Below, one piece after another: positions 1 to 44,917 of a stretch of DNA of 44,917 bases (positions are counted from its first letter, which is position 1; the number at the start of each line of letters is the position of its first letter). The notes under the pieces are model-generated. The model did no database searches and had not been told where the DNA came from. It saw only the letters and a list, made by a program, of their open reading frames with translations. The DNA is from a virus. The DNA lies in the IMG/VR virus record IMGVR_UViG_3300024262_000060, positions 1-44,917 of that record, one strand, 5' to 3'. The translations under genes were made by a program, and so were the position numbers.

Positions 1-56
1 TATGTAGAGTTTTCTGGTGTGGGCTTTTCAGTCCCTTGAACGATAGAATCTTTCAT
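1..56 (-). CDS. Partial duplicate of the gene at 44496-44804 (first 18 codons)
   Basis: The start codon lies at 54-56 on the minus strand and the frame runs off the left edge. The sequence is identical to the beginning of the complete gene at the right end, so it is an artefact of the circular overlap and not a second gene. Confidence 0.85.
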   Translation of the reverse strand, partial: MKDSIVQGTEKPTPENST

Positions 57-114
57 GTTTAGGCTTTAGGAAGTAAAGTATTGAAGATTTGTATACACAC
101 TATACCATTTTAAA
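1..114. repeat. Left copy of the terminal direct repeat
   Basis: Bases 1-76 match 44749-44824 and bases 81-114 match 44881-44914 exactly. The window is therefore a circular genome cut open with overlapping ends, or less likely a linear genome with terminal repeats. This copy has only AGTA (77-80) where the right copy has a 56-base block containing two hairpins. The first 56 bases are the beginning of the gene that is complete at 44496-44804. Confidence 0.9.
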
Positions 115-124
115 GGGAGTCCGG

Positions 125-358
125 TCAACGCTTATGACTGGACAGATCTAGGTATTTAGTCATACCTAATCGCTTGGCTTGTCTTACTAGTGTCCCTAGT
201 GCATAGGTTTGTACGTCTTCATAAGGGAATCGTCTGTGTCCTCCTGCTGTTCGGATACTAGGTAGCTTGCCTGTCCTCTCTAGGTTTCGGACAGCTTGAG
301 GTGATATTGTTAAGAGATTTGCAACTTGCTTAACAGTCAAGTTTAATTCGTAGGTCAT
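125..358 (-). CDS. MerR/excisionase-like HTH DNA-binding protein
   Basis: This 77-residue protein has the compact winged-helix signature of MerR-type regulators and phage excisionases: a helix-turn-helix with VKQVANLLTISPQAVRNLE at residues 9-27, then the wing motif RTAGGHRRFPYEDV at about 36-49. Family knowledge says such single-domain proteins bind DNA as transcription factors or as recombination directionality factors. No integrase is visible in the window, so a regulatory role is more likely than excision. The start codon overlaps the stop of the small membrane-protein gene upstream (ATGA-type overlap at 355-358), which indicates translational coupling. Across the circular join the next gene downstream is the one at 44496-44804. 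Confidence 0.8.
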   Translation of the reverse strand: MTYELNLTVKQVANLLTISPQAVRNLERTGKLPSIRTAGGHRRFPYEDVQTYALGTLVRQAKRLGMTKYLDLSSHKR

Positions 359-495
359 AGTGAAATTACGTTAGCGAGTATTAATATAGCGAACAGTGTG
401 AACATGGACACTAGGAATCCAGTCCGGCTTATACGGATCGACATAACACCGAACGAAATCGCCGCCCCTAGTACAATGGATAATAAGATTGACAT
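355..495 (-). CDS. Small protein with two predicted membrane segments
   Basis: This 46-residue ORF starts MSILLSIVLGAAISFG and is almost entirely hydrophobic, with two candidate membrane helices at about residues 2-18 and 29-45 separated by a short basic turn (SIRISRTG). It overlaps the MerR-like gene by 4 bases and begins 3 bases after the stop of the gene at 499-654, so it fits a tightly packed operon. The function is unknown. Small phage membrane proteins can be holins or superinfection-exclusion factors, but nothing here decides between them. Confidence 0.65.
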   Translation of the reverse strand: MSILLSIVLGAAISFGVMSIRISRTGFLVSMFTLFAILILANVISL

Positions 496-498
496 AGT

Positions 499-654
499 TT
501 ATTTGTTAATTGATACTTGTTTTAGTTCCGGCATTGTTAATACTTCCATTGGTTGCCAGCCATCTTGTAAAGCTAGATCAATAGCTTGTGAAGGCGAGCT
601 TGCTTCAATGGTTTGATGTGTGCCGTTGGGGTGGACTAGTAAATAGGTTTTCAT
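499..654 (-). CDS. Hypothetical protein, 51 aa
   Basis: The ORF begins MKTYLLVHPNGTHQTIEA and includes SPSQAIDLALQDGW, which resembles a small alpha/beta domain of the kind annotated as phage DUFs that detect sequence repeats, but I cannot name a family. The start is supported by the recurrent MKT beginning shared with several small genes of this arm and by packing between its neighbours. Function is unknown. Confidence 0.6.
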   Translation of the reverse strand: MKTYLLVHPNGTHQTIEASSPSQAIDLALQDGWQPMEVLTMPELKQVSINK

Positions 655-673
655 ATAGGGGTTTAGTTAATAA

Positions 674-1111
674 TTAAGATAGTGCTTCCAGCATTGAATT
701 AAGGCCGTCAAGGTATGGCCCAAAGCCTAGGCCATAAGGATAGTGTTTGTACCAAAAATCTTTATCCTCATTGGATTTACCCCTTAAGGCTTCCAGCTTC
801 TCTTTAAAGATAAAGTTTCGCTTAGCTATTATACTGGCTTCAGCGTGTAGCATAACCATATTATGCTTTTTACATTTCTTTTCTACCTTTGCTAGGTCTA
901 GGTAAGGGATCAACTTTGCTTTCTCCTCCTCTGTTGTGGCATTATGCTTTTTACACATGGTAGCGTGTTGCCTTTTCATTTCTTTATTCTCCTCAACGTG
1001 TCTAACTCTGGTCGTGAAACTCATGTCCTCTGCGATAAAGAGATCGTATAGACTTTCAACTATATCAATCTCCTCTGCTATAAGAGCATGTAAGATTTTC
1101 TTGTTTTTCAT
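674..1111 (-). CDS. Hypothetical charged alpha-helical protein, 145 aa
   Basis: The protein begins MKNKKILHALIAEEIDIVES and is rich in Lys and Glu. Residues 35-100 are predicted helical or coiled-coil and contain two similar CKKHN segments (about 53-57 and 80-84), which might be an internal duplication or a metal-binding Cys/His pair. The C-terminus has a Gly/Tyr/Pro-rich stretch (HYPYGLGFGPYLDG). The ORF fills the interval between its neighbours, with a 13-base gap to the gene upstream. No family is recognised. Confidence 0.65.
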   Translation of the reverse strand: MKNKKILHALIAEEIDIVESLYDLFIAEDMSFTTRVRHVEENKEMKRQHATMCKKHNATTEEEKAKLIPYLDLAKVEKKCKKHNMVMLHAEASIIAKRNFIFKEKLEALRGKSNEDKDFWYKHYPYGLGFGPYLDGLNSMLEALS

Positions 1112-1124
1112 GGTGTTTGATTAG

Positions 1125-1361
1125 TTAATAAATTTCAATATATTGAGGTTCAAGATCTCCTCTCAATACCTCACGAATGTTTTGTATATTGTCCGGTGTA
1201 TAGTCCGGCATAAAATACACTAGCCTATACCCTGCAATGTAACAGAATGTGGCCGTCATTCCTATTACTAGTAGGATTGCTACTAGGAATTCGAATAGGA
1301 ATGTTTTAATGCCTTCGATTAGATCACGCCTTTGGCGTAGTGTATAGCGTTTGTGGTTCAT
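1125..1361 (-). CDS. Small single-pass membrane protein, 78 aa
   Basis: I place the start at 1361 (MNHKRYTLRQRRDLIEGIK) because the longer in-frame start would overlap the upstream gene by 32 bases and the segment before MNHK does not look like an N-terminus. A basic N-terminus is followed by a strong membrane segment (FLFEFLVAILLVIGMTATF, about 19-37) and an acidic soluble tail. Function is unknown. It lies in the row of small early genes of the leftward arm. Confidence 0.65.
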   Translation of the reverse strand: MNHKRYTLRQRRDLIEGIKTFLFEFLVAILLVIGMTATFCYIAGYRLVYFMPDYTPDNIQNIREVLRGDLEPQYIEIY

Positions 1362-1374
1362 GGTTTTGTTTGGT

Positions 1375-1584
1375 TTAAATAATAGTGATTTCAAATGCTC
1401 GGACAAGGCCCTCCACTTCGTAACCTCCAGAAGTTTTAGTAATAACTTCTCGACTACAGAAGCAGTGATTGTCGATATAATCCTTTACAGCCTTTTTAGG
1501 GGGCATAAATGTTACTTCGTACCATTGCCATTGTCCATATTCGCTAACGTGTTCTACCATTGTAGCTTGTACTTGTTTTTTCAT
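1375..1584 (-). CDS. Hypothetical protein, 69 aa
   Basis: The protein begins MKKQVQATMVEHVSEYGQWQ. It is small, soluble and rich in Trp, Tyr and Val, with a Cys pair (CFC) near residue 41. The start is preceded by the recurring leader TTACAAAATG found before several genes of this arm, which supports it as a real cistron. No family is recognised. Confidence 0.65.
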   Translation of the reverse strand: MKKQVQATMVEHVSEYGQWQWYEVTFMPPKKAVKDYIDNHCFCSREVITKTSGGYEVEGLVRAFEITII

Positions 1585-1604
1585 TTTGTAATTGGTTTAA
1601 ATAA

Positions 1605-2243
1605 TTAAGATAGTGCTACAGCCTCGATTGCTTCCCAGTCCAAGGCTTGTATATAAAAGTTGTAGGCATTGTCATAAAGCATGTCCTCAAGCTCAGATTT
1701 GAGTTCCTGCTCGCCTGTCCTCTCTAATATGGCCCACAGAATTGCGCTGTAAGCCCTTGAATCTGAAAAGTCGATATCAGCTATGCACTCAGGCTCTAAG
1801 CTGATATAACCGGAGCAAGACTTTTGCATTACCTCATTAAAGTACTTTTCTAGGTGAGGTTTTAACTCAGGCATTCTACTCTGCAATGTATCTAGATCAA
1901 CTTCAAATGTAATATCGCACGAATCGCACTCAAAGTTATATGCCCTAGGAGTATAAAACGATCCACCTTTAACTATAAGGCCAAAAGGTTTTAGTATAGG
2001 GGCAACGCTTTCAAGTAGGAATTCTTCAATGGCATTTGAAACGTCTATACGGTATAGATTGAAACTAAAAGAAAAGTCATATACATCAGCAAGCTTTTCT
2101 TGTTGCTCCTCTGTAAGTTCCGGCATTCCTTTTTCTATACGCTGTTCGTTATAATGCTCGCACTCGGATTGAAAGTCCGGCTCTCCGGATATTTCAGGGT
2201 AAGTTTGGAATCCTTCAGAAAAGGATATTGTGTGTTTGGTCAT
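1605..2243 (-). CDS. Hypothetical protein, 212 aa, with a Cys pair motif
   Basis: I choose the ATG at 2241-2243 (MTKHTISFSEGFQTYPE) over an in-frame ATG 45 bases upstream, because the upstream one would lie inside the hairpin element at 2276-2319, while the inner one follows an A-rich leader (AAACCAAATCATT) typical of this genome. The protein is acidic. A central NFECDSCDITF segment at about residues 107-117 could bind metal with other residues. The C-terminus is acidic and helical. It is one of the longest genes of the left cluster. I recognise no family. Confidence 0.7.
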   Translation of the reverse strand: MTKHTISFSEGFQTYPEISGEPDFQSECEHYNEQRIEKGMPELTEEQQEKLADVYDFSFSFNLYRIDVSNAIEEFLLESVAPILKPFGLIVKGGSFYTPRAYNFECDSCDITFEVDLDTLQSRMPELKPHLEKYFNEVMQKSCSGYISLEPECIADIDFSDSRAYSAILWAILERTGEQELKSELEDMLYDNAYNFYIQALDWEAIEAVALS

Positions 2244-2275
2244 AATGATTTGGTTTAATTGATAATAGTTGATTG

Positions 2276-2319
2276 AATTGCTTTGCAATTACAATCTGCA
2301 CTTGAGATAAGATCTCAAG
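2276..2319 (-). promoter_or_regulatory. Tandem-hairpin leader element, copy A
   Basis: Two adjacent hairpins with 3-nt loops: AATTGC-TTT-GCAATT (2276-2290) and CTTGAGAT-AAG-ATCTCAAG (2301-2319), separated by 10 nt. In transcript direction (minus) the pair ends 33 nt before the start codon at 2243. The second hairpin shares GAGAT-NAG-ATCTC with copy C at 44860-44878. No T-run follows, so it is not an intrinsic terminator. A role in mRNA 5'-end formation, stability or translation is inference. Confidence 0.7.
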
Positions 2320-2343
2320 CTAGTTAATTAATTCACACTCACG

Positions 2344-2490
2344 CTAGGAAAGCTGACCGGAATCGTATGCGATAACTTCCATACAGGTAAGACACTCAAT
2401 ACAAACTCCACCATCTTTATAACAAGATACGGTTAATGTATGACCTTTATGATCTTTACACTCGGTAGAATCTTTTATAATCATTTCCAT
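2344..2490 (-). CDS. Small Cys-rich putative zinc-binding protein, 48 aa
   Basis: The protein starts MEMIIKDSTECKDHKGH and contains C11, H14, C23, C30 and C33 (CIEC and LTC), a spacing that could form a zinc ribbon. It ends near YDSGQLS. It sits in the same orientation and spacing as its neighbours. Small zinc-ribbon proteins recur in this genome (5501, 38261, 43970, 44343). The function of this one is unknown; binding to host proteins or nucleic acid is possible but unsupported. Confidence 0.6.
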   Translation of the reverse strand: MEMIIKDSTECKDHKGHTLTVSCYKDGGVCIECLTCMEVIAYDSGQLS

Positions 2491-2513
2491 TTTAATAGGG
2501 GTTAGTTAGTTAA

Positions 2514-2621
2514 TTAGTTCACACTCACGCAAGACGCTAAGACCCACACGATAACATCTAAAACGATGATCACGCCGGCAAATTTTAACACCGTTTCGAA
2601 ATTGTTAATTAAGTTTTGCAT
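2514..2621 (-). CDS. Very small membrane protein, 35 aa
   Basis: The ORF begins MQNLINNFETVLKFAG and continues into one strongly hydrophobic helix (VIIVLDVIVWVLASCVSV). A short polar N-terminus plus a single membrane segment is the only visible feature. It is kept because it fills the gap in the operon and its orientation matches its neighbours. Function is unknown. Confidence 0.5.
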   Translation of the reverse strand: MQNLINNFETVLKFAGVIIVLDVIVWVLASCVSVN

Positions 2622-2652
2622 AGCTTTGGATTTATGTAATAAATTTAAAGTC

Positions 2653-2663
2653 GAGCGAAGCGA
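2653..2663. repeat. GAGCGNAGCGA repeat, single copy
   Basis: GAGCGAAGCGA lies just upstream of the stop-side boundary of the 166-aa gene. The same motif recurs in variant form three times at 8110-8207. Confidence 0.5.
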
Positions 2664-2678
2664 AGGGTAGTTTGGGAT

Positions 2679-3179
2679 TTAAATAGTAAAGTTTTCCAAG
2701 CGCTCATTTAAGGCCCTCCTAGTAACATAGCTTTTTTCTGGGTAGTATAATGCTTTTGCCTCTGCAATCTTATTGTCAAGTTCTTTTAACTCAGCAAGAT
2801 ACAGTTCAAAATTACCACTATCAGCATTTAACTTTTCAATGCTTTCTTTTGTATACTTTATAAGGTTTTCGCATTGCTCTTTTAAATCAACGTAGCAATC
2901 GTTAACTGTTTTGTACCTGCTCCAGCCTGCTGGTTCATGGATATAGAATGAGATCATATTATCATAATCTATACCATTACCCCATGCACAAAACTTTATA
3001 TTGCTATAATCCTTATGCCAACTGATAGTATACTCAGGCAAGGCTTTCTCTGTAGCTGTAGCAAGTCTTTTGTTTAATGCTTTGCCTTCCCATGTAGTAA
3101 CAATTTCTAGAATTTGCTTTGCAACTAGCAAGCGTTTTTCCTGCTTTGCAATCTCTTCTGGATAGTTTGGATTTTCCAT
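2679..3179 (-). CDS. Hypothetical coiled-coil protein, 166 aa
   Basis: The protein begins MENPNYPEEIAKQEKRLLVA. Helical, probably coiled-coil segments lie at about residues 8-45 and 98-140, around a central beta-looking part (NIKFCAWGNGIDYDNMISFY) with aromatic and Gly residues. The start is preceded by an A/T-rich leader and a GCGGG/CCCGC hairpin 37 nt upstream. No known family or catalytic motif is evident. Confidence 0.65.
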   Translation of the reverse strand: MENPNYPEEIAKQEKRLLVAKQILEIVTTWEGKALNKRLATATEKALPEYTISWHKDYSNIKFCAWGNGIDYDNMISFYIHEPAGWSRYKTVNDCYVDLKEQCENLIKYTKESIEKLNADSGNFELYLAELKELDNKIAEAKALYYPEKSYVTRRALNERLENFTI

Positions 3180-3215
3180 TGTAATTGTTTAGTAAATAGT
3201 TTTTCACGCTGGTTT

Positions 3216-3233
3216 GCGGGTCGACTAGCCCGC
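3216..3233 (-). promoter_or_regulatory. Intercistronic hairpin before the 166-aa gene
   Basis: GCGGG (3216-3220) pairs with CCCGC (3229-3233) across an 8-nt loop. It lies 37 nt upstream of the start at 3179. There is no U-tract on the minus strand right after it, so it is not a canonical terminator. Confidence 0.5.
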
Positions 3234-3239
3234 TTTCTT

Positions 3240-3452
3240 TTAGTTAGTTGATAAATGCCATTTCATGGTATGTAAATAATCGCAAACATCAGAATCGCTA
3301 ATGTTAGCACTATAACCATGCTTGCTTTGTAAAATCATAAACGCTTTTAAGATACAGCTTTCTCGCTTGTCCCTATATCCCATGGGATTGCGATCTAATA
3401 CTTTTTTCACTTCACTTGTCGTGAAGTAGCTGTTTGGATTGATTGTTTTCAT
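3240..3452 (-). CDS. Hypothetical protein, 70 aa
   Basis: The protein begins MKTINPNSYFTTSEVKKVLD. It is mainly helical with a possible small DNA-binding fold (FTTSEVKKVLDRNPMGYR resembles a helix-turn-helix), but the match is weak. A GGCTT/AAGCC hairpin at 3487-3500 lies 35 nt before the start. The MKT beginning is shared with several genes in this cluster. Function is unknown. Confidence 0.6.
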   Translation of the reverse strand: MKTINPNSYFTTSEVKKVLDRNPMGYRDKRESCILKAFMILQSKHGYSANISDSDVCDYLHTMKWHLSTN

Positions 3453-3486
3453 GTTAGTTAGTTGTTAAGTTATAAACACTCTGAGA

Positions 3487-3500
3487 GGCTTATAAAAGCC
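3487..3500 (-). promoter_or_regulatory. Intercistronic hairpin before the 70-aa gene
   Basis: GGCTT (3487-3491) pairs with AAGCC (3496-3500) around a 4-nt loop, with a partial extension of flanking AGAG/CTCT. It lies 35 nt upstream of the start at 3452, the same placement as other hairpins in this arm. Confidence 0.45.
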
Positions 3501-3512
3501 CCTCTAGGCTGA

Positions 3513-3821
3513 TTATAACGCTAGGGCCAATGCATAGCCCCAAGTATTACTAGGCAAGGCCATAAACTCAAGCGTATATCCTAGAGCATTTATTTTGTCC
3601 TCTAGATCATTCTGTAATTCTTCAATATCAAATTGCTTATCCCCTAGATCATGCCTAGTGTTATCGTTTAAGGTCATGCCTAGGCTATTACACTCTAACA
3701 ATTTATATGTATCTGAATTACTATACTCAAAACTAATATTATCTAGCCGTTGCCATTCTTTATCTAGTACTTGCCATTGCTTGAATAGTTTACTTGCTTG
3801 TTTTTCTTGCATTGTTTTCAT
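3513..3821 (-). CDS. Hypothetical protein, 102 aa (MKTMQEKQ group)
   Basis: The protein begins MKTMQEKQASKLFKQWQVLD, with Gln/Trp-rich helices followed by a mixed C-terminal half ending NTWGYALALAL. The first codons match those of the neighbouring gene at 3887 (MKKMQEKQDW) and partly 4162 (MKTTQENK), while the rest of the proteins differ. This looks like a shared 5' cassette on unrelated coding sequences. A perfect 8-bp hairpin (3851-3871) lies 30 nt upstream of the start. Function is unknown. Confidence 0.6.
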   Translation of the reverse strand: MKTMQEKQASKLFKQWQVLDKEWQRLDNISFEYSNSDTYKLLECNSLGMTLNDNTRHDLGDKQFDIEELQNDLEDKINALGYTLEFMALPSNTWGYALALAL

Positions 3822-3850
3822 GTTAGTTTGGTTAAGTTATAAACATGTCT

Positions 3851-3871
3851 GAGCCTTTAAATAAAAGGCTC
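3851..3871 (-). promoter_or_regulatory. Intercistronic hairpin before the 102-aa gene
   Basis: GAGCCTTT (3851-3858) pairs perfectly with AAAGGCTC (3864-3871) around a 5-nt loop, 30 nt upstream of the ATG at 3819-3821. No U-tract follows on the minus strand, which argues against an intrinsic terminator. Confidence 0.6.
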
Positions 3872-3886
3872 TGAGCTGGCTATAAG

Positions 3887-4123
3887 TTAGCTAGGGAAAT
3901 CTCCAATAGATTGTAAGCAATTCCCATCTTTAAAATCTCCTGTTGGTTCGTTGTTCTCGTATAGCTCGAATTCTTCATATAGCCTGATACAGTCAAAGCC
4001 TTCATTCTTATACTCTTTAAAAATCTTCCTTGCCTTGTTTAAATCAGTAGTAAAGTCGTCCGTTTCATTTGCGAATATATGATAGTGTTTTCTCCAATCT
4101 TGTTTTTCTTGCATTTTTTTCAT
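3887..4123 (-). CDS. Hypothetical protein, 78 aa (MKKMQEKQ group)
   Basis: The protein begins MKKMQEKQDWRKHYHIFANE, then has a DDFTTDLNKARKIFKEYKNEGFDCIRLYEE segment (split here by description: residues about 22-51) typical of small alpha/beta phage proteins, with an acidic and aromatic tail. The start is preceded by the recurrent leader ending AATTACAAAATG. N-terminal codons resemble those of the neighbours at 3513 and 4162. Function is unknown. Confidence 0.6.
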   Translation of the reverse strand: MKKMQEKQDWRKHYHIFANETDDFTTDLNKARKIFKEYKNEGFDCIRLYEEFELYENNEPTGDFKDGNCLQSIGDFPS

Positions 4124-4161
4124 TTTGTAATTGGTTTAATTAATAGGTTTATAAATAGATC

Positions 4162-4392
4162 TCAATCGCAATCGTTGCAAAACATTTCTTCACCGTTTGA
4201 AAGTGTTGCTACCATTCCAAAGGTATTTTTTGCATATTCTACCCGTTGAATTCCTTTCACTGTTAGCTTTCTATCATGTAATGCATGATTTAATAGCTCA
4301 AACATTCTAAAACTAGGAACTGTAATACTTTCTTCAGTAGTACTATTGGTGAAAGTATACCCCTTGGCCTTGTTTTCTTGTGTTGTTTTCAT
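4162..4392 (-). CDS. Hypothetical protein, 76 aa (MKTTQENK group)
   Basis: The protein begins MKTTQENKAKGYTFTNSTTE and ends with SNGEEMFCNDCD, a possible half zinc knuckle (CNDC). It has the same AATTACAAAATG leader and a similar first ten codons as adjacent genes. No family is recognised. Confidence 0.6.
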   Translation of the reverse strand: MKTTQENKAKGYTFTNSTTEESITVPSFRMFELLNHALHDRKLTVKGIQRVEYAKNTFGMVATLSNGEEMFCNDCD

Positions 4393-4419
4393 TTTGTAAT
4401 TGTTAATGAATTAATAGGT

Positions 4420-4518
4420 TTATAAATAGATTTGTACTAAACACGCAACTTGTAAACTAAGAATGAATAGTGCGCATAAGAAAATGAATGCGTCTTTGTG
4501 TGATAGTGTTGTTTTCAT
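4420..4518 (-). CDS. Very small membrane or secreted peptide, 32 aa
   Basis: The peptide begins MKTTLSHKDAFIFLCALFIL and is one hydrophobic helix with a short basic N-terminus, consistent with a membrane anchor or an uncleaved signal. Its leader is the recurrent TTAACCAATTACAAAATG, identical to that of the gene at 4546-4710, which is the main reason for calling it real. Function is unknown. Confidence 0.55.
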   Translation of the reverse strand: MKTTLSHKDAFIFLCALFILSLQVACLVQIYL

Positions 4519-4545
4519 TTTGTAATTGGTTAAATAATAATTATT

Positions 4546-4710
4546 TTATACGCTTTCCCCGTTAGTCCTGCTAGCATACCACTCTCTAAACTCTTGGCCG
4601 CTTGCCTTGCAATCCTTTAACAGTTCCTTTTCAGTGCAATCCACTAGATCATCACTAGCCCAGCCCTCAAAGCTTACTAAATATTGCATGTATAATTGTT
4701 TGCTAGTCAT
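4546..4710 (-). CDS. Hypothetical protein, 54 aa, first gene of the leftward arm
   Basis: The protein begins MTSKQLYMQYLVSFEGWASD, is acidic and helical, and contains TEKELLKDCKASGQEFREWY. It is the first gene after the leftward promoter at 4747-4775, with a predicted 5' leader of about 30 nt. Being promoter-proximal, it is probably expressed early. It may be a host-takeover protein, but that is inference from position only. Confidence 0.6.
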   Translation of the reverse strand: MTSKQLYMQYLVSFEGWASDDLVDCTEKELLKDCKASGQEFREWYASRTNGESV

Positions 4711-4726
4711 TTTGTAATTGGTTAAA
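4708..4726 (-). promoter_or_regulatory. Recurrent SD-less translation leader (TTAACCAATTACAAAATG)
   Basis: On the minus strand the start codon is preceded by TTAACCAATTACAAA. The same or nearly the same block precedes the starts at 4518, 4392, 4123 and 1584. Looser forms precede 3821, 3452 and 3179. None contains a purine-rich Shine-Dalgarno sequence, so initiation probably relies on an unstructured A-rich leader. Confidence 0.6.
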
Positions 4727-4746
4727 TAATAAATGAAAGCATCACC

Positions 4747-4775
4747 ATTCTATCTGATAATTATAATCCCGTCAA
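4747..4775 (-). promoter_or_regulatory. Leftward sigma70-type promoter
   Basis: Read on the minus strand: TTGACG (-35, 4775-4770), a 17-bp spacer, TAGAAT (-10, 4752-4747). Transcription would start near 4740, leaving about 30 nt of leader before the ATG at 4710. It is the best candidate to drive the leftward early genes. Confidence 0.7.
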
Positions 4776-4988
4776 TAGTATTTTTTACATTACTTGTAAT
4801 ATTAGCTATGTATAATGTAATAGAATGACTTTAATAAGCCATAAACCTAGCAATTAAATAAACTTGACTTGATTAACTTTGTGTTGCTTAATGTTATTAC
4901 TTATATGTTATAGATGATTTAAATTTTAAGTAGCGTTTTAACGTGTTAAAACAGTGATACAACGAATTGCCTGCAATAGTGAGAATTC

Positions 4989-5017
4989 AAGGGGGTATAA
5001 GGGGGGATCAATTGCCG
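4989..5017. repeat. G-rich direct repeat, copy 1
   Basis: The copy reads AAGGGGG-TATAA-GGGGGG-ATCAATTGCCG. It shares the AAGGGG-TA-GGGGGG-ATTGCCG framework with 5368-5389. A GAATTC lies directly before it, and AATTC follows the second copy. Confidence 0.5.
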
Positions 5018-5124
5018 TCGAGCGTGCCATTTGAAAACTTTTCAAGGGTATTTTATACGATTGAACCATAAACTTGACAAGAATGCACAGAATATAGTGT
5101 GATATACATATTTAGCCTGTTTAC

Positions 5125-5148
5125 TTTGCACAAGACACATTGTGCAAA
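5125..5148. repeat. Perfect 9-bp inverted repeat in the control region
   Basis: TTTGCACAA (5125-5133) and TTGTGCAAA (5140-5148) are separated by 6 bp. This spacing suits a dimeric DNA-binding protein or a small cruciform near an origin. The MerR-like protein at 125-358 is one conceivable ligand, but nothing links them directly. Confidence 0.6.
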
Positions 5149-5248
5149 CTAAAACTACATACCCCTTTCCCTTAAATTTTGGCATACCCCTGCGGTTTAA
5201 AAGCAAACGGAGGGTGAAGTCGATCATTTAATTATAATAGGCGGCCTA

Positions 5249-5272
5249 CCCTACCCCTACCCTACCCCTCCC
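5249..5272 (-). repeat. G-quadruplex motif (five G-runs on minus strand)
   Basis: The plus strand has C-runs of 3, 4, 3, 4 and 3 separated by TA, TA, TA and T. The minus strand therefore reads GGG-A-GGGG-TA-GGG-TA-GGGG-TA-GGG, a telomere-like motif that meets the usual G-quadruplex rule with very short loops. It sits between the two arm promoters. Confidence 0.7.
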
Positions 5273-5367
5273 AGTATGTTCGAATCTGAGGGCAAGCGGG
5301 TACGGGGTGGCCTGTAGTGTTATGGACATCTCTCTGTGAGTGTCAGGTAAAAACATTTACCGAGATC

Positions 5368-5389
5368 AAGGGGTAGGGGGGTATTGCCG
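5368..5389. repeat. G-rich direct repeat, copy 2
   Basis: The copy reads AAGGGGTAGGGGGG-TATTGCCG and matches the framework of 4989-5017. It is followed by AATTC and a GGTAAA that can pair with a nearby TTTACC. Confidence 0.5.
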
Positions 5390-5441
5390 AATTCCCGGTA
5401 AAGGCTTTAAGTACTTAGGTGTAAAAAAATATATAAAAAAT

Positions 5442-5470
5442 TTGAAAAGGCAGGGGTAATATGGTATACT
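5442..5470 (+). promoter_or_regulatory. Rightward sigma70-type promoter
   Basis: TTGAAA (5442-5447), a 17-bp spacer and TATACT (5465-5470). The start site would be near 5477, about 24 nt before the ATG at 5501. It is the first promoter of the rightward arm. Confidence 0.75.
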
Positions 5471-5500
5471 ATAAGTATAGGGAAGATAACAAAACCCAGT

Positions 5501-5686
5501 ATGAGAACTACCTTTACATGTGACCTATGTCACGAAGAGAAGTATGACAAGCAGGTACACATGGACATAGACATCCTCTACGGGGATGCGTTCACAGACA
5601 ATGACTATAAGGGTAGGTATCTTATATGCCCGGCTTGTACGGAAGGTATGAAGGCATCGTGGTGTGGTATGTTTGACAATAAGTGA
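5501..5686 (+). CDS. Zinc-ribbon protein, 61 aa, first gene of the rightward arm
   Basis: The protein begins MRTTFTCDLCHEEKYDKQVH and has two CxxC knuckles, CDLC (residues 7-10) and CPAC (about 43-46), about 32 residues apart, as in small zinc ribbons. It is the first gene after the promoter at 5442-5470, so it is probably an early product. Small phage zinc ribbons often bind host RNA polymerase or nucleic acid, but I cannot assign a partner. The following 660 bases are non-coding. Confidence 0.75.
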   Translation: MRTTFTCDLCHEEKYDKQVHMDIDILYGDAFTDNDYKGRYLICPACTEGMKASWCGMFDNK

Positions 5687-5947
5687 AACTTTCCTCTTAG
5701 GTGTTACGAACGGTAACAGGTGTTGCTCTAAGAGGTTGTGGAAGTGAGTTGGCACAGAAGCGTAAAGCAGTACTAGCTTTATATGTACACCCAACCCAGG
5801 GGGAGTGACAAAACCTGTTAGCAACCATACAGGCTCCCCCTGTGATAATAATTGACAATTAGCTGGTGCTTGTATAGAGAGGCTACAAGCTAAGTGAGGA
5901 GCTGTGTAAGCACACTGCGGTGGAAAGGGGGAACTAACAGCCAGCTA
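5687..5947 (+). ncRNA. Structured non-coding segment with three helical domains
   Basis: No convincing ORF is present. Three nested helices are visible. CCTCTTAG (5693-5700) pairs with CTAAGAGG (5728-5735) around an inner TGTTAC/GTAACA hairpin. CAGGGGGAG (5797-5805) pairs with CTCCCCCTG (5834-5842) around an inner CCTGT/ACAGG hairpin. TAGCTGG (5860-5866) pairs with CCAGCTA (5941-5947) around a GCTTGTA/TACAAGC hairpin. The last outer helix has the same sequence as the acceptor helix of the tRNA-like gene at 6097-6239. It could be a stand-alone RNA, a cleaved leader or a regulatory region between the zinc-ribbon gene and the tRNA-like genes. No known class is recognised. Confidence 0.55.
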
Positions 5948-5948
5948 T

Positions 5949-5989
5949 ATTGTATACATCAAAAGAATGATTGTATACTGATTGTATAC
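5949..5989. promoter_or_regulatory. Three phased ATTGTATAC direct repeats
   Basis: ATTGTATAC occurs at 5949-5957, 5970-5978 and 5981-5989. Start-to-start spacings are 21 and 11 bp, close to two and one helical turns, so bound proteins would lie on one face of the DNA. The core GTATAC is palindromic. This resembles an operator array for the small-gene operon starting at 6351. Confidence 0.6.
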
Positions 5990-6001
5990 TAACTAAACCA
6001 A

Positions 6002-6040
6002 ATGAAACAAACAAAGGAAGACAAGAAACTTAACAATTAG
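6002..6040 (+). pseudogene. Truncated duplicate of the start of the gene at 6602 (12 codons)
   Basis: The sequence from the leader ACCAAATGAAAC through the codons for MKQTKED duplicates the start of the gene at 6602-6889 (MKQTKEEK), then stops after 12 codons. It could be a decayed copy, a leader peptide, or a trace of recombination between identical leaders. Confidence 0.35.
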
Positions 6041-6096
6041 TATGTATCGTCTTCAATCTTAGGATTGATGAAGGAATTCTATTGCTTTCAACCAAT

Positions 6097-6239
6097 TAGC
6101 TGGTGGTGGAATAGGTAGACGCAAAGTTTCCTAGGAACAACAAGAGGCTACTGTCCTAGGACGACCTCATGTAGGGTGACTATACGAGTATGGGTGGGGG
6201 TGTCTCCCCGCCGACCCTCGTCAAATCCCTACCCAGCTA
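6097..6239 (+). tRNA. Leu-type tRNA-like gene with enlarged internal segments
   Basis: The 5' end fits a class II (Leu-like) tRNA: acceptor strand TAGCTGG, then TG, then a D-arm GTGGAATAGGTAGACGC. The 3' end fits too, with TCAAATCCCTAC followed by the acceptor partner CCAGCTA (6233-6239). The 143-base length is far above the usual 85-90. The T-stem strand pairing with CCCTAC is GTAGGG at 6171-6176, so the T-loop would be split by about 43 bases that themselves fold (GGGG/CCCC nested in GGGT/ACCC and ACGAG/CTCGT). The anticodon arm is unclear: a weak GTT/AAC stem encloses TCCTAGG. No CCA is encoded. This may be an intron-bearing tRNA, a decayed tRNA or a tRNA-derived structured RNA. Confidence 0.45.
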
Positions 6240-6262
6240 AGGTTGAAGGCGATGTGTACTAT

Positions 6263-6335
6263 CGGGGCGTAGTGTTAATGTTAGCATCTGGTATATGTAT
6301 CAGAGGAGGGGGTTCGATTCCTCCCGCCCCGACCA
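6263..6335 (+). tRNA. tRNA-like gene with encoded CCA and atypical anticodon loop
   Basis: The 73 bases show a 7-bp acceptor (CGGGGCG/CGCCCCG), discriminator A and encoded CCA, a D-arm (GTGT/GCAT), and a perfect T-arm with loop TTCGATT. The anticodon arm is odd: CTGGT/ATCAG leaves a 6-nt loop (ATATGT), and the alternative TCTGG/TCAGA leaves an 8-nt loop. A normal 7-nt loop is not obtained, so the isotype is undetermined. The conserved D-arm resembles Gln- or Glu-type tRNAs. It lies 27 nt after the Leu-like element and just before the small-gene operon. Confidence 0.6.
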
Positions 6336-6350
6336 TTAAATAAAACAACA

Positions 6351-6437
6351 ATGACAAAAGAAGATTACACGTATTTGTTTGCTCTTATTGCCCTGTACCT
6401 GCTTGGAGTTATATCTGGGATGACTATTAACTTTTAA
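6351..6437 (+). CDS. Very small membrane protein, 28 aa
   Basis: The peptide begins MTKEDYTYLFALIALYLLGV and is one membrane segment with a short charged N-terminus. The leader AAACAACAATG and the MTKED start resemble those of the next gene (MTKEEAK), which supports it being translated. Function is unknown. Confidence 0.5.
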   Translation: MTKEDYTYLFALIALYLLGVISGMTINF

Positions 6438-6443
6438 ACAACT

Positions 6444-6605
6444 ATGACAAAAGAAGAAGCAAAGAAAATAATAGAGATAATGAAGACAGCAGACGGAGGA
6501 TGTGAGTATTGTGTGTATGATTTAGTCAGTGAGTTTGTAAATGAATTTGAAGATTTTAGAAGCCTACCAGAAGCTAAAGACATACTTGATAACCAAACCA
6601 AATGA
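6444..6605 (+). CDS. Hypothetical protein, 53 aa
   Basis: The protein begins MTKEEAKKIIEIMKTADGGC and is acidic and helical, with a CEYC motif at about residues 20-23. The ATG of the next gene overlaps its stop (ATGA at 6602-6605), indicating translational coupling. No family is recognised. Confidence 0.6.
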   Translation: MTKEEAKKIIEIMKTADGGCEYCVYDLVSEFVNEFEDFRSLPEAKDILDNQTK

Positions 6606-6889
6606 AACAAACAAAGGAAGAAAAAATAGAGGAGCTGGTTGTTGCATTGAAGATAACAGGGATGCACCCATCTTCGATTGAAATAATGAGAGATGGGATT
6701 ACCTTAGCTCTACAAGAAGCAATCCAAGCAGAACGAAAGAGAATCCTTGAGGGTTTGGAGGAGATGTATCCTGTTTCAGTGTGTAGTAGACATAAAGGGG
6801 TAGTGGAAGTTTGCCCTATCTGTTATCCTTTATGGATAGCCAATCAATGTCTAGACCAAGTAAAAGAACTAATTAACAAACAACAATGA
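6602..6889 (+). CDS. Hypothetical helical protein with Cys-rich C-terminus, 95 aa
   Basis: The protein begins MKQTKEEKIEELVVALKITG and is helical up to about residue 60. Its C-terminal third (VCSRHKGVVEVCPICYPLW, about 60-79) contains C, H and a CPIC knuckle that could bind zinc. It overlaps both neighbours by 4 bases. Its leader and first codons are duplicated at 6002. Function is unknown. Confidence 0.65.
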   Translation: MKQTKEEKIEELVVALKITGMHPSSIEIMRDGITLALQEAIQAERKRILEGLEEMYPVSVCSRHKGVVEVCPICYPLWIANQCLDQVKELINKQQ

Positions 6890-7080
6890 GCAGTTACGTA
6901 AAAAAACTAGTACATCCAGTAACAGGTAAGGAACAAGTAGCACTATGTATAGATGACTACTACTCTCCACATGAATACGGATATGGGTTCAGAAAGGATG
7001 GAGGGGATGCACACTGGGATGATACCAAGTTTGAAGATTGTGAGTTCTTTAAAGTAGAAGCCTTAACCAAACAACAATGA
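6886..7080 (+). CDS. Hypothetical acidic aromatic protein, 64 aa
   Basis: The protein begins MSSYVKKLVHPVTGKEQVAL and contains many Tyr, Asp and Gly residues (DDYYSPHEYGYGFRKDGG). It overlaps both neighbouring genes by 4 bases. It looks like a small beta-sheet protein, but no family is recognised. Confidence 0.6.
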   Translation: MSSYVKKLVHPVTGKEQVALCIDDYYSPHEYGYGFRKDGGDAHWDDTKFEDCEFFKVEALTKQQ

Positions 7081-7235
7081 ACCTAGAAGACTTAATGAAG
7101 ACAATGGGGATAGACCCTGAAGAAGGACTAACAGAGAAGCAGAAGATAGGGAAGAGGTTAATGGATCTAGCTGATAAGCATCCAGGAAGGGATAAGAGCT
7201 GGGGAGGTGGAGGAGGATACCATGAGAACCAATAA
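7077..7235 (+). CDS. Hypothetical protein, 52 aa, Gly-rich C-terminus
   Basis: The protein begins MNLEDLMKTMGIDPEEGLTE, is helical for about 40 residues and ends in a Gly-rich, His-containing tail (SWGGGGGYHENQ). It overlaps the gene before by 4 bases and the gene after by 1 base (TAATG). No family is recognised. Confidence 0.55.
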   Translation: MNLEDLMKTMGIDPEEGLTEKQKIGKRLMDLADKHPGRDKSWGGGGGYHENQ

Positions 7236-7384
7236 TGAAATCAATAGACTTAACACCGGGGCCAAATAAGGAAGAAAAACAGAGGATGAAAGATGAAGAA
7301 GAGTATGCTAAGTATTGGGATGTAGAAGAGGATAACTTAACATTTGAAGAGTGGTTACTAGTAAAGCCAAAACATATGAGATAA
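7235..7384 (+). CDS. Hypothetical acidic protein, 49 aa
   Basis: The protein begins MKSIDLTPGPNKEEKQRMKD, is highly charged and contains an aromatic acidic segment (YAKYWDVEEDNLTFEEW). It is the last gene of the small rightward cluster before the 900-base non-coding stretch. The stop/start junction with the gene before is TAATG. Function is unknown. Confidence 0.55.
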   Translation: MKSIDLTPGPNKEEKQRMKDEEEYAKYWDVEEDNLTFEEWLLVKPKHMR

Positions 7385-7403
7385 GCGTGTCAAGTTAAAA
7401 GAC

Positions 7404-7432
7404 TTGACGAGTATGAGTTGTGGCGCTATAAT
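7404..7432 (+). promoter_or_regulatory. Consensus-like sigma70 promoter before the structured region
   Basis: TTGACG (7404-7409), a 17-bp spacer and a perfect TATAAT (7427-7432), the best promoter match I find in the window. Its -35 element lies within a 7-bp hairpin (GTCAAGT/ACTTGAC). Transcription would start near 7439, exactly where the structured non-coding region begins. Confidence 0.85.
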
Positions 7433-8109
7433 TAATATAGAGGGGTAGGAAGAACACAGGTTCTTTTATCCGGTGGACCATGAACTATACAATCAGTACT
7501 TTTCTCCCATAACAGGGAGCAAGTAGGAGTGGCGGTAGGCGCTTTATATTCCCTACTACAGAAGTGCTTCTGGGTTTATCGCTCAGTCCCTGTGAATGGG
7601 GTGGGTAAGAGAAGCAGCATGAAAAATAGGACGAATGGCGAAAGCGACCGCTCCTACTAGGCCCGGCAGAATAAGATTCTGGGGTAGTCCAAAGGAGCGT
7701 GGTTAATATGTGCCTAATGATCGGATGGGTTAGCTAAGCCACTAGGGGAAGCGTAGAACCCCCGAAGGAAAAATAAGATACCGTATAATATTATATTGTA
7801 CTGAGACTCAGTGGTAGTCATAAGAAAGTGATAGTTTGGTAAACGTGGACTATCAAGATACACACTGTTTAAAATAATCACGACAGGTTGGCTTTTCCCA
7901 CTTTTTTTTAAAAAAGGTGAATTTACAGGGGGGGGGAAAGGCTAATACTCTAATATTCTCTAGTGACCTGAGTTAATCGTATACGATTGGTTAAGGTCAA
8001 CAGAGAAGGCCCGTTCGCATCTTCCAGATGCTCAGGGCGGATTCAGCGAGGCAAAGATAAAACAAGAAAGAAAAATAAATATATATTCTCATAATTGACT
8101 AACCCTGCT

Positions 8110-8207
8110 GAGCGTAGCGAAGCAAGGGTGTTGCTATCGATAAGGTACAAGTGTTACCGCCGTATAGCTTAGAGCGGAGCGAAAAGCGTTCCACGAGCGT
8201 GAGCGAG
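8110..8207. repeat. Cluster of three GAGCG-AGCGA repeats
   Basis: GAGCGTAGCGA (8110-8120), GAGCGGAGCGA (8172-8182) and GAGCGTGAGCGAG (8195-8207) are variants of one motif, each placed in the loop or side of a hairpin (for example ACCCTGCT with AGCAAGGGT flanking the first). A fourth copy lies at 2653-2663. The layout resembles REP-like short palindromic repeats. Confidence 0.55.
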
Positions 8208-8227
8208 GGGAATAGGCGGAACAAGGA

Positions 8228-8261
8228 ATAGGTATACAGTGTTAAGGACAACTGTGCCTAT
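8228..8261 (+). promoter_or_regulatory. Leader hairpin before the gene at 8283
   Basis: ATAGG (8228-8232) pairs with CCTAT (8257-8261) and ACAGT (8236-8240) with ACTGT (8251-8255). It lies 22 nt before the ATG at 8283, followed by an A-rich leader, as for other genes of this phage. Confidence 0.55.
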
Positions 8262-8282
8262 ATAAATAAAACAAAAACAAAT

Positions 8283-8519
8283 ATGTCAAGTGGAGGAGAG
8301 TATTGCCCTAGTATGAGCCATTATGTGTTGTATCCTAGGGATATAAGTCCAGAGAGAGAGAAGGAGATGTGGATAGAGGAGTTAACGTATGACATGCATT
8401 GTACCCCGGAGATGGCGGAGGAGCAGTGGCAGTTATTGGGGATATTTTTAGATGAGCGTAGGAGGGAAGAGGTTGCAGGATACATAGCAGATTATTATAA
8501 AAGTTACCCTAATGGATAG
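8283..8519 (+). CDS. Hypothetical protein, 78 aa, before the terminase genes
   Basis: The protein begins MSSGGEYCPSMSHYVLYPRD. It is acidic and mostly helical after residue 22, with a segment EEQWQLLGIFLDERRREEV. It overlaps the next gene by 8 bases (8512-8519). It is the first gene of the packaging operon and is separated from the large structured region by a hairpin and an A-rich leader. Its role could be in packaging or its regulation, but no family is recognised. Confidence 0.6.
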   Translation: MSSGGEYCPSMSHYVLYPRDISPEREKEMWIEELTYDMHCTPEMAEEQWQLLGIFLDERRREEVAGYIADYYKSYPNG

Positions 8520-8676
8520 AGAGGAGCAGACTTTAACGGAGGATGAGATACAGGCTAGGTTTGGTAATAGGAAAGGAGGAACCAGGCCACGTGGGAAGGT
8601 ATGTGTTAAATCCTTGTTGAATCCGAACATAGATGATGATGAATATTTCGCATACTTGGATGCGTTAAGAAGATGA
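8512..8676 (+). CDS. Hypothetical protein, 54 aa
   Basis: The protein begins MDREEQTLTEDEIQARFGNR, has a basic middle (RKGGTRPRGKVCVK) and an acidic aromatic C-terminus (DDDEYFAYLDALRR). It overlaps the gene before by 8 bases and the terminase small subunit by 4. It is most likely translated in a coupled manner with TerS. Function is unknown. Confidence 0.6.
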   Translation: MDREEQTLTEDEIQARFGNRKGGTRPRGKVCVKSLLNPNIDDDEYFAYLDALRR

Positions 8677-9305
8677 ACCCTAAGAGGAAGAAGACGTACA
8701 GGGCTAACAATCCATATTGTTTAGTGCCGAGGAGATGGGAGTTTGTTAAGGAGTACATTAAGAATGGGTTTAATGGAGTGAAAGCTATAGAGGCTACGAT
8801 AGACCAGCATAATCTTGTACGCAACACTGATGAGAAGAAGAGGAGGGTATCGTCAGCGGTAATGGCTTGTAGATACATGAATGACCCCATAGTTTTATAC
8901 GCTGTAAAGCATCAATTATATATTATGAATAAGGATATTACGGAAGATTATTTAACCACGTCGTTGTTAGATCTGGAAGGAGATGCTAAGGCAGATGGTG
9001 ATAAGAAGGTATTGATAGACGTGTACAAGGTAATGATGAAGTTGAAAGGGTTAGGTAGTGAGAAGGTGGTTAATGAAAACATAGAGAAGAGTCAGTTTTC
9101 TTTAATGAGTCCGGAAGAGTTAAAGTTAAAGTTAGTTGAAGCGGTTAGGATATTAGAGAGTAGTGGACAGTTAGACGTAGATGAATTTATCGGGTTATTA
9201 AAGGATAAGCCTGGAGAGTTGAACAATGGTGCCACTGTAGAAATAGTAGCAGAAGAAGTCGAAGAAAGTCAAGAAGAAGAATCCAATCAAGAAGAAAATG
9301 AATGA
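8673..9305 (+). CDS. terS: Terminase small subunit-like protein
   Basis: This 210-residue protein sits directly upstream of the terminase large subunit and overlaps it by 4 bases. Residues 22-75 (FVKEYIKNGFNGVKAIEATI, then a run ending VMACRYMNDPIVLYAV) follow the pattern of the N-terminal helix-turn-helix of Terminase_2-type small subunits. A helical oligomerisation region follows, and the C-terminus is a low-complexity Glu/Gln/Ser tail. TerS recognises the packaging site on phage DNA and regulates the motor. Position and fold pattern both support the call; sequence match to a named family is not shown here. Confidence 0.7.
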   Translation: MNPKRKKTYRANNPYCLVPRRWEFVKEYIKNGFNGVKAIEATIDQHNLVRNTDEKKRRVSSAVMACRYMNDPIVLYAVKHQLYIMNKDITEDYLTTSLLDLEGDAKADGDKKVLIDVYKVMMKLKGLGSEKVVNENIEKSQFSLMSPEELKLKLVEAVRILESSGQLDVDEFIGLLKDKPGELNNGATVEIVAEEVEESQEEESNQEENE

Positions 9306-10807
9306 GTGAAGTTACGTTCTTAGAGGACATAGAGACCCAGAAGTGTTCAGCAGGAATAGATGGGTGTATTTATTTTATACGGACTTATTGTAAGTTGCGA
9401 CATCCCTTGCATGGGAAGATACCATTTGATCTTTTTCCTTATCAGGAGAAGGCGTTAAGGGATTTCGCATCTAATCGTAAGTGTGTTTTGTTGAAGAGTA
9501 GGCAGATGGGGTTCAGTTGGTTAATAGCTGCGTATAGTTTATGGTTAGCTAGTTTCAAAGATGATGCTGAGATCCTGTTGATGAGTAGGAAAGAGAAGGA
9601 TGCACAGGAGTTATTGTATAAGGTTAGGTTCATGCACGATCTTTTACCTAGGTTTCTTAGGTTGAAGAGGATGGCTGACCAGGATAGTAAGAGTATCTTA
9701 GGGTTCCGAAATGGTTCAAGGATCCAGTCTTTACCAGCTACAGAGCAGTCAGGACGAGGAGGAGCTGGTACGTTAGTAGTGATAGATGAAGCAGCGTTTA
9801 TCCCATGGGGGGAGCAGGTGTTTGCAGCGTTGAAGCCTACGTTAAGTACAGGAGGTAGTTTGATAATACAGAGTACTGCACCGGATCAAGGAGGAGAGAA
9901 TTTGTTTGCTAGGTTATGGCATCATTATGAAGAGACAGGTTTCCATAAGTGTATAGGGATAGGAGAAGAGAGTATGGAGAAGCAGATGATACACTGGAGT
10001 GATAATCCTGATAGAGATGATAAATGGTTTGAAGAAGAGAGACCTGGTTATACTGAGAGACAGTGGCAGACGGAGATGGAAGGTAGTTTTGAACAGAGTA
10101 CACGAAGGGTATTCCCTGAAGAGATCTTAAAGTTACATAATGCTGATTGGAAGAAAGGAGATTTAGGAGAATTATATTGTGAAGAAGTTGATCCGTTTGA
10201 GATGTATGCTATAGGATTCGATCCAGCTGAAGGGTTGGAGAAAGGAGATTATAGTGTAGCACAGGTATTAAGGAAGAGTGATGGTAAACAGGTATGTATA
10301 TATAGGAGTAGGAAGCCTTTGATAAATGCTTCTGAAGACGTTGTTGTATTAGCTAGGCGGTGGAACACTGCTGTACTGGCTATCGAGGATAACAATGTAG
10401 GAGTTGTAGCAGTGAACATAGCGAAGAAGAGATATAATAATTTATATAAGAGGAAGGTTATCGATAAGAAGACTGATCGCATGACTGAGAAGATTGGTTG
10501 GCGTAGTACTAAGAGGACTAAGCCTTTATTGGTAAGGGATTTAGAGATGGCCTTAAGGGATCGAGAGATTAAGTTGACTGATAAGGATACCAGACAAGAG
10601 ATGTGGCAGTACGAGTATGACGAGAATGGTGCTACTAATGCACCAAGGGGACAGTATTATGATGATTGTGTAATGAGTTTAGGAGTAGCGTATCAAGCTT
10701 TGAAGCAGTTACCTACACCTGAACAGTTCGCTAAACGGCAACAGTTGAAGAAGAACAGGAAGACAAGGATGCTCAAGAGGGTTCGTAGTTCTAGTATAGG
10801 ATATTAA
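9302..10807 (+). CDS. terL: Terminase large subunit (DNA-packaging ATPase/nuclease)
   Basis: The 501-residue protein has the expected two-domain layout. The ATPase domain has a Walker A variant KSRQMGFSW (65-73), Walker B TLVVIDEAAF (157-166, with D162/E163) and a coupling-motif region near IIQSTAPDQG (188-197). The RNase H-like nuclease domain has D307 in IGFDPAEG, D316, an E362/D363 acidic motif in LAIEDNN and the DD pair 454-455 in YYDDCVMSLG. It cuts concatemeric DNA and drives it into the prohead through the portal encoded next. The length is normal for the family and all key motifs are present. Confidence 0.95.
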   Translation: MSEVTFLEDIETQKCSAGIDGCIYFIRTYCKLRHPLHGKIPFDLFPYQEKALRDFASNRKCVLLKSRQMGFSWLIAAYSLWLASFKDDAEILLMSRKEKDAQELLYKVRFMHDLLPRFLRLKRMADQDSKSILGFRNGSRIQSLPATEQSGRGGAGTLVVIDEAAFIPWGEQVFAALKPTLSTGGSLIIQSTAPDQGGENLFARLWHHYEETGFHKCIGIGEESMEKQMIHWSDNPDRDDKWFEEERPGYTERQWQTEMEGSFEQSTRRVFPEEILKLHNADWKKGDLGELYCEEVDPFEMYAIGFDPAEGLEKGDYSVAQVLRKSDGKQVCIYRSRKPLINASEDVVVLARRWNTAVLAIEDNNVGVVAVNIAKKRYNNLYKRKVIDKKTDRMTEKIGWRSTKRTKPLLVRDLEMALRDREIKLTDKDTRQEMWQYEYDENGATNAPRGQYYDDCVMSLGVAYQALKQLPTPEQFAKRQQLKKNRKTRMLKRVRSSSIGY

Positions 10808-10821
10808 ACATAAAAAGAAAT

Positions 10822-12792
10822 ATGGAAAAAAATAAAACACCGATTACTGTAGAGGACATTCACAAGATAGGTGAAGAAGCTGAAGGCAGGAATGGCCAGA
10901 GTAAAGAGCATCAAGAGATTGTTGATAAGGTATTTGAAAGGTTCAGGGTTGACAAAGATGCTAAGAGTCTTATTGACTTGGATCATTCTGAAGCCTTAGA
11001 AGAATACGAGAATGTATTAGCAGGATCCCCAGATGGGTTAGCTAATATTAAGAATCCTATTCTATTCAGTGTGGTACAGAATAAGATCGCTGAGGAGTTA
11101 AGTGCTATGCCTGATATTAGATTCATGCCTGTTAAGCAGAGTGATAGAGGATATGTAGCTCCTATAAAGGCTGCGTATAATCATTCAACTGCTAACAGTA
11201 GATTCAATTACAACTTGTACAAGTGTTTCTTATGGAAAGATATTACTGGTACAGGGATAGGAAGAGAAGGGTATGTACAAGAAGTTAGAACAGTATTTGA
11301 CTTAGTACCTAAGAAAGATAAGAATGGTAAGTTCGTAAAGGATGCAGAAGGTAATCCTATTATGGAGAAGAAAGCTAGAGTGCATTACGACTTTGACGAT
11401 TTAATGTTGACCTGTATTGACCATAGAAGATTCTTCCCTGACGCTAGGGCAGAGGATATGGAGACAGCTAGATGGACAACTGAGATAGAGGAAGTTGATT
11501 ACGATGAATGGAGAATGAGTGCTGAGTATGATGATAGTCTTATAAAGGAGAACATTGACATGGTAACTCCTGAGAATATCTATAGTTACAATTACCCATT
11601 CGGTATTTCTTACATGTCAACAGAGGAACAGAAACGTATTATAGAAGGACAGACTTCTAGTAATAGAGTATTGTTAGTGAAACATTTTGATAAACTAGCT
11701 GATGCGTATTACATAGTTGCTAATGGTGTACTGGTTAGGGACACACCTAATCCGTATGCACACAAGCAGATACCTTATGTTAGGTTTGTCAACTACGAAG
11801 AGTTGGCTTCCTTCTGGGGTAGAAGTGAGTACAAGGTATTGAAACAGAATATTGAGGAGCAGAATTTCTTAAGTAACAACTTAGCTGACTGGTCTAAGAT
11901 TAATATTAATAGACCTATATTAGTAGGTGCAACAGACTTTGAGGATGAAGATATTGAGTTTGCTCCTGGTGCTATTTGGCATTTAGGTGATGTGAATCAG
12001 GTAAAGGTAATGGATTTAGGAGATGTACCTAGTGGTATCTTTGGTTTAAGGGATGTATTGAATAGTGACATTGTTGCTTATACAGGTATTGATCCAAGGG
12101 CTTTATCTTCTAGTAAGGAAGAGACAGCTACTAGATCAGCGTTAAAGCAGGAGAAGTTCTTGAAACGTATTGGTATGGGGCTAAGGTTAGTTGATTGGAC
12201 AGCGTTAGAACCTTTCGCAAAGATGAGGTTAGCTAATATCCAGCAGTTTTATTCAGAGAAGAGAGTGGAGATGATGTTTGATTCTGAGGATAATTTAGTA
12301 GCTAAGACTATGGGATACAGGGATATACGTGTCCCTGATGTTGATGTTATTAAGGATGACAAGGGTAACTTAAAGTTCATTGATCGTAAAGGAGCGTTAA
12401 GTTTCTTCCAAGCTAAGCCTGATGTTATTAACGCACAGATGGATGTACAAGCTGTTACAGGTAGTACATTGAGTACTAGTAAAGAGGTTGATAGACAGAA
12501 CTTTAATAACGCATTACAGAGTATGGCAGCGTTCCCAGAATTGAGACAGTTACTTAACTGGACATATATAGGACAGGAGTTAGCTAAGAAGAATGGATTG
12601 AATGAGAATGAGATGGTGAAGACAGCTGAGACAATGGAACCTGAGATAGATGAGAATGTACCTACTGAACAGTTATTGAAACAGGCAGGTATTAATCCTC
12701 CAGGTACAGAGCCAGAAGCTGAGCCTATACCGGAAGATGTAGCGACAGAAGATATATTAGCAAATGCAGGGATTAACCAACCACAAGTATGA
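10822..12792 (+). CDS. Portal protein
   Basis: The 656-residue protein directly after TerL has portal characteristics: an acidic helical N-terminus, a long mixed core, the helical stretch around NFLSNNLADWSKININRP and GAIWHLGDVNQVKVMDLGD, and a region ALSSSKEETATRSALKQE resembling the tunnel-loop/helix region of P22-like portals. The C-terminus is Pro/Glu-rich with two similar peptides (LLKQAGINPPG and ILANAGINQPQ), perhaps a short duplication. It forms the dodecameric DNA channel at one capsid vertex. It overlaps the next gene by 4 bases. Confidence 0.85.
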   Translation: MEKNKTPITVEDIHKIGEEAEGRNGQSKEHQEIVDKVFERFRVDKDAKSLIDLDHSEALEEYENVLAGSPDGLANIKNPILFSVVQNKIAEELSAMPDIRFMPVKQSDRGYVAPIKAAYNHSTANSRFNYNLYKCFLWKDITGTGIGREGYVQEVRTVFDLVPKKDKNGKFVKDAEGNPIMEKKARVHYDFDDLMLTCIDHRRFFPDARAEDMETARWTTEIEEVDYDEWRMSAEYDDSLIKENIDMVTPENIYSYNYPFGISYMSTEEQKRIIEGQTSSNRVLLVKHFDKLADAYYIVANGVLVRDTPNPYAHKQIPYVRFVNYEELASFWGRSEYKVLKQNIEEQNFLSNNLADWSKININRPILVGATDFEDEDIEFAPGAIWHLGDVNQVKVMDLGDVPSGIFGLRDVLNSDIVAYTGIDPRALSSSKEETATRSALKQEKFLKRIGMGLRLVDWTALEPFAKMRLANIQQFYSEKRVEMMFDSEDNLVAKTMGYRDIRVPDVDVIKDDKGNLKFIDRKGALSFFQAKPDVINAQMDVQAVTGSTLSTSKEVDRQNFNNALQSMAAFPELRQLLNWTYIGQELAKKNGLNENEMVKTAETMEPEIDENVPTEQLLKQAGINPPGTEPEAEPIPEDVATEDILANAGINQPQV

Positions 12793-13070
12793 TATTTAAC
12801 AGGGAAGTGAAAGTAGTATATGAGAGGAAGCCTTTGACTAAAGGGCAAGCAGGATCGTTATCAAGGCTGAACGATTATGATTTAATAGAGACTAAGGAAG
12901 CCTTGAAGACATTGATAGACAATTATATCCGAGACATTATGGATTCATATATGTTTGAAGGGAAGATGGATATAAAGGAAGTAGTGTGGAAAATGAGCAA
13001 AATTATTCCCGCAGTCGAAAAAGCGGATAAGCATAAAACAAAAACAAAAACAAAGGAGCAAGAGAAATGA
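12789..13070 (+). CDS. Hypothetical protein, 93 aa, between portal and scaffold
   Basis: The protein begins MIFNREVKVVYERKPLTKGQ, has a helical core (LKTLIDNYIRDIMDSYMFEG) and ends in a basic Lys/Thr-rich tail. It overlaps the portal stop by 4 bases. The position suggests a minor head or assembly protein, but I recognise no family. Confidence 0.6.
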   Translation: MIFNREVKVVYERKPLTKGQAGSLSRLNDYDLIETKEALKTLIDNYIRDIMDSYMFEGKMDIKEVVWKMSKIIPAVEKADKHKTKTKTKEQEK

Positions 13071-13078
13071 ATTGTTCC

Positions 13079-13134
13079 CAGCGATTAAGGTCGCTGCGGT
13101 GGTTATGAGTTCTGGTCCCTCTCATAGCTACCAC
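13079..13134 (+). promoter_or_regulatory. Two-hairpin leader before the scaffold gene
   Basis: CAGCGA (13079-13084) pairs with TCGCTG (13091-13096). GTGGT plus TATGAG (13099-13109) pair with CTCATA and ACCAC (13121-13134, 3-nt bulge). The second hairpin ends 39 nt before the ATG at 13173. No T-run follows. It may set scaffold and capsid expression level relative to the portal. Confidence 0.55.
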
Positions 13135-13172
13135 AGTGCCTTTAATGGTGCTTTATATATTAACTTTTGTTT

Positions 13173-13895
13173 ATGGATGAAGACAGAAACTCTGAAGCTA
13201 AGGCTGAAGAGACTGGTAGTGATGGAGACAACATAGTTGAAACTCCAACTGAACCAGGGACTACACAGGAGCCTAATGGTAAACCTGAGGGTGAAGAAAC
13301 TACAAGTGGAAATCCTGAAGGTGAGACAGGTGACACAGTATTTGGTGAACCGGAAAAGCCGGTATCACAATTTAAAAGTGTTGAAGATGCGGAGAAATCT
13401 TGGAGAGAGACTCAATCGTACGCTAGTAAGTTACAATCTGAACTTGACTCGGTCAAGCAGGAATTGTCACAGGCTAAGAATGCGGGAGGGAATAACTCTG
13501 ATGTTTCAAAACTTGAAGCGGAGATAAAAAGTATTAAGGTGAATCAGACAATTCACAATGCTTTTAATTCGTTTAGGGATACGCATTCAGACTTTACTGG
13601 TGGTGTGCAGTTAGCGACTAAAGAGATTATCGACACGTACATACGTGCAGGTAAACCGATTAAGTTGTTAGATGCGTACATACTAGCGAAGGCTAAACTT
13701 GGTCTTACTGGGGATGAATCTGATCCTTCTATAAGTCAAAAGAAAATCCAGTCTGCTTCTCTGGGGACAGCAGTATCTGGAGGTTTACCTAACAAGGTAA
13801 ATAAAATGGACGATCCTGCAACAGCAGCTAGAAAGGCTAAGTTCAGTGATCCGAAATATTTCTCCCCAGGTCTAAGAAAATTACTTAACAAATAA
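13173..13895 (+). CDS. Scaffolding-like protein
   Basis: I take the ATG at 13173 (MDEDRNSEAKAEETGSDGDN); an in-frame TTG two codons upstream is less likely. The 240-residue protein is strongly acidic and disordered for about 65 residues. It then has a coiled coil at about 70-105 (KLQSELDSVKQELSQAK), a helical middle, and a basic C-terminus ending YFSPGLRKLLNK. Acidic N-terminus, coiled coil, basic C-terminus and position just before the capsid genes are typical of scaffolding proteins that guide prohead assembly. No protease domain is visible. Confidence 0.75.
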   Translation: MDEDRNSEAKAEETGSDGDNIVETPTEPGTTQEPNGKPEGEETTSGNPEGETGDTVFGEPEKPVSQFKSVEDAEKSWRETQSYASKLQSELDSVKQELSQAKNAGGNNSDVSKLEAEIKSIKVNQTIHNAFNSFRDTHSDFTGGVQLATKEIIDTYIRAGKPIKLLDAYILAKAKLGLTGDESDPSISQKKIQSASLGTAVSGGLPNKVNKMDDPATAARKAKFSDPKYFSPGLRKLLNK

Positions 13896-13900
13896 AAAAC

Positions 13901-14311
13901 ATGGATTTCAAAGTTGTAGGTCCTAGCGAAGAGCTAAGGACTATGCGATGTACTGTTGCTACTGCGACAGTTATCGAAGCAGGAGATCTCGTAGGTCTAA
14001 CTAACGGTATTATCGTGAAAGGAACTGCTGCCCACACTGCACTTGCATACTGTCCTAAAGGTTCTGCTAATGGGGAAACAGTATGTGATGTGACTGTAGG
14101 AAACGACTTCTTGCTAGAAGGAACAGGAGATGCAGTATTTGCTGTAACTCAAAAAGGAACTGAGGTTGACCTAGTTGTAAACGCTAATGTACAACAGATC
14201 GACGTTGGTGAGTCTACTACAGACGTACTAAAGGTTGATGCTTCTGAAGATGCAGGAACTGCTGGTGTCGCTGCTGGTATCAGAGTAAGAATCAACAAAC
14301 CTCTAGTATAG
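13901..14311 (+). CDS. Capsid decoration-like protein, 136 aa
   Basis: The protein begins MDFKVVGPSEELRTMRCTVA. It is small, beta-rich and Ala/Thr/Val/Gly-rich throughout, with few charged helices. Its position between scaffold and major capsid protein matches head-decoration or stabilisation proteins of many tailed phages. It ends in a TAG codon. The call rests on composition and position; no specific family is identified. Confidence 0.6.
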   Translation: MDFKVVGPSEELRTMRCTVATATVIEAGDLVGLTNGIIVKGTAAHTALAYCPKGSANGETVCDVTVGNDFLLEGTGDAVFAVTQKGTEVDLVVNANVQQIDVGESTTDVLKVDASEDAGTAGVAAGIRVRINKPLV

Positions 14312-14353
14312 ATCGGACCAAAACAAACATTTATTTTATAAAAACAAAAAGAT

Positions 14354-15283
14354 ATGGATAGTACAGCTTATGCTTTGTCTGCTGTCAAAGATCTAAAAGA
14401 ATCTTTCGACAACGCACAACAGCTTAGTATGGATCAGTACATGGATTCGAAACTTTTCGACATCTATTCAACTACAGAGGTATTCGAAGTTTACACTTCT
14501 ACTGAAGGGTTGACTGGTTCTAAACTACTTGGTGAACTTGAGACACCTCCATCTCTATCTCTTGAAGAGGGTTACACAGTAACAATCAGAGAGAAGAGAT
14601 TTGGTGGAGCGGTAATTCTACCTGAACAAGTTTACAGACGTGACGGTAACGACTCTACTATGAAAGTAGATCAGTTCCTAATGCGTCAAAGAGATCAACT
14701 AATTAAGGATAACACTAACTTCCTATTGGTTGAGATGCACAAAATGTACAATGAGGCCTTTGATAACACTTCAGATTATCTTGCTCCAGATGGAGTAGAG
14801 ATTTGTGGTTCACATACATGGAACTCAGGTGGTACATTCGACAATGGAGTAACTGCTGCCTTCTCAGAAGACGAGGTAGACACAGCACTAGAATACGCAG
14901 GAGCGTTTACAGATCCGTCTGGTAAACCTATGCCACTTAACTTCAATACAATCGTTGTTAAGAAAGGTTCTGCTGCTTCAAGACTAGCTAAAAGATTGTT
15001 TGCTATGGGTATTAGCCCAGTAGCAGTAGCTGACATCAACATTTACGAAGGAGAGTTTACAATCATTGAGACTCCTTATATCAGTGCTGCTAATAAAGCT
15101 TACTGGTTTATGTTGGATTCAACACTAGACAATCCTCTTAAGGTTGGAATCGGAGAGTATCCTACTCTACGTGAGCCTATCAAAGAGAGTAACGAGTCTA
15201 TTAGAACTAATGTAACTGGGTTTTGGAAACAAGGCTGTGTCAACATGAGCTATAGTATATATGGAAGTAACGGTACAACTTAA
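14354..15283 (+). CDS. Major capsid protein (HK97-fold type)
   Basis: The 309-residue protein follows the scaffold and decoration genes. It has a long N-terminal helix segment (SAVKDLKESFDNAQQLSMDQ), an E-loop-like region (TVTIREKRFGGAVILPEQVY), a spine helix (QFLMRQRDQLIKDNTNFLLV) and a beta-rich P/A-domain C-terminus, consistent with HK97-fold major capsid proteins. The gene uses synonymous codons slightly differently from its neighbours (more ACT, CTA and TTC), as expected for a very highly expressed product. A hairpin follows at 15327-15351. Confidence 0.85.
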   Translation: MDSTAYALSAVKDLKESFDNAQQLSMDQYMDSKLFDIYSTTEVFEVYTSTEGLTGSKLLGELETPPSLSLEEGYTVTIREKRFGGAVILPEQVYRRDGNDSTMKVDQFLMRQRDQLIKDNTNFLLVEMHKMYNEAFDNTSDYLAPDGVEICGSHTWNSGGTFDNGVTAAFSEDEVDTALEYAGAFTDPSGKPMPLNFNTIVVKKGSAASRLAKRLFAMGISPVAVADINIYEGEFTIIETPYISAANKAYWFMLDSTLDNPLKVGIGEYPTLREPIKESNESIRTNVTGFWKQGCVNMSYSIYGSNGTT

Positions 15284-15326
15284 TCTGGTCTTTCAAATAT
15301 ACCTTTGGGGTTCGACGGAAGCAAGT

Positions 15327-15351
15327 AGAGAGGAGGGTAATTCTCCTCTCT
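15327..15351 (+). terminator. Terminator-like hairpin after the major capsid gene
   Basis: AGAGAGGAG (15327-15335) pairs perfectly with CTCCTCTCT (15343-15351) around a 7-nt loop. The following CACCCCTTTATT has only a weak T-run, so it may attenuate or protect the 3' end of capsid mRNA and not fully terminate. Confidence 0.55.
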
Positions 15352-15437
15352 CACCCCTTTATTAATTAAATTACCTAACACACATGCGTACAATTTTAAA
15401 TTTCAGTACCGAGGGCCTTGTAATATAGGAAATCCTA

Positions 15438-15452
15438 CCGGGAGTCACCCGG
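15438..15452 (+). promoter_or_regulatory. Leader hairpin before the head-fibre gene
   Basis: CCGGG (15438-15442) pairs with CCCGG (15448-15452) around AGTCA. It ends 27 nt before the ATG at 15479 and is followed by an A-rich leader, the same arrangement seen elsewhere in this genome. Confidence 0.5.
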
Positions 15453-15478
15453 ACAAATATAAATTAAAACAAAAAAAT

Positions 15479-16567
15479 ATGGCACACAAAGAAAGATTTG
15501 TTGCTACTGGTGGAGGTTATTGGGTAAAAGATGGCCAATTTGGCGCACTTACTCAAGTAATTGATTCTAGTGGTAACATCAAAGGGAACATTCAAGAGGC
15601 TCTTACACAAGGGTCTATTTACGTAGGTGATGCTGCTGGTATCACTTCAGAGCTTGCTGTTGGTACAACAGGGCAAGTTCTTACTTCTAATGGTACTACT
15701 GCTGCTTGGTTAGCTGGTGGAGTTCCAAGTGGAACAGAAATCGAAGCTGTGAACGATACAGCTACAGGAGCAGTGTTAGACTTCTTCCATGACTCAGCTA
15801 GTCCAGCTAGTGATGATGCACTTGCTATTCAGAATTTCTACGGAAACGACGATGGTGCTGTGAAGACATTATACGCAAAGACAATCGCTGTACTTGGAGA
15901 CCCTACTGGGGGTTCTGAAGCAGGGGCTTTGTTTTCTTTCGTTGCTAATGGCGCTGGTGCTTTACAGAGTGAACCAGACATGGCAGTTTCTCCTGGAGAG
16001 GCTGGCTTTACTTACGAGAATGACGGTGCAGATGGACAGACTCTTTACCTTGAAACAATATCCGCTACTCCAGCACCTTTAGATATTGTTGGTAAGATAC
16101 CAATGTACGGTCAAAACGATGCTACTACTAGTATAGAGTATGCAAATATTCAGACAGTTATTGATGACCCAGCTAACGGTGCAGAGTTTGGATTCTTGAG
16201 ACTATCTGCTGTTGCAGGTGGTTCACTACAAACAGTAATTGATGTTTATGGGGACTTAGTAGAAATTGCTAAACCTGTACTTTACACACAGACACCTCAG
16301 GCTCTTACTGGAGCAGGTGCAGTAGACGTTACTTCCCAAACAACTGCTTGGGATTGTAATGGAGCTGTTGCAGGTACGCTTGTAGACGGTAACCAAGGAC
16401 AAAGAAAACTTATTTATTGTAGTGCTTATACAGGAAATGGAACATTGACTCCATCAAACCTGTTGGGTTACTCAACTATTACATTCTCTGCTGTAGGGCA
16501 ATCTGCTCTACTTGAGTTTAGAGGTGCTAGCTGGGTAGTTGTTAGCGCAACCGCTACACTAGCTTAA
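15479..16567 (+). CDS. Head fibre or capsid-attached fibre protein
   Basis: The 362-residue protein begins MAHKERFVATGGGYWVKDGQ. It contains the motif GQVLTSNGTTAAWLAG at about residues 66-81, a repeat type common in phage fibre shafts, followed by Gly/Ala/Asn-rich beta segments and a compact C-terminal domain from about residue 270. Its place just after the major capsid gene points to a head fibre or decoration fibre. It could bind cell surface or other particles; the ligand is unknown. Confidence 0.65.
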   Translation: MAHKERFVATGGGYWVKDGQFGALTQVIDSSGNIKGNIQEALTQGSIYVGDAAGITSELAVGTTGQVLTSNGTTAAWLAGGVPSGTEIEAVNDTATGAVLDFFHDSASPASDDALAIQNFYGNDDGAVKTLYAKTIAVLGDPTGGSEAGALFSFVANGAGALQSEPDMAVSPGEAGFTYENDGADGQTLYLETISATPAPLDIVGKIPMYGQNDATTSIEYANIQTVIDDPANGAEFGFLRLSAVAGGSLQTVIDVYGDLVEIAKPVLYTQTPQALTGAGAVDVTSQTTAWDCNGAVAGTLVDGNQGQRKLIYCSAYTGNGTLTPSNLLGYSTITFSAVGQSALLEFRGASWVVVSATATLA

Positions 16568-16583
16568 TCGGTTTAAATCTTTA

Positions 16584-16602
16584 GGGCAAGACTTACTTGC
16601 CC
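16584..16602 (+). terminator. Terminator-like hairpin before the 117-aa gene
   Basis: GGGCAAG (16584-16590) pairs with CTTGCCC (16596-16602) around ACTTA, followed by a T-containing tract without a clean run. It lies 35 nt before the ATG at 16637 and so also fits the leader-hairpin pattern. Confidence 0.5.
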
Positions 16603-16636
16603 TTCAGTTTAAGTTTATTAATTTAACCAAAAAGGG

Positions 16637-16990
16637 ATGAAAGTAATTCAACTGAACCAGAATATTCTGGACAAAGACGGTGTGATAGTAAAGGCTAAGT
16701 CTCCTGTCAAGGTGATGGAGGAGATAGAAGGGAAGGAGATGGAGATTGAAAGATTAGAGGAGAAGGTAGTTACGCTTGGAGCTATGCTTTGTAAGGCGCT
16801 ACTACGTAATGACGGTGGTAAACCGGAAGAAGAAGTAGTGAAACGATACAACCTCAATAAGAAGATATATGGTTGTGAAGCTGCTGAACTAACAGACGAG
16901 GAACTAGTTTATCTTAGAGGACTTGTGTGTGAAGCCTTTGAGATCTTCTTTGCTGGACAGATTTTAGAATTATTAGATAACGTAAAATAA
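16637..16990 (+). CDS. Hypothetical structural-operon protein, 117 aa
   Basis: The protein begins MKVIQLNQNILDKDGVIVKA. Residues 26-50 form a charged coiled coil (EEIEGKEMEIERLEEKVVTL), followed by a helical C-terminal half. Its position among virion genes suggests a minor head, connector or assembly protein. It ends 1 base before the next gene's ATG. No family is recognised. Confidence 0.6.
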   Translation: MKVIQLNQNILDKDGVIVKAKSPVKVMEEIEGKEMEIERLEEKVVTLGAMLCKALLRNDGGKPEEEVVKRYNLNKKIYGCEAAELTDEELVYLRGLVCEAFEIFFAGQILELLDNVK

Positions 16991-16991
16991 T

Positions 16992-17252
16992 ATGAGTTCA
17001 ACACAAACATGGATTATAAATGGGAAGGTGATGACGCATGCACAATTACTTAAGTGGAGGGATGGGAAGAAAGAGCCTGTTAAAAAGGAGACCCCTGAAG
17101 AATTGGGAAAGGAGGTAGTTGCTAAGAAGCTTACAGAGATGGGAGTGCCTGAAGGGTTCTCTGAGATGAAAGCTTATGCACATGAGAAAGGAATGGTTGT
17201 TGATAAGACAACAAAAAAGAAAGACATCTTAAAATTTCTAGGAGTTGCTTAA
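16992..17252 (+). CDS. Hypothetical protein, 86 aa
   Basis: The protein begins MSSTQTWIINGKVMTHAQLL. A Lys/Glu-rich linker leads into a C-terminal helical domain (EMGVPEGFSEMKAYAHEKGM, then TTKKKDILKFLGVA) that resembles a small SAP- or Rho N-like domain, which in phage proteins can bind DNA or partners. This similarity is weak. Confidence 0.5.
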   Translation: MSSTQTWIINGKVMTHAQLLKWRDGKKEPVKKETPEELGKEVVAKKLTEMGVPEGFSEMKAYAHEKGMVVDKTTKKKDILKFLGVA

Positions 17253-17295
17253 TGCGATTCTAAAAACAAATATAAATATTTAACACAAATACAGT

Positions 17296-18765
17296 ATGGA
17301 AAATACTAAACTGAGAAATCAGTATGGTGAGACTATTGATCCTACACAACCGCTTCCTGTTGATACAGTAGAAGCACAACAGGTTGTCAGTAAGTCAGAG
17401 ACTCTCACTTACAATGGTAAAGCTGCTGCGGGAGCCATTACAATAAATTCCACAGGTTTAAAAGCGATCTCTTCTATCGAAGGAGACCAGGTCGGTTCAT
17501 TTTGGGGGCTTGACAAAAACAGAGTTTACACAGCTTATTCAGCTGGTAGCACAAAGGCTACGGACTTCTGGGTAACTTCTTTAACAGAGACTGCTGGAAG
17601 TGCAGCTGTAGTTATCTATGATCCTAATAAGGATCTTGAGGAGATGTTTGAAAGTGTTACAGGGACTGTGAAAAGATTTGTACTTAAAGCTACAGATACC
17701 ACCGGTGCAACATTGTACGGATGGATTTTTGGTGTAGCTGATTCTTCTGACAGTTACACTATAGACATAGTGGATAATAGGTTAACAGAGACACAGGACT
17801 GGGTTGGTACACTTGGATCTTTTGATAATACTTCTATTGAGAAGATTGAGATCTTCCATTACAACTCTTCTTTAGTATTCGGTACAGGAACAACTCTTAC
17901 AGAAGAGGTTATGTGTCCGGTTGAATACTCAAAGAATTGGGCTAAACAACTAGAATACGCTGAAGGCCTTAGTGATGGTCAATACTTTGTTGACTACATG
18001 AGAGGACGTATCATCGGTGTGAAAGCTGATGCTACAGCGAGCGAAACAATTACATATAATATCTGGAGTGCGTTAGCAAGTGGTGGTACCACTATCGCTT
18101 CTAATGTTAACCTAGATCAAGTTGGTGGAACAGCTATCACACTTGGACAAAAGGCAATGGCGGCTTCTTTACCAGTGGTATTACCTTCAGATCAAACAAT
18201 TGGAGGAGCTGACTTAGATGACTCTGCTTTTGTAGCAGGGACAGACCAAGGACAAGTTGTTATGGGTTACTACAACGCAGCAGGGGACGCGGTGAACGAC
18301 TTAGATAAAGGAGCTATAGCGATGACTCAATACAGGCACGCTATGGTGAGAGATGACGCTTACGATTCACTTACACAGTCTAATAAGAGTGCAGAGGTTA
18401 ATCCTTTAAGTTCTCAATATGTAGGGGAAACCTTAATAGACGACACCTTAACAGCCAGCAGCTCCGATGAGTTGTATTTTGATATGAGTGGGTTCAAGAA
18501 CTTTGCCTTGCAAGGGGAGATGACAATTGATGCCTCTTCGATTACGGTAACAGTTGAAGCTACTTGCCAAGACGACGGAACAGCAGCAGCATCATGCGCT
18601 TACCAGGACGTAACTAGTGCACTGTTTGGAGTGGCTAGTTGGGTAGATACAGACTTTATGGCGATAGCCGACTCTCCAGTTCCCTTTAAGTATGTAAGGG
18701 TAAAGTGGTCGACAGGAGCAGGAGCAGCATCAGACCTAGCTGTATATCTAAAGAAAATGTATTAA
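17296..18765 (+). CDS. Virion structural protein, 489 aa (beta-rich)
   Basis: The protein begins MENTKLRNQYGETIDPTQPL. It is mostly Thr/Ser/Ala/Gly-rich beta sequence with a helical insertion near residues 290-340, and a C-terminal jelly-roll-like domain (residues about 385-489, including SSDELYFDMSGFKNFALQGE and VKWSTGAGAASDLAVYLKK). Similar proteins in phages are head-tail joining, baseplate or fibre components. The position upstream of the adhesin genes favours an appendage or adaptor. The specific role is unknown. Confidence 0.55.
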   Translation: MENTKLRNQYGETIDPTQPLPVDTVEAQQVVSKSETLTYNGKAAAGAITINSTGLKAISSIEGDQVGSFWGLDKNRVYTAYSAGSTKATDFWVTSLTETAGSAAVVIYDPNKDLEEMFESVTGTVKRFVLKATDTTGATLYGWIFGVADSSDSYTIDIVDNRLTETQDWVGTLGSFDNTSIEKIEIFHYNSSLVFGTGTTLTEEVMCPVEYSKNWAKQLEYAEGLSDGQYFVDYMRGRIIGVKADATASETITYNIWSALASGGTTIASNVNLDQVGGTAITLGQKAMAASLPVVLPSDQTIGGADLDDSAFVAGTDQGQVVMGYYNAAGDAVNDLDKGAIAMTQYRHAMVRDDAYDSLTQSNKSAEVNPLSSQYVGETLIDDTLTASSSDELYFDMSGFKNFALQGEMTIDASSITVTVEATCQDDGTAAASCAYQDVTSALFGVASWVDTDFMAIADSPVPFKYVRVKWSTGAGAASDLAVYLKKMY

Positions 18766-18783
18766 ACATTAACCAATTAAATT

Positions 18784-19368
18784 ATGACAGTACATACAAG
18801 TTCACAAGGAACAGTAATATCGGCCCTTAATACACAAGGACCAGGAACAGCAGATATAGTTGATGATTCACCTTATGACCACCTACACAGGGGTTTTGGA
18901 GAGATAGATGAAAAAGACATAACCCTGTCTGCCAACAATACGACAGCAAGTGTAAACCTATTCCAAATTACTAACTCAGTTCAAATTTATAGAATTTGGG
19001 GAGAAGTAACAAGAGCTACCACTCTGGCAAATTTAACAGCTGGTTCGTTTGATTTATATGATAGCACTGCTGCTGTACAGATTAGTGCAGCGACTGGAGT
19101 GTTGAGTGGAGCGTCAGTTGGAACAATTTTCGCAAAAACAGGTTTGGCTGCAAATGCTTTTGATGTAAATGATGCCACAGCAGGCAGCGTGATAGAACAA
19201 ACTTATGAAGGTTCCGATGTTTTTAACTCATTTATAGTCACTCAAAAGAATGGAGCAGACACTTTTGTCAGATTCACATATACAACCACAGACGCTCCAA
19301 TAGATGCGGACATTATGTTCTATGTTGAATTTCGCACTTTGGATGGTGGCACGCTTACAGCAGTTTAA
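18784..19368 (+). CDS. Virion structural protein, 194 aa (beta-rich)
   Basis: The protein begins MTVHTSSQGTVISALNTQGP and is a Thr/Ala/Ser-rich beta protein ending FYVEFRTLDGGTLTAV, consistent with a single beta-sandwich domain. It lies between two other structural genes with short gaps. It may be a decoration or fibre-attachment protein. No family is recognised. Confidence 0.55.
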   Translation: MTVHTSSQGTVISALNTQGPGTADIVDDSPYDHLHRGFGEIDEKDITLSANNTTASVNLFQITNSVQIYRIWGEVTRATTLANLTAGSFDLYDSTAAVQISAATGVLSGASVGTIFAKTGLAANAFDVNDATAGSVIEQTYEGSDVFNSFIVTQKNGADTFVRFTYTTTDAPIDADIMFYVEFRTLDGGTLTAV

Positions 19369-19387
19369 TTAAATAACTAAATAAATT

Positions 19388-19702
19388 ATGTCAAAAGTAA
19401 TAACAGATGTCCTAAAGGACAAGAAGCCTTCTTACGAAGAGGTAGCACCAGTTCTATACGAACTAGGAGTTAAAGAAACTTTCGTAGATAAAGAGGAGCC
19501 AGCTCCTAAGCCACCAAAACCACCAAAGCCAGAACTTACTAAAGCTAAGGCTGAGGCAGCTTTAGTTGAACTAAAAGAAGACCCTTGCTATTTAAGTGTA
19601 GCTAAGAAAGTAGGGCTTACGTCTTCTGAGGTAGCATTGATAGAGAAGGAAGCTAAGGCTACATGGGCACTAAAGCAAGAACTAAAAGAATTAACTAAAT
19701 AA
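19388..19702 (+). CDS. Hypothetical Lys/Pro-rich protein, 104 aa
   Basis: The protein begins MSKVITDVLKDKKPSYEEVA. A Pro/Lys linker (PAPKPPKPPKPELTK, about residues 39-53) joins two short helical parts. The C-terminal part (EDPCYLSVAKKVGLTSSEVA) resembles a small helix-turn-helix. It lies 2 bases before the first LamG-type adhesin gene. It may be an assembly or connector protein. Confidence 0.5.
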   Translation: MSKVITDVLKDKKPSYEEVAPVLYELGVKETFVDKEEPAPKPPKPPKPELTKAKAEAALVELKEDPCYLSVAKKVGLTSSEVALIEKEAKATWALKQELKELTK

Positions 19703-19704
19703 AC

Positions 19705-20988
19705 ATGCTTACATACCCGAAAAGACAATCAGAAGGGGTCTTGCTTAGAGAGGGCTTCGTGAACGAGGAGTGGTTCTCTAAAAATAGTTGGACAAAGTAT
19801 AATGCTCCAACAGTAAATAATGGGATGGCTCTTGATGGTATCAATCAGTACATCTCCACTCCTTTACCTGTTGTCCCTAGGGGTGATTTTACTGTAAGAA
19901 TCTCGTTCACTCCAGATACTATAACTGGCATACAGGGGCTTTGGGGTCAGTACACATTAGGTGGTTCTGGTAGATTAGCGATGTACTCTATCAGTGATAC
20001 CCTGTGGATGAGGGTAGGAGGCACAACAGCGAACTTGGGGGGTGGTTATCTGGCAGGAATAAAACAACAACTTACTATCACTAGGAGTGGTGCTGCGGTA
20101 TCTGTTTATAAAGACGGAAGTACGACACCAATAATGACACTTTCAGACGCTGTATCCATAGAGCAGAGTGTAAACTTTCTTGTAGGAGTAGTGGGTTCAA
20201 GTTATTTTGACGGCGTAGTCCACAGTGTTGAGGTTTTAAACAGGGCTACAACAGCAGACGAACATCTTGACTGGTACCAAAGAGACACATTCACAGAGAT
20301 AGACGCAAGTAAGATGGAGATAGCTTTACCTTTAAGGAGTCATTACTTCGATGCAGGAGTTTCGAAAGAAGTCACTCCTAATTTGGGACAAATAAGTTCT
20401 GACCAAATACAATGGGGTGATGGTTCGACTTCAACGACTTATCCGACTCTTTTAGAGAACAATGGAGTAAGCATGGATGGAGGAGACAGTGCCCGAGTGC
20501 CAAGAACATTATCGATAGCCGCTGGTGAAAGTTATTCTTTCGGTGCGTTGGTACAGCCAATAGGGAGTGTTGCGAATGATTATTTGTTTACGCTTAAAGA
20601 CACAGATTCAAATGGACTCGCTTGTTACCTCAACGCAACAACAGATACCCTTATATTCTTTGGTGATAATGGAGGGAGTTCAAGGCTTGTATCTGTTGCA
20701 GGCATGGGTCCGTCAAAAGGACTGTATCATGTAGCTTGTATTTATAGTTTCAACGGAGCTACCTATGATTACTATGTATATGTGAACGGTGAATTATCTG
20801 GAAGTTCGCTAGGGAGGACAGGATTCACACCAAGCACTGGAGATGTTGGGTTTACCCTTGGATGTAATGAGTTGTATACCAATGGCTGGGCTGGGACTAT
20901 CCGTTTCCCCATGTTGGAAAGAGTTGCATGGACACCAACACAAATAAAAGAACTTTCAAACCAAATGTTTTCTAACCTAAACGTATGA
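19705..20988 (+). CDS. Adhesin with two LamG/concanavalin-like domains
   Basis: The 427-residue protein has two jelly-roll lectin-like domains, at about residues 40-200 and 240-425. Each has the repeating pattern of a LamG-type fold, for example GDFTVRISFTPDTITGIQGL, YVNGELSGSSLGRTG and, near the ends, FDGVVHSVEVLNRATTADEH and AGTIRFPMLERVAWTPTQIK. Such domains bind carbohydrate and occur in receptor-binding or virion adhesion proteins. It overlaps the next gene, also LamG-like, by 4 bases, so the two are probably made and assembled together. Confidence 0.7.
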   Translation: MLTYPKRQSEGVLLREGFVNEEWFSKNSWTKYNAPTVNNGMALDGINQYISTPLPVVPRGDFTVRISFTPDTITGIQGLWGQYTLGGSGRLAMYSISDTLWMRVGGTTANLGGGYLAGIKQQLTITRSGAAVSVYKDGSTTPIMTLSDAVSIEQSVNFLVGVVGSSYFDGVVHSVEVLNRATTADEHLDWYQRDTFTEIDASKMEIALPLRSHYFDAGVSKEVTPNLGQISSDQIQWGDGSTSTTYPTLLENNGVSMDGGDSARVPRTLSIAAGESYSFGALVQPIGSVANDYLFTLKDTDSNGLACYLNATTDTLIFFGDNGGSSRLVSVAGMGPSKGLYHVACIYSFNGATYDYYVYVNGELSGSSLGRTGFTPSTGDVGFTLGCNELYTNGWAGTIRFPMLERVAWTPTQIKELSNQMFSNLNV

Positions 20989-22676
20989 GCATTTACGATA
21001 AATATATAGGCAACATAACGTGTGAGCTAGACTTCACGAAAGGAAGCTTCCAAGACCAATCAGGGAACAATGCTGTTTCTGTTGTTGGTTCAGGATACTT
21101 GAAGAACTCAGAGAAGGGTAGGGCTTACAAGGGCGTTAGTTCTATTGGCTACTTAGATGTGGGTTCCAACATAACGGCAGCACAGACTACGATGTCTATC
21201 TGGTTTAAAACCAGTAATGCAGTAGTAGAATACCTGTTCCAAAGCAAAACCGGAGAACCGTATTTTGTAATATTACTGGTTTCCAATGGTATTCAATTTC
21301 AAACATTGATAGGTGGAGGTCAAGACAATAAAATATATCCAACCTATTGGGATAATAAATGGCATAATTTAGTTTGTGTAAGAGATGGTGACGACAGGGC
21401 AGATGCAAAGATATATTGGGACGGGGTATTACAGGCATCAGTAGCAGCAGGAAATATTGCCACAGCAGCAACTGCAAGGTTCTTTGGTAACGCAACTTCT
21501 GGCTCTTTCACAGGAGAATCGACAGGAGCTATCGTGTTTAATAGGGCTCTCTCAGCAGAAGATGTTGCTAAACTATACGAAGAGTATCAGACAAGACAAC
21601 CTTACACAGCAGTAGACTTCAAGAGCGAGGCTAGATACATAAACACAGTTGCAGATGGAATGATGCAAAAGACAGGGACTGACGATTGGATTGAAGATGG
21701 TGCTGGATGTGTATTATCAAAATATTCTGACCCAGAAAGAGGACAAGTATTGGAAGTAAATGCTAGTACAGGGAATATTAGTTATGCTTATCAGTACAAT
21801 ATAGAAGTTGGTTATTACCGTCTTAAAGGATGGTTGAGGGGAGATGGTGGAAACGGAATAGCTAGAATCAAAGTCGGTGGTGTTTGGATGACAGGTTCAA
21901 ATGCAACTGCTACTTGGCAATATATTGACGAGGTTCTTTACAATCCTTCTGTTGCTTCAGTACCATTTAAGATGGGACAGACTGCTGCAGCGATAGGTTC
22001 TTGCTATTATTCGGACATTGAATGTATAAAACTAAACTCAGATAATGAAAATGACTTTGCTTCCCCACAAGGGTACATAGCAGATGGCAAGGGTTGGAAC
22101 GAGAGTCTAGCAAATGCTACAAGTGGATTCTTAACTAATACAGGATGGACAGTGGACAGTGGGACATGGGCAGTTCAGAATGCTGACGGGTTCAATAAGA
22201 AGTTGGCTTGTGTAGGCACTGGTCGAGTATCAGCTCCTAATGGACAAGCGTATGGAACTTGGGAGTGGGATGTTTATCACGCTGCTGGCACAGATAGCAG
22301 GGTTTACTTTATCGCAAGCTCATCTATTGCACATGGGTCAACGGGGCAATCAGGATACATGCTTTCTATTCTTTCAACAGAGAGAATAGTTCTACATAGG
22401 AATAATGGAGATGGGTCATCTTCAACCATGTTTCAAACAGACCAAGATTATGTTCCAGAAAATGCATGGATAAGATTAAGAGTGACAAGAAAAACTAATA
22501 ATGAATTTATCACTTATTTCTCTTTGGATAGCGGGCTGACCTGGACAGAAGTGGTAGAAAGCTCAGGGTCTAATCCTATTACAGACGCTACATATACAAC
22601 TAGCACAAGGGTAGTTTCAAACCTTGGGACATCTGACGCAACAAAATCGTTTAAATTTATTCCTTATATACAGTAA
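20985..22676 (+). CDS. Adhesin with LamG and further beta-sandwich domains
   Basis: The 563-residue protein starts with a LamG-like domain (about 10-200: ITCELDFTKGSFQDQSGNN, TTMSIWFKTSNAVVEYLFQS, GAIVFNRALSAEDVAKLYEE). A carbohydrate-binding-module-like region (about 205-345) and a C-terminal concanavalin-like domain (about 375-560, WEWDVYHAAGTDSRVYF) follow. It looks like a receptor-binding or tail-spike type protein without a visible hydrolase. It overlaps the adhesin gene before it by 4 bases. Confidence 0.7.
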   Translation: MSIYDKYIGNITCELDFTKGSFQDQSGNNAVSVVGSGYLKNSEKGRAYKGVSSIGYLDVGSNITAAQTTMSIWFKTSNAVVEYLFQSKTGEPYFVILLVSNGIQFQTLIGGGQDNKIYPTYWDNKWHNLVCVRDGDDRADAKIYWDGVLQASVAAGNIATAATARFFGNATSGSFTGESTGAIVFNRALSAEDVAKLYEEYQTRQPYTAVDFKSEARYINTVADGMMQKTGTDDWIEDGAGCVLSKYSDPERGQVLEVNASTGNISYAYQYNIEVGYYRLKGWLRGDGGNGIARIKVGGVWMTGSNATATWQYIDEVLYNPSVASVPFKMGQTAAAIGSCYYSDIECIKLNSDNENDFASPQGYIADGKGWNESLANATSGFLTNTGWTVDSGTWAVQNADGFNKKLACVGTGRVSAPNGQAYGTWEWDVYHAAGTDSRVYFIASSSIAHGSTGQSGYMLSILSTERIVLHRNNGDGSSSTMFQTDQDYVPENAWIRLRVTRKTNNEFITYFSLDSGLTWTEVVESSGSNPITDATYTTSTRVVSNLGTSDATKSFKFIPYIQ

Positions 22677-22678
22677 TT

Positions 22679-22942
22679 ATGGACAAACTGACAATCGAAG
22701 TAGACGCTAAGACTATATATGACTCCTTAAGTGATCTCGGTTCTAAAATGGAGGAGATGATAAGACATCAGAAACATACTAATGGGACAGTTAGAGAGAA
22801 TTCTGAATCCATTCAACGGAACTCTGACAAGATTAATGTACTTGAGAAGTTCAAGATTAAGAGTGCAGCTTTCATAGCTGGAGTTGTTGCTGTTGTACAG
22901 GTGATGCTTAGTTACTTCCCACAGATTAAATTTTTAAATTAA
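22679..22942 (+). CDS. XhlA-like coiled-coil membrane protein, 87 aa
   Basis: The protein begins MDKLTIEVDAKTIYDSLSDL. A coiled coil (about 15-58, including SIQRNSDKINVLEKFKIK) precedes one C-terminal membrane helix (AAFIAGVVAVVQVMLSYF, about 63-80). This layout is that of XhlA/hemolysin-type phage proteins that assist lysis with a holin. Here it is embedded among tail genes, so a virion or membrane-penetration role is also possible. The call is moderate. Confidence 0.55.
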   Translation: MDKLTIEVDAKTIYDSLSDLGSKMEEMIRHQKHTNGTVRENSESIQRNSDKINVLEKFKIKSAAFIAGVVAVVQVMLSYFPQIKFLN

Positions 22943-22948
22943 CAATAT

Positions 22949-23788
22949 ATGTCATTAACATTTAGAGATCAGATAGATGCTTTCTACGATACGGTAGCAG
23001 ATGATGATTCATCACAAGTATACCCACTAGAGAACGTGGAGAAGTTTATTAATGCAGGAGAAGGGATCTTCCTAGCAGAGAAAGACAACTGGCCCTTTTT
23101 AAGGGATACATTACTACGTACCACAGTGGCAGATACTGTACTTAACGGTGCTTTCGCTACCATAGATACAACACTAGACCTAGCTATTACTACTACATGG
23201 CCTACTGCTTCAAGCACAACCTATGCAGCTATAGTAGAAGGGGATATACTAGAAACATGGACAGGTAAATCAGCTACACAGCTGACAGGGGTAACAGGGT
23301 TACAACTAGCACACGCTAGTGGTAAGAACCTAGCTCCTTTATATATCTTACCATCTACTGTTGCTAAGATAGCAAGGGTGAAGGTGGATGGAACAGAATT
23401 TGATTACATAGACGAGGACCATTACAGTGAATATAGTGATAAATTTACTATTATTCACGACAATTATCTAAGACTACCTAGTGGAGATGGTGGTAAAGTA
23501 TTAGAGATACCTTATTATAAAGCACCAATAGAGCTTAGTCTTGATGCTGATGAATCTCTATTACCAGATAAATATAGGTTAGCTCCTGTATATTATGCAC
23601 TAGGTAAGATGCTACTAGCTACAGACGAACTAGCTAAGGCTAGACAGTATGCTTACTTCAACGAAAGAACTCTAGTATGGGAAGGAGTATTCGGTGAACT
23701 ATTATACGCAGCTAAGAGAGAATACGATACAAAGACTTCAAGGAATAAAAGAAGAGTGAGTGTACAGAAAAGATTACAATCTAAATAA
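22949..23788 (+). CDS. Tail tubular protein A-like (short-tail adaptor)
   Basis: The 279-residue protein has the pattern of podovirus tail tubular A (T7 gp11-type). A helical N-terminus (FRDQIDAFYDTVADDDSSQV, then VEKFINAGEGIFLAEKDNWP) packs the adaptor ring, a beta insertion follows, and the C-terminus is helical (RLAPVYYALGKMLLATDELA). It would form the ring under the portal that joins to the nozzle. It is directly followed by the tail tubular B-like gene, the usual order. Confidence 0.75.
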   Translation: MSLTFRDQIDAFYDTVADDDSSQVYPLENVEKFINAGEGIFLAEKDNWPFLRDTLLRTTVADTVLNGAFATIDTTLDLAITTTWPTASSTTYAAIVEGDILETWTGKSATQLTGVTGLQLAHASGKNLAPLYILPSTVAKIARVKVDGTEFDYIDEDHYSEYSDKFTIIHDNYLRLPSGDGGKVLEIPYYKAPIELSLDADESLLPDKYRLAPVYYALGKMLLATDELAKARQYAYFNERTLVWEGVFGELLYAAKREYDTKTSRNKRRVSVQKRLQSK

Positions 23789-23800
23789 CCTTATTAATAT

Positions 23801-25348
23801 ATGGCGGTAGAAGGATTAGAGGAGTTCTATTTGGACAACTTCTCCCAGGGACTCGATAGGTCCGATGACCCAAGAAATATAGCGACCAATTCTACACCAG
23901 ATACTGAGAATACTAGGTTCTATGGGACTATGTGGACTAGTAGACCTGGTACAGAAGCGTATCTAAATGAGTTGACTTCAGTCACTCCTTCTTTAACATA
24001 CGATGGTTTAGCTGGATGGGTGGAGAACGATAGTCTACTATCAGCTTTTGATGGTAGCATATATAGAGCGAATGAAGCTACTAATCAGTGGGTATCTATC
24101 CATAGTGGCTTAACAGTAGGAGAACACGTAGGCTTTGAAGAGTACTTGGGTGACATGTATATAGGTAATGCAGTAGAACCTTTCACTAGGATAGTGCATA
24201 CAACTTATGCAGTATCAACACCGGCAGGTGCGCCACTAGGAGATCTAATAAACTCTTGGGCTGAGAAGATGTGGGTAGGAGGTAATAAGCTTTTCCCCCG
24301 TACACTATACTATAGTCGTACTGCACTAGCAGATCATCCAGAATACATTTACGACTTCGGAGGTGCTGGTTCAGGTAGCGAACTACTAGGTAAACAGGGT
24401 GTACTTACAGGGCTATCTGATACAAAGAACGCATTGATTATCTTCAAGGATAATGAATGTTATTATATAAGAACATTTGATGCAACTACACTTGCACCAT
24501 CAATACAACAACTGTCAAGTGCAGTAGGATGTGTGGGTAAGAAAGCATTCACTAGGGTAAGAGATGAGATCTTCTTCTTCACTGGTAGTGAAGTAAGATA
24601 TGTAGCTGAGTTTGAGGGGTATCCTAATTTATACACTACTTCGATTAGTAAATCAATTAGGAGACTTATTAAAGATGATCTTGCTGAGGATCAGAGTGAT
24701 GCCGTTATGGAGTTTAATGATGAAGATAACCTGTTAAAGTTATGGGTTAAATCAGCTGGATCGTCTATCAATGATCTGTGTTTAGTCTATCATTTTGATG
24801 AAGAGAATAAGACATGGACTATTGATACAGGTAAAGCAGCTAGTCATGCTGTTACATTTAAAGGTAAGACTTATTTCACTGCCTCTTCTTTTGGTCAGAC
24901 ATATTTGGATGAACTTGGATTAACAGATGATGGTGGTCCGATCACTTCATATAGATGGACTAAGGATAGGAAGATATATTCTGCTAAAGGGTTGAAGAAA
25001 TTTAGAGAGTATTACCTAGCAGGTAGTATGTCACTTGAGACAGAGCTGACTGTAAGGGTATACATAGACGATATATTAAAGGAGACCTTCACTGTTACTG
25101 AAGCTGATCTACAGGATACAGTAACTATGCCGGGAGGACCTATAGGAGCTGATCCTATTGGTACAGTACCAGTTGGTGGAGTGTTAGTTCAGACTAGAAA
25201 GTTTCAGAAACTTAAGAAGATGAATCACATTGGTAGATACATAATGATATATGTAGAGAATGCTACTACTGGTGGATACCATGAAATAAGTGATGAAGTT
25301 ATCCGATATAAACCTTTACCTAGAAGTGCAGAACGTAACTATAAATAA
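23801..25348 (+). CDS. Tail tubular protein B-like (nozzle)
   Basis: The 515-residue protein begins MAVEGLEEFYLDNFSQGLDR and contains the repeating beta-propeller-like segments typical of T7 gp12-type nozzle proteins, for example LINSWAEKMWVGGNKLFPRT and LLGKQGVLTGLSDTKNALII. A later region (KFREYYLAGSMSLETELTVR) is beta-rich. It would form the tail nozzle below the adaptor ring. It follows the tail tubular A-like gene with a 12-base gap. Confidence 0.75.
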   Translation: MAVEGLEEFYLDNFSQGLDRSDDPRNIATNSTPDTENTRFYGTMWTSRPGTEAYLNELTSVTPSLTYDGLAGWVENDSLLSAFDGSIYRANEATNQWVSIHSGLTVGEHVGFEEYLGDMYIGNAVEPFTRIVHTTYAVSTPAGAPLGDLINSWAEKMWVGGNKLFPRTLYYSRTALADHPEYIYDFGGAGSGSELLGKQGVLTGLSDTKNALIIFKDNECYYIRTFDATTLAPSIQQLSSAVGCVGKKAFTRVRDEIFFFTGSEVRYVAEFEGYPNLYTTSISKSIRRLIKDDLAEDQSDAVMEFNDEDNLLKLWVKSAGSSINDLCLVYHFDEENKTWTIDTGKAASHAVTFKGKTYFTASSFGQTYLDELGLTDDGGPITSYRWTKDRKIYSAKGLKKFREYYLAGSMSLETELTVRVYIDDILKETFTVTEADLQDTVTMPGGPIGADPIGTVPVGGVLVQTRKFQKLKKMNHIGRYIMIYVENATTGGYHEISDEVIRYKPLPRSAERNYK

Positions 25349-25359
25349 AAATAAATAAT

Positions 25360-28002
25360 ATGGTTGAATCAAATTTAAAAACTAGTCTAACTCGTAGGTT
25401 GGGGAACGATGCTGCTACAGATATTAATATCTATATAGCTAAGTTACCTACTAATACAGCAGGATATAAGGTGTTAGAGCCTGATAGCTTGTCAAAATAC
25501 GAAATGATTTACCACGAGTCTATCGTTGGTACACCTGGAGGTCCAGGTTATTTAGTATGTCCAGCTAGTAATGGTAGGGGATTGTCGTTGACATCTACTA
25601 CTAGACTAACAGTAGCCGAGAATGTTAAGACACATGGTTCCGGTGTAACTATTATAGAAGCACCAGACCATTATACATTAAATGATAAAGCTTCTTTAAG
25701 CTTAGATAATACATGGACAGGGGATCAGACATTTGAAGGTGATACAACCTTTGAACAAAGTATTACAGTACCAGTATACGCTGATGCTACTGCTAGAGAT
25801 GCAGCAATAACAAGCCCTACTAATGGAATGGAAGTTTACCTAACAGATACAGGAAAGTTCTATGACTATACAGCAGGAGCTTGGATAGCGAGAGAGAGTG
25901 GTGGTACGTTCCCTAATGCTAGTGACACAGTTGCTGGTAAGGTAGAACTTGCTACAGAGGCAGAAGTTATTGCCGGTACTGCAACAGGTGCTACTGGTGC
26001 GGGGTTAGTAATACCTAATGATAGTACTGCTATTGTAGCTACTTCAGCTGGAGTGGCTGATGCAGGGAAGCTTGCTAGGCTAGGAGCTACTGGTAAATTT
26101 AACTCGTCCTTATTAGATGCTGATGATGGACAGGTTGATACTACATATACAGCAGCAGAAAGCATAGCAGCAGGAGACCCCGTTTCTATGACTTCAACAA
26201 CTGATGAAGTGGAGAATTTCTTAGCCAGTAGATTAGACCAGCCAGGAGCAGAAAGCACCTTTGACGCAGATACCTGTATACTTATAAACGCCATGAATGT
26301 TAGCGAAGATAAAGTCGCTGTATTGTATTACAGTAATACAGATGGTTCTCCCTTTTTGACCATAGGGACTACAGACGTTGATAAGGTGACTACATGGGGG
26401 ACTCCAGCTGGAGTACCCGCAGCCACTAATGTTTTCGGAATATGTAAATTGGAAGATGATAAGATTGCCATAAGTTACGTGGATGGTGGCCAGGGGTATG
26501 TAAGGGTGGCTACAATAGCGGGGACAGTGCCTACTATTGGGGCAGCTGCTTCAATCTCAAGTGGTGCTTCTGTTAGTACTGCTGTTTGTGGAGTAGATAC
26601 AGATAAATTTGTGGTGGTTTACGGAGATGCTGGTGATGGTGGTGATGGTAAGGCTAAGGTTGTGTCGGTAAGTGGTACGACTTGTACAGTTGATGATGCA
26701 GGTGTGGATATGTTTAATGCAGATGTTCAATACTTATCAATAGCTAAACTTGATACAGATAAAGCAGCAGTGTTCTTTTCAGACTTTGGAGATGGGGATA
26801 AAGGGAAAGGTTCTGTACTAACAATAGTAGGGACAAGTGTTTTCGCTAGTGCGGTAACCGAATTTGATGCAGGTGCAGTCACTGCTACAACCTGTTCTCA
26901 GCTAGATACAGATAAAATCATATTAAGCTTCCAAGAGTCTGGTGTTGGTTGCCAGGGGCGAGTTGCTTCTGTGACAGGTACTACAATGACTTACGGAGTA
27001 GTTGCCCCTATTTACACCGCAAACGTAGCAACTCCATCTGTAGTGGCTGTGTCTGCAACAGAAGCATATGTGGTGTATGAAGGCCAAACGGGAAGCACTG
27101 CTGGGCTTAATAAGCTTTCAATTTCAGGAACTACTATAACAGCAGGGAGGAGATATGGATTCGGTACAAGTGGGAATGTAATATCTGCTACCTCAGTTGC
27201 TAAGTTGGGTGAGAAAAATAGATTTATCATTTGTTATAGAGATGAATCAGCAGGAGGTGGGTTATCAGAAGCGTTCCAAGATTACGACAACTCTGATGCC
27301 GTAGTAGGAATTGCACAAAGTTCAGTATCAGCTACTGACTCAGTGGTTATAAGAAGTAAAGGTATAGATTCAAACCAGGTAGGATTAACTCCTGGAGCAG
27401 CTTATTACTGTAAAGTTGAAGGCATAGAGACTACTAGTGTCTCAGGTGTCCAAGCAGGTGTAGCTAAATCTGCTACGGAACTAGACATCGGTATAGACAA
27501 AACCTCTGGAATGAGCAAAGCAAACGCTGATACACTAACTAGTGGAGGAGATGCTAGTGGATTACATACCCATTCTTTATCGGGTTATCAATTTGGGTCA
27601 GGTGGATTTACTAGTGCAGCATCAGGGGCTACGGTAGACTACACCATCACACATAACTTGGGGGCGATTCCTTCAAGGATGAGAATTACTGCTGGGGTGA
27701 ATGCCAGGCTTCCTAACGACATCAGCAACAACCACTGGTCTATGGGTATATATGATGGAACAACTGTTAAGACTATATATTATGGGTCTAAGGCTGTTTC
27801 GGGGACATTAACCCCAACTGTGGCAATAGACTCTACTTATATATTAAGGATGAAGACCGATGATGGAGGGACCACCTCTAGCGATGACCTTTATGCTGAA
27901 ATACTGTCTATGGATGACACCACAATGGAGATACGGGCTACTACGTCGGGGACAGATATAGCTTCGCTACCTGTCACTATCCTGTGGGAAGCTTATGAAT
28001 AA
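25360..28002 (+). CDS. Tail fibre with beta-propeller-like repeats
   Basis: The 880-residue protein has several parts. An N-terminal attachment region (about 1-110) is followed by a short shaft with the motif GMEVYLTDTGKFYDYTAGAW (about 156-175), and a collar repeat (GKVELATEAEVIAGTATGAT, about 196-215) typical of tail fibres. Residues about 285-640 contain at least six repeats with the core D-TDK-VV-Y (for example VDTDKFVVVYGDAGDGGDG, LDTDKAAVFFSDFGDGDKG and LDTDKIILSFQES), consistent with a beta-propeller. A C-terminal jelly-roll tip follows (about 735-880). It is the best receptor-binding candidate. Confidence 0.75.
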   Translation: MVESNLKTSLTRRLGNDAATDINIYIAKLPTNTAGYKVLEPDSLSKYEMIYHESIVGTPGGPGYLVCPASNGRGLSLTSTTRLTVAENVKTHGSGVTIIEAPDHYTLNDKASLSLDNTWTGDQTFEGDTTFEQSITVPVYADATARDAAITSPTNGMEVYLTDTGKFYDYTAGAWIARESGGTFPNASDTVAGKVELATEAEVIAGTATGATGAGLVIPNDSTAIVATSAGVADAGKLARLGATGKFNSSLLDADDGQVDTTYTAAESIAAGDPVSMTSTTDEVENFLASRLDQPGAESTFDADTCILINAMNVSEDKVAVLYYSNTDGSPFLTIGTTDVDKVTTWGTPAGVPAATNVFGICKLEDDKIAISYVDGGQGYVRVATIAGTVPTIGAAASISSGASVSTAVCGVDTDKFVVVYGDAGDGGDGKAKVVSVSGTTCTVDDAGVDMFNADVQYLSIAKLDTDKAAVFFSDFGDGDKGKGSVLTIVGTSVFASAVTEFDAGAVTATTCSQLDTDKIILSFQESGVGCQGRVASVTGTTMTYGVVAPIYTANVATPSVVAVSATEAYVVYEGQTGSTAGLNKLSISGTTITAGRRYGFGTSGNVISATSVAKLGEKNRFIICYRDESAGGGLSEAFQDYDNSDAVVGIAQSSVSATDSVVIRSKGIDSNQVGLTPGAAYYCKVEGIETTSVSGVQAGVAKSATELDIGIDKTSGMSKANADTLTSGGDASGLHTHSLSGYQFGSGGFTSAASGATVDYTITHNLGAIPSRMRITAGVNARLPNDISNNHWSMGIYDGTTVKTIYYGSKAVSGTLTPTVAIDSTYILRMKTDDGGTTSSDDLYAEILSMDDTTMEIRATTSGTDIASLPVTILWEAYE

Positions 28003-28026
28003 GATAATCAAATAACTTAAAATAGA

Positions 28027-29700
28027 ATGGTAAACTCAAGAATACTTGAACATGATAAACCTTACAGGTTTCACATGCAAGAAAATAGACTCATATTCGC
28101 CACCGAAGCAGGGCTGGCAAAGAAGGCTGCATCTCAGAGGGCTGCTAAGGCTAGAAGAGAAGCTATCAGCTCTGGTAAAGGGAAGGATGCAGTCATGGCA
28201 GCTGGACAAGCTGCTTATAGTGGGGGTACTCCTGCTAAACCAAACACTTGGACATCAATGGGATCATCAGGTGCTTACTCTGAATCTGGTACAGAAAGTA
28301 TGTCCGGCTCAGTAGGTGGAGGCTCAGGTGGTAACACGCCATCGCCTTCTTATGGAGGTGGTAGTGGAGTAAGCTCTACCTCTGGTAGTGGTACTGTGCA
28401 AGGAGATGCAGTAGGACTACAGACTGAGAGTAATGGATACGGTAACCAACAAGGTGGGCCTAATGTTCCTATGGGTGGGGTTAATCTTGGTACTGATTCT
28501 TTCGGGTTATCAGGAGATTATCAACCAGCATTGGATGTAATTGGTGGTACTCAAGGGGTGTATAACGATCAGCTGAAGACTAACATGGATCAGTTAGAAA
28601 TTAACTATGATGCATTACTTAATACTTATGATACCGCAGAGAAGCAAGCATTAGAGGGGTTACAGTATGATGAAGAGTCTGGTACGTTTACTGGTTTATC
28701 TAGCGGTGAAGTGTCAAGGATTAAGACTCCTTACGATGAGGCTATACTAGGACAACAGATAGCACAGGCTGGACAGTTGACAGACTTATCTCTTGCACAA
28801 GCTCAGACTGCTATGGAACTACAGAAGCAGAGACGTGAAGCAGTGGAAAAGACTGAAGAAAGTTTATTAGTTACTCGTACATTTGCAGGATTATCCGGTG
28901 CATTTGGTTCTTCTGCTGTGTTTAATAAACTACAGAAGACAGAGATGGCAGGTCAACAGATCTTAAGAGATATTAGTGATAAACAGAATATGTACACACA
29001 GTATTATTCTGATAAGACTAGTCAGATTAAAGCTACCTACGATCTAGGTATAGCTTCACTTCAAAGACAGGTGGCTGAACAGTTGAATACTAGGTATACA
29101 GACTTGGTTAACAAGGTAGATGAAGTTAGGTTCAATAAAGCATTAAGTGGTAGACAACAGTTAGTAGATATACAGAAAGCACAACAGGATTACAATCTTA
29201 ATTCCCTTGATCTAGCTGGTAAAACTGCTGATATTATGATACAATATAATCAAGCACTTAGAGGGGCAGAACAACAAGCAGAAGCAGAAGACTTAGCCAT
29301 ACGTGATGAAGTTGGTAACGGTATCCTTAATGTATATGATACATTAGTACCAGGATTCGTACCATCTCCAGGGAAAGTAGCTGAAGCTACTAAGCTTATA
29401 TATGAAGGATTGAAACTATATAAGGAGACAGGGGGAAGAGAAGGGTATGCTAATATGCAAGCTGCTATGGCTGACATGATGATGGCTATTAGAAGTAACG
29501 CAGCAGTGTTTAGTAAGTATAACCCAACAGAGCAGGGGTTTAGAAAAGCAGCTGCTAAGAGTTCTACTACAGTAGAAGATGGTGATGGGTTTAATAAACC
29601 AGGAGGAGGTGACGGTGGTATAGGGGGGAGTCTATTCAGTTTACTAGGTAAAGCATTCCCTAGTTTAGGTGGTAATACTTCAGAAGGATATTTCGGATAA
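28027..29700 (+). CDS. Internal virion or ejection protein, 557 aa
   Basis: The protein begins MVNSRILEHDKPYRFHMQEN. A basic N-terminus is followed by a long Gly/Ser-rich disordered region (about 75-170), then a helical, coiled-coil-rich region of about 300 residues with many Gln and Ala (ALLNTYDTAEKQALEGLQYD, ILRDISDKQNMYTQYYSDKT). The C-terminus is again Gly-rich. Such Ala/Gln helical proteins next to the very large gene fit the ejected internal core proteins of podoviruses. The role is inferred from composition and position. Confidence 0.6.
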   Translation: MVNSRILEHDKPYRFHMQENRLIFATEAGLAKKAASQRAAKARREAISSGKGKDAVMAAGQAAYSGGTPAKPNTWTSMGSSGAYSESGTESMSGSVGGGSGGNTPSPSYGGGSGVSSTSGSGTVQGDAVGLQTESNGYGNQQGGPNVPMGGVNLGTDSFGLSGDYQPALDVIGGTQGVYNDQLKTNMDQLEINYDALLNTYDTAEKQALEGLQYDEESGTFTGLSSGEVSRIKTPYDEAILGQQIAQAGQLTDLSLAQAQTAMELQKQRREAVEKTEESLLVTRTFAGLSGAFGSSAVFNKLQKTEMAGQQILRDISDKQNMYTQYYSDKTSQIKATYDLGIASLQRQVAEQLNTRYTDLVNKVDEVRFNKALSGRQQLVDIQKAQQDYNLNSLDLAGKTADIMIQYNQALRGAEQQAEAEDLAIRDEVGNGILNVYDTLVPGFVPSPGKVAEATKLIYEGLKLYKETGGREGYANMQAAMADMMMAIRSNAAVFSKYNPTEQGFRKAAAKSSTTVEDGDGFNKPGGGDGGIGGSLFSLLGKAFPSLGGNTSEGYFG

Positions 29701-29715
29701 CAGTAACAATATAAT

Positions 29716-32700
29716 ATGGCAAGTTTAGTAGAACAACTATCTCAACTTACAGGGATTATTGGTACTCCACAAGAGCAAGAGAAAGCTAGGAGACGATTCT
29801 CTCAAATAAAGCAAGAAGCTTTGGCTGATCCCTTAGAGGTTACCAACTTTTCTTCTACTCCAGGGCAACCACATGCAGTACAGAAGAAGATGTCTGATAT
29901 TGTTAGGACAACACAGAGTAGACAGGATAGTTTAAATAAAAGAATGGCTAATTCTGTGGCTAGTACTGCGCCTAGAAAGACAGCAGCAGTAACAGCTATA
30001 CTAGAAGGTATACAAGAAGAGGATCTCAGTGCTGTAGAACAATTAAAGAAACTACCTGCCCCAATAAGGCAGGTTATTAATCGTGGTGTAAGCGATTATC
30101 TTACACAGAATCAGTTTGACATGAGTCAACCTGGTGTACAACAAGAGAGTACTTTACTACAGAACGTAGCTAAGGTGACACAAGGACCAGTGAAAGAACA
30201 GAAAGACTTAGCCTTCTCTAAATACACTCCAATAGAAAAGAGAATGGCACAACCAGTTGGTAGTTCTAAACAGGTAGCAGACGTATTAAGACTAGGGGAT
30301 AAAGATATACCTCCTATGCTTAAGAACTTTGGACTTAAAAGAACTATAGAGAAAGGGAAGAAGTTGCTTAGTGAAGAGCAGACTACATCTTTAGATGTAT
30401 TAACTGGTATAGGAAAAGAAATTATAGATAAGTGGAGTGGAGTTGCAGAAGATCCAACAGCTAGTAAGATAGGTGGTGCTGCGATAACTACTGGAGCAGG
30501 AGCGATAGCATCACTACCTGCTGTGTTATTTAACAGGATACAACAAGTTCCTGTAATAGGAGATGCGATTGATTTTGTAGCTGAAGGAGCTGATAATGTA
30601 GTGAATGTTATTAATGGAGAGTTAGACAAGGTGTCACAGAATACCCCTGAGATGAAGGGGTATATAGATAACTTCCTTAAACCAGCGTTTGATACCGTTG
30701 CACAGTTCGCTATATGGGGAGGTGTGATGAAAGCTGGAGGGAACTTTGTTAAGTATAAGAATGTGGAGATTCCTATTACTGATATTGTAAAGGTAGCAGA
30801 GGGTAAAGCTCCAGCAACTAGTGGGGAGTTACTTGCTGAAAGATTCCTAGCTGAGGCTAAGGCTAAACTAGGGATGGAGACAGAACAAGTATTGGATTTA
30901 TTTAAACAAGAAGGCGGAACTAGTGTAACTGTGCCTACTAGCAGGGCTTTGTTATCTGAACTAAGTGGTAGAGTAGAAGGTATATGGCAAGAGATGACAG
31001 GACAATCAGCACCTGCACCTGTAATAGATTTACTAGCCTCTAATGAAGGAGTGGCTAAGGTTGTTGTCACACAGTTAGAGAACTATGCTAATATGTTTAG
31101 AGAGAATAGGATGGTAGGATTCAAAGGGAAGGGTGATGGATCGGTTAGGCCTGGTATTAATGTCCCTGCTCCTTTGCCTGAGGGTGTTGAGTTAGACAAG
31201 GAAACACTAGAACCCTTATTTAGATCAGGAGAAAAGGGGAACTATTTTTCAACTTCAAGAGAATACATACAAGAAGGAGGATGGAAAGGTCCTATTAGAG
31301 AGATAGCGATTGATAAAAATACTAGACTATTAGATGCAAAAGATTACAATAACTTTAATAAATTACTGACACCAGAAGAATTTGAAGTATATAAAAGGGC
31401 AACTAAAAGAGAGTCTACTGAAATCCAAAATAAAGTATTAGAAAGAAATGGTTATGATGGCATGAGAATTACCGATGAGGGGAGGGGTGGGAAGATTTAT
31501 GAAACTGTTTTCCTTACAGATAAAAATGTAGTCACTAAAGAGCCTACCACCTCTAAAAAACCAACCATCAAACCGGAACCACCTACAGGTAAGAAGGTTA
31601 GAATCCAAACTCGTAGGCTATTAGAAAGCGATCAAGTTAGTGATGAATTTAAGCAGCTTATCAGGGATAACCCTGATGCTTATTATGATGCGATTACTGA
31701 TAAGGAGGCTGACATTGCTATTGCTAATCTGACTCAGCCTGAGTTACGTGACATGTTTTTTGATGGTACTACAAAGCTCAATGACTATGCAGGGTTTAAA
31801 TTAACTCAGCAGTTACAGGCTGAAGCAGAAGCCTTAAGGGCTAAGGGTCTTGAGGAAGAGGCTAATAGTAAACTTGAAGAGGCTGAGACTATCACCTTAA
31901 GAGCTATGGAGAACGCTACTAAAGCTGGACAAAGAGTACAGGCTCAGAAGAAGTGGGTTGAATGGCTAGGTCCTCTTATGAAAGTAAAAAATCTAAAGAG
32001 TGAGGCTCTTAAACTTGGAAGGGAAATCACTAAAGATCAAGAGAAACTTTTAAAAGATTTATTTGAAAAAGAAAAGAAGCTTAAGGCACAGATAGAAGCA
32101 GCTAGAACTGAAGCTATCCAAGGGTTTGACAAGGCTAAGGTGAAAGTATTTAAGAAATTACAAGATGAATACAATGCTAACATAAGAGAAATAACTAAGA
32201 AGAGTTCTACGATTCTTCCTAGGAAGATTAGTGATACATTAATCACTATCATGCAGGGTAATATACTTACCCCTATTTCACAGATTAAGAATATTTTATT
32301 CAATGCTTTCTTCTTACCAGCAGCAGCAACATCTAAAGCGGTAGGGTCATTAGGTGATATGGCTGTAAGTTATTTAAGAAAGATACCCGGCACAGGGATA
32401 TTAGAAAAGATCCCTAGTACTACTATATTTGGACAAGAGTTTAAACCAGGTGAGTTCTTTAAGAAAGACCGCACCTTATACTCAGGGAACCCGGTAGAAT
32501 ATGTTAAAGGATTCGGGCAAGGAGCAGCTGAAGCAGCTGAGTCTTTTGCTAAAGGTGCTATGCCTGGAGATCTTGCTAAGGTAGAGAGACATAAATCTCT
32601 TGAACCATTCGCTGCTATTGCATCTGCATGGACAGGAAAGAACATGGCTGTAAATCCTAAGACAGGGAAACCATTTGCCTATGATAGATTTGAGAAGGCT

Positions 32701-34512
32701 CTTAGAGGTGCGCTTGGTATGCCACCAGAGGTAATGTTCAGTCTATTAGCACTTGGAGATAAACCATTCTATAGAGGAGCGCAAAGATCCTTGTTAGCTG
32801 AACTCGCTAAACTACGTGGGCTTAAAGGAGATGAAGCTAAGGCTATGATTAGATTCCCTGATGATTTATCTATAGAGGAAGTTGAATTACTAGCAAGGAG
32901 TACTGTATTCCAACAGGAATCAGGTGTGGCCAACTGGGTTAATAAAGGGGTAGAGGGCCTTGGTAAAATTCCTGGGATAGGTGGCCTTGCTAAATGGGCT
33001 GCACGAGTACCAGTACTATTTGTTACTACACCAGTGAACGTAGTGTCAGAGTCATTACAATATTTAGTACCTCCAATATCTATATCACAAGGATTCTATA
33101 ATGCACTGAAAGGGGATAGAAGAAAGTCTATGTTATCCTTTGGTAAAGCCGTAGTAGGTACAATGATATTAGCTGTGGCTGCTAAGCTAGTGGAAGAGAA
33201 ATTAGTTAATGGGGACACGTACGAAAATCCAAAGCAAAATGCCCTTGATTATGCACAACTACCACCAAGAAGTATTAATATATCTGGAGTCCAGCGTATG
33301 ATTCGGGGGGAAAGCACTAAGCTACAACCTGGTGATGTAGTAGTAAGTTACGAACAGTTCGGATTACTAGGTGGTGCTATTGAAATGGAATACTCTAAGG
33401 CTGTTTCCCCTGCTGAGGAAAAGAGAACAAAGAAAGCAGATAATAGTTTATACAGAAATTCTGTCAACTTTCTAGGGGAGGCTATGGCTAGTATGTTTAG
33501 GGTAGGTAGTTTTGCAATGAACCAAACCTTCTTAGAAGGTACAGCCACAATCTTTGAAGCTCTTAGTACTAGTGATACTAGTCAGGGAGAAAGTAAACTC
33601 AAGAGAGTGCTTAGGAATTATATGACACTTGGTGTGTCTATACTAGCACCTAATACCTTAGCTGCTGCTACACGTTCTAATGAAACATTTATTAGGGTGA
33701 AGGATGACACAGAACCAGCAGATATTATGGATGCAGTTATTAAAGAAAGATCATTTGACTTACAAGACTACCCTGTCAAGGTTGGACTACTTGGAGAAAA
33801 GATATTACAAACTCCTGATGGAGCGCATCCACTTATCTACAACCTAATAGATTCATTCAAGACTAGAGAGGTAGCTGATGATAAGAGATACTTTAAGATG
33901 TCAGAGTTGTTTGAGAAGACAGGAGACCAAGGAGTCATCCCTCCTATCCCTTCTTCATCAGTATCTTATGGTGGAGAGAAGATAGAACTAGACAAGAAGA
34001 GCGTGAAGTATCAGAGGTATCTTGAAAAGATTGGTAAAGAAAGAGGTAAGCTTTTAACTGACCTAATGAATTCTACTTTCTTTAAGAAACTACAGCCAGC
34101 AGAACAGGCTGAGGTATGGAAAGATGCAATTGATGACGGATATAAAATAGGTCAAGCTAAATACTTCAAGGATGAAATCCCTGAGAGTACTCTTACAGAT
34201 GAATGGGAGATAGCATATCTTAATCCTGACATCACTAGAGCTACACTCGGTACTGCATTAAAGAGTATCGGTAAAGAAGTTAATAAAAGTGGAGCTGCTT
34301 CTTCAACTCAATGGAGAGATTATGAAAAGAAAAGATACCAACTAACACATGGTACTACTGTGAAGTTAGATCTAGGTATTAAAAAGATTCAAGCTAAGAA
34401 TCCTGACATAACTAATACTGGATTACATAAACTTTTACAAGAAGAAGTCACCGCTGGTAGACTATCCTTGGAAGGAGCAGAGTATGTTTACGGTCAATTA
34501 GAGGAGATGTAG
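29716..34512 (+). CDS. Giant internal virion/ejection protein with ART-like domain
   Basis: The 1598-residue protein has helical, Lys/Gln-rich domains at both ends, hydrophobic segments near residues 255-275 and 1145-1160, and long amphipathic helices, as in large podovirus ejection proteins that form the transmembrane DNA conduit. A distinct insertion at about 480-620 looks like an ADP-ribosyltransferase-like fold: GNYFSTSREYI (about 507-517), IREIAIDKNTRLLD (about 525-538), a helical part, NGYDGMRIT (about 577-585) and YETVFLTDKNVVTK (about 593-606). No lytic transglycosylase motif is apparent. It is the last gene before the regulatory hairpin at 34542-34580. Confidence 0.65.
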   Translation: MASLVEQLSQLTGIIGTPQEQEKARRRFSQIKQEALADPLEVTNFSSTPGQPHAVQKKMSDIVRTTQSRQDSLNKRMANSVASTAPRKTAAVTAILEGIQEEDLSAVEQLKKLPAPIRQVINRGVSDYLTQNQFDMSQPGVQQESTLLQNVAKVTQGPVKEQKDLAFSKYTPIEKRMAQPVGSSKQVADVLRLGDKDIPPMLKNFGLKRTIEKGKKLLSEEQTTSLDVLTGIGKEIIDKWSGVAEDPTASKIGGAAITTGAGAIASLPAVLFNRIQQVPVIGDAIDFVAEGADNVVNVINGELDKVSQNTPEMKGYIDNFLKPAFDTVAQFAIWGGVMKAGGNFVKYKNVEIPITDIVKVAEGKAPATSGELLAERFLAEAKAKLGMETEQVLDLFKQEGGTSVTVPTSRALLSELSGRVEGIWQEMTGQSAPAPVIDLLASNEGVAKVVVTQLENYANMFRENRMVGFKGKGDGSVRPGINVPAPLPEGVELDKETLEPLFRSGEKGNYFSTSREYIQEGGWKGPIREIAIDKNTRLLDAKDYNNFNKLLTPEEFEVYKRATKRESTEIQNKVLERNGYDGMRITDEGRGGKIYETVFLTDKNVVTKEPTTSKKPTIKPEPPTGKKVRIQTRRLLESDQVSDEFKQLIRDNPDAYYDAITDKEADIAIANLTQPELRDMFFDGTTKLNDYAGFKLTQQLQAEAEALRAKGLEEEANSKLEEAETITLRAMENATKAGQRVQAQKKWVEWLGPLMKVKNLKSEALKLGREITKDQEKLLKDLFEKEKKLKAQIEAARTEAIQGFDKAKVKVFKKLQDEYNANIREITKKSSTILPRKISDTLITIMQGNILTPISQIKNILFNAFFLPAAATSKAVGSLGDMAVSYLRKIPGTGILEKIPSTTIFGQEFKPGEFFKKDRTLYSGNPVEYVKGFGQGAAEAAESFAKGAMPGDLAKVERHKSLEPFAAIASAWTGKNMAVNPKTGKPFAYDRFEKALRGALGMPPEVMFSLLALGDKPFYRGAQRSLLAELAKLRGLKGDEAKAMIRFPDDLSIEEVELLARSTVFQQESGVANWVNKGVEGLGKIPGIGGLAKWAARVPVLFVTTPVNVVSESLQYLVPPISISQGFYNALKGDRRKSMLSFGKAVVGTMILAVAAKLVEEKLVNGDTYENPKQNALDYAQLPPRSINISGVQRMIRGESTKLQPGDVVVSYEQFGLLGGAIEMEYSKAVSPAEEKRTKKADNSLYRNSVNFLGEAMASMFRVGSFAMNQTFLEGTATIFEALSTSDTSQGESKLKRVLRNYMTLGVSILAPNTLAAATRSNETFIRVKDDTEPADIMDAVIKERSFDLQDYPVKVGLLGEKILQTPDGAHPLIYNLIDSFKTREVADDKRYFKMSELFEKTGDQGVIPPIPSSSVSYGGEKIELDKKSVKYQRYLEKIGKERGKLLTDLMNSTFFKKLQPAEQAEVWKDAIDDGYKIGQAKYFKDEIPESTLTDEWEIAYLNPDITRATLGTALKSIGKEVNKSGAASSTQWRDYEKKRYQLTHGTTVKLDLGIKKIQAKNPDITNTGLHKLLQEEVTAGRLSLEGAEYVYGQLEEM

Positions 34513-34541
34513 CTAATAACTAGCACAGCTTAATCCTTTCA

Positions 34542-34580
34542 GGGTATTAGCCGATTCGTATCAAATATGATACAATACCC
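34542..34580 (+). promoter_or_regulatory. Nested inverted repeat between the virion and lysis genes
   Basis: GGGTATT (34542-34548) pairs with AATACCC (34574-34580), enclosing GTATCA (34558-34563) and TGATAC (34568-34573) around AATA. There is no T-run. The GTATCA/TGATAC core resembles the operator-like repeats at 42365-42421. Confidence 0.55.
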
Positions 34581-34656
34581 ACGTTAGAATGATACGCTTG
34601 CGAGAGGGGCTATAAACACTAGGTATTTTAAAACATTACTTTATAATGTCAAATAT

Positions 34657-35265
34657 ATGATAGTTGCAGACTACTTGGAGTACATTCCATTGAAATCTTT
34701 GGACCAAGGTAGTACAAAATATTGTACATCGTATACTTTCTTTGGATTGTTTCAAGAATTTATACAGCAGAAGTTTAAAAAGGATGTTGAGTTCGATTAC
34801 GAAGATGCATTTAAAAGAATGGAGAAGTATCGAACAACACATTTAGATAAACGTGGTAATAGAATGTTACGTATTGAAACTTTCTTATCACTTGGACAGA
34901 AGTCTGGGTGGGCTGATACGAATGGAGATATATATAGGATAGTAGGTTGGAGAAGGATAGCTTCTCCTAAGCAGAGAGAAGTATTGTGTAGGGAGATGCA
35001 ACATCATAGTCCGGCACTGATTGGTGTTAAGAGATTCTATGGTCATAGTTTAAATGATACCACTATCAAACCAGTGGACTACGAGAATATGAAAGAGAAG
35101 AAGGTAGGTCATGCTATGTGGCTCAGAGGATTTGATAAGGAGAAGGAACAGTACATACTACAGAATAGTTGGGGGAAAGGATACACACAATATATTCCTA
35201 TGGAAGTCTTTGAAGACATAGGAAAGTATTGTTATTTTATTTACGATGTAATCAAAGAGAAATGA
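34657..35265 (+). CDS. Papain-like C1 family cysteine peptidase
   Basis: The 202-residue protein has all the papain-type catalytic elements. The oxyanion Gln and catalytic Cys lie in DQGSTKYCTSYTFFG (Q17, C23), the catalytic His in GHAMWLRGFD (H152), and the Asn in QNSWGKGY (N170). These correspond to the QG-C-W, H and NSWG motifs of C1 peptidases. No signal peptide is seen. It overlaps the M23 peptidase gene by 4 bases. It may be a lysin that cuts the cell-wall peptide stems or a protease that processes virion or host proteins. C1 peptidases are not the usual phage lysin fold. Confidence 0.85.
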   Translation: MIVADYLEYIPLKSLDQGSTKYCTSYTFFGLFQEFIQQKFKKDVEFDYEDAFKRMEKYRTTHLDKRGNRMLRIETFLSLGQKSGWADTNGDIYRIVGWRRIASPKQREVLCREMQHHSPALIGVKRFYGHSLNDTTIKPVDYENMKEKKVGHAMWLRGFDKEKEQYILQNSWGKGYTQYIPMEVFEDIGKYCYFIYDVIKEK

Positions 35266-35870
35266 TTGAACCAATGGAATATAACAAACTAGGCTACGAC
35301 TATCTACAAAGAGTAGATGCAGGACTACTCCATCCGGGTGTAGATTTAAATTACGGCAACGGATGGGATGACCTTGGATTACCTATTAAAGCAATGACAG
35401 ATGGAAGAGTTGTATTTGCAGGGGCTAATCAAGGGGGCTGGGGCAATCTTGTTGTTATACACCACGAGCTACATAATACTTGGACTCGTTACGGACATCT
35501 GGATACGATGCTTGTTTCTGTGGGAATGGATGTTAAAGAAGGTCAACAGATTGGTACATGTGGAGCAACAGGAGGAGACTGGAGTCCACACCTACACTTC
35601 GAAGTGATAATTAAAAAGCTTTCTTACTGGACACAGTACACTAGGAACTGGAGTGTTGCTAAGATTAAAACTTACTTCACTGATCCACTTAAGTACATAG
35701 AAGGTCATCAGTCACAGCCTATAGTAGAGTGGCACAAACATAATAAGATAATAGAGAAGTGGAGTAACCCACCAACAGCTGAAGAGATTAAATTAGGATG
35801 GACTATATATAAAGCAGTGAACGCTATTGTTAAAAAAGAGATTGACTTAACCACTTTGAATCTGATATAG
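35262..35870 (+). CDS. M23 family metallopeptidase (putative endolysin)
   Basis: I choose the ATG at 35262 (MIEPMEYNKLGYDYLQR), which overlaps the C1 peptidase stop; an upstream in-frame ATG would overlap more. The 202-residue protein has the lysostaphin/LytM zinc site: H24 and D28 in LLHPGVDLNYG, H79 in RYGHLD, and H110/H112 in SPHLHFEV. M23 enzymes cleave peptide cross-bridges of peptidoglycan. No signal peptide or cell-wall-binding domain is seen; a C-terminal helical extension of about 80 residues may serve for binding. It is the last rightward gene and a terminator follows. Confidence 0.9.
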   Translation: MIEPMEYNKLGYDYLQRVDAGLLHPGVDLNYGNGWDDLGLPIKAMTDGRVVFAGANQGGWGNLVVIHHELHNTWTRYGHLDTMLVSVGMDVKEGQQIGTCGATGGDWSPHLHFEVIIKKLSYWTQYTRNWSVAKIKTYFTDPLKYIEGHQSQPIVEWHKHNKIIEKWSNPPTAEEIKLGWTIYKAVNAIVKKEIDLTTLNLI

Positions 35871-35911
35871 TGGATTTGTATTTTGCCGTACAAATATGTT
35901 TATGCAAGAAG

Positions 35912-35935
35912 CCACCTGTAAAAGGGTGGTTTTTT
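35912..35935 (+). terminator. Intrinsic terminator of the rightward operon
   Basis: CCACC (35912-35916) pairs with GGTGG (35925-35929) around an 8-nt loop and is followed by six T (35930-35935). It lies 42 bases after the stop of the M23 gene. Confidence 0.8.
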
Positions 35936-35980
35936 GTTTCCAATAAATGACATTAATGTCTACCTACAGAAATAAAACAT

Positions 35981-36009
35981 TTGCAATCTTTAATATAGTT
36001 TGCTATACT
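35981..36009 (+). promoter_or_regulatory. Sigma70-type promoter inside the convergent terminator region
   Basis: TTGCAA (35981-35986), a 17-bp spacer and TATACT (36004-36009). Transcription would start near 36016 and meet a hairpin terminator by 36083. There is no room for a gene, so the product would be a short RNA, or an antisense transcript into the holin gene if it reads through. Confidence 0.55.
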
Positions 36010-36015
36010 ATAGGT

Positions 36016-36083
36016 ACTTTTCATTTTGTTTTTGTTTAGTTTAGTTGCTAAAAACCCCCGGTCAGAAATGGCTAGGGGTTTTT
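36016..36083 (+). ncRNA. Candidate short RNA between promoter and terminator (about 68 nt)
   Basis: A U-rich 5' half is followed by the hairpin AAAAACCCC (36050-36058) with GGGGTTTTT (36075-36083). Only the promoter and terminator support it. If transcribed, it could act as a sponge or antisense RNA, or simply prevent read-through between the two arms. Confidence 0.35.
36050..36083. terminator. Bidirectional terminator-like hairpin
   Basis: AAAAACCCC (36050-36058) with GGGGTTTTT (36075-36083). The T-run lies within the stem in one direction and the A-run gives T in the other, so it could stop transcription from both sides. Confidence 0.6.
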
Positions 36084-36123
36084 GGTGTACTCTGTTATAC
36101 TGGAATCTCGGTGTTGATTGACC

Positions 36124-36156
36124 AAAAAAGCCCCACTACGTCGAGGTAGGGGGCTT
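36124..36156 (-). terminator. Intrinsic terminator of the leftward operon
   Basis: On the minus strand AAGCCCC (36156-36150) pairs with GGGGCTT (36134-36128), with an inner CTAC/GTAG extension, and is followed by a T6 run (36129-36124). It lies 39 bases after the holin-candidate stop codon and would end the leftward arm. Confidence 0.85.
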
Positions 36157-36194
36157 CGATGGTCGGTCTCTCAGGTCGAATGTCAATAAGTCAA

Positions 36195-36422
36195 TTAAAG
36201 ACGTACTGATTCTATCATACTCTTCACTGCAAGTCTACCCGCAGTTGTGACAACTCCCATTACTGTAGCAGTAGTGATGCTATTCATAGCAGCGTCACCT
36301 AGTACTAGCATCTGTTCTCCTACTGAGACTAGGAATACTGATAGGAAGGTGACAAGAGAACTCCATGCGTACCGATTGAACTTGTCGTTGAACGACTCAG
36401 AAAAATGTACCATATTAAACAT
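36195..36422 (-). CDS. Holin candidate, 75 aa
   Basis: The protein has two hydrophobic segments, at about 22-41 (LVTFLSVFLVSVGEQMLVLG) and 48-65 (TTATVMGVVTTAGRLAVK), and a basic C-terminus. This fits a class II holin. The start at 36422 (MFNMVHFSESFNDKF) overlaps the HNH gene by 8 bases; an inner ATG at 36413 is also possible. It is the last gene of the leftward arm, facing the two hydrolase genes on the other strand. Holin function is inferred from topology. Confidence 0.6.
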   Translation of the reverse strand: MFNMVHFSESFNDKFNRYAWSSLVTFLSVFLVSVGEQMLVLGDAAMNSITTATVMGVVTTAGRLAVKSMIESVRL

Positions 36423-36924
36423 TGTTAGTGGCCCACGATTGTCCGGTGATAGCTTTCCATGCAGTCGTGGTATTGATATTAAAAAAGTTTGCTATCTTTT
36501 CATACGTAGTTTCAGGCATAGTCTTACGAATCATCTTCATAATAGATACCTGTCTATTGGTAAGCTTAGCTCTACCGTTCTTCTCTCCTACTGGTCTGAT
36601 AAATAACCCAGCTTCCATTGCGTGTTTAGTATTCATCTTATACGTTACCCATTCAAGGTTAGCCAGACAGTTGTCTGCTTTATCCCCATTGATATGGTTG
36701 ATACAAGGACGTTTATGTTTGTTAAGTATAAACGCTTTACCTACTAAACGATGGACATACTTCTTTCTACTCAGTCCATTCTTTGACAGTGAGACTTGAT
36801 AGTACCCAGTACCATTGTTCTGTGGTATCAGTCTTACTCCTGTCTTCACACTTCTCACGTTACCGAGGTCACTCACTTCATACAGTCCTTTATATTTCCG
36901 GACTGGTTTCCATGTTTCTTTCAT
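36415..36924 (-). CDS. HNH homing endonuclease with NUMOD4 domain
   Basis: The 169-residue protein has an N-terminal NUMOD4 motif (WKPVRKYKGLYEVSDLGNVR, 5-24), an HNH core with the typical HRLVGKAF (58-65), INHINGDKADN (75-85) and NLEWVT (89-94), and a C-terminal helical, DNA-binding-like part (TYEKIANFFNINTTTAWKAI). Free-standing phage HNH endonucleases of this type cut DNA near their own insertion site and spread by recombination. It lies between the holin candidate and a nuclease gene without an obvious interrupted ORF, so it is probably a selfish insertion. Confidence 0.9.
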   Translation of the reverse strand: MKETWKPVRKYKGLYEVSDLGNVRSVKTGVRLIPQNNGTGYYQVSLSKNGLSRKKYVHRLVGKAFILNKHKRPCINHINGDKADNCLANLEWVTYKMNTKHAMEAGLFIRPVGEKNGRAKLTNRQVSIMKMIRKTMPETTYEKIANFFNINTTTAWKAITGQSWATNNV

Positions 36925-36935
36925 AGGCTTTTAGG

Positions 36936-37301
36936 TTAACCAAATATCTTTTCTTTTACTAGTACTTGTAGAATTTCATAGAAGTCCTGCTTCGTCATGT
37001 ATACATACTCTCCTTTCTGTTTAACTTTTTCAATGATGATGTTGTACTTATCATCTTGGGGCATAGCTGCCAGGACAGGTAAAGGATTCTTGTGTGTGTT
37101 ATGACATTTACATTGTATATGGAATGGGAAGGTAGGATCCTCAAACGCTATGTCTACCTTAAGGTCATCAAGTCTTCTACTAGCGTAACGTGATGTGTCA
37201 CATGGTAATCCCATCTCACGTAGTTCTTTCACCACCTGTCTCTCAAGGTTATGACCCTTGTTTCGATTTGTTTTTGCTAGTTTGCTTCTGTCCACTGGCA
37301 T
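36936..37301 (-). CDS. Small PD-(D/E)XK nuclease, Holliday-junction-resolvase-like
   Basis: The 121-residue protein shows the conserved KGHNLERQVVKELREMG helix (E20), KVDI (D50) and HIQCKC (Q63-C-K65) elements of the PD-(D/E)XK fold, in the order and spacing of archaeal-type and phage resolvases. It likely cleaves branched or recombination intermediates and helps to resolve DNA before packaging. Its start overlaps the zincin gene by 53 bases; the motif begins after residue 12, so the long overlap is plausible but unusual. Confidence 0.75.
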   Translation of the reverse strand: MPVDRSKLAKTNRNKGHNLERQVVKELREMGLPCDTSRYASRRLDDLKVDIAFEDPTFPFHIQCKCHNTHKNPLPVLAAMPQDDKYNIIIEKVKQKGEYVYMTKQDFYEILQVLVKEKIFG

Positions 37302-37683
37302 ATATTCTGTGTATTACTGTAGATAAATTGTCACATAGTCTTTCTTCTGCGAAGTCTAGTTCTTTATAAGTAGCCTCTCTATCATGGGCTAGTCTGGATA
37401 ACTCTGACACCATGACGTGCATGAGTTCATGTAGTACTAGTCTATCAAACCCTTCTGGATCTTTGTTAACGTGGTGGTACATCATCCCCTGGTAGTACTG
37501 TATGTACACAGAGTTGTATCCTTTGAGGGATTGTTCAGTTGTCACTGTCTTACCCATATCAGGGTCATCAGTACAATCCTCTATCTTATACTGGAACCCA
37601 GTAAGGTGTAACAGATTAGCAAAGTGTACTATTCTTTCACTTAATCTTTTCTCTAATTTCTCCCACTCTTTATTAGTAGGCAT
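37249..37683 (-). CDS. Zincin-like metallopeptidase (HELMH)
   Basis: The 144-residue protein begins MPTNKEWEKLEKRLSERIVH and has a HExxH zinc motif HELMH (85-89) in the helix LVLHELMHVMV, followed at a distance by E113/E114, which may provide the third ligand. Other catalytic or membrane features are absent. Small phage zincins have been seen near DNA-processing genes, but the substrate is unknown. Its C-terminal tail (Lys/Ser/Gln-rich) overlaps the resolvase-like gene. Confidence 0.7.
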   Translation of the reverse strand: MPTNKEWEKLEKRLSERIVHFANLLHLTGFQYKIEDCTDDPDMGKTVTTEQSLKGYNSVYIQYYQGMMYHHVNKDPEGFDRLVLHELMHVMVSELSRLAHDREATYKELDFAEERLCDNLSTVIHRIYASGQKQTSKNKSKQGS

Positions 37684-38182
37684 AACAAAATTTGTTTAAG
37701 TTCTCTTGTGTCAGTGGTTTACTACCTATATCCATAACTTTATCCCACCATGTTTTACTAGTGGCTTTAAAGAAGGTCTTAGGTAAGCCGTTCTTCAGTG
37801 TTATCCAAAGGAATAACAGTCTTGCTAACAGTGCATTGTCTTCTTTAAACGGTGCTACTAAGAGAAAGATACGGCATAGTTTAGCAGCTTTCAGTTGTGT
37901 TGTAGCATGTTCTCTAGCGTACATACACCATCCTGCTAAGGAGAAATCTACTAACTCCCAGGGGGGTAGTCCTTTCCGATCGCTGTTACGTGTCCCTACT
38001 TCTGCTCCTTGAGAAGCTAGTATCTCCCACGCTCTTGTTACAGAGATCTCAGTAAGGTCAGGCTTATCCATCAGATAAGAGAAAGCAAGTCTACTCTGTA
38101 TATCATAGACTCTACTGTATCCATCTAACGCATTACTCTGTTCAACAAACTTCTTCACATACTCTTGATCTAGTTCAGTCAT
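37673..38182 (-). CDS. Fic-fold protein with a degenerate active site
   Basis: The 169-residue protein matches the pattern around the Fic motif (HPF-D/E-GNGR-xx-R): residues 110-121 read APFKEDNALLAR, and the segment after it (RLLFLWITLKNGLPKTFF) fits the typical follow-on helix RLL...L...GLP. The catalytic His is Ala and the two Gly and the first Arg are replaced, so AMP- or other nucleotide-transfer activity is unlikely. It may be a pseudoenzyme that binds a nucleotide or a host partner. It overlaps both neighbouring genes by 4-11 bases. Confidence 0.55.
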   Translation of the reverse strand: MTELDQEYVKKFVEQSNALDGYSRVYDIQSRLAFSYLMDKPDLTEISVTRAWEILASQGAEVGTRNSDRKGLPPWELVDFSLAGWCMYAREHATTQLKAAKLCRIFLLVAPFKEDNALLARLLFLWITLKNGLPKTFFKATSKTWWDKVMDIGSKPLTQENLNKFCYAY

Positions 38183-38274
38183 ATTTTAGTGGTTGGTGGT
38201 TTACTAAAGAGTACCCATCCTATAAACATAAACAGAAAGAATACTCCAGTAGGTAATAAATTATTCATCTTCAT
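38179..38274 (-). CDS. Very small membrane protein, 31 aa
   Basis: The peptide begins MKMNNLLPTGVFFLFMFIGW; a second ATG at 38268 would give 29 residues. It has one membrane segment (VFFLFMFIGWVLF) and a short polar tail. It overlaps the Fic-like gene by 4 bases and the zinc-ribbon gene by 14. Longer upstream ORFs in this frame lie inside the zinc-ribbon gene and are rejected. Confidence 0.5.
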   Translation of the reverse strand: MKMNNLLPTGVFFLFMFIGWVLFSKPPTTKI

Positions 38275-38545
38275 CTTGGTCATCGTTATTATCTTCATCT
38301 CCTTGTTTATATTTAGGATCAGTCTCTCCATTAATATCAGGTGTCCATTCGTGTGCTGGTGGCTGGTCCTGCCATCTATGGTCAGTGGTAGCACCACAAC
38401 CTAGGCATACTATGAAGCATAGTATTGTTCCTTCCTCTTCGTGTTCAATCCTATAAGGCCTAAGCATCATACTCCCACAAGTACAGGAGTAGGTTCTTAC
38501 ACCACGTAACAGGTCTGAACTAATCTCTCCGGGTTTAGTAGACAT
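38261..38545 (-). CDS. Zinc-ribbon protein with acidic tail, 94 aa
   Basis: The protein begins MSTKPGEISSDLLRGVRTYS and has CTCGSM (C21, C23) and CLGCG (C47, C50) pairs, a probable zinc ribbon, then an acidic Asp/Glu-rich tail of about 25 residues. It overlaps the nuclease gene by 11 bases. It may bind nucleic acid or help the neighbouring nuclease. No family name is assigned. Confidence 0.65.
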   Translation of the reverse strand: MSTKPGEISSDLLRGVRTYSCTCGSMMLRPYRIEHEEEGTILCFIVCLGCGATTDHRWQDQPPAHEWTPDINGETDPKYKQGDEDNNDDQDEDE

Positions 38546-39338
38546 TTGTTCTAGTTATTGAAATAGGCTTTTTCTGTTTAGCTAAAGGACAGGTAGGATA
38601 AAGTTCACAATCAAAACATCTATGTCTACTTATTGGACCAGAATAGTTCTTACTCTGTTTTACTTTCTGGTACTGTTCTATATAAGCATTGATCTTCATC
38701 TCCCAATCGTCTAACACTTCTTTACTGTAGATATAGTATTGAGATCTGCACTTAGGCTTTCTCTTATCGACAGCAAAGAGGTGACACTCACACTCAATCC
38801 CATACTTGGCTCGTATAAGCTGTCTATAGTATGCTAACTGCATAGCGTACATCATAGGATCGAAGGTCAGTAGGTTAGCAGTAGTCTTAAGGTCCATGAT
38901 TATCTTCTTATTCTTATCGAAGTAATCAAGTTTACCTTTACGTTTAACACCATCTATCTCCATAGCTACTACCTCTTGACATTTAGATGGAGTCATCTTA
39001 AGCTTCTTAACTAACGGTTGACGGAGGACTTCGTTTAGCATGGTCAATACTAAGTCGTAGTCCCCCGCTGTCAACTGTTGTCTCTCAGCCCCTTTTTTTC
39101 TTCTCGTAACCACTTCAAATTTCTGCTCGAATTTGTCAGCTCCTTCAGTAATTAATGTATCTAATGCTCTCCCTATTAAGAAGTAAGGCTTATCCTCAAA
39201 CACAACTTTCTTGGTAACATGTTTCATCTTGAACTTATGCTGACACTCAGCAAAGTCTTTCAGCATAGAGTTACTCAAGTATTCCTTGTCACCGTAGTAA
39301 GCTTCGTCTGTTTCAAATGTTACTTCTTTAGTAGGCAT
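38535..39338 (-). CDS. PD-(D/E)XK exonuclease of Cas4/AddB-RecB type with Fe-S cluster motif
   Basis: The 267-residue protein has the RecB-like nuclease elements: YLSNSMLKDFAECQHKFK (20-37), IGRALDTLI (55-63), GKLDYFDKNKKIIMDLKTT (135-153, with D138 and the DLK motif 149-151) and a Q/Y motif (MQLAYYRQLI, about 166-175). C32 together with C241, C244 and C250 (CFDC...C) matches the iron-staple arrangement of Cas4 and AddB nucleases, where four Cys bind a 4Fe-4S cluster. A phage role in DNA-end processing or recombination is likely. Confidence 0.8.
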   Translation of the reverse strand: MPTKEVTFETDEAYYGDKEYLSNSMLKDFAECQHKFKMKHVTKKVVFEDKPYFLIGRALDTLITEGADKFEQKFEVVTRRKKGAERQQLTAGDYDLVLTMLNEVLRQPLVKKLKMTPSKCQEVVAMEIDGVKRKGKLDYFDKNKKIIMDLKTTANLLTFDPMMYAMQLAYYRQLIRAKYGIECECHLFAVDKRKPKCRSQYYIYSKEVLDDWEMKINAYIEQYQKVKQSKNYSGPISRHRCFDCELYPTCPLAKQKKPISITRTNVY

Positions 39339-39339
39339 A

Positions 39340-39642
39340 TTAAGAAAATTTAGGTAATAGTGCTAGGTATTGTTTCACGTCTGCTAATGCTCGTAGTGTC
39401 CCTAGTTCTGAATCATTGTAAACATCAACAGTAGACTCTTTAATACCTGGACCTTCTGCTTGTCTCACTATAACAACACCGTTGTTAACTACCTCTACCT
39501 TTAGAGAGAATACTCTTACCTCTGGCTTAGGTGTTGCCTTCTCTGCTTCTCCACCCTTAGCTACCGGTGGGGTAACAGCTGGTGGTTCTTGTCCTCCTTT
39601 ATCCTCTACCACAGGAGGTGTGGTTGTTTTCTCTTCTTCCAT
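39340..39642 (-). CDS. Hypothetical protein with Pro/Glu-rich N-terminus, 100 aa
   Basis: The protein begins MEEEKTTTPPVVEDKGGQEP; the first 40 residues are disordered Pro/Glu/Lys-rich sequence and the rest is a small beta-rich domain (VRVFSLKVEVVNNGVVIVRQ). It starts 1 base after the nuclease stop boundary in the same orientation. No family is recognised. Confidence 0.55.
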   Translation of the reverse strand: MEEEKTTTPPVVEDKGGQEPPAVTPPVAKGGEAEKATPKPEVRVFSLKVEVVNNGVVIVRQAEGPGIKESTVDVYNDSELGTLRALADVKQYLALLPKFS

Positions 39643-39664
39643 GTTTTAAATGGTTATGAAATAG

Positions 39665-40117
39665 TTATTTACGTGTATATCCTATTAGCATCTGTAGAGT
39701 TTGTAGCCTGCGTGCTACTGTTAGGATGTCTGGTAGGAGTTCTTTACATGTTTCGATTATTGTAGTGGTCAATGCATCGTCATCACCGTTCACTTGTTTC
39801 TCAAGCTCTTGTAAGATAGTGAACACTATGTATACAGGTAGATCTCCTGCCTCATCTAATCCTTCCTTAATATTATCCTTCTTCACCCAGTCACCTTTAT
39901 ACTTCTTATTCCCTACTTCTATTCTCTTAGTAATAAGGTCTTGGAACTTATAGAACATTTGATCCCTTGATCCCTGTAACAGATCTGTCTCTGCTGACCC
40001 AAGGCTTTCGTGTGCATATTCAAGGTAGTCTAGTACCTCAAATATGATGTCGTGTGTTGTATACTTAGTGATACTCTTAGGCTCAGGTAATTCGTACATA
40101 CCTATATCTTCTTCCAT
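39665..40117 (-). CDS. MazG-like nucleotide pyrophosphohydrolase (tentative)
   Basis: The 150-residue protein contains RIEVGNKKYKGDWVKKDNIK at about 68-87, followed by EGLDEAGDLPVYIVFTILQE (about 88-107), a helix-rich pattern like that of MazG-type phage enzymes, with an E...E/D-rich helix pair. MazG enzymes hydrolyse NTPs and could affect ppGpp or dNTP pools. The canonical EExxE motif is not clear, so the call is tentative. Confidence 0.5.
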   Translation of the reverse strand: MEEDIGMYELPEPKSITKYTTHDIIFEVLDYLEYAHESLGSAETDLLQGSRDQMFYKFQDLITKRIEVGNKKYKGDWVKKDNIKEGLDEAGDLPVYIVFTILQELEKQVNGDDDALTTTIIETCKELLPDILTVARRLQTLQMLIGYTRK

Positions 40118-40127
40118 GGTTTTTAAA

Positions 40128-41462
40128 TTAATAAATATTTTGTTGTTCTTGTATAGCTGCTACCTTTTGAGAGTCCAGCTTAGGTTTTCTTATCCTATTA
40201 TCAGTAGAGAACAGTCCAGTATTAGTATCGAAGTAGAGATCAAACGAACCTAGCTGTCCGTATCTATTCTTAAGCACATCTACTATAGCTGTATGTGGAT
40301 TATTCTCTGGAGCCTGTAGTTCAAGCTCTTTATCTCTCTTCAATCTCATAACAAACCCTGCTGTTGCTGCTATATCACCACTACCTTTAGTCTTAATGAC
40401 TAGCCCCTCTCCTTTAGCGGAATCATCAGGGGTCTGTGACAATGCTACCACTGTGAGATCGTGATCTATTGCTATCCTCTGTAGATCTCCAGTGATATTA
40501 GTAAGCTTTGTGTAGTTATCTCCTTGCCCTTTAAGGTTCTGAATATAATCTACAAACACAACTTCAGGGTGATACCCTCTCATACGTAACATGTTTAGTC
40601 TAAGCGACATATCCTCTGTTGTGATACAGTCATCAAAGGCAAACAAGTTTGTCTCAGCCAATCTTTCAAAGGTCGTAATCACCTGTTCAGATTCATAGTT
40701 CTCAGCTAAGGTATACATATCTTCTCCACAAGATTGTGCTATGACTTTAGAAACTATCTCCTTATAAGTCATCTCAGCTGAGAAGAATACAATACAAGTC
40801 TTAGGGGCGGAGGATATCAACTTTTCCACCAGCATAGTTGCAAAGCTTGTCTTACCCATAGAGGTGTACGCTACAACTACCCAGTAGTGTCCTCTACGAT
40901 AACCCTTGATAAGCTTATCTATGCCGGGGATGCCGGCTGGTATCCCCCATCCCTCCTTCGCTACTCTTTCCCAATCTAATAACACTTCACTCAAGATCCC
41001 TTTTATATGACCATCCTGTTTAACTTTCCTTCGTAGTAACTTTGAGAATCCTGAGACAGTTGCTTTCATCACTGCCTCAACATCCTCTTGTCCCTTTTCT
41101 AATTGCTCTGTTACAGAAGCGGTCAAGTTGGAGACCTCTCTCCTTAACTTCTTTTCTTTAATAATGTTCGCATGTTCCATGATATGAGAAGCTGATACTT
41201 CTTCCATAGCAACGTGGGCCAAGTAAGATGCTGTGACTTCTTTGATCTTACCCATAGAGGTAAGCTCTTCTGATACAGTCACAAGGTCCACCTTAGTACC
41301 CTTACTATACAATGACTTAATTGCTTTAAAGATGTTCTGATGTACAGAGGAATAGAATTCTTCCACTCCTATTACATCACTCACCTCAGCAAGTCTGTCC
41401 GGCTCTAATATCAAGGAACATAAGACTGCTCTTTCTGCTTGATCGTTATGCTGTTCTTCCAT
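40128..41462 (-). CDS. dnaB: DnaB-type replicative helicase
   Basis: The 444-residue protein has an N-terminal DnaB_N-like helical domain (1-100), a linker and a RecA-like ATPase domain. Walker A is AYTSMGKTS (198-206), the second motif VFFSAEMTYKE (225-235), and Walker B VVFVDYIQNLKG (301-312). The sensor region is VALSQTPDD. It unwinds the phage fork as a hexamer. The usual GxPxxGK Walker form is changed only in its first residues. No primase or polymerase gene is visible, so host enzymes are probably recruited. Confidence 0.9.
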   Translation of the reverse strand: MEEQHNDQAERAVLCSLILEPDRLAEVSDVIGVEEFYSSVHQNIFKAIKSLYSKGTKVDLVTVSEELTSMGKIKEVTASYLAHVAMEEVSASHIMEHANIIKEKKLRREVSNLTASVTEQLEKGQEDVEAVMKATVSGFSKLLRRKVKQDGHIKGILSEVLLDWERVAKEGWGIPAGIPGIDKLIKGYRRGHYWVVVAYTSMGKTSFATMLVEKLISSAPKTCIVFFSAEMTYKEIVSKVIAQSCGEDMYTLAENYESEQVITTFERLAETNLFAFDDCITTEDMSLRLNMLRMRGYHPEVVFVDYIQNLKGQGDNYTKLTNITGDLQRIAIDHDLTVVALSQTPDDSAKGEGLVIKTKGSGDIAATAGFVMRLKRDKELELQAPENNPHTAIVDVLKNRYGQLGSFDLYFDTNTGLFSTDNRIRKPKLDSQKVAAIQEQQNIY

Positions 41463-41788
41463 TATTTAATTTTAGGTAAAAGATTAGAGTTATCCTCTTG
41501 CTTATCTTTCCTAAATCCCTCCAATGGAGTGTCTACAAAACGTGTCAACGCAGTCTTTAAAAATGACTCAAGCATATAACCGGAGGCAGTCCACCAGTAT
41601 AGCTTAGGCCTCTCACACACAGCACCGTACTTAATAATAGCTTTAACAATCACATCAACCTCTTTGTAATCCAGTAGTGCAAAGTGTATAGCACCCTGCA
41701 TTTTCCTAGTACAAACAGAATGTTTGACAGGAGCATAAGCGTTCCAAGTGTCAAAGATTATCTTGATTTGATCGTCAATAAGAACCAT
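41462..41788 (-). CDS. Replication accessory-like protein, 108 aa
   Basis: The protein begins MVLIDDQIKIIFDTWNAYAP. A helical region (QGAIHFALLDYKEVDVIVKA) and a segment with YGAVCERPKLYWWTASGYML resemble the C-terminal domain found in phage replication and helicase-loading proteins (Phg_2220_C-type). It is directly upstream of the helicase gene and shares a base with it. It could be a helicase loader or cofactor. The match is by pattern only. Confidence 0.5.
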   Translation of the reverse strand: MVLIDDQIKIIFDTWNAYAPVKHSVCTRKMQGAIHFALLDYKEVDVIVKAIIKYGAVCERPKLYWWTASGYMLESFLKTALTRFVDTPLEGFRKDKQEDNSNLLPKIK

Positions 41789-41795
41789 TATTAAA

Positions 41796-42263
41796 TTAGG
41801 TTATTAGTTCGTAATTTCCACCGTCAATCTTGTTATAGGTCTCTCCCTTCTTACTTAGGGTAGGTGCAATGCTTACTTTAAACCTATTACCTACCAACTC
41901 AGCTGTACTCCATGGCCCCATAGGATCCTTACCCATTGCTTCTAGTAATAAGAACAAGAAAGATTTCTTTTCTCCTCCACTTCTTACATTAGAAATCCAA
42001 TGCAGGATTTTTACCTCTTTCTCTTCATGCATCACTGTGAACTCCAACTGGAGCTGGATCTTCTTATCCTGGAAAGGCTCTATCCCCTTCTCTGCACACT
42101 CTGTTACATACTTATCCCAGAAATTCCATGGGATCATCCCTGCTGCTGTGATCTCAGCTTCATAATAGTTCTTTGGTAGAACTATATTCTTACTCTCGAC
42201 TGCACCAAATTCGCCTGGCACTGGCTCTACCGGATCAAACGGTAAATCAACTTCTTCACTCAT
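41796..42263 (-). CDS. Putative ssDNA-binding protein (DUF669-like)
   Basis: The 155-residue protein begins MSEEVDLPFDPVEPVPGEFG and is beta-rich with aromatic residues. The segments LQLEFTVMHEEKEVKILHWI and NRFKVSIAPTLSKKGETYNK resemble the OB-like DUF669 or phage SSB family. Its place next to the helicase and nuclease genes fits a ssDNA-binding role. The specific family is uncertain. Confidence 0.55.
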   Translation of the reverse strand: MSEEVDLPFDPVEPVPGEFGAVESKNIVLPKNYYEAEITAAGMIPWNFWDKYVTECAEKGIEPFQDKKIQLQLEFTVMHEEKEVKILHWISNVRSGGEKKSFLFLLLEAMGKDPMGPWSTAELVGNRFKVSIAPTLSKKGETYNKIDGGNYELIT

Positions 42264-42364
42264 AAAAATGGGTGTTATGAAATATTATATATGAAATGTC
42301 AACTGTATATTCTTGACTGAGGTGGAAGGGAGTAGTAGATTAGTTCTCCACTCCGGTGGTATTA

Positions 42365-42421
42365 AGTATGGTATCATACTGTGTAGTTATTAGGCTTTCT
42401 ATACTTCTATGATACCATACT
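42365..42421. promoter_or_regulatory. 14-bp perfect inverted repeat, operator- or hairpin-like
   Basis: AGTATGGTATCATA (42365-42378) and TATGATACCATACT (42408-42421) are exact inverted copies separated by 29 bp. Each arm is itself nearly palindromic (GTATGGTATCATAC). The site lies between the glucosaminidase-like gene and the replication genes on the leftward arm. It could be a pair of operators or an RNA hairpin. The core GTATCA/TGATAC also occurs at 34558-34573. Confidence 0.65.
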
Positions 42422-42462
42422 CAGCTTATCTGTTAAAACATTAAGGTTTGACAGGAAGATTT

Positions 42463-43212
42463 TTATTGATTAATTCCTAGTTTTCTGTCATTACATCTAT
42501 TATACGCAGTGTTCACGTTAGCAAGCCATGTAACAGCATTGTCACTACCAGTGTAGGTATTTGCTACGCTTAGATTAGGGTACACACCGTACTTAGTAGA
42601 CCATAGTAGCTTGAAAGCATCGAAGCTTTCCTCGTTACGAGAGAAGGATTGTAAATATCTTTTACCTTCTGAGTTCCATGCCATCAGGCCGAAACAGTTA
42701 TTGTTAGTCAAACCAGCACCAGCTTGACAGTAACTTGTCTCTGCTACTGCTACTGCATCAGCTAGGCAATCTAAATCATAGGTAGGTTCTTGCGCTACGG
42801 GGTCTAACAGGACAGCAGCTGACACAGGTGAGTCTTCCTGTGGTTCTTGTACTACCTCCTCTGTAAGAGGCTCTGACACAGGGATTTCTTCAAAGTCTTG
42901 TAGGTCTTGGAAGGATTCTATTTCTTCCTGTACACACTCAGTATACATAACTCCTACCAGCCTATAAGCTTCCTCTTTAGGGATCTTATCTGCTAATGCG
43001 ACGATCTTTTCATAGGCTAATCGTCTTTCAAGTGTACACCTTTCGAACTCAAGCTCTTGGATCTTAACTGATAGAGCTTTGTGATCCTCTCCCATAGTAA
43101 AGAGAGGTGTTGGATCTTCTTCTGTTGCTGGTAGTAATGCAACGAGGAGGAAACCCAGTACCAGTGCAGCTACAAATATAGCAGCATGGTGTTTTAGTTT
43201 AAGCATATTCAT
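42463..43212 (-). CDS. Membrane-anchored glucosaminidase/lysozyme-like protein
   Basis: The 249-residue protein has an N-terminal membrane segment (AAIFVAALVLGFLLVALL, 10-27), a coiled coil (about 45-75), a Glu/Pro-rich spacer (about 105-140) and a C-terminal domain. The domain has VAVAETSYCQAG (about 153-164, with a possible catalytic E157), NNNCFGLMAWN (about 170-180) and FDAFKLLWSTKYGVYPNLSV (about 197-216), the pattern of glucosaminidase-type domains I associate with Patescibacteria. It may reshape the cell wall for entry, lysis or exclusion. An inverted repeat lies downstream. Confidence 0.6.
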   Translation of the reverse strand: MNMLKLKHHAAIFVAALVLGFLLVALLPATEEDPTPLFTMGEDHKALSVKIQELEFERCTLERRLAYEKIVALADKIPKEEAYRLVGVMYTECVQEEIESFQDLQDFEEIPVSEPLTEEVVQEPQEDSPVSAAVLLDPVAQEPTYDLDCLADAVAVAETSYCQAGAGLTNNNCFGLMAWNSEGKRYLQSFSRNEESFDAFKLLWSTKYGVYPNLSVANTYTGSDNAVTWLANVNTAYNRCNDRKLGINQ

Positions 43213-43263
43213 AGGAATGGGGTTAAATATGTAATGCTTAGTAGTATTGTAACATGGTAATGA

Positions 43264-43530
43264 TTAGGTGTCAAGCTTATCTCTGATCTCTTGTATTATC
43301 TTCAGGATCTTTTCATGGTTCCTTGCTATCACATCTCCTCCGTTCACCTCGAACACTTCCTTTATCTGGAATTCAGTAGCCCCCTTCATACAGTAGATGG
43401 TGAACTCTATCAACATCAGGTCGTATGTAGTGCCGGGCATTATCTGACCTGGTATAGCTAGGACACTGTCAACCTCTACGTTAAGGTCTATTGTAGTTTC
43501 AATGTCTTGTCTTACTCCGTATAGGGTCAT
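43264..43530 (-). CDS. Hypothetical protein, 88 aa
   Basis: The protein begins MTLYGVRQDIETTIDLNVEV, is acidic and alpha/beta, and ends with a helix KILKIIQEIRDKLDT. Its start lies 20 nt after the tandem-hairpin leader at 43550-43602. No family is recognised. Confidence 0.6.
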   Translation of the reverse strand: MTLYGVRQDIETTIDLNVEVDSVLAIPGQIMPGTTYDLMLIEFTIYCMKGATEFQIKEVFEVNGGDVIARNHEKILKIIQEIRDKLDT

Positions 43531-43549
43531 CCTTATAAAGTTATGATAT

Positions 43550-43602
43550 AAAATTGATTCTCAATTTTCTATTTGCACCTCAGAAAGCTACGCTTTCCTA
43601 GG
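43550..43602 (-). promoter_or_regulatory. Tandem-hairpin leader element, copy B
   Basis: Hairpin 1 is AAAATTGA-TTC-TCAATTTT (43550-43568). Hairpin 2 has GAAAGC-TAC-GCTTTC (43583-43597) with an outer CCT/AGG pair (43578-43602). In transcript direction it ends 20 nt before the start codon at 43530. Hairpin 1 shares the 17-nt core AAATTGATTCTCAATTT with copy C at 44832-44854. Confidence 0.75.
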
Positions 43603-43992
43603 CTAAGTGTTAAGTAGTTCTGGGTTTTCGTATATGTTTCCTATTACTTCTGATTCAAATTCCACATCAGGCCTTTCAATTCCGTTGTTTTGCATGACAA
43701 ATCCTGCAACTTTGTCGTGCCACTCAATTAGATAGACTTTACCTGACCACCTAACTACATCCCCCTCGTATATCTCTTTCCCGTTCTTGTCCTTGAGTCC
43801 TGTGTATTGCATAAGCTTTATTTGTTGTTGAAAATATGGGTTCTCTAAAACATCTCCATCTTCTAATCTTTGGTTGTCCGACTTAAACAACACCCAGTCG
43901 TTACTTTCTGTTCCACTTCGTATAAACTCTACACCTTCGTGCATAATCTTATTACCTTCATCCCAAGCTCTAAATTTTATTTCTCTGTTCAT
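43603..43992 (-). CDS. YopX family protein
   Basis: The 129-residue protein has the hallmark segments MNREIKFRAWDEGNKIM (1-17), LMQYTGLKDKNGKEIYEGDV (about 60-79) and VIGNIYENPELL at the C-terminus, typical of the YopX/phage DUF family. The function is unknown; YopX-like proteins are common in phage early regions. Its stop abuts the tandem-hairpin leader at 43602. Confidence 0.9.
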   Translation of the reverse strand: MNREIKFRAWDEGNKIMHEGVEFIRSGTESNDWVLFKSDNQRLEDGDVLENPYFQQQIKLMQYTGLKDKNGKEIYEGDVVRWSGKVYLIEWHDKVAGFVMQNNGIERPDVEFESEVIGNIYENPELLNT

Positions 43993-44146
43993 TTTTTAGA
44001 TTTAAGTTATAGTTTCTTGTTGTTTCTTTCCCACACACACAACATATTCCCCCCTCGTATAAATAACCTTCCCCATCTACTAATACTTGAGGGATATAAG
44101 TACAGTAGTGATCGTTTACACCTCCACAGGTTATAAGTTCACTCAT
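43970..44146 (-). CDS. Small Cys-rich zinc-ribbon-like protein, 58 aa
   Basis: The protein begins MSELITCGGVNDHYCTYIPQ and has C7, C15, C35, C36 and C38 (ICCVCG), consistent with a zinc-binding ribbon. It overlaps the YopX gene by 23 bases and the gene before it by 4. Function is unknown. Confidence 0.55.
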   Translation of the reverse strand: MSELITCGGVNDHYCTYIPQVLVDGEGYLYEGGICCVCGKETTRNYNLNLKNEQRNKI

Positions 44147-44313
44147 GCTTTCTTGTTTAAATAATATTGTATTGCTTCTTCTCCATACTTTAGAAGCTCC
44201 TCCCCATCGAGATCACAGATCCAATTCTCAAACGAGTCAGACATGTAATCATCTGTTCCTGCATAGGTGTCTGCGTGTATCATTCCTAGATAGTTTTCAA
44301 ATAAGTTTTTCAT
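44143..44313 (-). CDS. Hypothetical acidic protein, 56 aa
   Basis: The protein begins MKNLFENYLGMIHADTYAGT and is acidic and helical (SFENWICDLDGEELLKYGEE). It overlaps the next gene downstream by 4 bases. No family is recognised. Confidence 0.55.
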   Translation of the reverse strand: MKNLFENYLGMIHADTYAGTDDYMSDSFENWICDLDGEELLKYGEEAIQYYLNKKA

Positions 44314-44342
44314 TTTAGTTACTTATAAAATATTATAATTTA

Positions 44343-44486
44343 CTATGCTTTGTACGTTACCCCACATTCATAACAACCCAGTCCGTATACTGCTTTGTCA
44401 TGCTCTATAGTTACCGGCATGTCTTCTAACAGCTCACCACATATAGGGCAACGAGTAGGGATAGTATTGTTTGGTAGGTTTTGCAT
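44343..44486 (-). CDS. Small zinc-ribbon protein, 47 aa
   Basis: The protein begins MQNLPNNTIPTRCPICGELL, with CPIC (13-16) and CYEC (38-41) knuckles spaced as in a zinc ribbon, close to the layout of the rightward 61-aa zinc ribbon at 5501. It is separated from its upstream gene by 9 bases. Function is unknown. Confidence 0.65.
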   Translation of the reverse strand: MQNLPNNTIPTRCPICGELLEDMPVTIEHDKAVYGLGCYECGVTYKA

Positions 44487-44495
44487 AGTTATAAA

Positions 44496-44804
44496 TTAAA
44501 CAGGCATAGGTAAACCAAGGAAATTAAATTCTTCATTGGTCGCATACCCAGCGTTCATTGTTTCAGTACCATAATAAGCTGGTTGCTTATCTAGGTTTAA
44601 ATAATCTCTCTTTTTCTTATCATAGATCCCACTATAGATCTTGTCATGACCCCCTTTAGGCCATATACCACAGAATCTTTTGTAATTGTATTTGTACTCC
44701 TCTTCTGTCATTTCACCACGCTCCACTAGTTTCCTTAACTCTGCAATGTATGTAGAGTTTTCTGGTGTGGGCTTTTCAGTCCCTTGAACGATAGAATCTT
44801 TCAT
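44496..44804 (-). CDS. Hypothetical protein, 102 aa
   Basis: The protein begins MKDSIVQGTEKPTPENSTYI, has a helical middle with a short SHOCT-like pattern (ELRKLVERGEMTEEEYKYNY, about 23-42) and an aromatic C-terminus. The SHOCT-like helix pair is common in many small proteins and is not diagnostic. Its start lies 28 nt after the tandem-hairpin copy C in the right genome end. In the left-end copy that element is missing. Function is unknown. Confidence 0.6.
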   Translation of the reverse strand: MKDSIVQGTEKPTPENSTYIAELRKLVERGEMTEEEYKYNYKRFCGIWPKGGHDKIYSGIYDKKKRDYLNLDKQPAYYGTETMNAGYATNEEFNFLGLPMPV

Positions 44805-44914
44805 GTTTAGGCTTTAGGAAGTAATGAGTTAATGAAATTGATTCTCAATTTCATCTGAACCCGAGATGAGATCTCAGGCATTGAAGATTTGTATACACAC
44901 TATACCATTTTAAA
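44749..44914. repeat. Right copy of the terminal direct repeat
   Basis: The copy equals bases 1-114 except that AGTA (77-80) is replaced by 56 bases (44825-44880). The last three bases (44915-44917) also differ from 115-117. The difference sits exactly at the tandem-hairpin element, so two variants of this leader coexist in the assembled population or arise by recombination. Confidence 0.85.
44832..44878 (-). promoter_or_regulatory. Tandem-hairpin leader element, copy C (variable between genome ends)
   Basis: Hairpin 1 is ATGAAATTGA-TTC-TCAATTTCAT (44832-44854). Hairpin 2 pairs CCCGAGAT (44860-44867) with ATCTCAGG (44871-44878) around GAG, with one mismatch. It lies 28 nt before the start at 44804. 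The left-end copy of the same flanks lacks it. Confidence 0.8.
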
Positions 44915-44917
44915 AAG

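Follow-up and report, generated by a model that had tools for sequence, protein, structure and literature searches.

The stretch of DNA analyzed here (the window) is an IMG/VR virus record of 44,917 nt whose genes are those of a tailed phage, including a terminase (9302-10807), a portal protein (10822-12792), a DnaB helicase (40128-41462), a PD-(D/E)XK nuclease, and a NUMOD4/HNH endonuclease. The genes form two arms that diverge from ~5-8 kb. Our gene set consists of 68 ORFs with ATG starts, hand-picked from ORF tables rather than taken from an independent gene caller; genes are named below by the coordinate of their start codon. Searches of annotated phages with the terminase and DnaB proteins gave distant matches only, all below 60% identity, a portal search of annotated phages gave none, and a portal profile search of genome contigs confirmed no relative. 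The only distinct relative found above ~35% identity is IMGVR_UViG_3300008255_000572 (hereafter L055), whose TerL and portal proteins share 62% and 53% identity with those of the window.

The start regions of these genes have a consistent character. None of the 68 starts has a Shine-Dalgarno (SD)-like 4-mer between -20 and -3, which agrees with the preliminary description of the leaders as lacking an SD sequence. Frequencies taken over 46 of the 68 starts show an excess of A at -3, -6, and -11 to -13 (0.67, 0.57, 0.63, and 0.63 at -3, -6, -12, and -13, respectively), a pattern like that of the A-enriched start regions of Flavobacterium johnsoniae (PMC6847099). The mean pairing probability across 67 genes declines from ~0.55 to 0.43 at -20 to -11 and to 0.34 at -10 to -1. 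This dip before the ATG is in line with the earlier idea that the start region of each cistron is kept clean, as is the finding in Prevotella bryantii (PMC3155529) that a -9 kcal/mol hairpin placed at -21 did not alter expression (relative protein 1.34). In Prevotella constructs, output was lower when the hairpin started at -14 to -18.

Upstream of some of these leaders lie hairpins (Table 1), and they are real and more numerous than chance predicts. With a detector threshold of 18, five of the 18 starts that have either a gap of at least 42 nt or an adjoining promoter are preceded by a hairpin on the sense strand whose end lies 15-45 nt upstream of the ATG; the shuffle mean was 0.35, none of 200 shuffles reached five, and coding windows gave 1.23. 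For the full set of 68 starts, the count was six vs. 1.77 in shuffles, so that the comparison with shuffled sequence proposed in the preliminary description bears out an excess. When same-strand gaps of at least 35 nt were folded (18 rows, less three that represent overlapping genes, leaving 15 true gaps), eight folded better than their own shuffles (p<=0.05). Because the other seven, those before 43212, 4123, 2621, 14354, 15479 (the whole 195-nt gap), 17296, and 34657, have no significant hairpin, the hairpin is not obligatory. Further, for most of the 68 genes the gap is too short for any hairpin, most of the other starts having gaps below 30 nt.

Table 1. Hairpins, leaders, and cassette-related features of the window (start codons by coordinate)
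Feature	Coordinates	Strand	Position and form
Tandem-hairpin cassette, copy 1	44828..44879	-	23-26 nt before ATG 44804; 9-bp stem/3-nt loop, 3-nt linker, 11-bp stem/3-nt loop
Tandem-hairpin cassette, copy 2	2268..2320	-	~27 nt before ATG 2243
Tandem-hairpin cassette, copy 3	43544..43602	-	Directly 3' of upstream stop; 15 nt before ATG 43530
Single hairpin, 9 bp	3483..3504	-	30 nt before ATG 3452
Single hairpin, 8 bp	3851..3871	-	29 nt before ATG 3821
Weak hairpin, 5 bp	3216..3233	-	36 nt before ATG 3179; local z -1.29
Long hairpin, 26 bp	13081..13149	+	23 nt before ATG 13173; local z -6.18
GC hairpin, 5 bp	15438..15452	+	26 nt before ATG 15479
Perfect hairpin, 8 bp	16583..16603	+	33 nt before ATG 16637
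Imperfect hairpin	8228..8261	+	21 nt before ATG 8283
16-bp hairpin, large loop	42363..42423	-	99 nt before ATG 42263
A/T-rich SD-free leader of 44804 (example leader)	44805..44827	-	
Leader of 2490 (junction paralogous to that of 2243 but lacking the cassette)	2491..2513	-	
Copy of 44748-44914 without cassette (alternative allele at contig ends)	1..114	.	

The preliminary description had named ten starts with a hairpin followed by an A-rich leader. A hairpin is present at all ten, but the shuffle-tested detector catches only five of them, and in individual folds those before 3179, 15479, and 8283 are weak (local z of -1.3, -2.0, and -2.8); the one before 3179 was not significant on a re-run (p 0.10). 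Missing from that list was the hairpin before 42263, which carries a promoter-like TGGTATCAT within its arms. The hairpin-to-ATG distances quoted earlier are close to ours (~15-36 nt on re-measurement) and vary with the point at which the stem is cut off. The accompanying statement that placement is conserved has to be qualified, as the spacing is mostly geometry. Also overlooked was that two hairpins in tandem, related between the sites, precede the starts 44804, 43530, and 2243. Placement looks conserved because a gap is made up of hairpin plus leader. The constant element is the leader, 15-35 nt long, A-rich, SD-free, and weakly paired, and not the hairpin; hairpin-free gaps often consist of a leader alone (18-29 nt). 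In all seven gaps scored, the distance from hairpin to upstream stop is shorter than that from hairpin to ATG (P 0.007), and the hairpin that comes nearest to its ATG still leaves 15 nt (P 0.003 under uniform placement); hairpin limits were set by hand from the folds. The apparent conservation of spacing probably reflects hairpins kept outside the ribosome landing area, and since such clearance is what a ribosome working without SD would impose, RNA processing is unnecessary to explain it.

Judged by sequence, the hairpin pairs at 44804, 43530, and 2243 are one cassette of ~52 nt. Copies 1 and 2 have the same form, a 9-bp stem with a 3-nt loop and an 11-bp stem with a 3-nt loop joined by a 3-nt linker, whereas in copy 3 the first hairpin has diverged and the linker is 5 nt long. 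In a leave-one-out analysis, two copies served to build a covariance model, and the third ranked first among its new matches across the window, at 23.3 bits (E 0.001), with the next-best match at 14.6 bits. The alignment of the copies has 88.3% standard pairs, with both sides changed in four of 20 pairs, a count that 43 of 500 shuffles matched and that comes from only three rows. The hairpins before 3452, 3821, 16637, and 13173 are not copies of the cassette. A search of viral contigs with the cassette pattern found 37 stretches, and the 36 outside this phage are without the tandem structure and apparently lie in coding sequence; the covariance model found no convincing match in eight comparator loci, in L055, or in 12 other loci with TerL. 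The leader motif AACCAATTACAAAATGAA occurs in seven stretches of viral contigs, two of which are a near-identical contig and the rest apparently unrelated. An Rfam scan gave a single sub-threshold tmRNA-like match and none at the hairpins, and we recognized no description of the cassette in the titles and abstracts of a limited literature library.

The cassette also seems to come and go between junctions. The two ends of the window overlap (1-114 vs. 44748-44914), and the left copy is without the cassette and has two other base differences, placing a cassette-free allele at window 79/80. The near-identical contig (L001; 99.88%) stops at window 80, the last base common to both forms, as would be expected of an assembly branch; presence and absence of the cassette at the contig ends may be an assembly artifact. 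Within the window, the junctions before 2490 and 2243 are similar on both flanks, but only the latter holds a cassette. These patterns suggest a duplicating or mobile cassette that is present or absent junction by junction. A bolder proposal, which we consider unlikely, is that this tandem triloop-hairpin cassette serves as a prefabricated insulator before start codons, that it spreads from one early gene to another in a phage without SD leaders, its stems changing by compensatory mutation, and that it segregates as presence/absence alleles within one population.

Pairing is retained across sequence change elsewhere as well. The leaders of 3452 and 3821 have homologous flanks, and their stems differ on both sides in four of eight pairs with pairing kept, a count that an indel could lower, the stems having been anchored at their outer ends by choice. 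The preliminary description had suggested looking for compensatory changes in related phages. In L055, the gap orthologous to that between 12789 and 13173 contains a hairpin of equal size (26 bp, z -4.97), flanked by orthologues with 33% and 31% identity to 12789 and 13173, respectively, but the two stems cannot be aligned and have no column pairs in common for a covariation analysis. Position and size of this hairpin are conserved. L055 also has hairpins before its genes 8393 (window 14354 has none) and 9401 (weakly related to 15479), and before 10407 it has only a 19-nt leader. Like the window, L055 is nearly SD-free (one of 17 starts, vs. 4-13 starts per locus in 16 other loci).

The leaders resemble those of Bacteroidota, but the promoters do not single out such a host. 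Sigma-70-like promoters are plausibly placed before 44804 and at 5442, 7404, and 43274, although in total they are about as numerous as chance predicts. A promoter-like TTGACC-18-TATAGT adjoins the 44804 gene only, and by eye we saw no promoter before 43530 or 2243. The promoter of Bacteroidota hosts is TTTG-N-TANNTTTG, which has one match in the window vs. 0.99 expected. With this motif no commoner than expected, we rejected a firm Bacteroidota host, and given the sigma-70-like promoters as well, the analogy with Prevotella may not apply.

To place the layout in context, we passed the window and seven phages through one pipeline based on a simple ORF caller and gaps of 40-120 nt, with 50-kb parts only of Cellulophaga phi14:2 and phi10:1. 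The mean gap z was -2.57 in T7 (nine of 13 gaps with p<0.05), -2.14 in phi14:2 (3/8), -2.04 in Flavobacterium 11b (5/10), and -1.62 in Bacteroides B40-8 (5/12), vs. -2.02 in the window (7/11). Values were low in MW202803 (-0.81; 2/10), phi10:1 (-0.71; 3/13), and FCL-2 (-0.31; 2/10). MW202803, which we took as the closest named phage, is thus low in gap structure. In B40-8, as in the window, an A-rich leader comes after a GC hairpin, and significantly folded gaps were frequent among 17 TerL-bearing loci picked by length and rank out of 80 kept. Because several comparators are equally hairpin-rich in such gaps, the hairpin-leader layout is ordinary.

The explanation that we find slightly more likely than not treats the hairpins as ordinary intergenic mRNA structures of an SD-less phage. 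Translation would proceed without SD pairing, and a start codon would require ~15-30 nt of unstructured A-rich RNA, a clear-leader requirement for ribosome entry that we infer by analogy with the Prevotella data. A hairpin would then be confined to the part of the gap next to the upstream stop, and the spacing would therefore appear conserved. The most likely role of the hairpins is to keep the leader from base-pairing with the cistron before it and to protect the polycistronic mRNA or divide it into segments. The hairpin before 13173 is probably an RNase III-type cleavage site, because of its 26-bp size and its counterpart in L055, and the three hairpin pairs would be copies of a duplicating two-hairpin cassette. 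The leaders resemble those of the Bacteroidota F. johnsoniae and P. bryantii in having no SD, A at -3, -6, -12, and -13, low structure at the start, and a tolerated hairpin at -21, and differ in belonging to a phage in which the Bacteroidota promoter motif is not enriched.

Other explanations were weighed against these data. The preliminary description proposed that hairpins mark or cause RNA cleavage, leaving the downstream cistron on an mRNA whose short 5' leader looks native. RNase III processing sites of T7 lie between genes, and RNase III substrates have stems of ~20 bp or more. The long intercistronic hairpins before 13173 and in L055 are alike to such sites and alone have that size, most of the others being 8-11 bp and short for the enzyme, and cleavage is putative. 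The leaders left after a hairpin do resemble the 20-30-nt leaders of hairpin-free genes, but most of the 68 genes are hairpin-free and presumably translated anyway, and as a general account cleavage is improbable. We think it about equally doubtful, if not slightly more so, that the hairpins belong to the 3' end of the cistron upstream, acting as weak terminators or exonuclease blocks. Their position nearer the upstream stop would fit, but leader clearance predicts the identical asymmetry; no T-run directly follows a sense-strand stem, except one sub-stem before 13173, and terminator-like counts are at chance (eight vs. 10.1 expected, and 11 vs. 6.9 expected). With T-runs missing, we rejected a terminator reading.

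Selfish or neutral mobile palindromes, tolerated between genes, would account for the three related copies of the cassette, the one pair of alleles with and without it, and the one paralogous junction that lacks it, yet the hairpins outside the cassette family and the absence of the tandem structure from all 36 other pattern matches, with nothing convincing in the comparator loci, make this unlikely as well. The nearest described mobile hairpins are the PeSL elements, mobile promoter/stem-loop cassettes of T4-type phages (Arbiol 2010; Comeau 2014, both as cited in PMC4503421). As described there, they share with the window cassette a small stem-loop form, intergenic sites of early genes, and variable presence; the window cassette differs in its tandem hairpins, in having no terminator T-run, and in that a promoter adjoins only one of three copies, so that the early promoter typical of PeSL beside the stem-loop is generally missing. 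Least probable, and in our view very unlikely, is that the palindromes are DNA or RNA operators for a phage regulator. The cassette does hold 6-3-6 palindromes, and PMC3014915 provides a precedent in T4, in which the gene 43 and gene 32 leaders have regulatory structures 40-70 nt before the starts and the gene 43 operator hairpin lies ~40 nt before its start. That operator, however, is a sequence-specific repressor site, whereas stem sequences in the window vary from gene to gene and between cassette sites, the first hairpin at 43530 included.

A spacing rule of this kind is to be expected and has no novelty of its own. A mobile cassette, if it is one, would show how a phage can add or remove an mRNA insulator while leaving the ribosome landing site untouched. 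More generally, phages of hosts that ignore SD sequences offer a natural test of the length of clear RNA that a ribosome needs.

The two arms of the 16-bp hairpin that precedes gene 42263 (genes are named by start-codon position) both contain TGGTATCAT, a promoter-like extended -10. A promoter-like sequence, TTGACG-17-TATAAT at 7404-7432, also lies within a strongly folded and apparently non-coding stretch, for which Rfam returned nothing matching; folding of the adjoining stretch is unremarkable. At the tRNA-like cloverleaf, which has an encoded CCA end, ARAGORN called no tRNA, and the Rfam match there, to tmRNA, is below threshold. A short motif, GAGCG..AGCGA, is repeated in the window, and its copies at 2653 and 8110 are overlapped by GCGAAGC, a sequence that in DNA forms a very stable mini-hairpin.

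Positions of structured, repeated and neighboring features (z, folding score against shuffles; L055, the distinct relative IMGVR_UViG_3300008255_000572)
Feature	Position	Strand	Remark
16-bp hairpin	42363-42423	(-)	99 nt 5' of gene 42263
Cloverleaf	6262-6336	(+)	z -4.0
Folded stretch	7388-7530	(+)	z -3.9
Adjoining stretch	7600-7745		z -0.7
GAGCG..AGCGA	2653, 8110, 8172, 8195
Five ordinary tRNAs	L055 2277-2671		Immediately 5' of L055 terminase
Open frame without ATG start	L055 4223-4676		Between L055 terminase and portal

Terminase and portal are 14 nt apart in the window, at the place where L055 carries the open frame, whose product looks like an HNH endonuclease, with cysteine pairs judged by eye.

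At the contig ends, window 1-114 overlaps 44748-44914, and the copies differ by the hairpin cassette (the ~52-nt tandem two-hairpin element) and two more bases; the near-identical contig L001 terminates exactly where these copies part over the cassette. Because 19 of the 26 differences between the window and L001 cluster within 8666-12354, the sequence comparison suggests a recombined patch in this region.

Follow-up and report, generated by a model that had tools for sequence, protein, structure and literature searches.

What is the function of a stretch of 849 nt (7434-8282) that holds no gene and lies just upstream of the DNA-packaging genes of a phage? The DNA concerned is the IMG/VR record IMGVR_UViG_3300024262_000060, from a virus of bacteria (44,917 nt, G+C content 39.8% genome-wide); its full length is called the window here. 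A previous sequence-only reading of the window compared the stretch with the phage RNAs GOLLD and ROOL and named a leader of the packaging operon as the main alternative. GOLLD is phage-encoded, often exceeds 800 nt, has several domains, occurs near tRNA genes and codes for no protein; its universally conserved 3' region contains covarying stems (PMC12286853). ROOL is a large structured phage RNA often found near tRNA islands, and the traits that define the two are an Rfam match, covarying stems and homo-oligomeric cages (PMC12286853).

Genome setting and packaging genes

The two ends of the record (1-114 and 44749-44914) carry identical repeats of 76 bp and 35 bp, separated by 3 bases at one end and 55 at the other, and these shared terminal repeats indicate that the record may represent an almost complete genome whose ends overlap imperfectly. 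Up to 4392 the genes point leftward and from about 5500 they point rightward; GC skew and gene direction both switch at about 4-5 kb. The zone 4393-8282 is poor in genes, and the structured stretch forms its right end, immediately ahead of the packaging genes. Repeated stretches of 25-64 bp are found at 1574-1605, 4099-4160, 4369-4431, 4506-4540 and 4707-4732, and two of these repeats (at 4123 and 4392) overlap start codons and leaders on the minus strand. Shine-Dalgarno sequences are absent at the gene starts, which have A/T-rich leaders instead. Such starts recall those of Bacteroidota.

The first gene downstream is an ORF of 78 amino acids (8283-8519, plus strand) with no family match. It is followed on the same strand by a probable small terminase gene, terS (8673-9305), and by the large terminase gene, terL (9302-10807; phrog_2, E 1e-41). 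A PHROG search with the former gave no match; the call was made from its position and from a weak DNA match (9014-9190 of the window against 2030-2206) to the gene preceding TerL in the related contig 3300008255_000572, termed L010. This relative has the same packaging genes downstream, and its TerL and portal proteins are 64% and 53% identical to those of the window. The portal gene of the window lies at 10822-12792 and a DnaB-like helicase gene at 40128-41462 on the minus strand.

Promoter match and terminator scan

A sigma-70-type promoter-like site, TTGACG-17-TATAAT, is present on the plus strand at 7404-7432, where the sequence-only reading had placed it, and agrees with the consensus at 11 of 12 positions. 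The additional claim that it is the strongest promoter in the window holds for the plus strand, on which it is the sole 11/12 site, but three sites on the minus strand score equally. Shuffled genomes contain on average 1.8 sites of this quality by chance (both strands), or 0.57 when the spacer is set to 17 nt, and the promoter at the start of the stretch is a match at the level of sequence. The only other 17-spaced site in the genome, at 43274 on the minus strand, ends 34 nt upstream of the gene start at 43212, and this closeness lends modest support to real use of the 17-spaced type.

A consensus scan of the plus strand from 7434 to 9400, which covers intrinsic terminators and not Rho-dependent ends, found no terminator-like site. 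No U run follows the last hairpin of the stretch (8228-8261), and 21 nt separate this hairpin from the next ORF. As no intrinsic terminator was detected ahead of terS and terL, RNA polymerase would be expected to read on into these packaging genes.

Coding potential and folding

The stretch was described earlier as free of genes, and this was borne out in all six frames. Over its whole length the best codon score was -0.13, with 18 stops, versus +0.03 to +0.53 in 21 training genes, and the longest ORF starting within it with ATG, GTG or TTG has 43 amino acids on the plus strand and 55 on the minus strand. The codon score and the lack of a long open frame speak against a protein-coding region. 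The G+C content is 43.3% in the stretch and 47.6% in 7434-7780, against the lower genome-wide value given above.

The minimum free energy of the 849 nt is -248.7 kcal/mol, and neither a set of 20 nor one of 50 dinucleotide shuffles contained a sequence as stable. The z values of the plus strand were -3.2, -3.8 and -5.4, whereas the reverse strand folds less extremely (z -2.5 and -2.8). When 29 other 849-nt stretches of the genome were compared, with 12 shuffles per stretch, 3 of them (starting at 13001, 14301 and 29901) folded equally extremely, with z between -4.4 and -6.3; fold energy alone is hence no marker of an RNA gene. The dense structure of the earlier description thus stands insofar as all 70 shuffles fold worse, but it is not unique in the genome. 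Overall, the analysis supports the view that 7434-8282 is non-coding and structured.

Predicted structural parts

All parts named below are predicted on the plus strand. A hairpin of 12 bp in two segments (7443-7471, pair probability 0.88-0.93) adjoins the predicted 5' end of the RNA at about 7439. Next comes the multibranched Domain I (7472-7854), spanning about 380 nt, whose closing helix (7472-7494/7830-7854) has a probability of 0.92-1.0 when 7439-7860 is folded alone versus about 0.5-0.57 in the full-length ensemble; the fold of 7439-7860 has a z of -2.2, with 1 of 100 shuffles as stable. An arm at 7522-7658 is closed by a helix of 11 bp, 7522-7532/7648-7658, with one G-T pair and a pair probability of 0.95-0.99. 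This is the long-range pairing noted previously, at that time as 10 bp. A helix of this length with at most one G-T pair appears by chance in 24% of shuffles anywhere and in 9% within 150 nt, and the local fold of 7520-7660 reaches a z of -2.6 (2 of 200 shuffles as stable).

Domain II (7887-8007) combines a hairpin of 23 bp (7887-7946) with an imperfect 52-nt palindrome, or inverted repeat, at 7956-8007, and none of 200 shuffles was as stable as the local fold of 7885-8010 (z -5.1). The 23-bp hairpin consists mostly of homopolymer runs (T8, A6, G9) and is possibly variable in length. An A-rich linker (about 8040-8100) leads to the 3' hairpins (8100-8261), made up of 8100-8225, for which z is -1.9 with 10 of 200 shuffles as stable, and of the last hairpin at 8228-8261. 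Hairpin motifs of the form GAGCGnAGCG cluster in 8104-8212 (at 8110, 8172/8177 and 8195) and resemble small palindromic repeats; similar motifs occur at 2653 on the plus strand and in L010 at 1444 on the minus strand. The repeated motifs of the sequence-only reading are weak two-copy matches.

Search for relatives

The proposed resemblance to GOLLD and ROOL did not extend to membership in either family: a search of Rfam with both models gave no match even at E<=10. At gathering scores the entire window contained no GOLLD, ROOL or other relevant family; at E<=10 nothing relevant was found in 3 kb of sequence, and the 849 bases alone had no match. GOLLD, ROOL, group I and II introns and every other Rfam family were dropped as candidates for want of a relevant match. 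In blastn comparisons, phages gave nothing beyond chance matches about 30 nt long, and plasmids gave no homologue. Degenerate patterns built on two frames of the region that lack stops retrieved only a sister contig, 3300009149_000333, from IMG/VR. This contig is 99.8% identical to the window, is the sole other carrier of the stretch found, and differs within it by a single substitution, C8024T, which falls in the loop of a predicted hairpin. Searches of IMG/VR with TerL and portal gave this contig and L010 as the only near relatives, and only distant TerL relatives were present in the genome collection. A covariance model (R1) of 7520-7690 had no match in 75 related loci and 7 whole records; the model is effectively single-sequence, and its silence is weak evidence. 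By these searches the stretch appears to be an orphan, lineage-specific sequence that matches no known RNA family.

In L010 no counterpart was detected, either with R1, effectively a single-sequence model, or as a significant DNA match. A non-coding segment of its own that folds strongly precedes the packaging genes of L010 (178-1027, z -6.2, 25 shuffles). This segment was rejected as a homologue of 7434-8282, and carries instead an element, X, described below. The starts of the two segments have GAGGGGTAGGA in common, which is within chance, since about 0.6 such 11-mers are expected for sequences of these lengths. Five ordinary tRNAs are situated in L010 at 2277-2671, between terS and terL.

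Features upstream of the stretch

Element X (5181-5348, plus strand), 2 kb upstream of the stretch, is non-coding and is common to the window and L010 (384-553), with a blastn E of 2e-4 and an nhmmer E of 0.006-0.03. Its motif, GTATGTyCGa(a)TCTGrGG..AAGyGGGTAC, lies within a predicted hairpin. RNAalifold gave 28 pairs, six of them double-changed with pairing kept, from two sequences and with the structure predicted from the same alignment. The element has no Rfam match, its motif is in no other IMG/VR contig, and it is absent from 45 other loci. It is a better comparative lead than 7434-8282.

The stretch had also been said to adjoin tRNA-like genes. A marginal tRNA gene with encoded CCA does exist at 6263-6335, about 1.1 kb upstream; its Rfam tRNA score of 31.6 bits (6263-6332) is just above the cut-off of 29, but the other candidates fall below it, and ARAGORN in default bacterial mode found no tRNA and missed 6263-6332. 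Two further structures, at 6097-6243 and 5857-5950, are each closed by TTAGCTGG..CCAGCTA. The former starts like a tRNA-Leu and, judged by eye, seems to have a T-loop enlarged by about 40 bases; it has no Rfam tRNA hit.

Leader, free RNA or DNA site

Taken together, the promoter at the start, the hairpin near the 5' end, the lack of a terminator and the ORF 21 nt further on make a leader the plainest reading. We tentatively regard 7439-8282 as a long 5' leader, structured and not translated, that belongs to the packaging or late operon, with a probability of about 45%. The sequence-only reading had held this as its alternative, and it fits better than a free-standing RNA, as no terminator-like site precedes terL and genes on the same strand follow directly. 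The absent coding signal, the stronger folding of the plus strand relative to all shuffles and to the reverse strand, the z of Domain II and the long-range closure likewise favour it. Against it stand the three other stretches that fold as extremely, the chance occurrence of promoters of equal quality, the absence of a homologous leader from L010 and a length above 800 nt, unusual for a plain leader. Long structured 5' leaders of phage operons resemble the stretch in their promoter, 5'-end hairpin, missing intrinsic terminator and same-strand genes directly after, but differ in that about 840 nt is unusually long for them and in that the stretch shows no recognisable riboswitch or anti-termination family.

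It is unlikely that the stretch yields a large non-coding RNA as a discrete molecule, one that has no sequence relationship to GOLLD and ROOL but would act like them, as a self-assembling structural RNA during infection. Like GOLLD, the stretch is phage-borne, longer than 800 nt, multi-domain and non-coding, and like ROOL it is large, phage-encoded and predicted to be structured; the A-rich linker, the marginal tRNA gene upstream and the better folding than shuffles agree with this. Unlike both, it has no Rfam match; unlike GOLLD, it lacks a defined 3' end, no conserved 3' half was found elsewhere and there is no homologue set. No relatives were found, and no terminator would end such a transcript. 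That it represents a class of large, ornate RNAs not yet described in phages, of about 840 nt and directly upstream of the terminase genes, is judged quite improbable. Phage phi29 has a non-coding RNA, the packaging RNA (pRNA), with a link to packaging. The stretch resembles it in adjoining packaging genes, but is about five times longer and has no Rfam match. A control region acting as DNA (a pac or cos site, a replication origin or a recombination hot spot), rich in palindromes and just upstream of the terminase genes, is rather unlikely as well; it draws its main support, for a pac/cos or origin role, from the palindrome at 7956-8007, besides the small palindromic motifs of 8104-8212, the adjoining terS-terL and the nearby switch in gene direction and GC skew. 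That switch, however, is 3 kb off and tracks gene direction, iterons looked for in the sequence were not found, and structure is stronger on the plus than on the reverse strand. Doubtful to a still greater degree is an ordinary fast-evolving spacer, or a remnant of lost genes or mobile pieces, whose structure is inconsequential. Its absence from L010 and the comparable fold scores of 3 of the 29 other stretches would suit such a spacer, but a span of nearly 1 kb that is kept gene-free although the genome is compact, that has a promoter at the start and that folds better than every shuffle, would not.

Under the leader reading, RNA synthesis would start about 6 nt downstream of the promoter, near 7439, which would leave only about 4 nt between the 5' end of the transcript and its first hairpin. 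A multibranched domain of about 380 nt, two long hairpins, the A-rich linker and the 3' hairpin domain would follow, and the RNA would continue through the 78-aa ORF, terS and terL. Its job would most likely be to stabilise the late message and to set its expression, and the leader could perhaps be cleaved to give a separate free RNA, in which case it would function much as GOLLD or ROOL do. If the stretch is a discrete RNA, it would be an independent addition to the few large phage RNAs of unknown purpose. If it is a leader, it would offer a handy case for studying the stabilisation and control of late messages in a phage without ribosome-binding sites.
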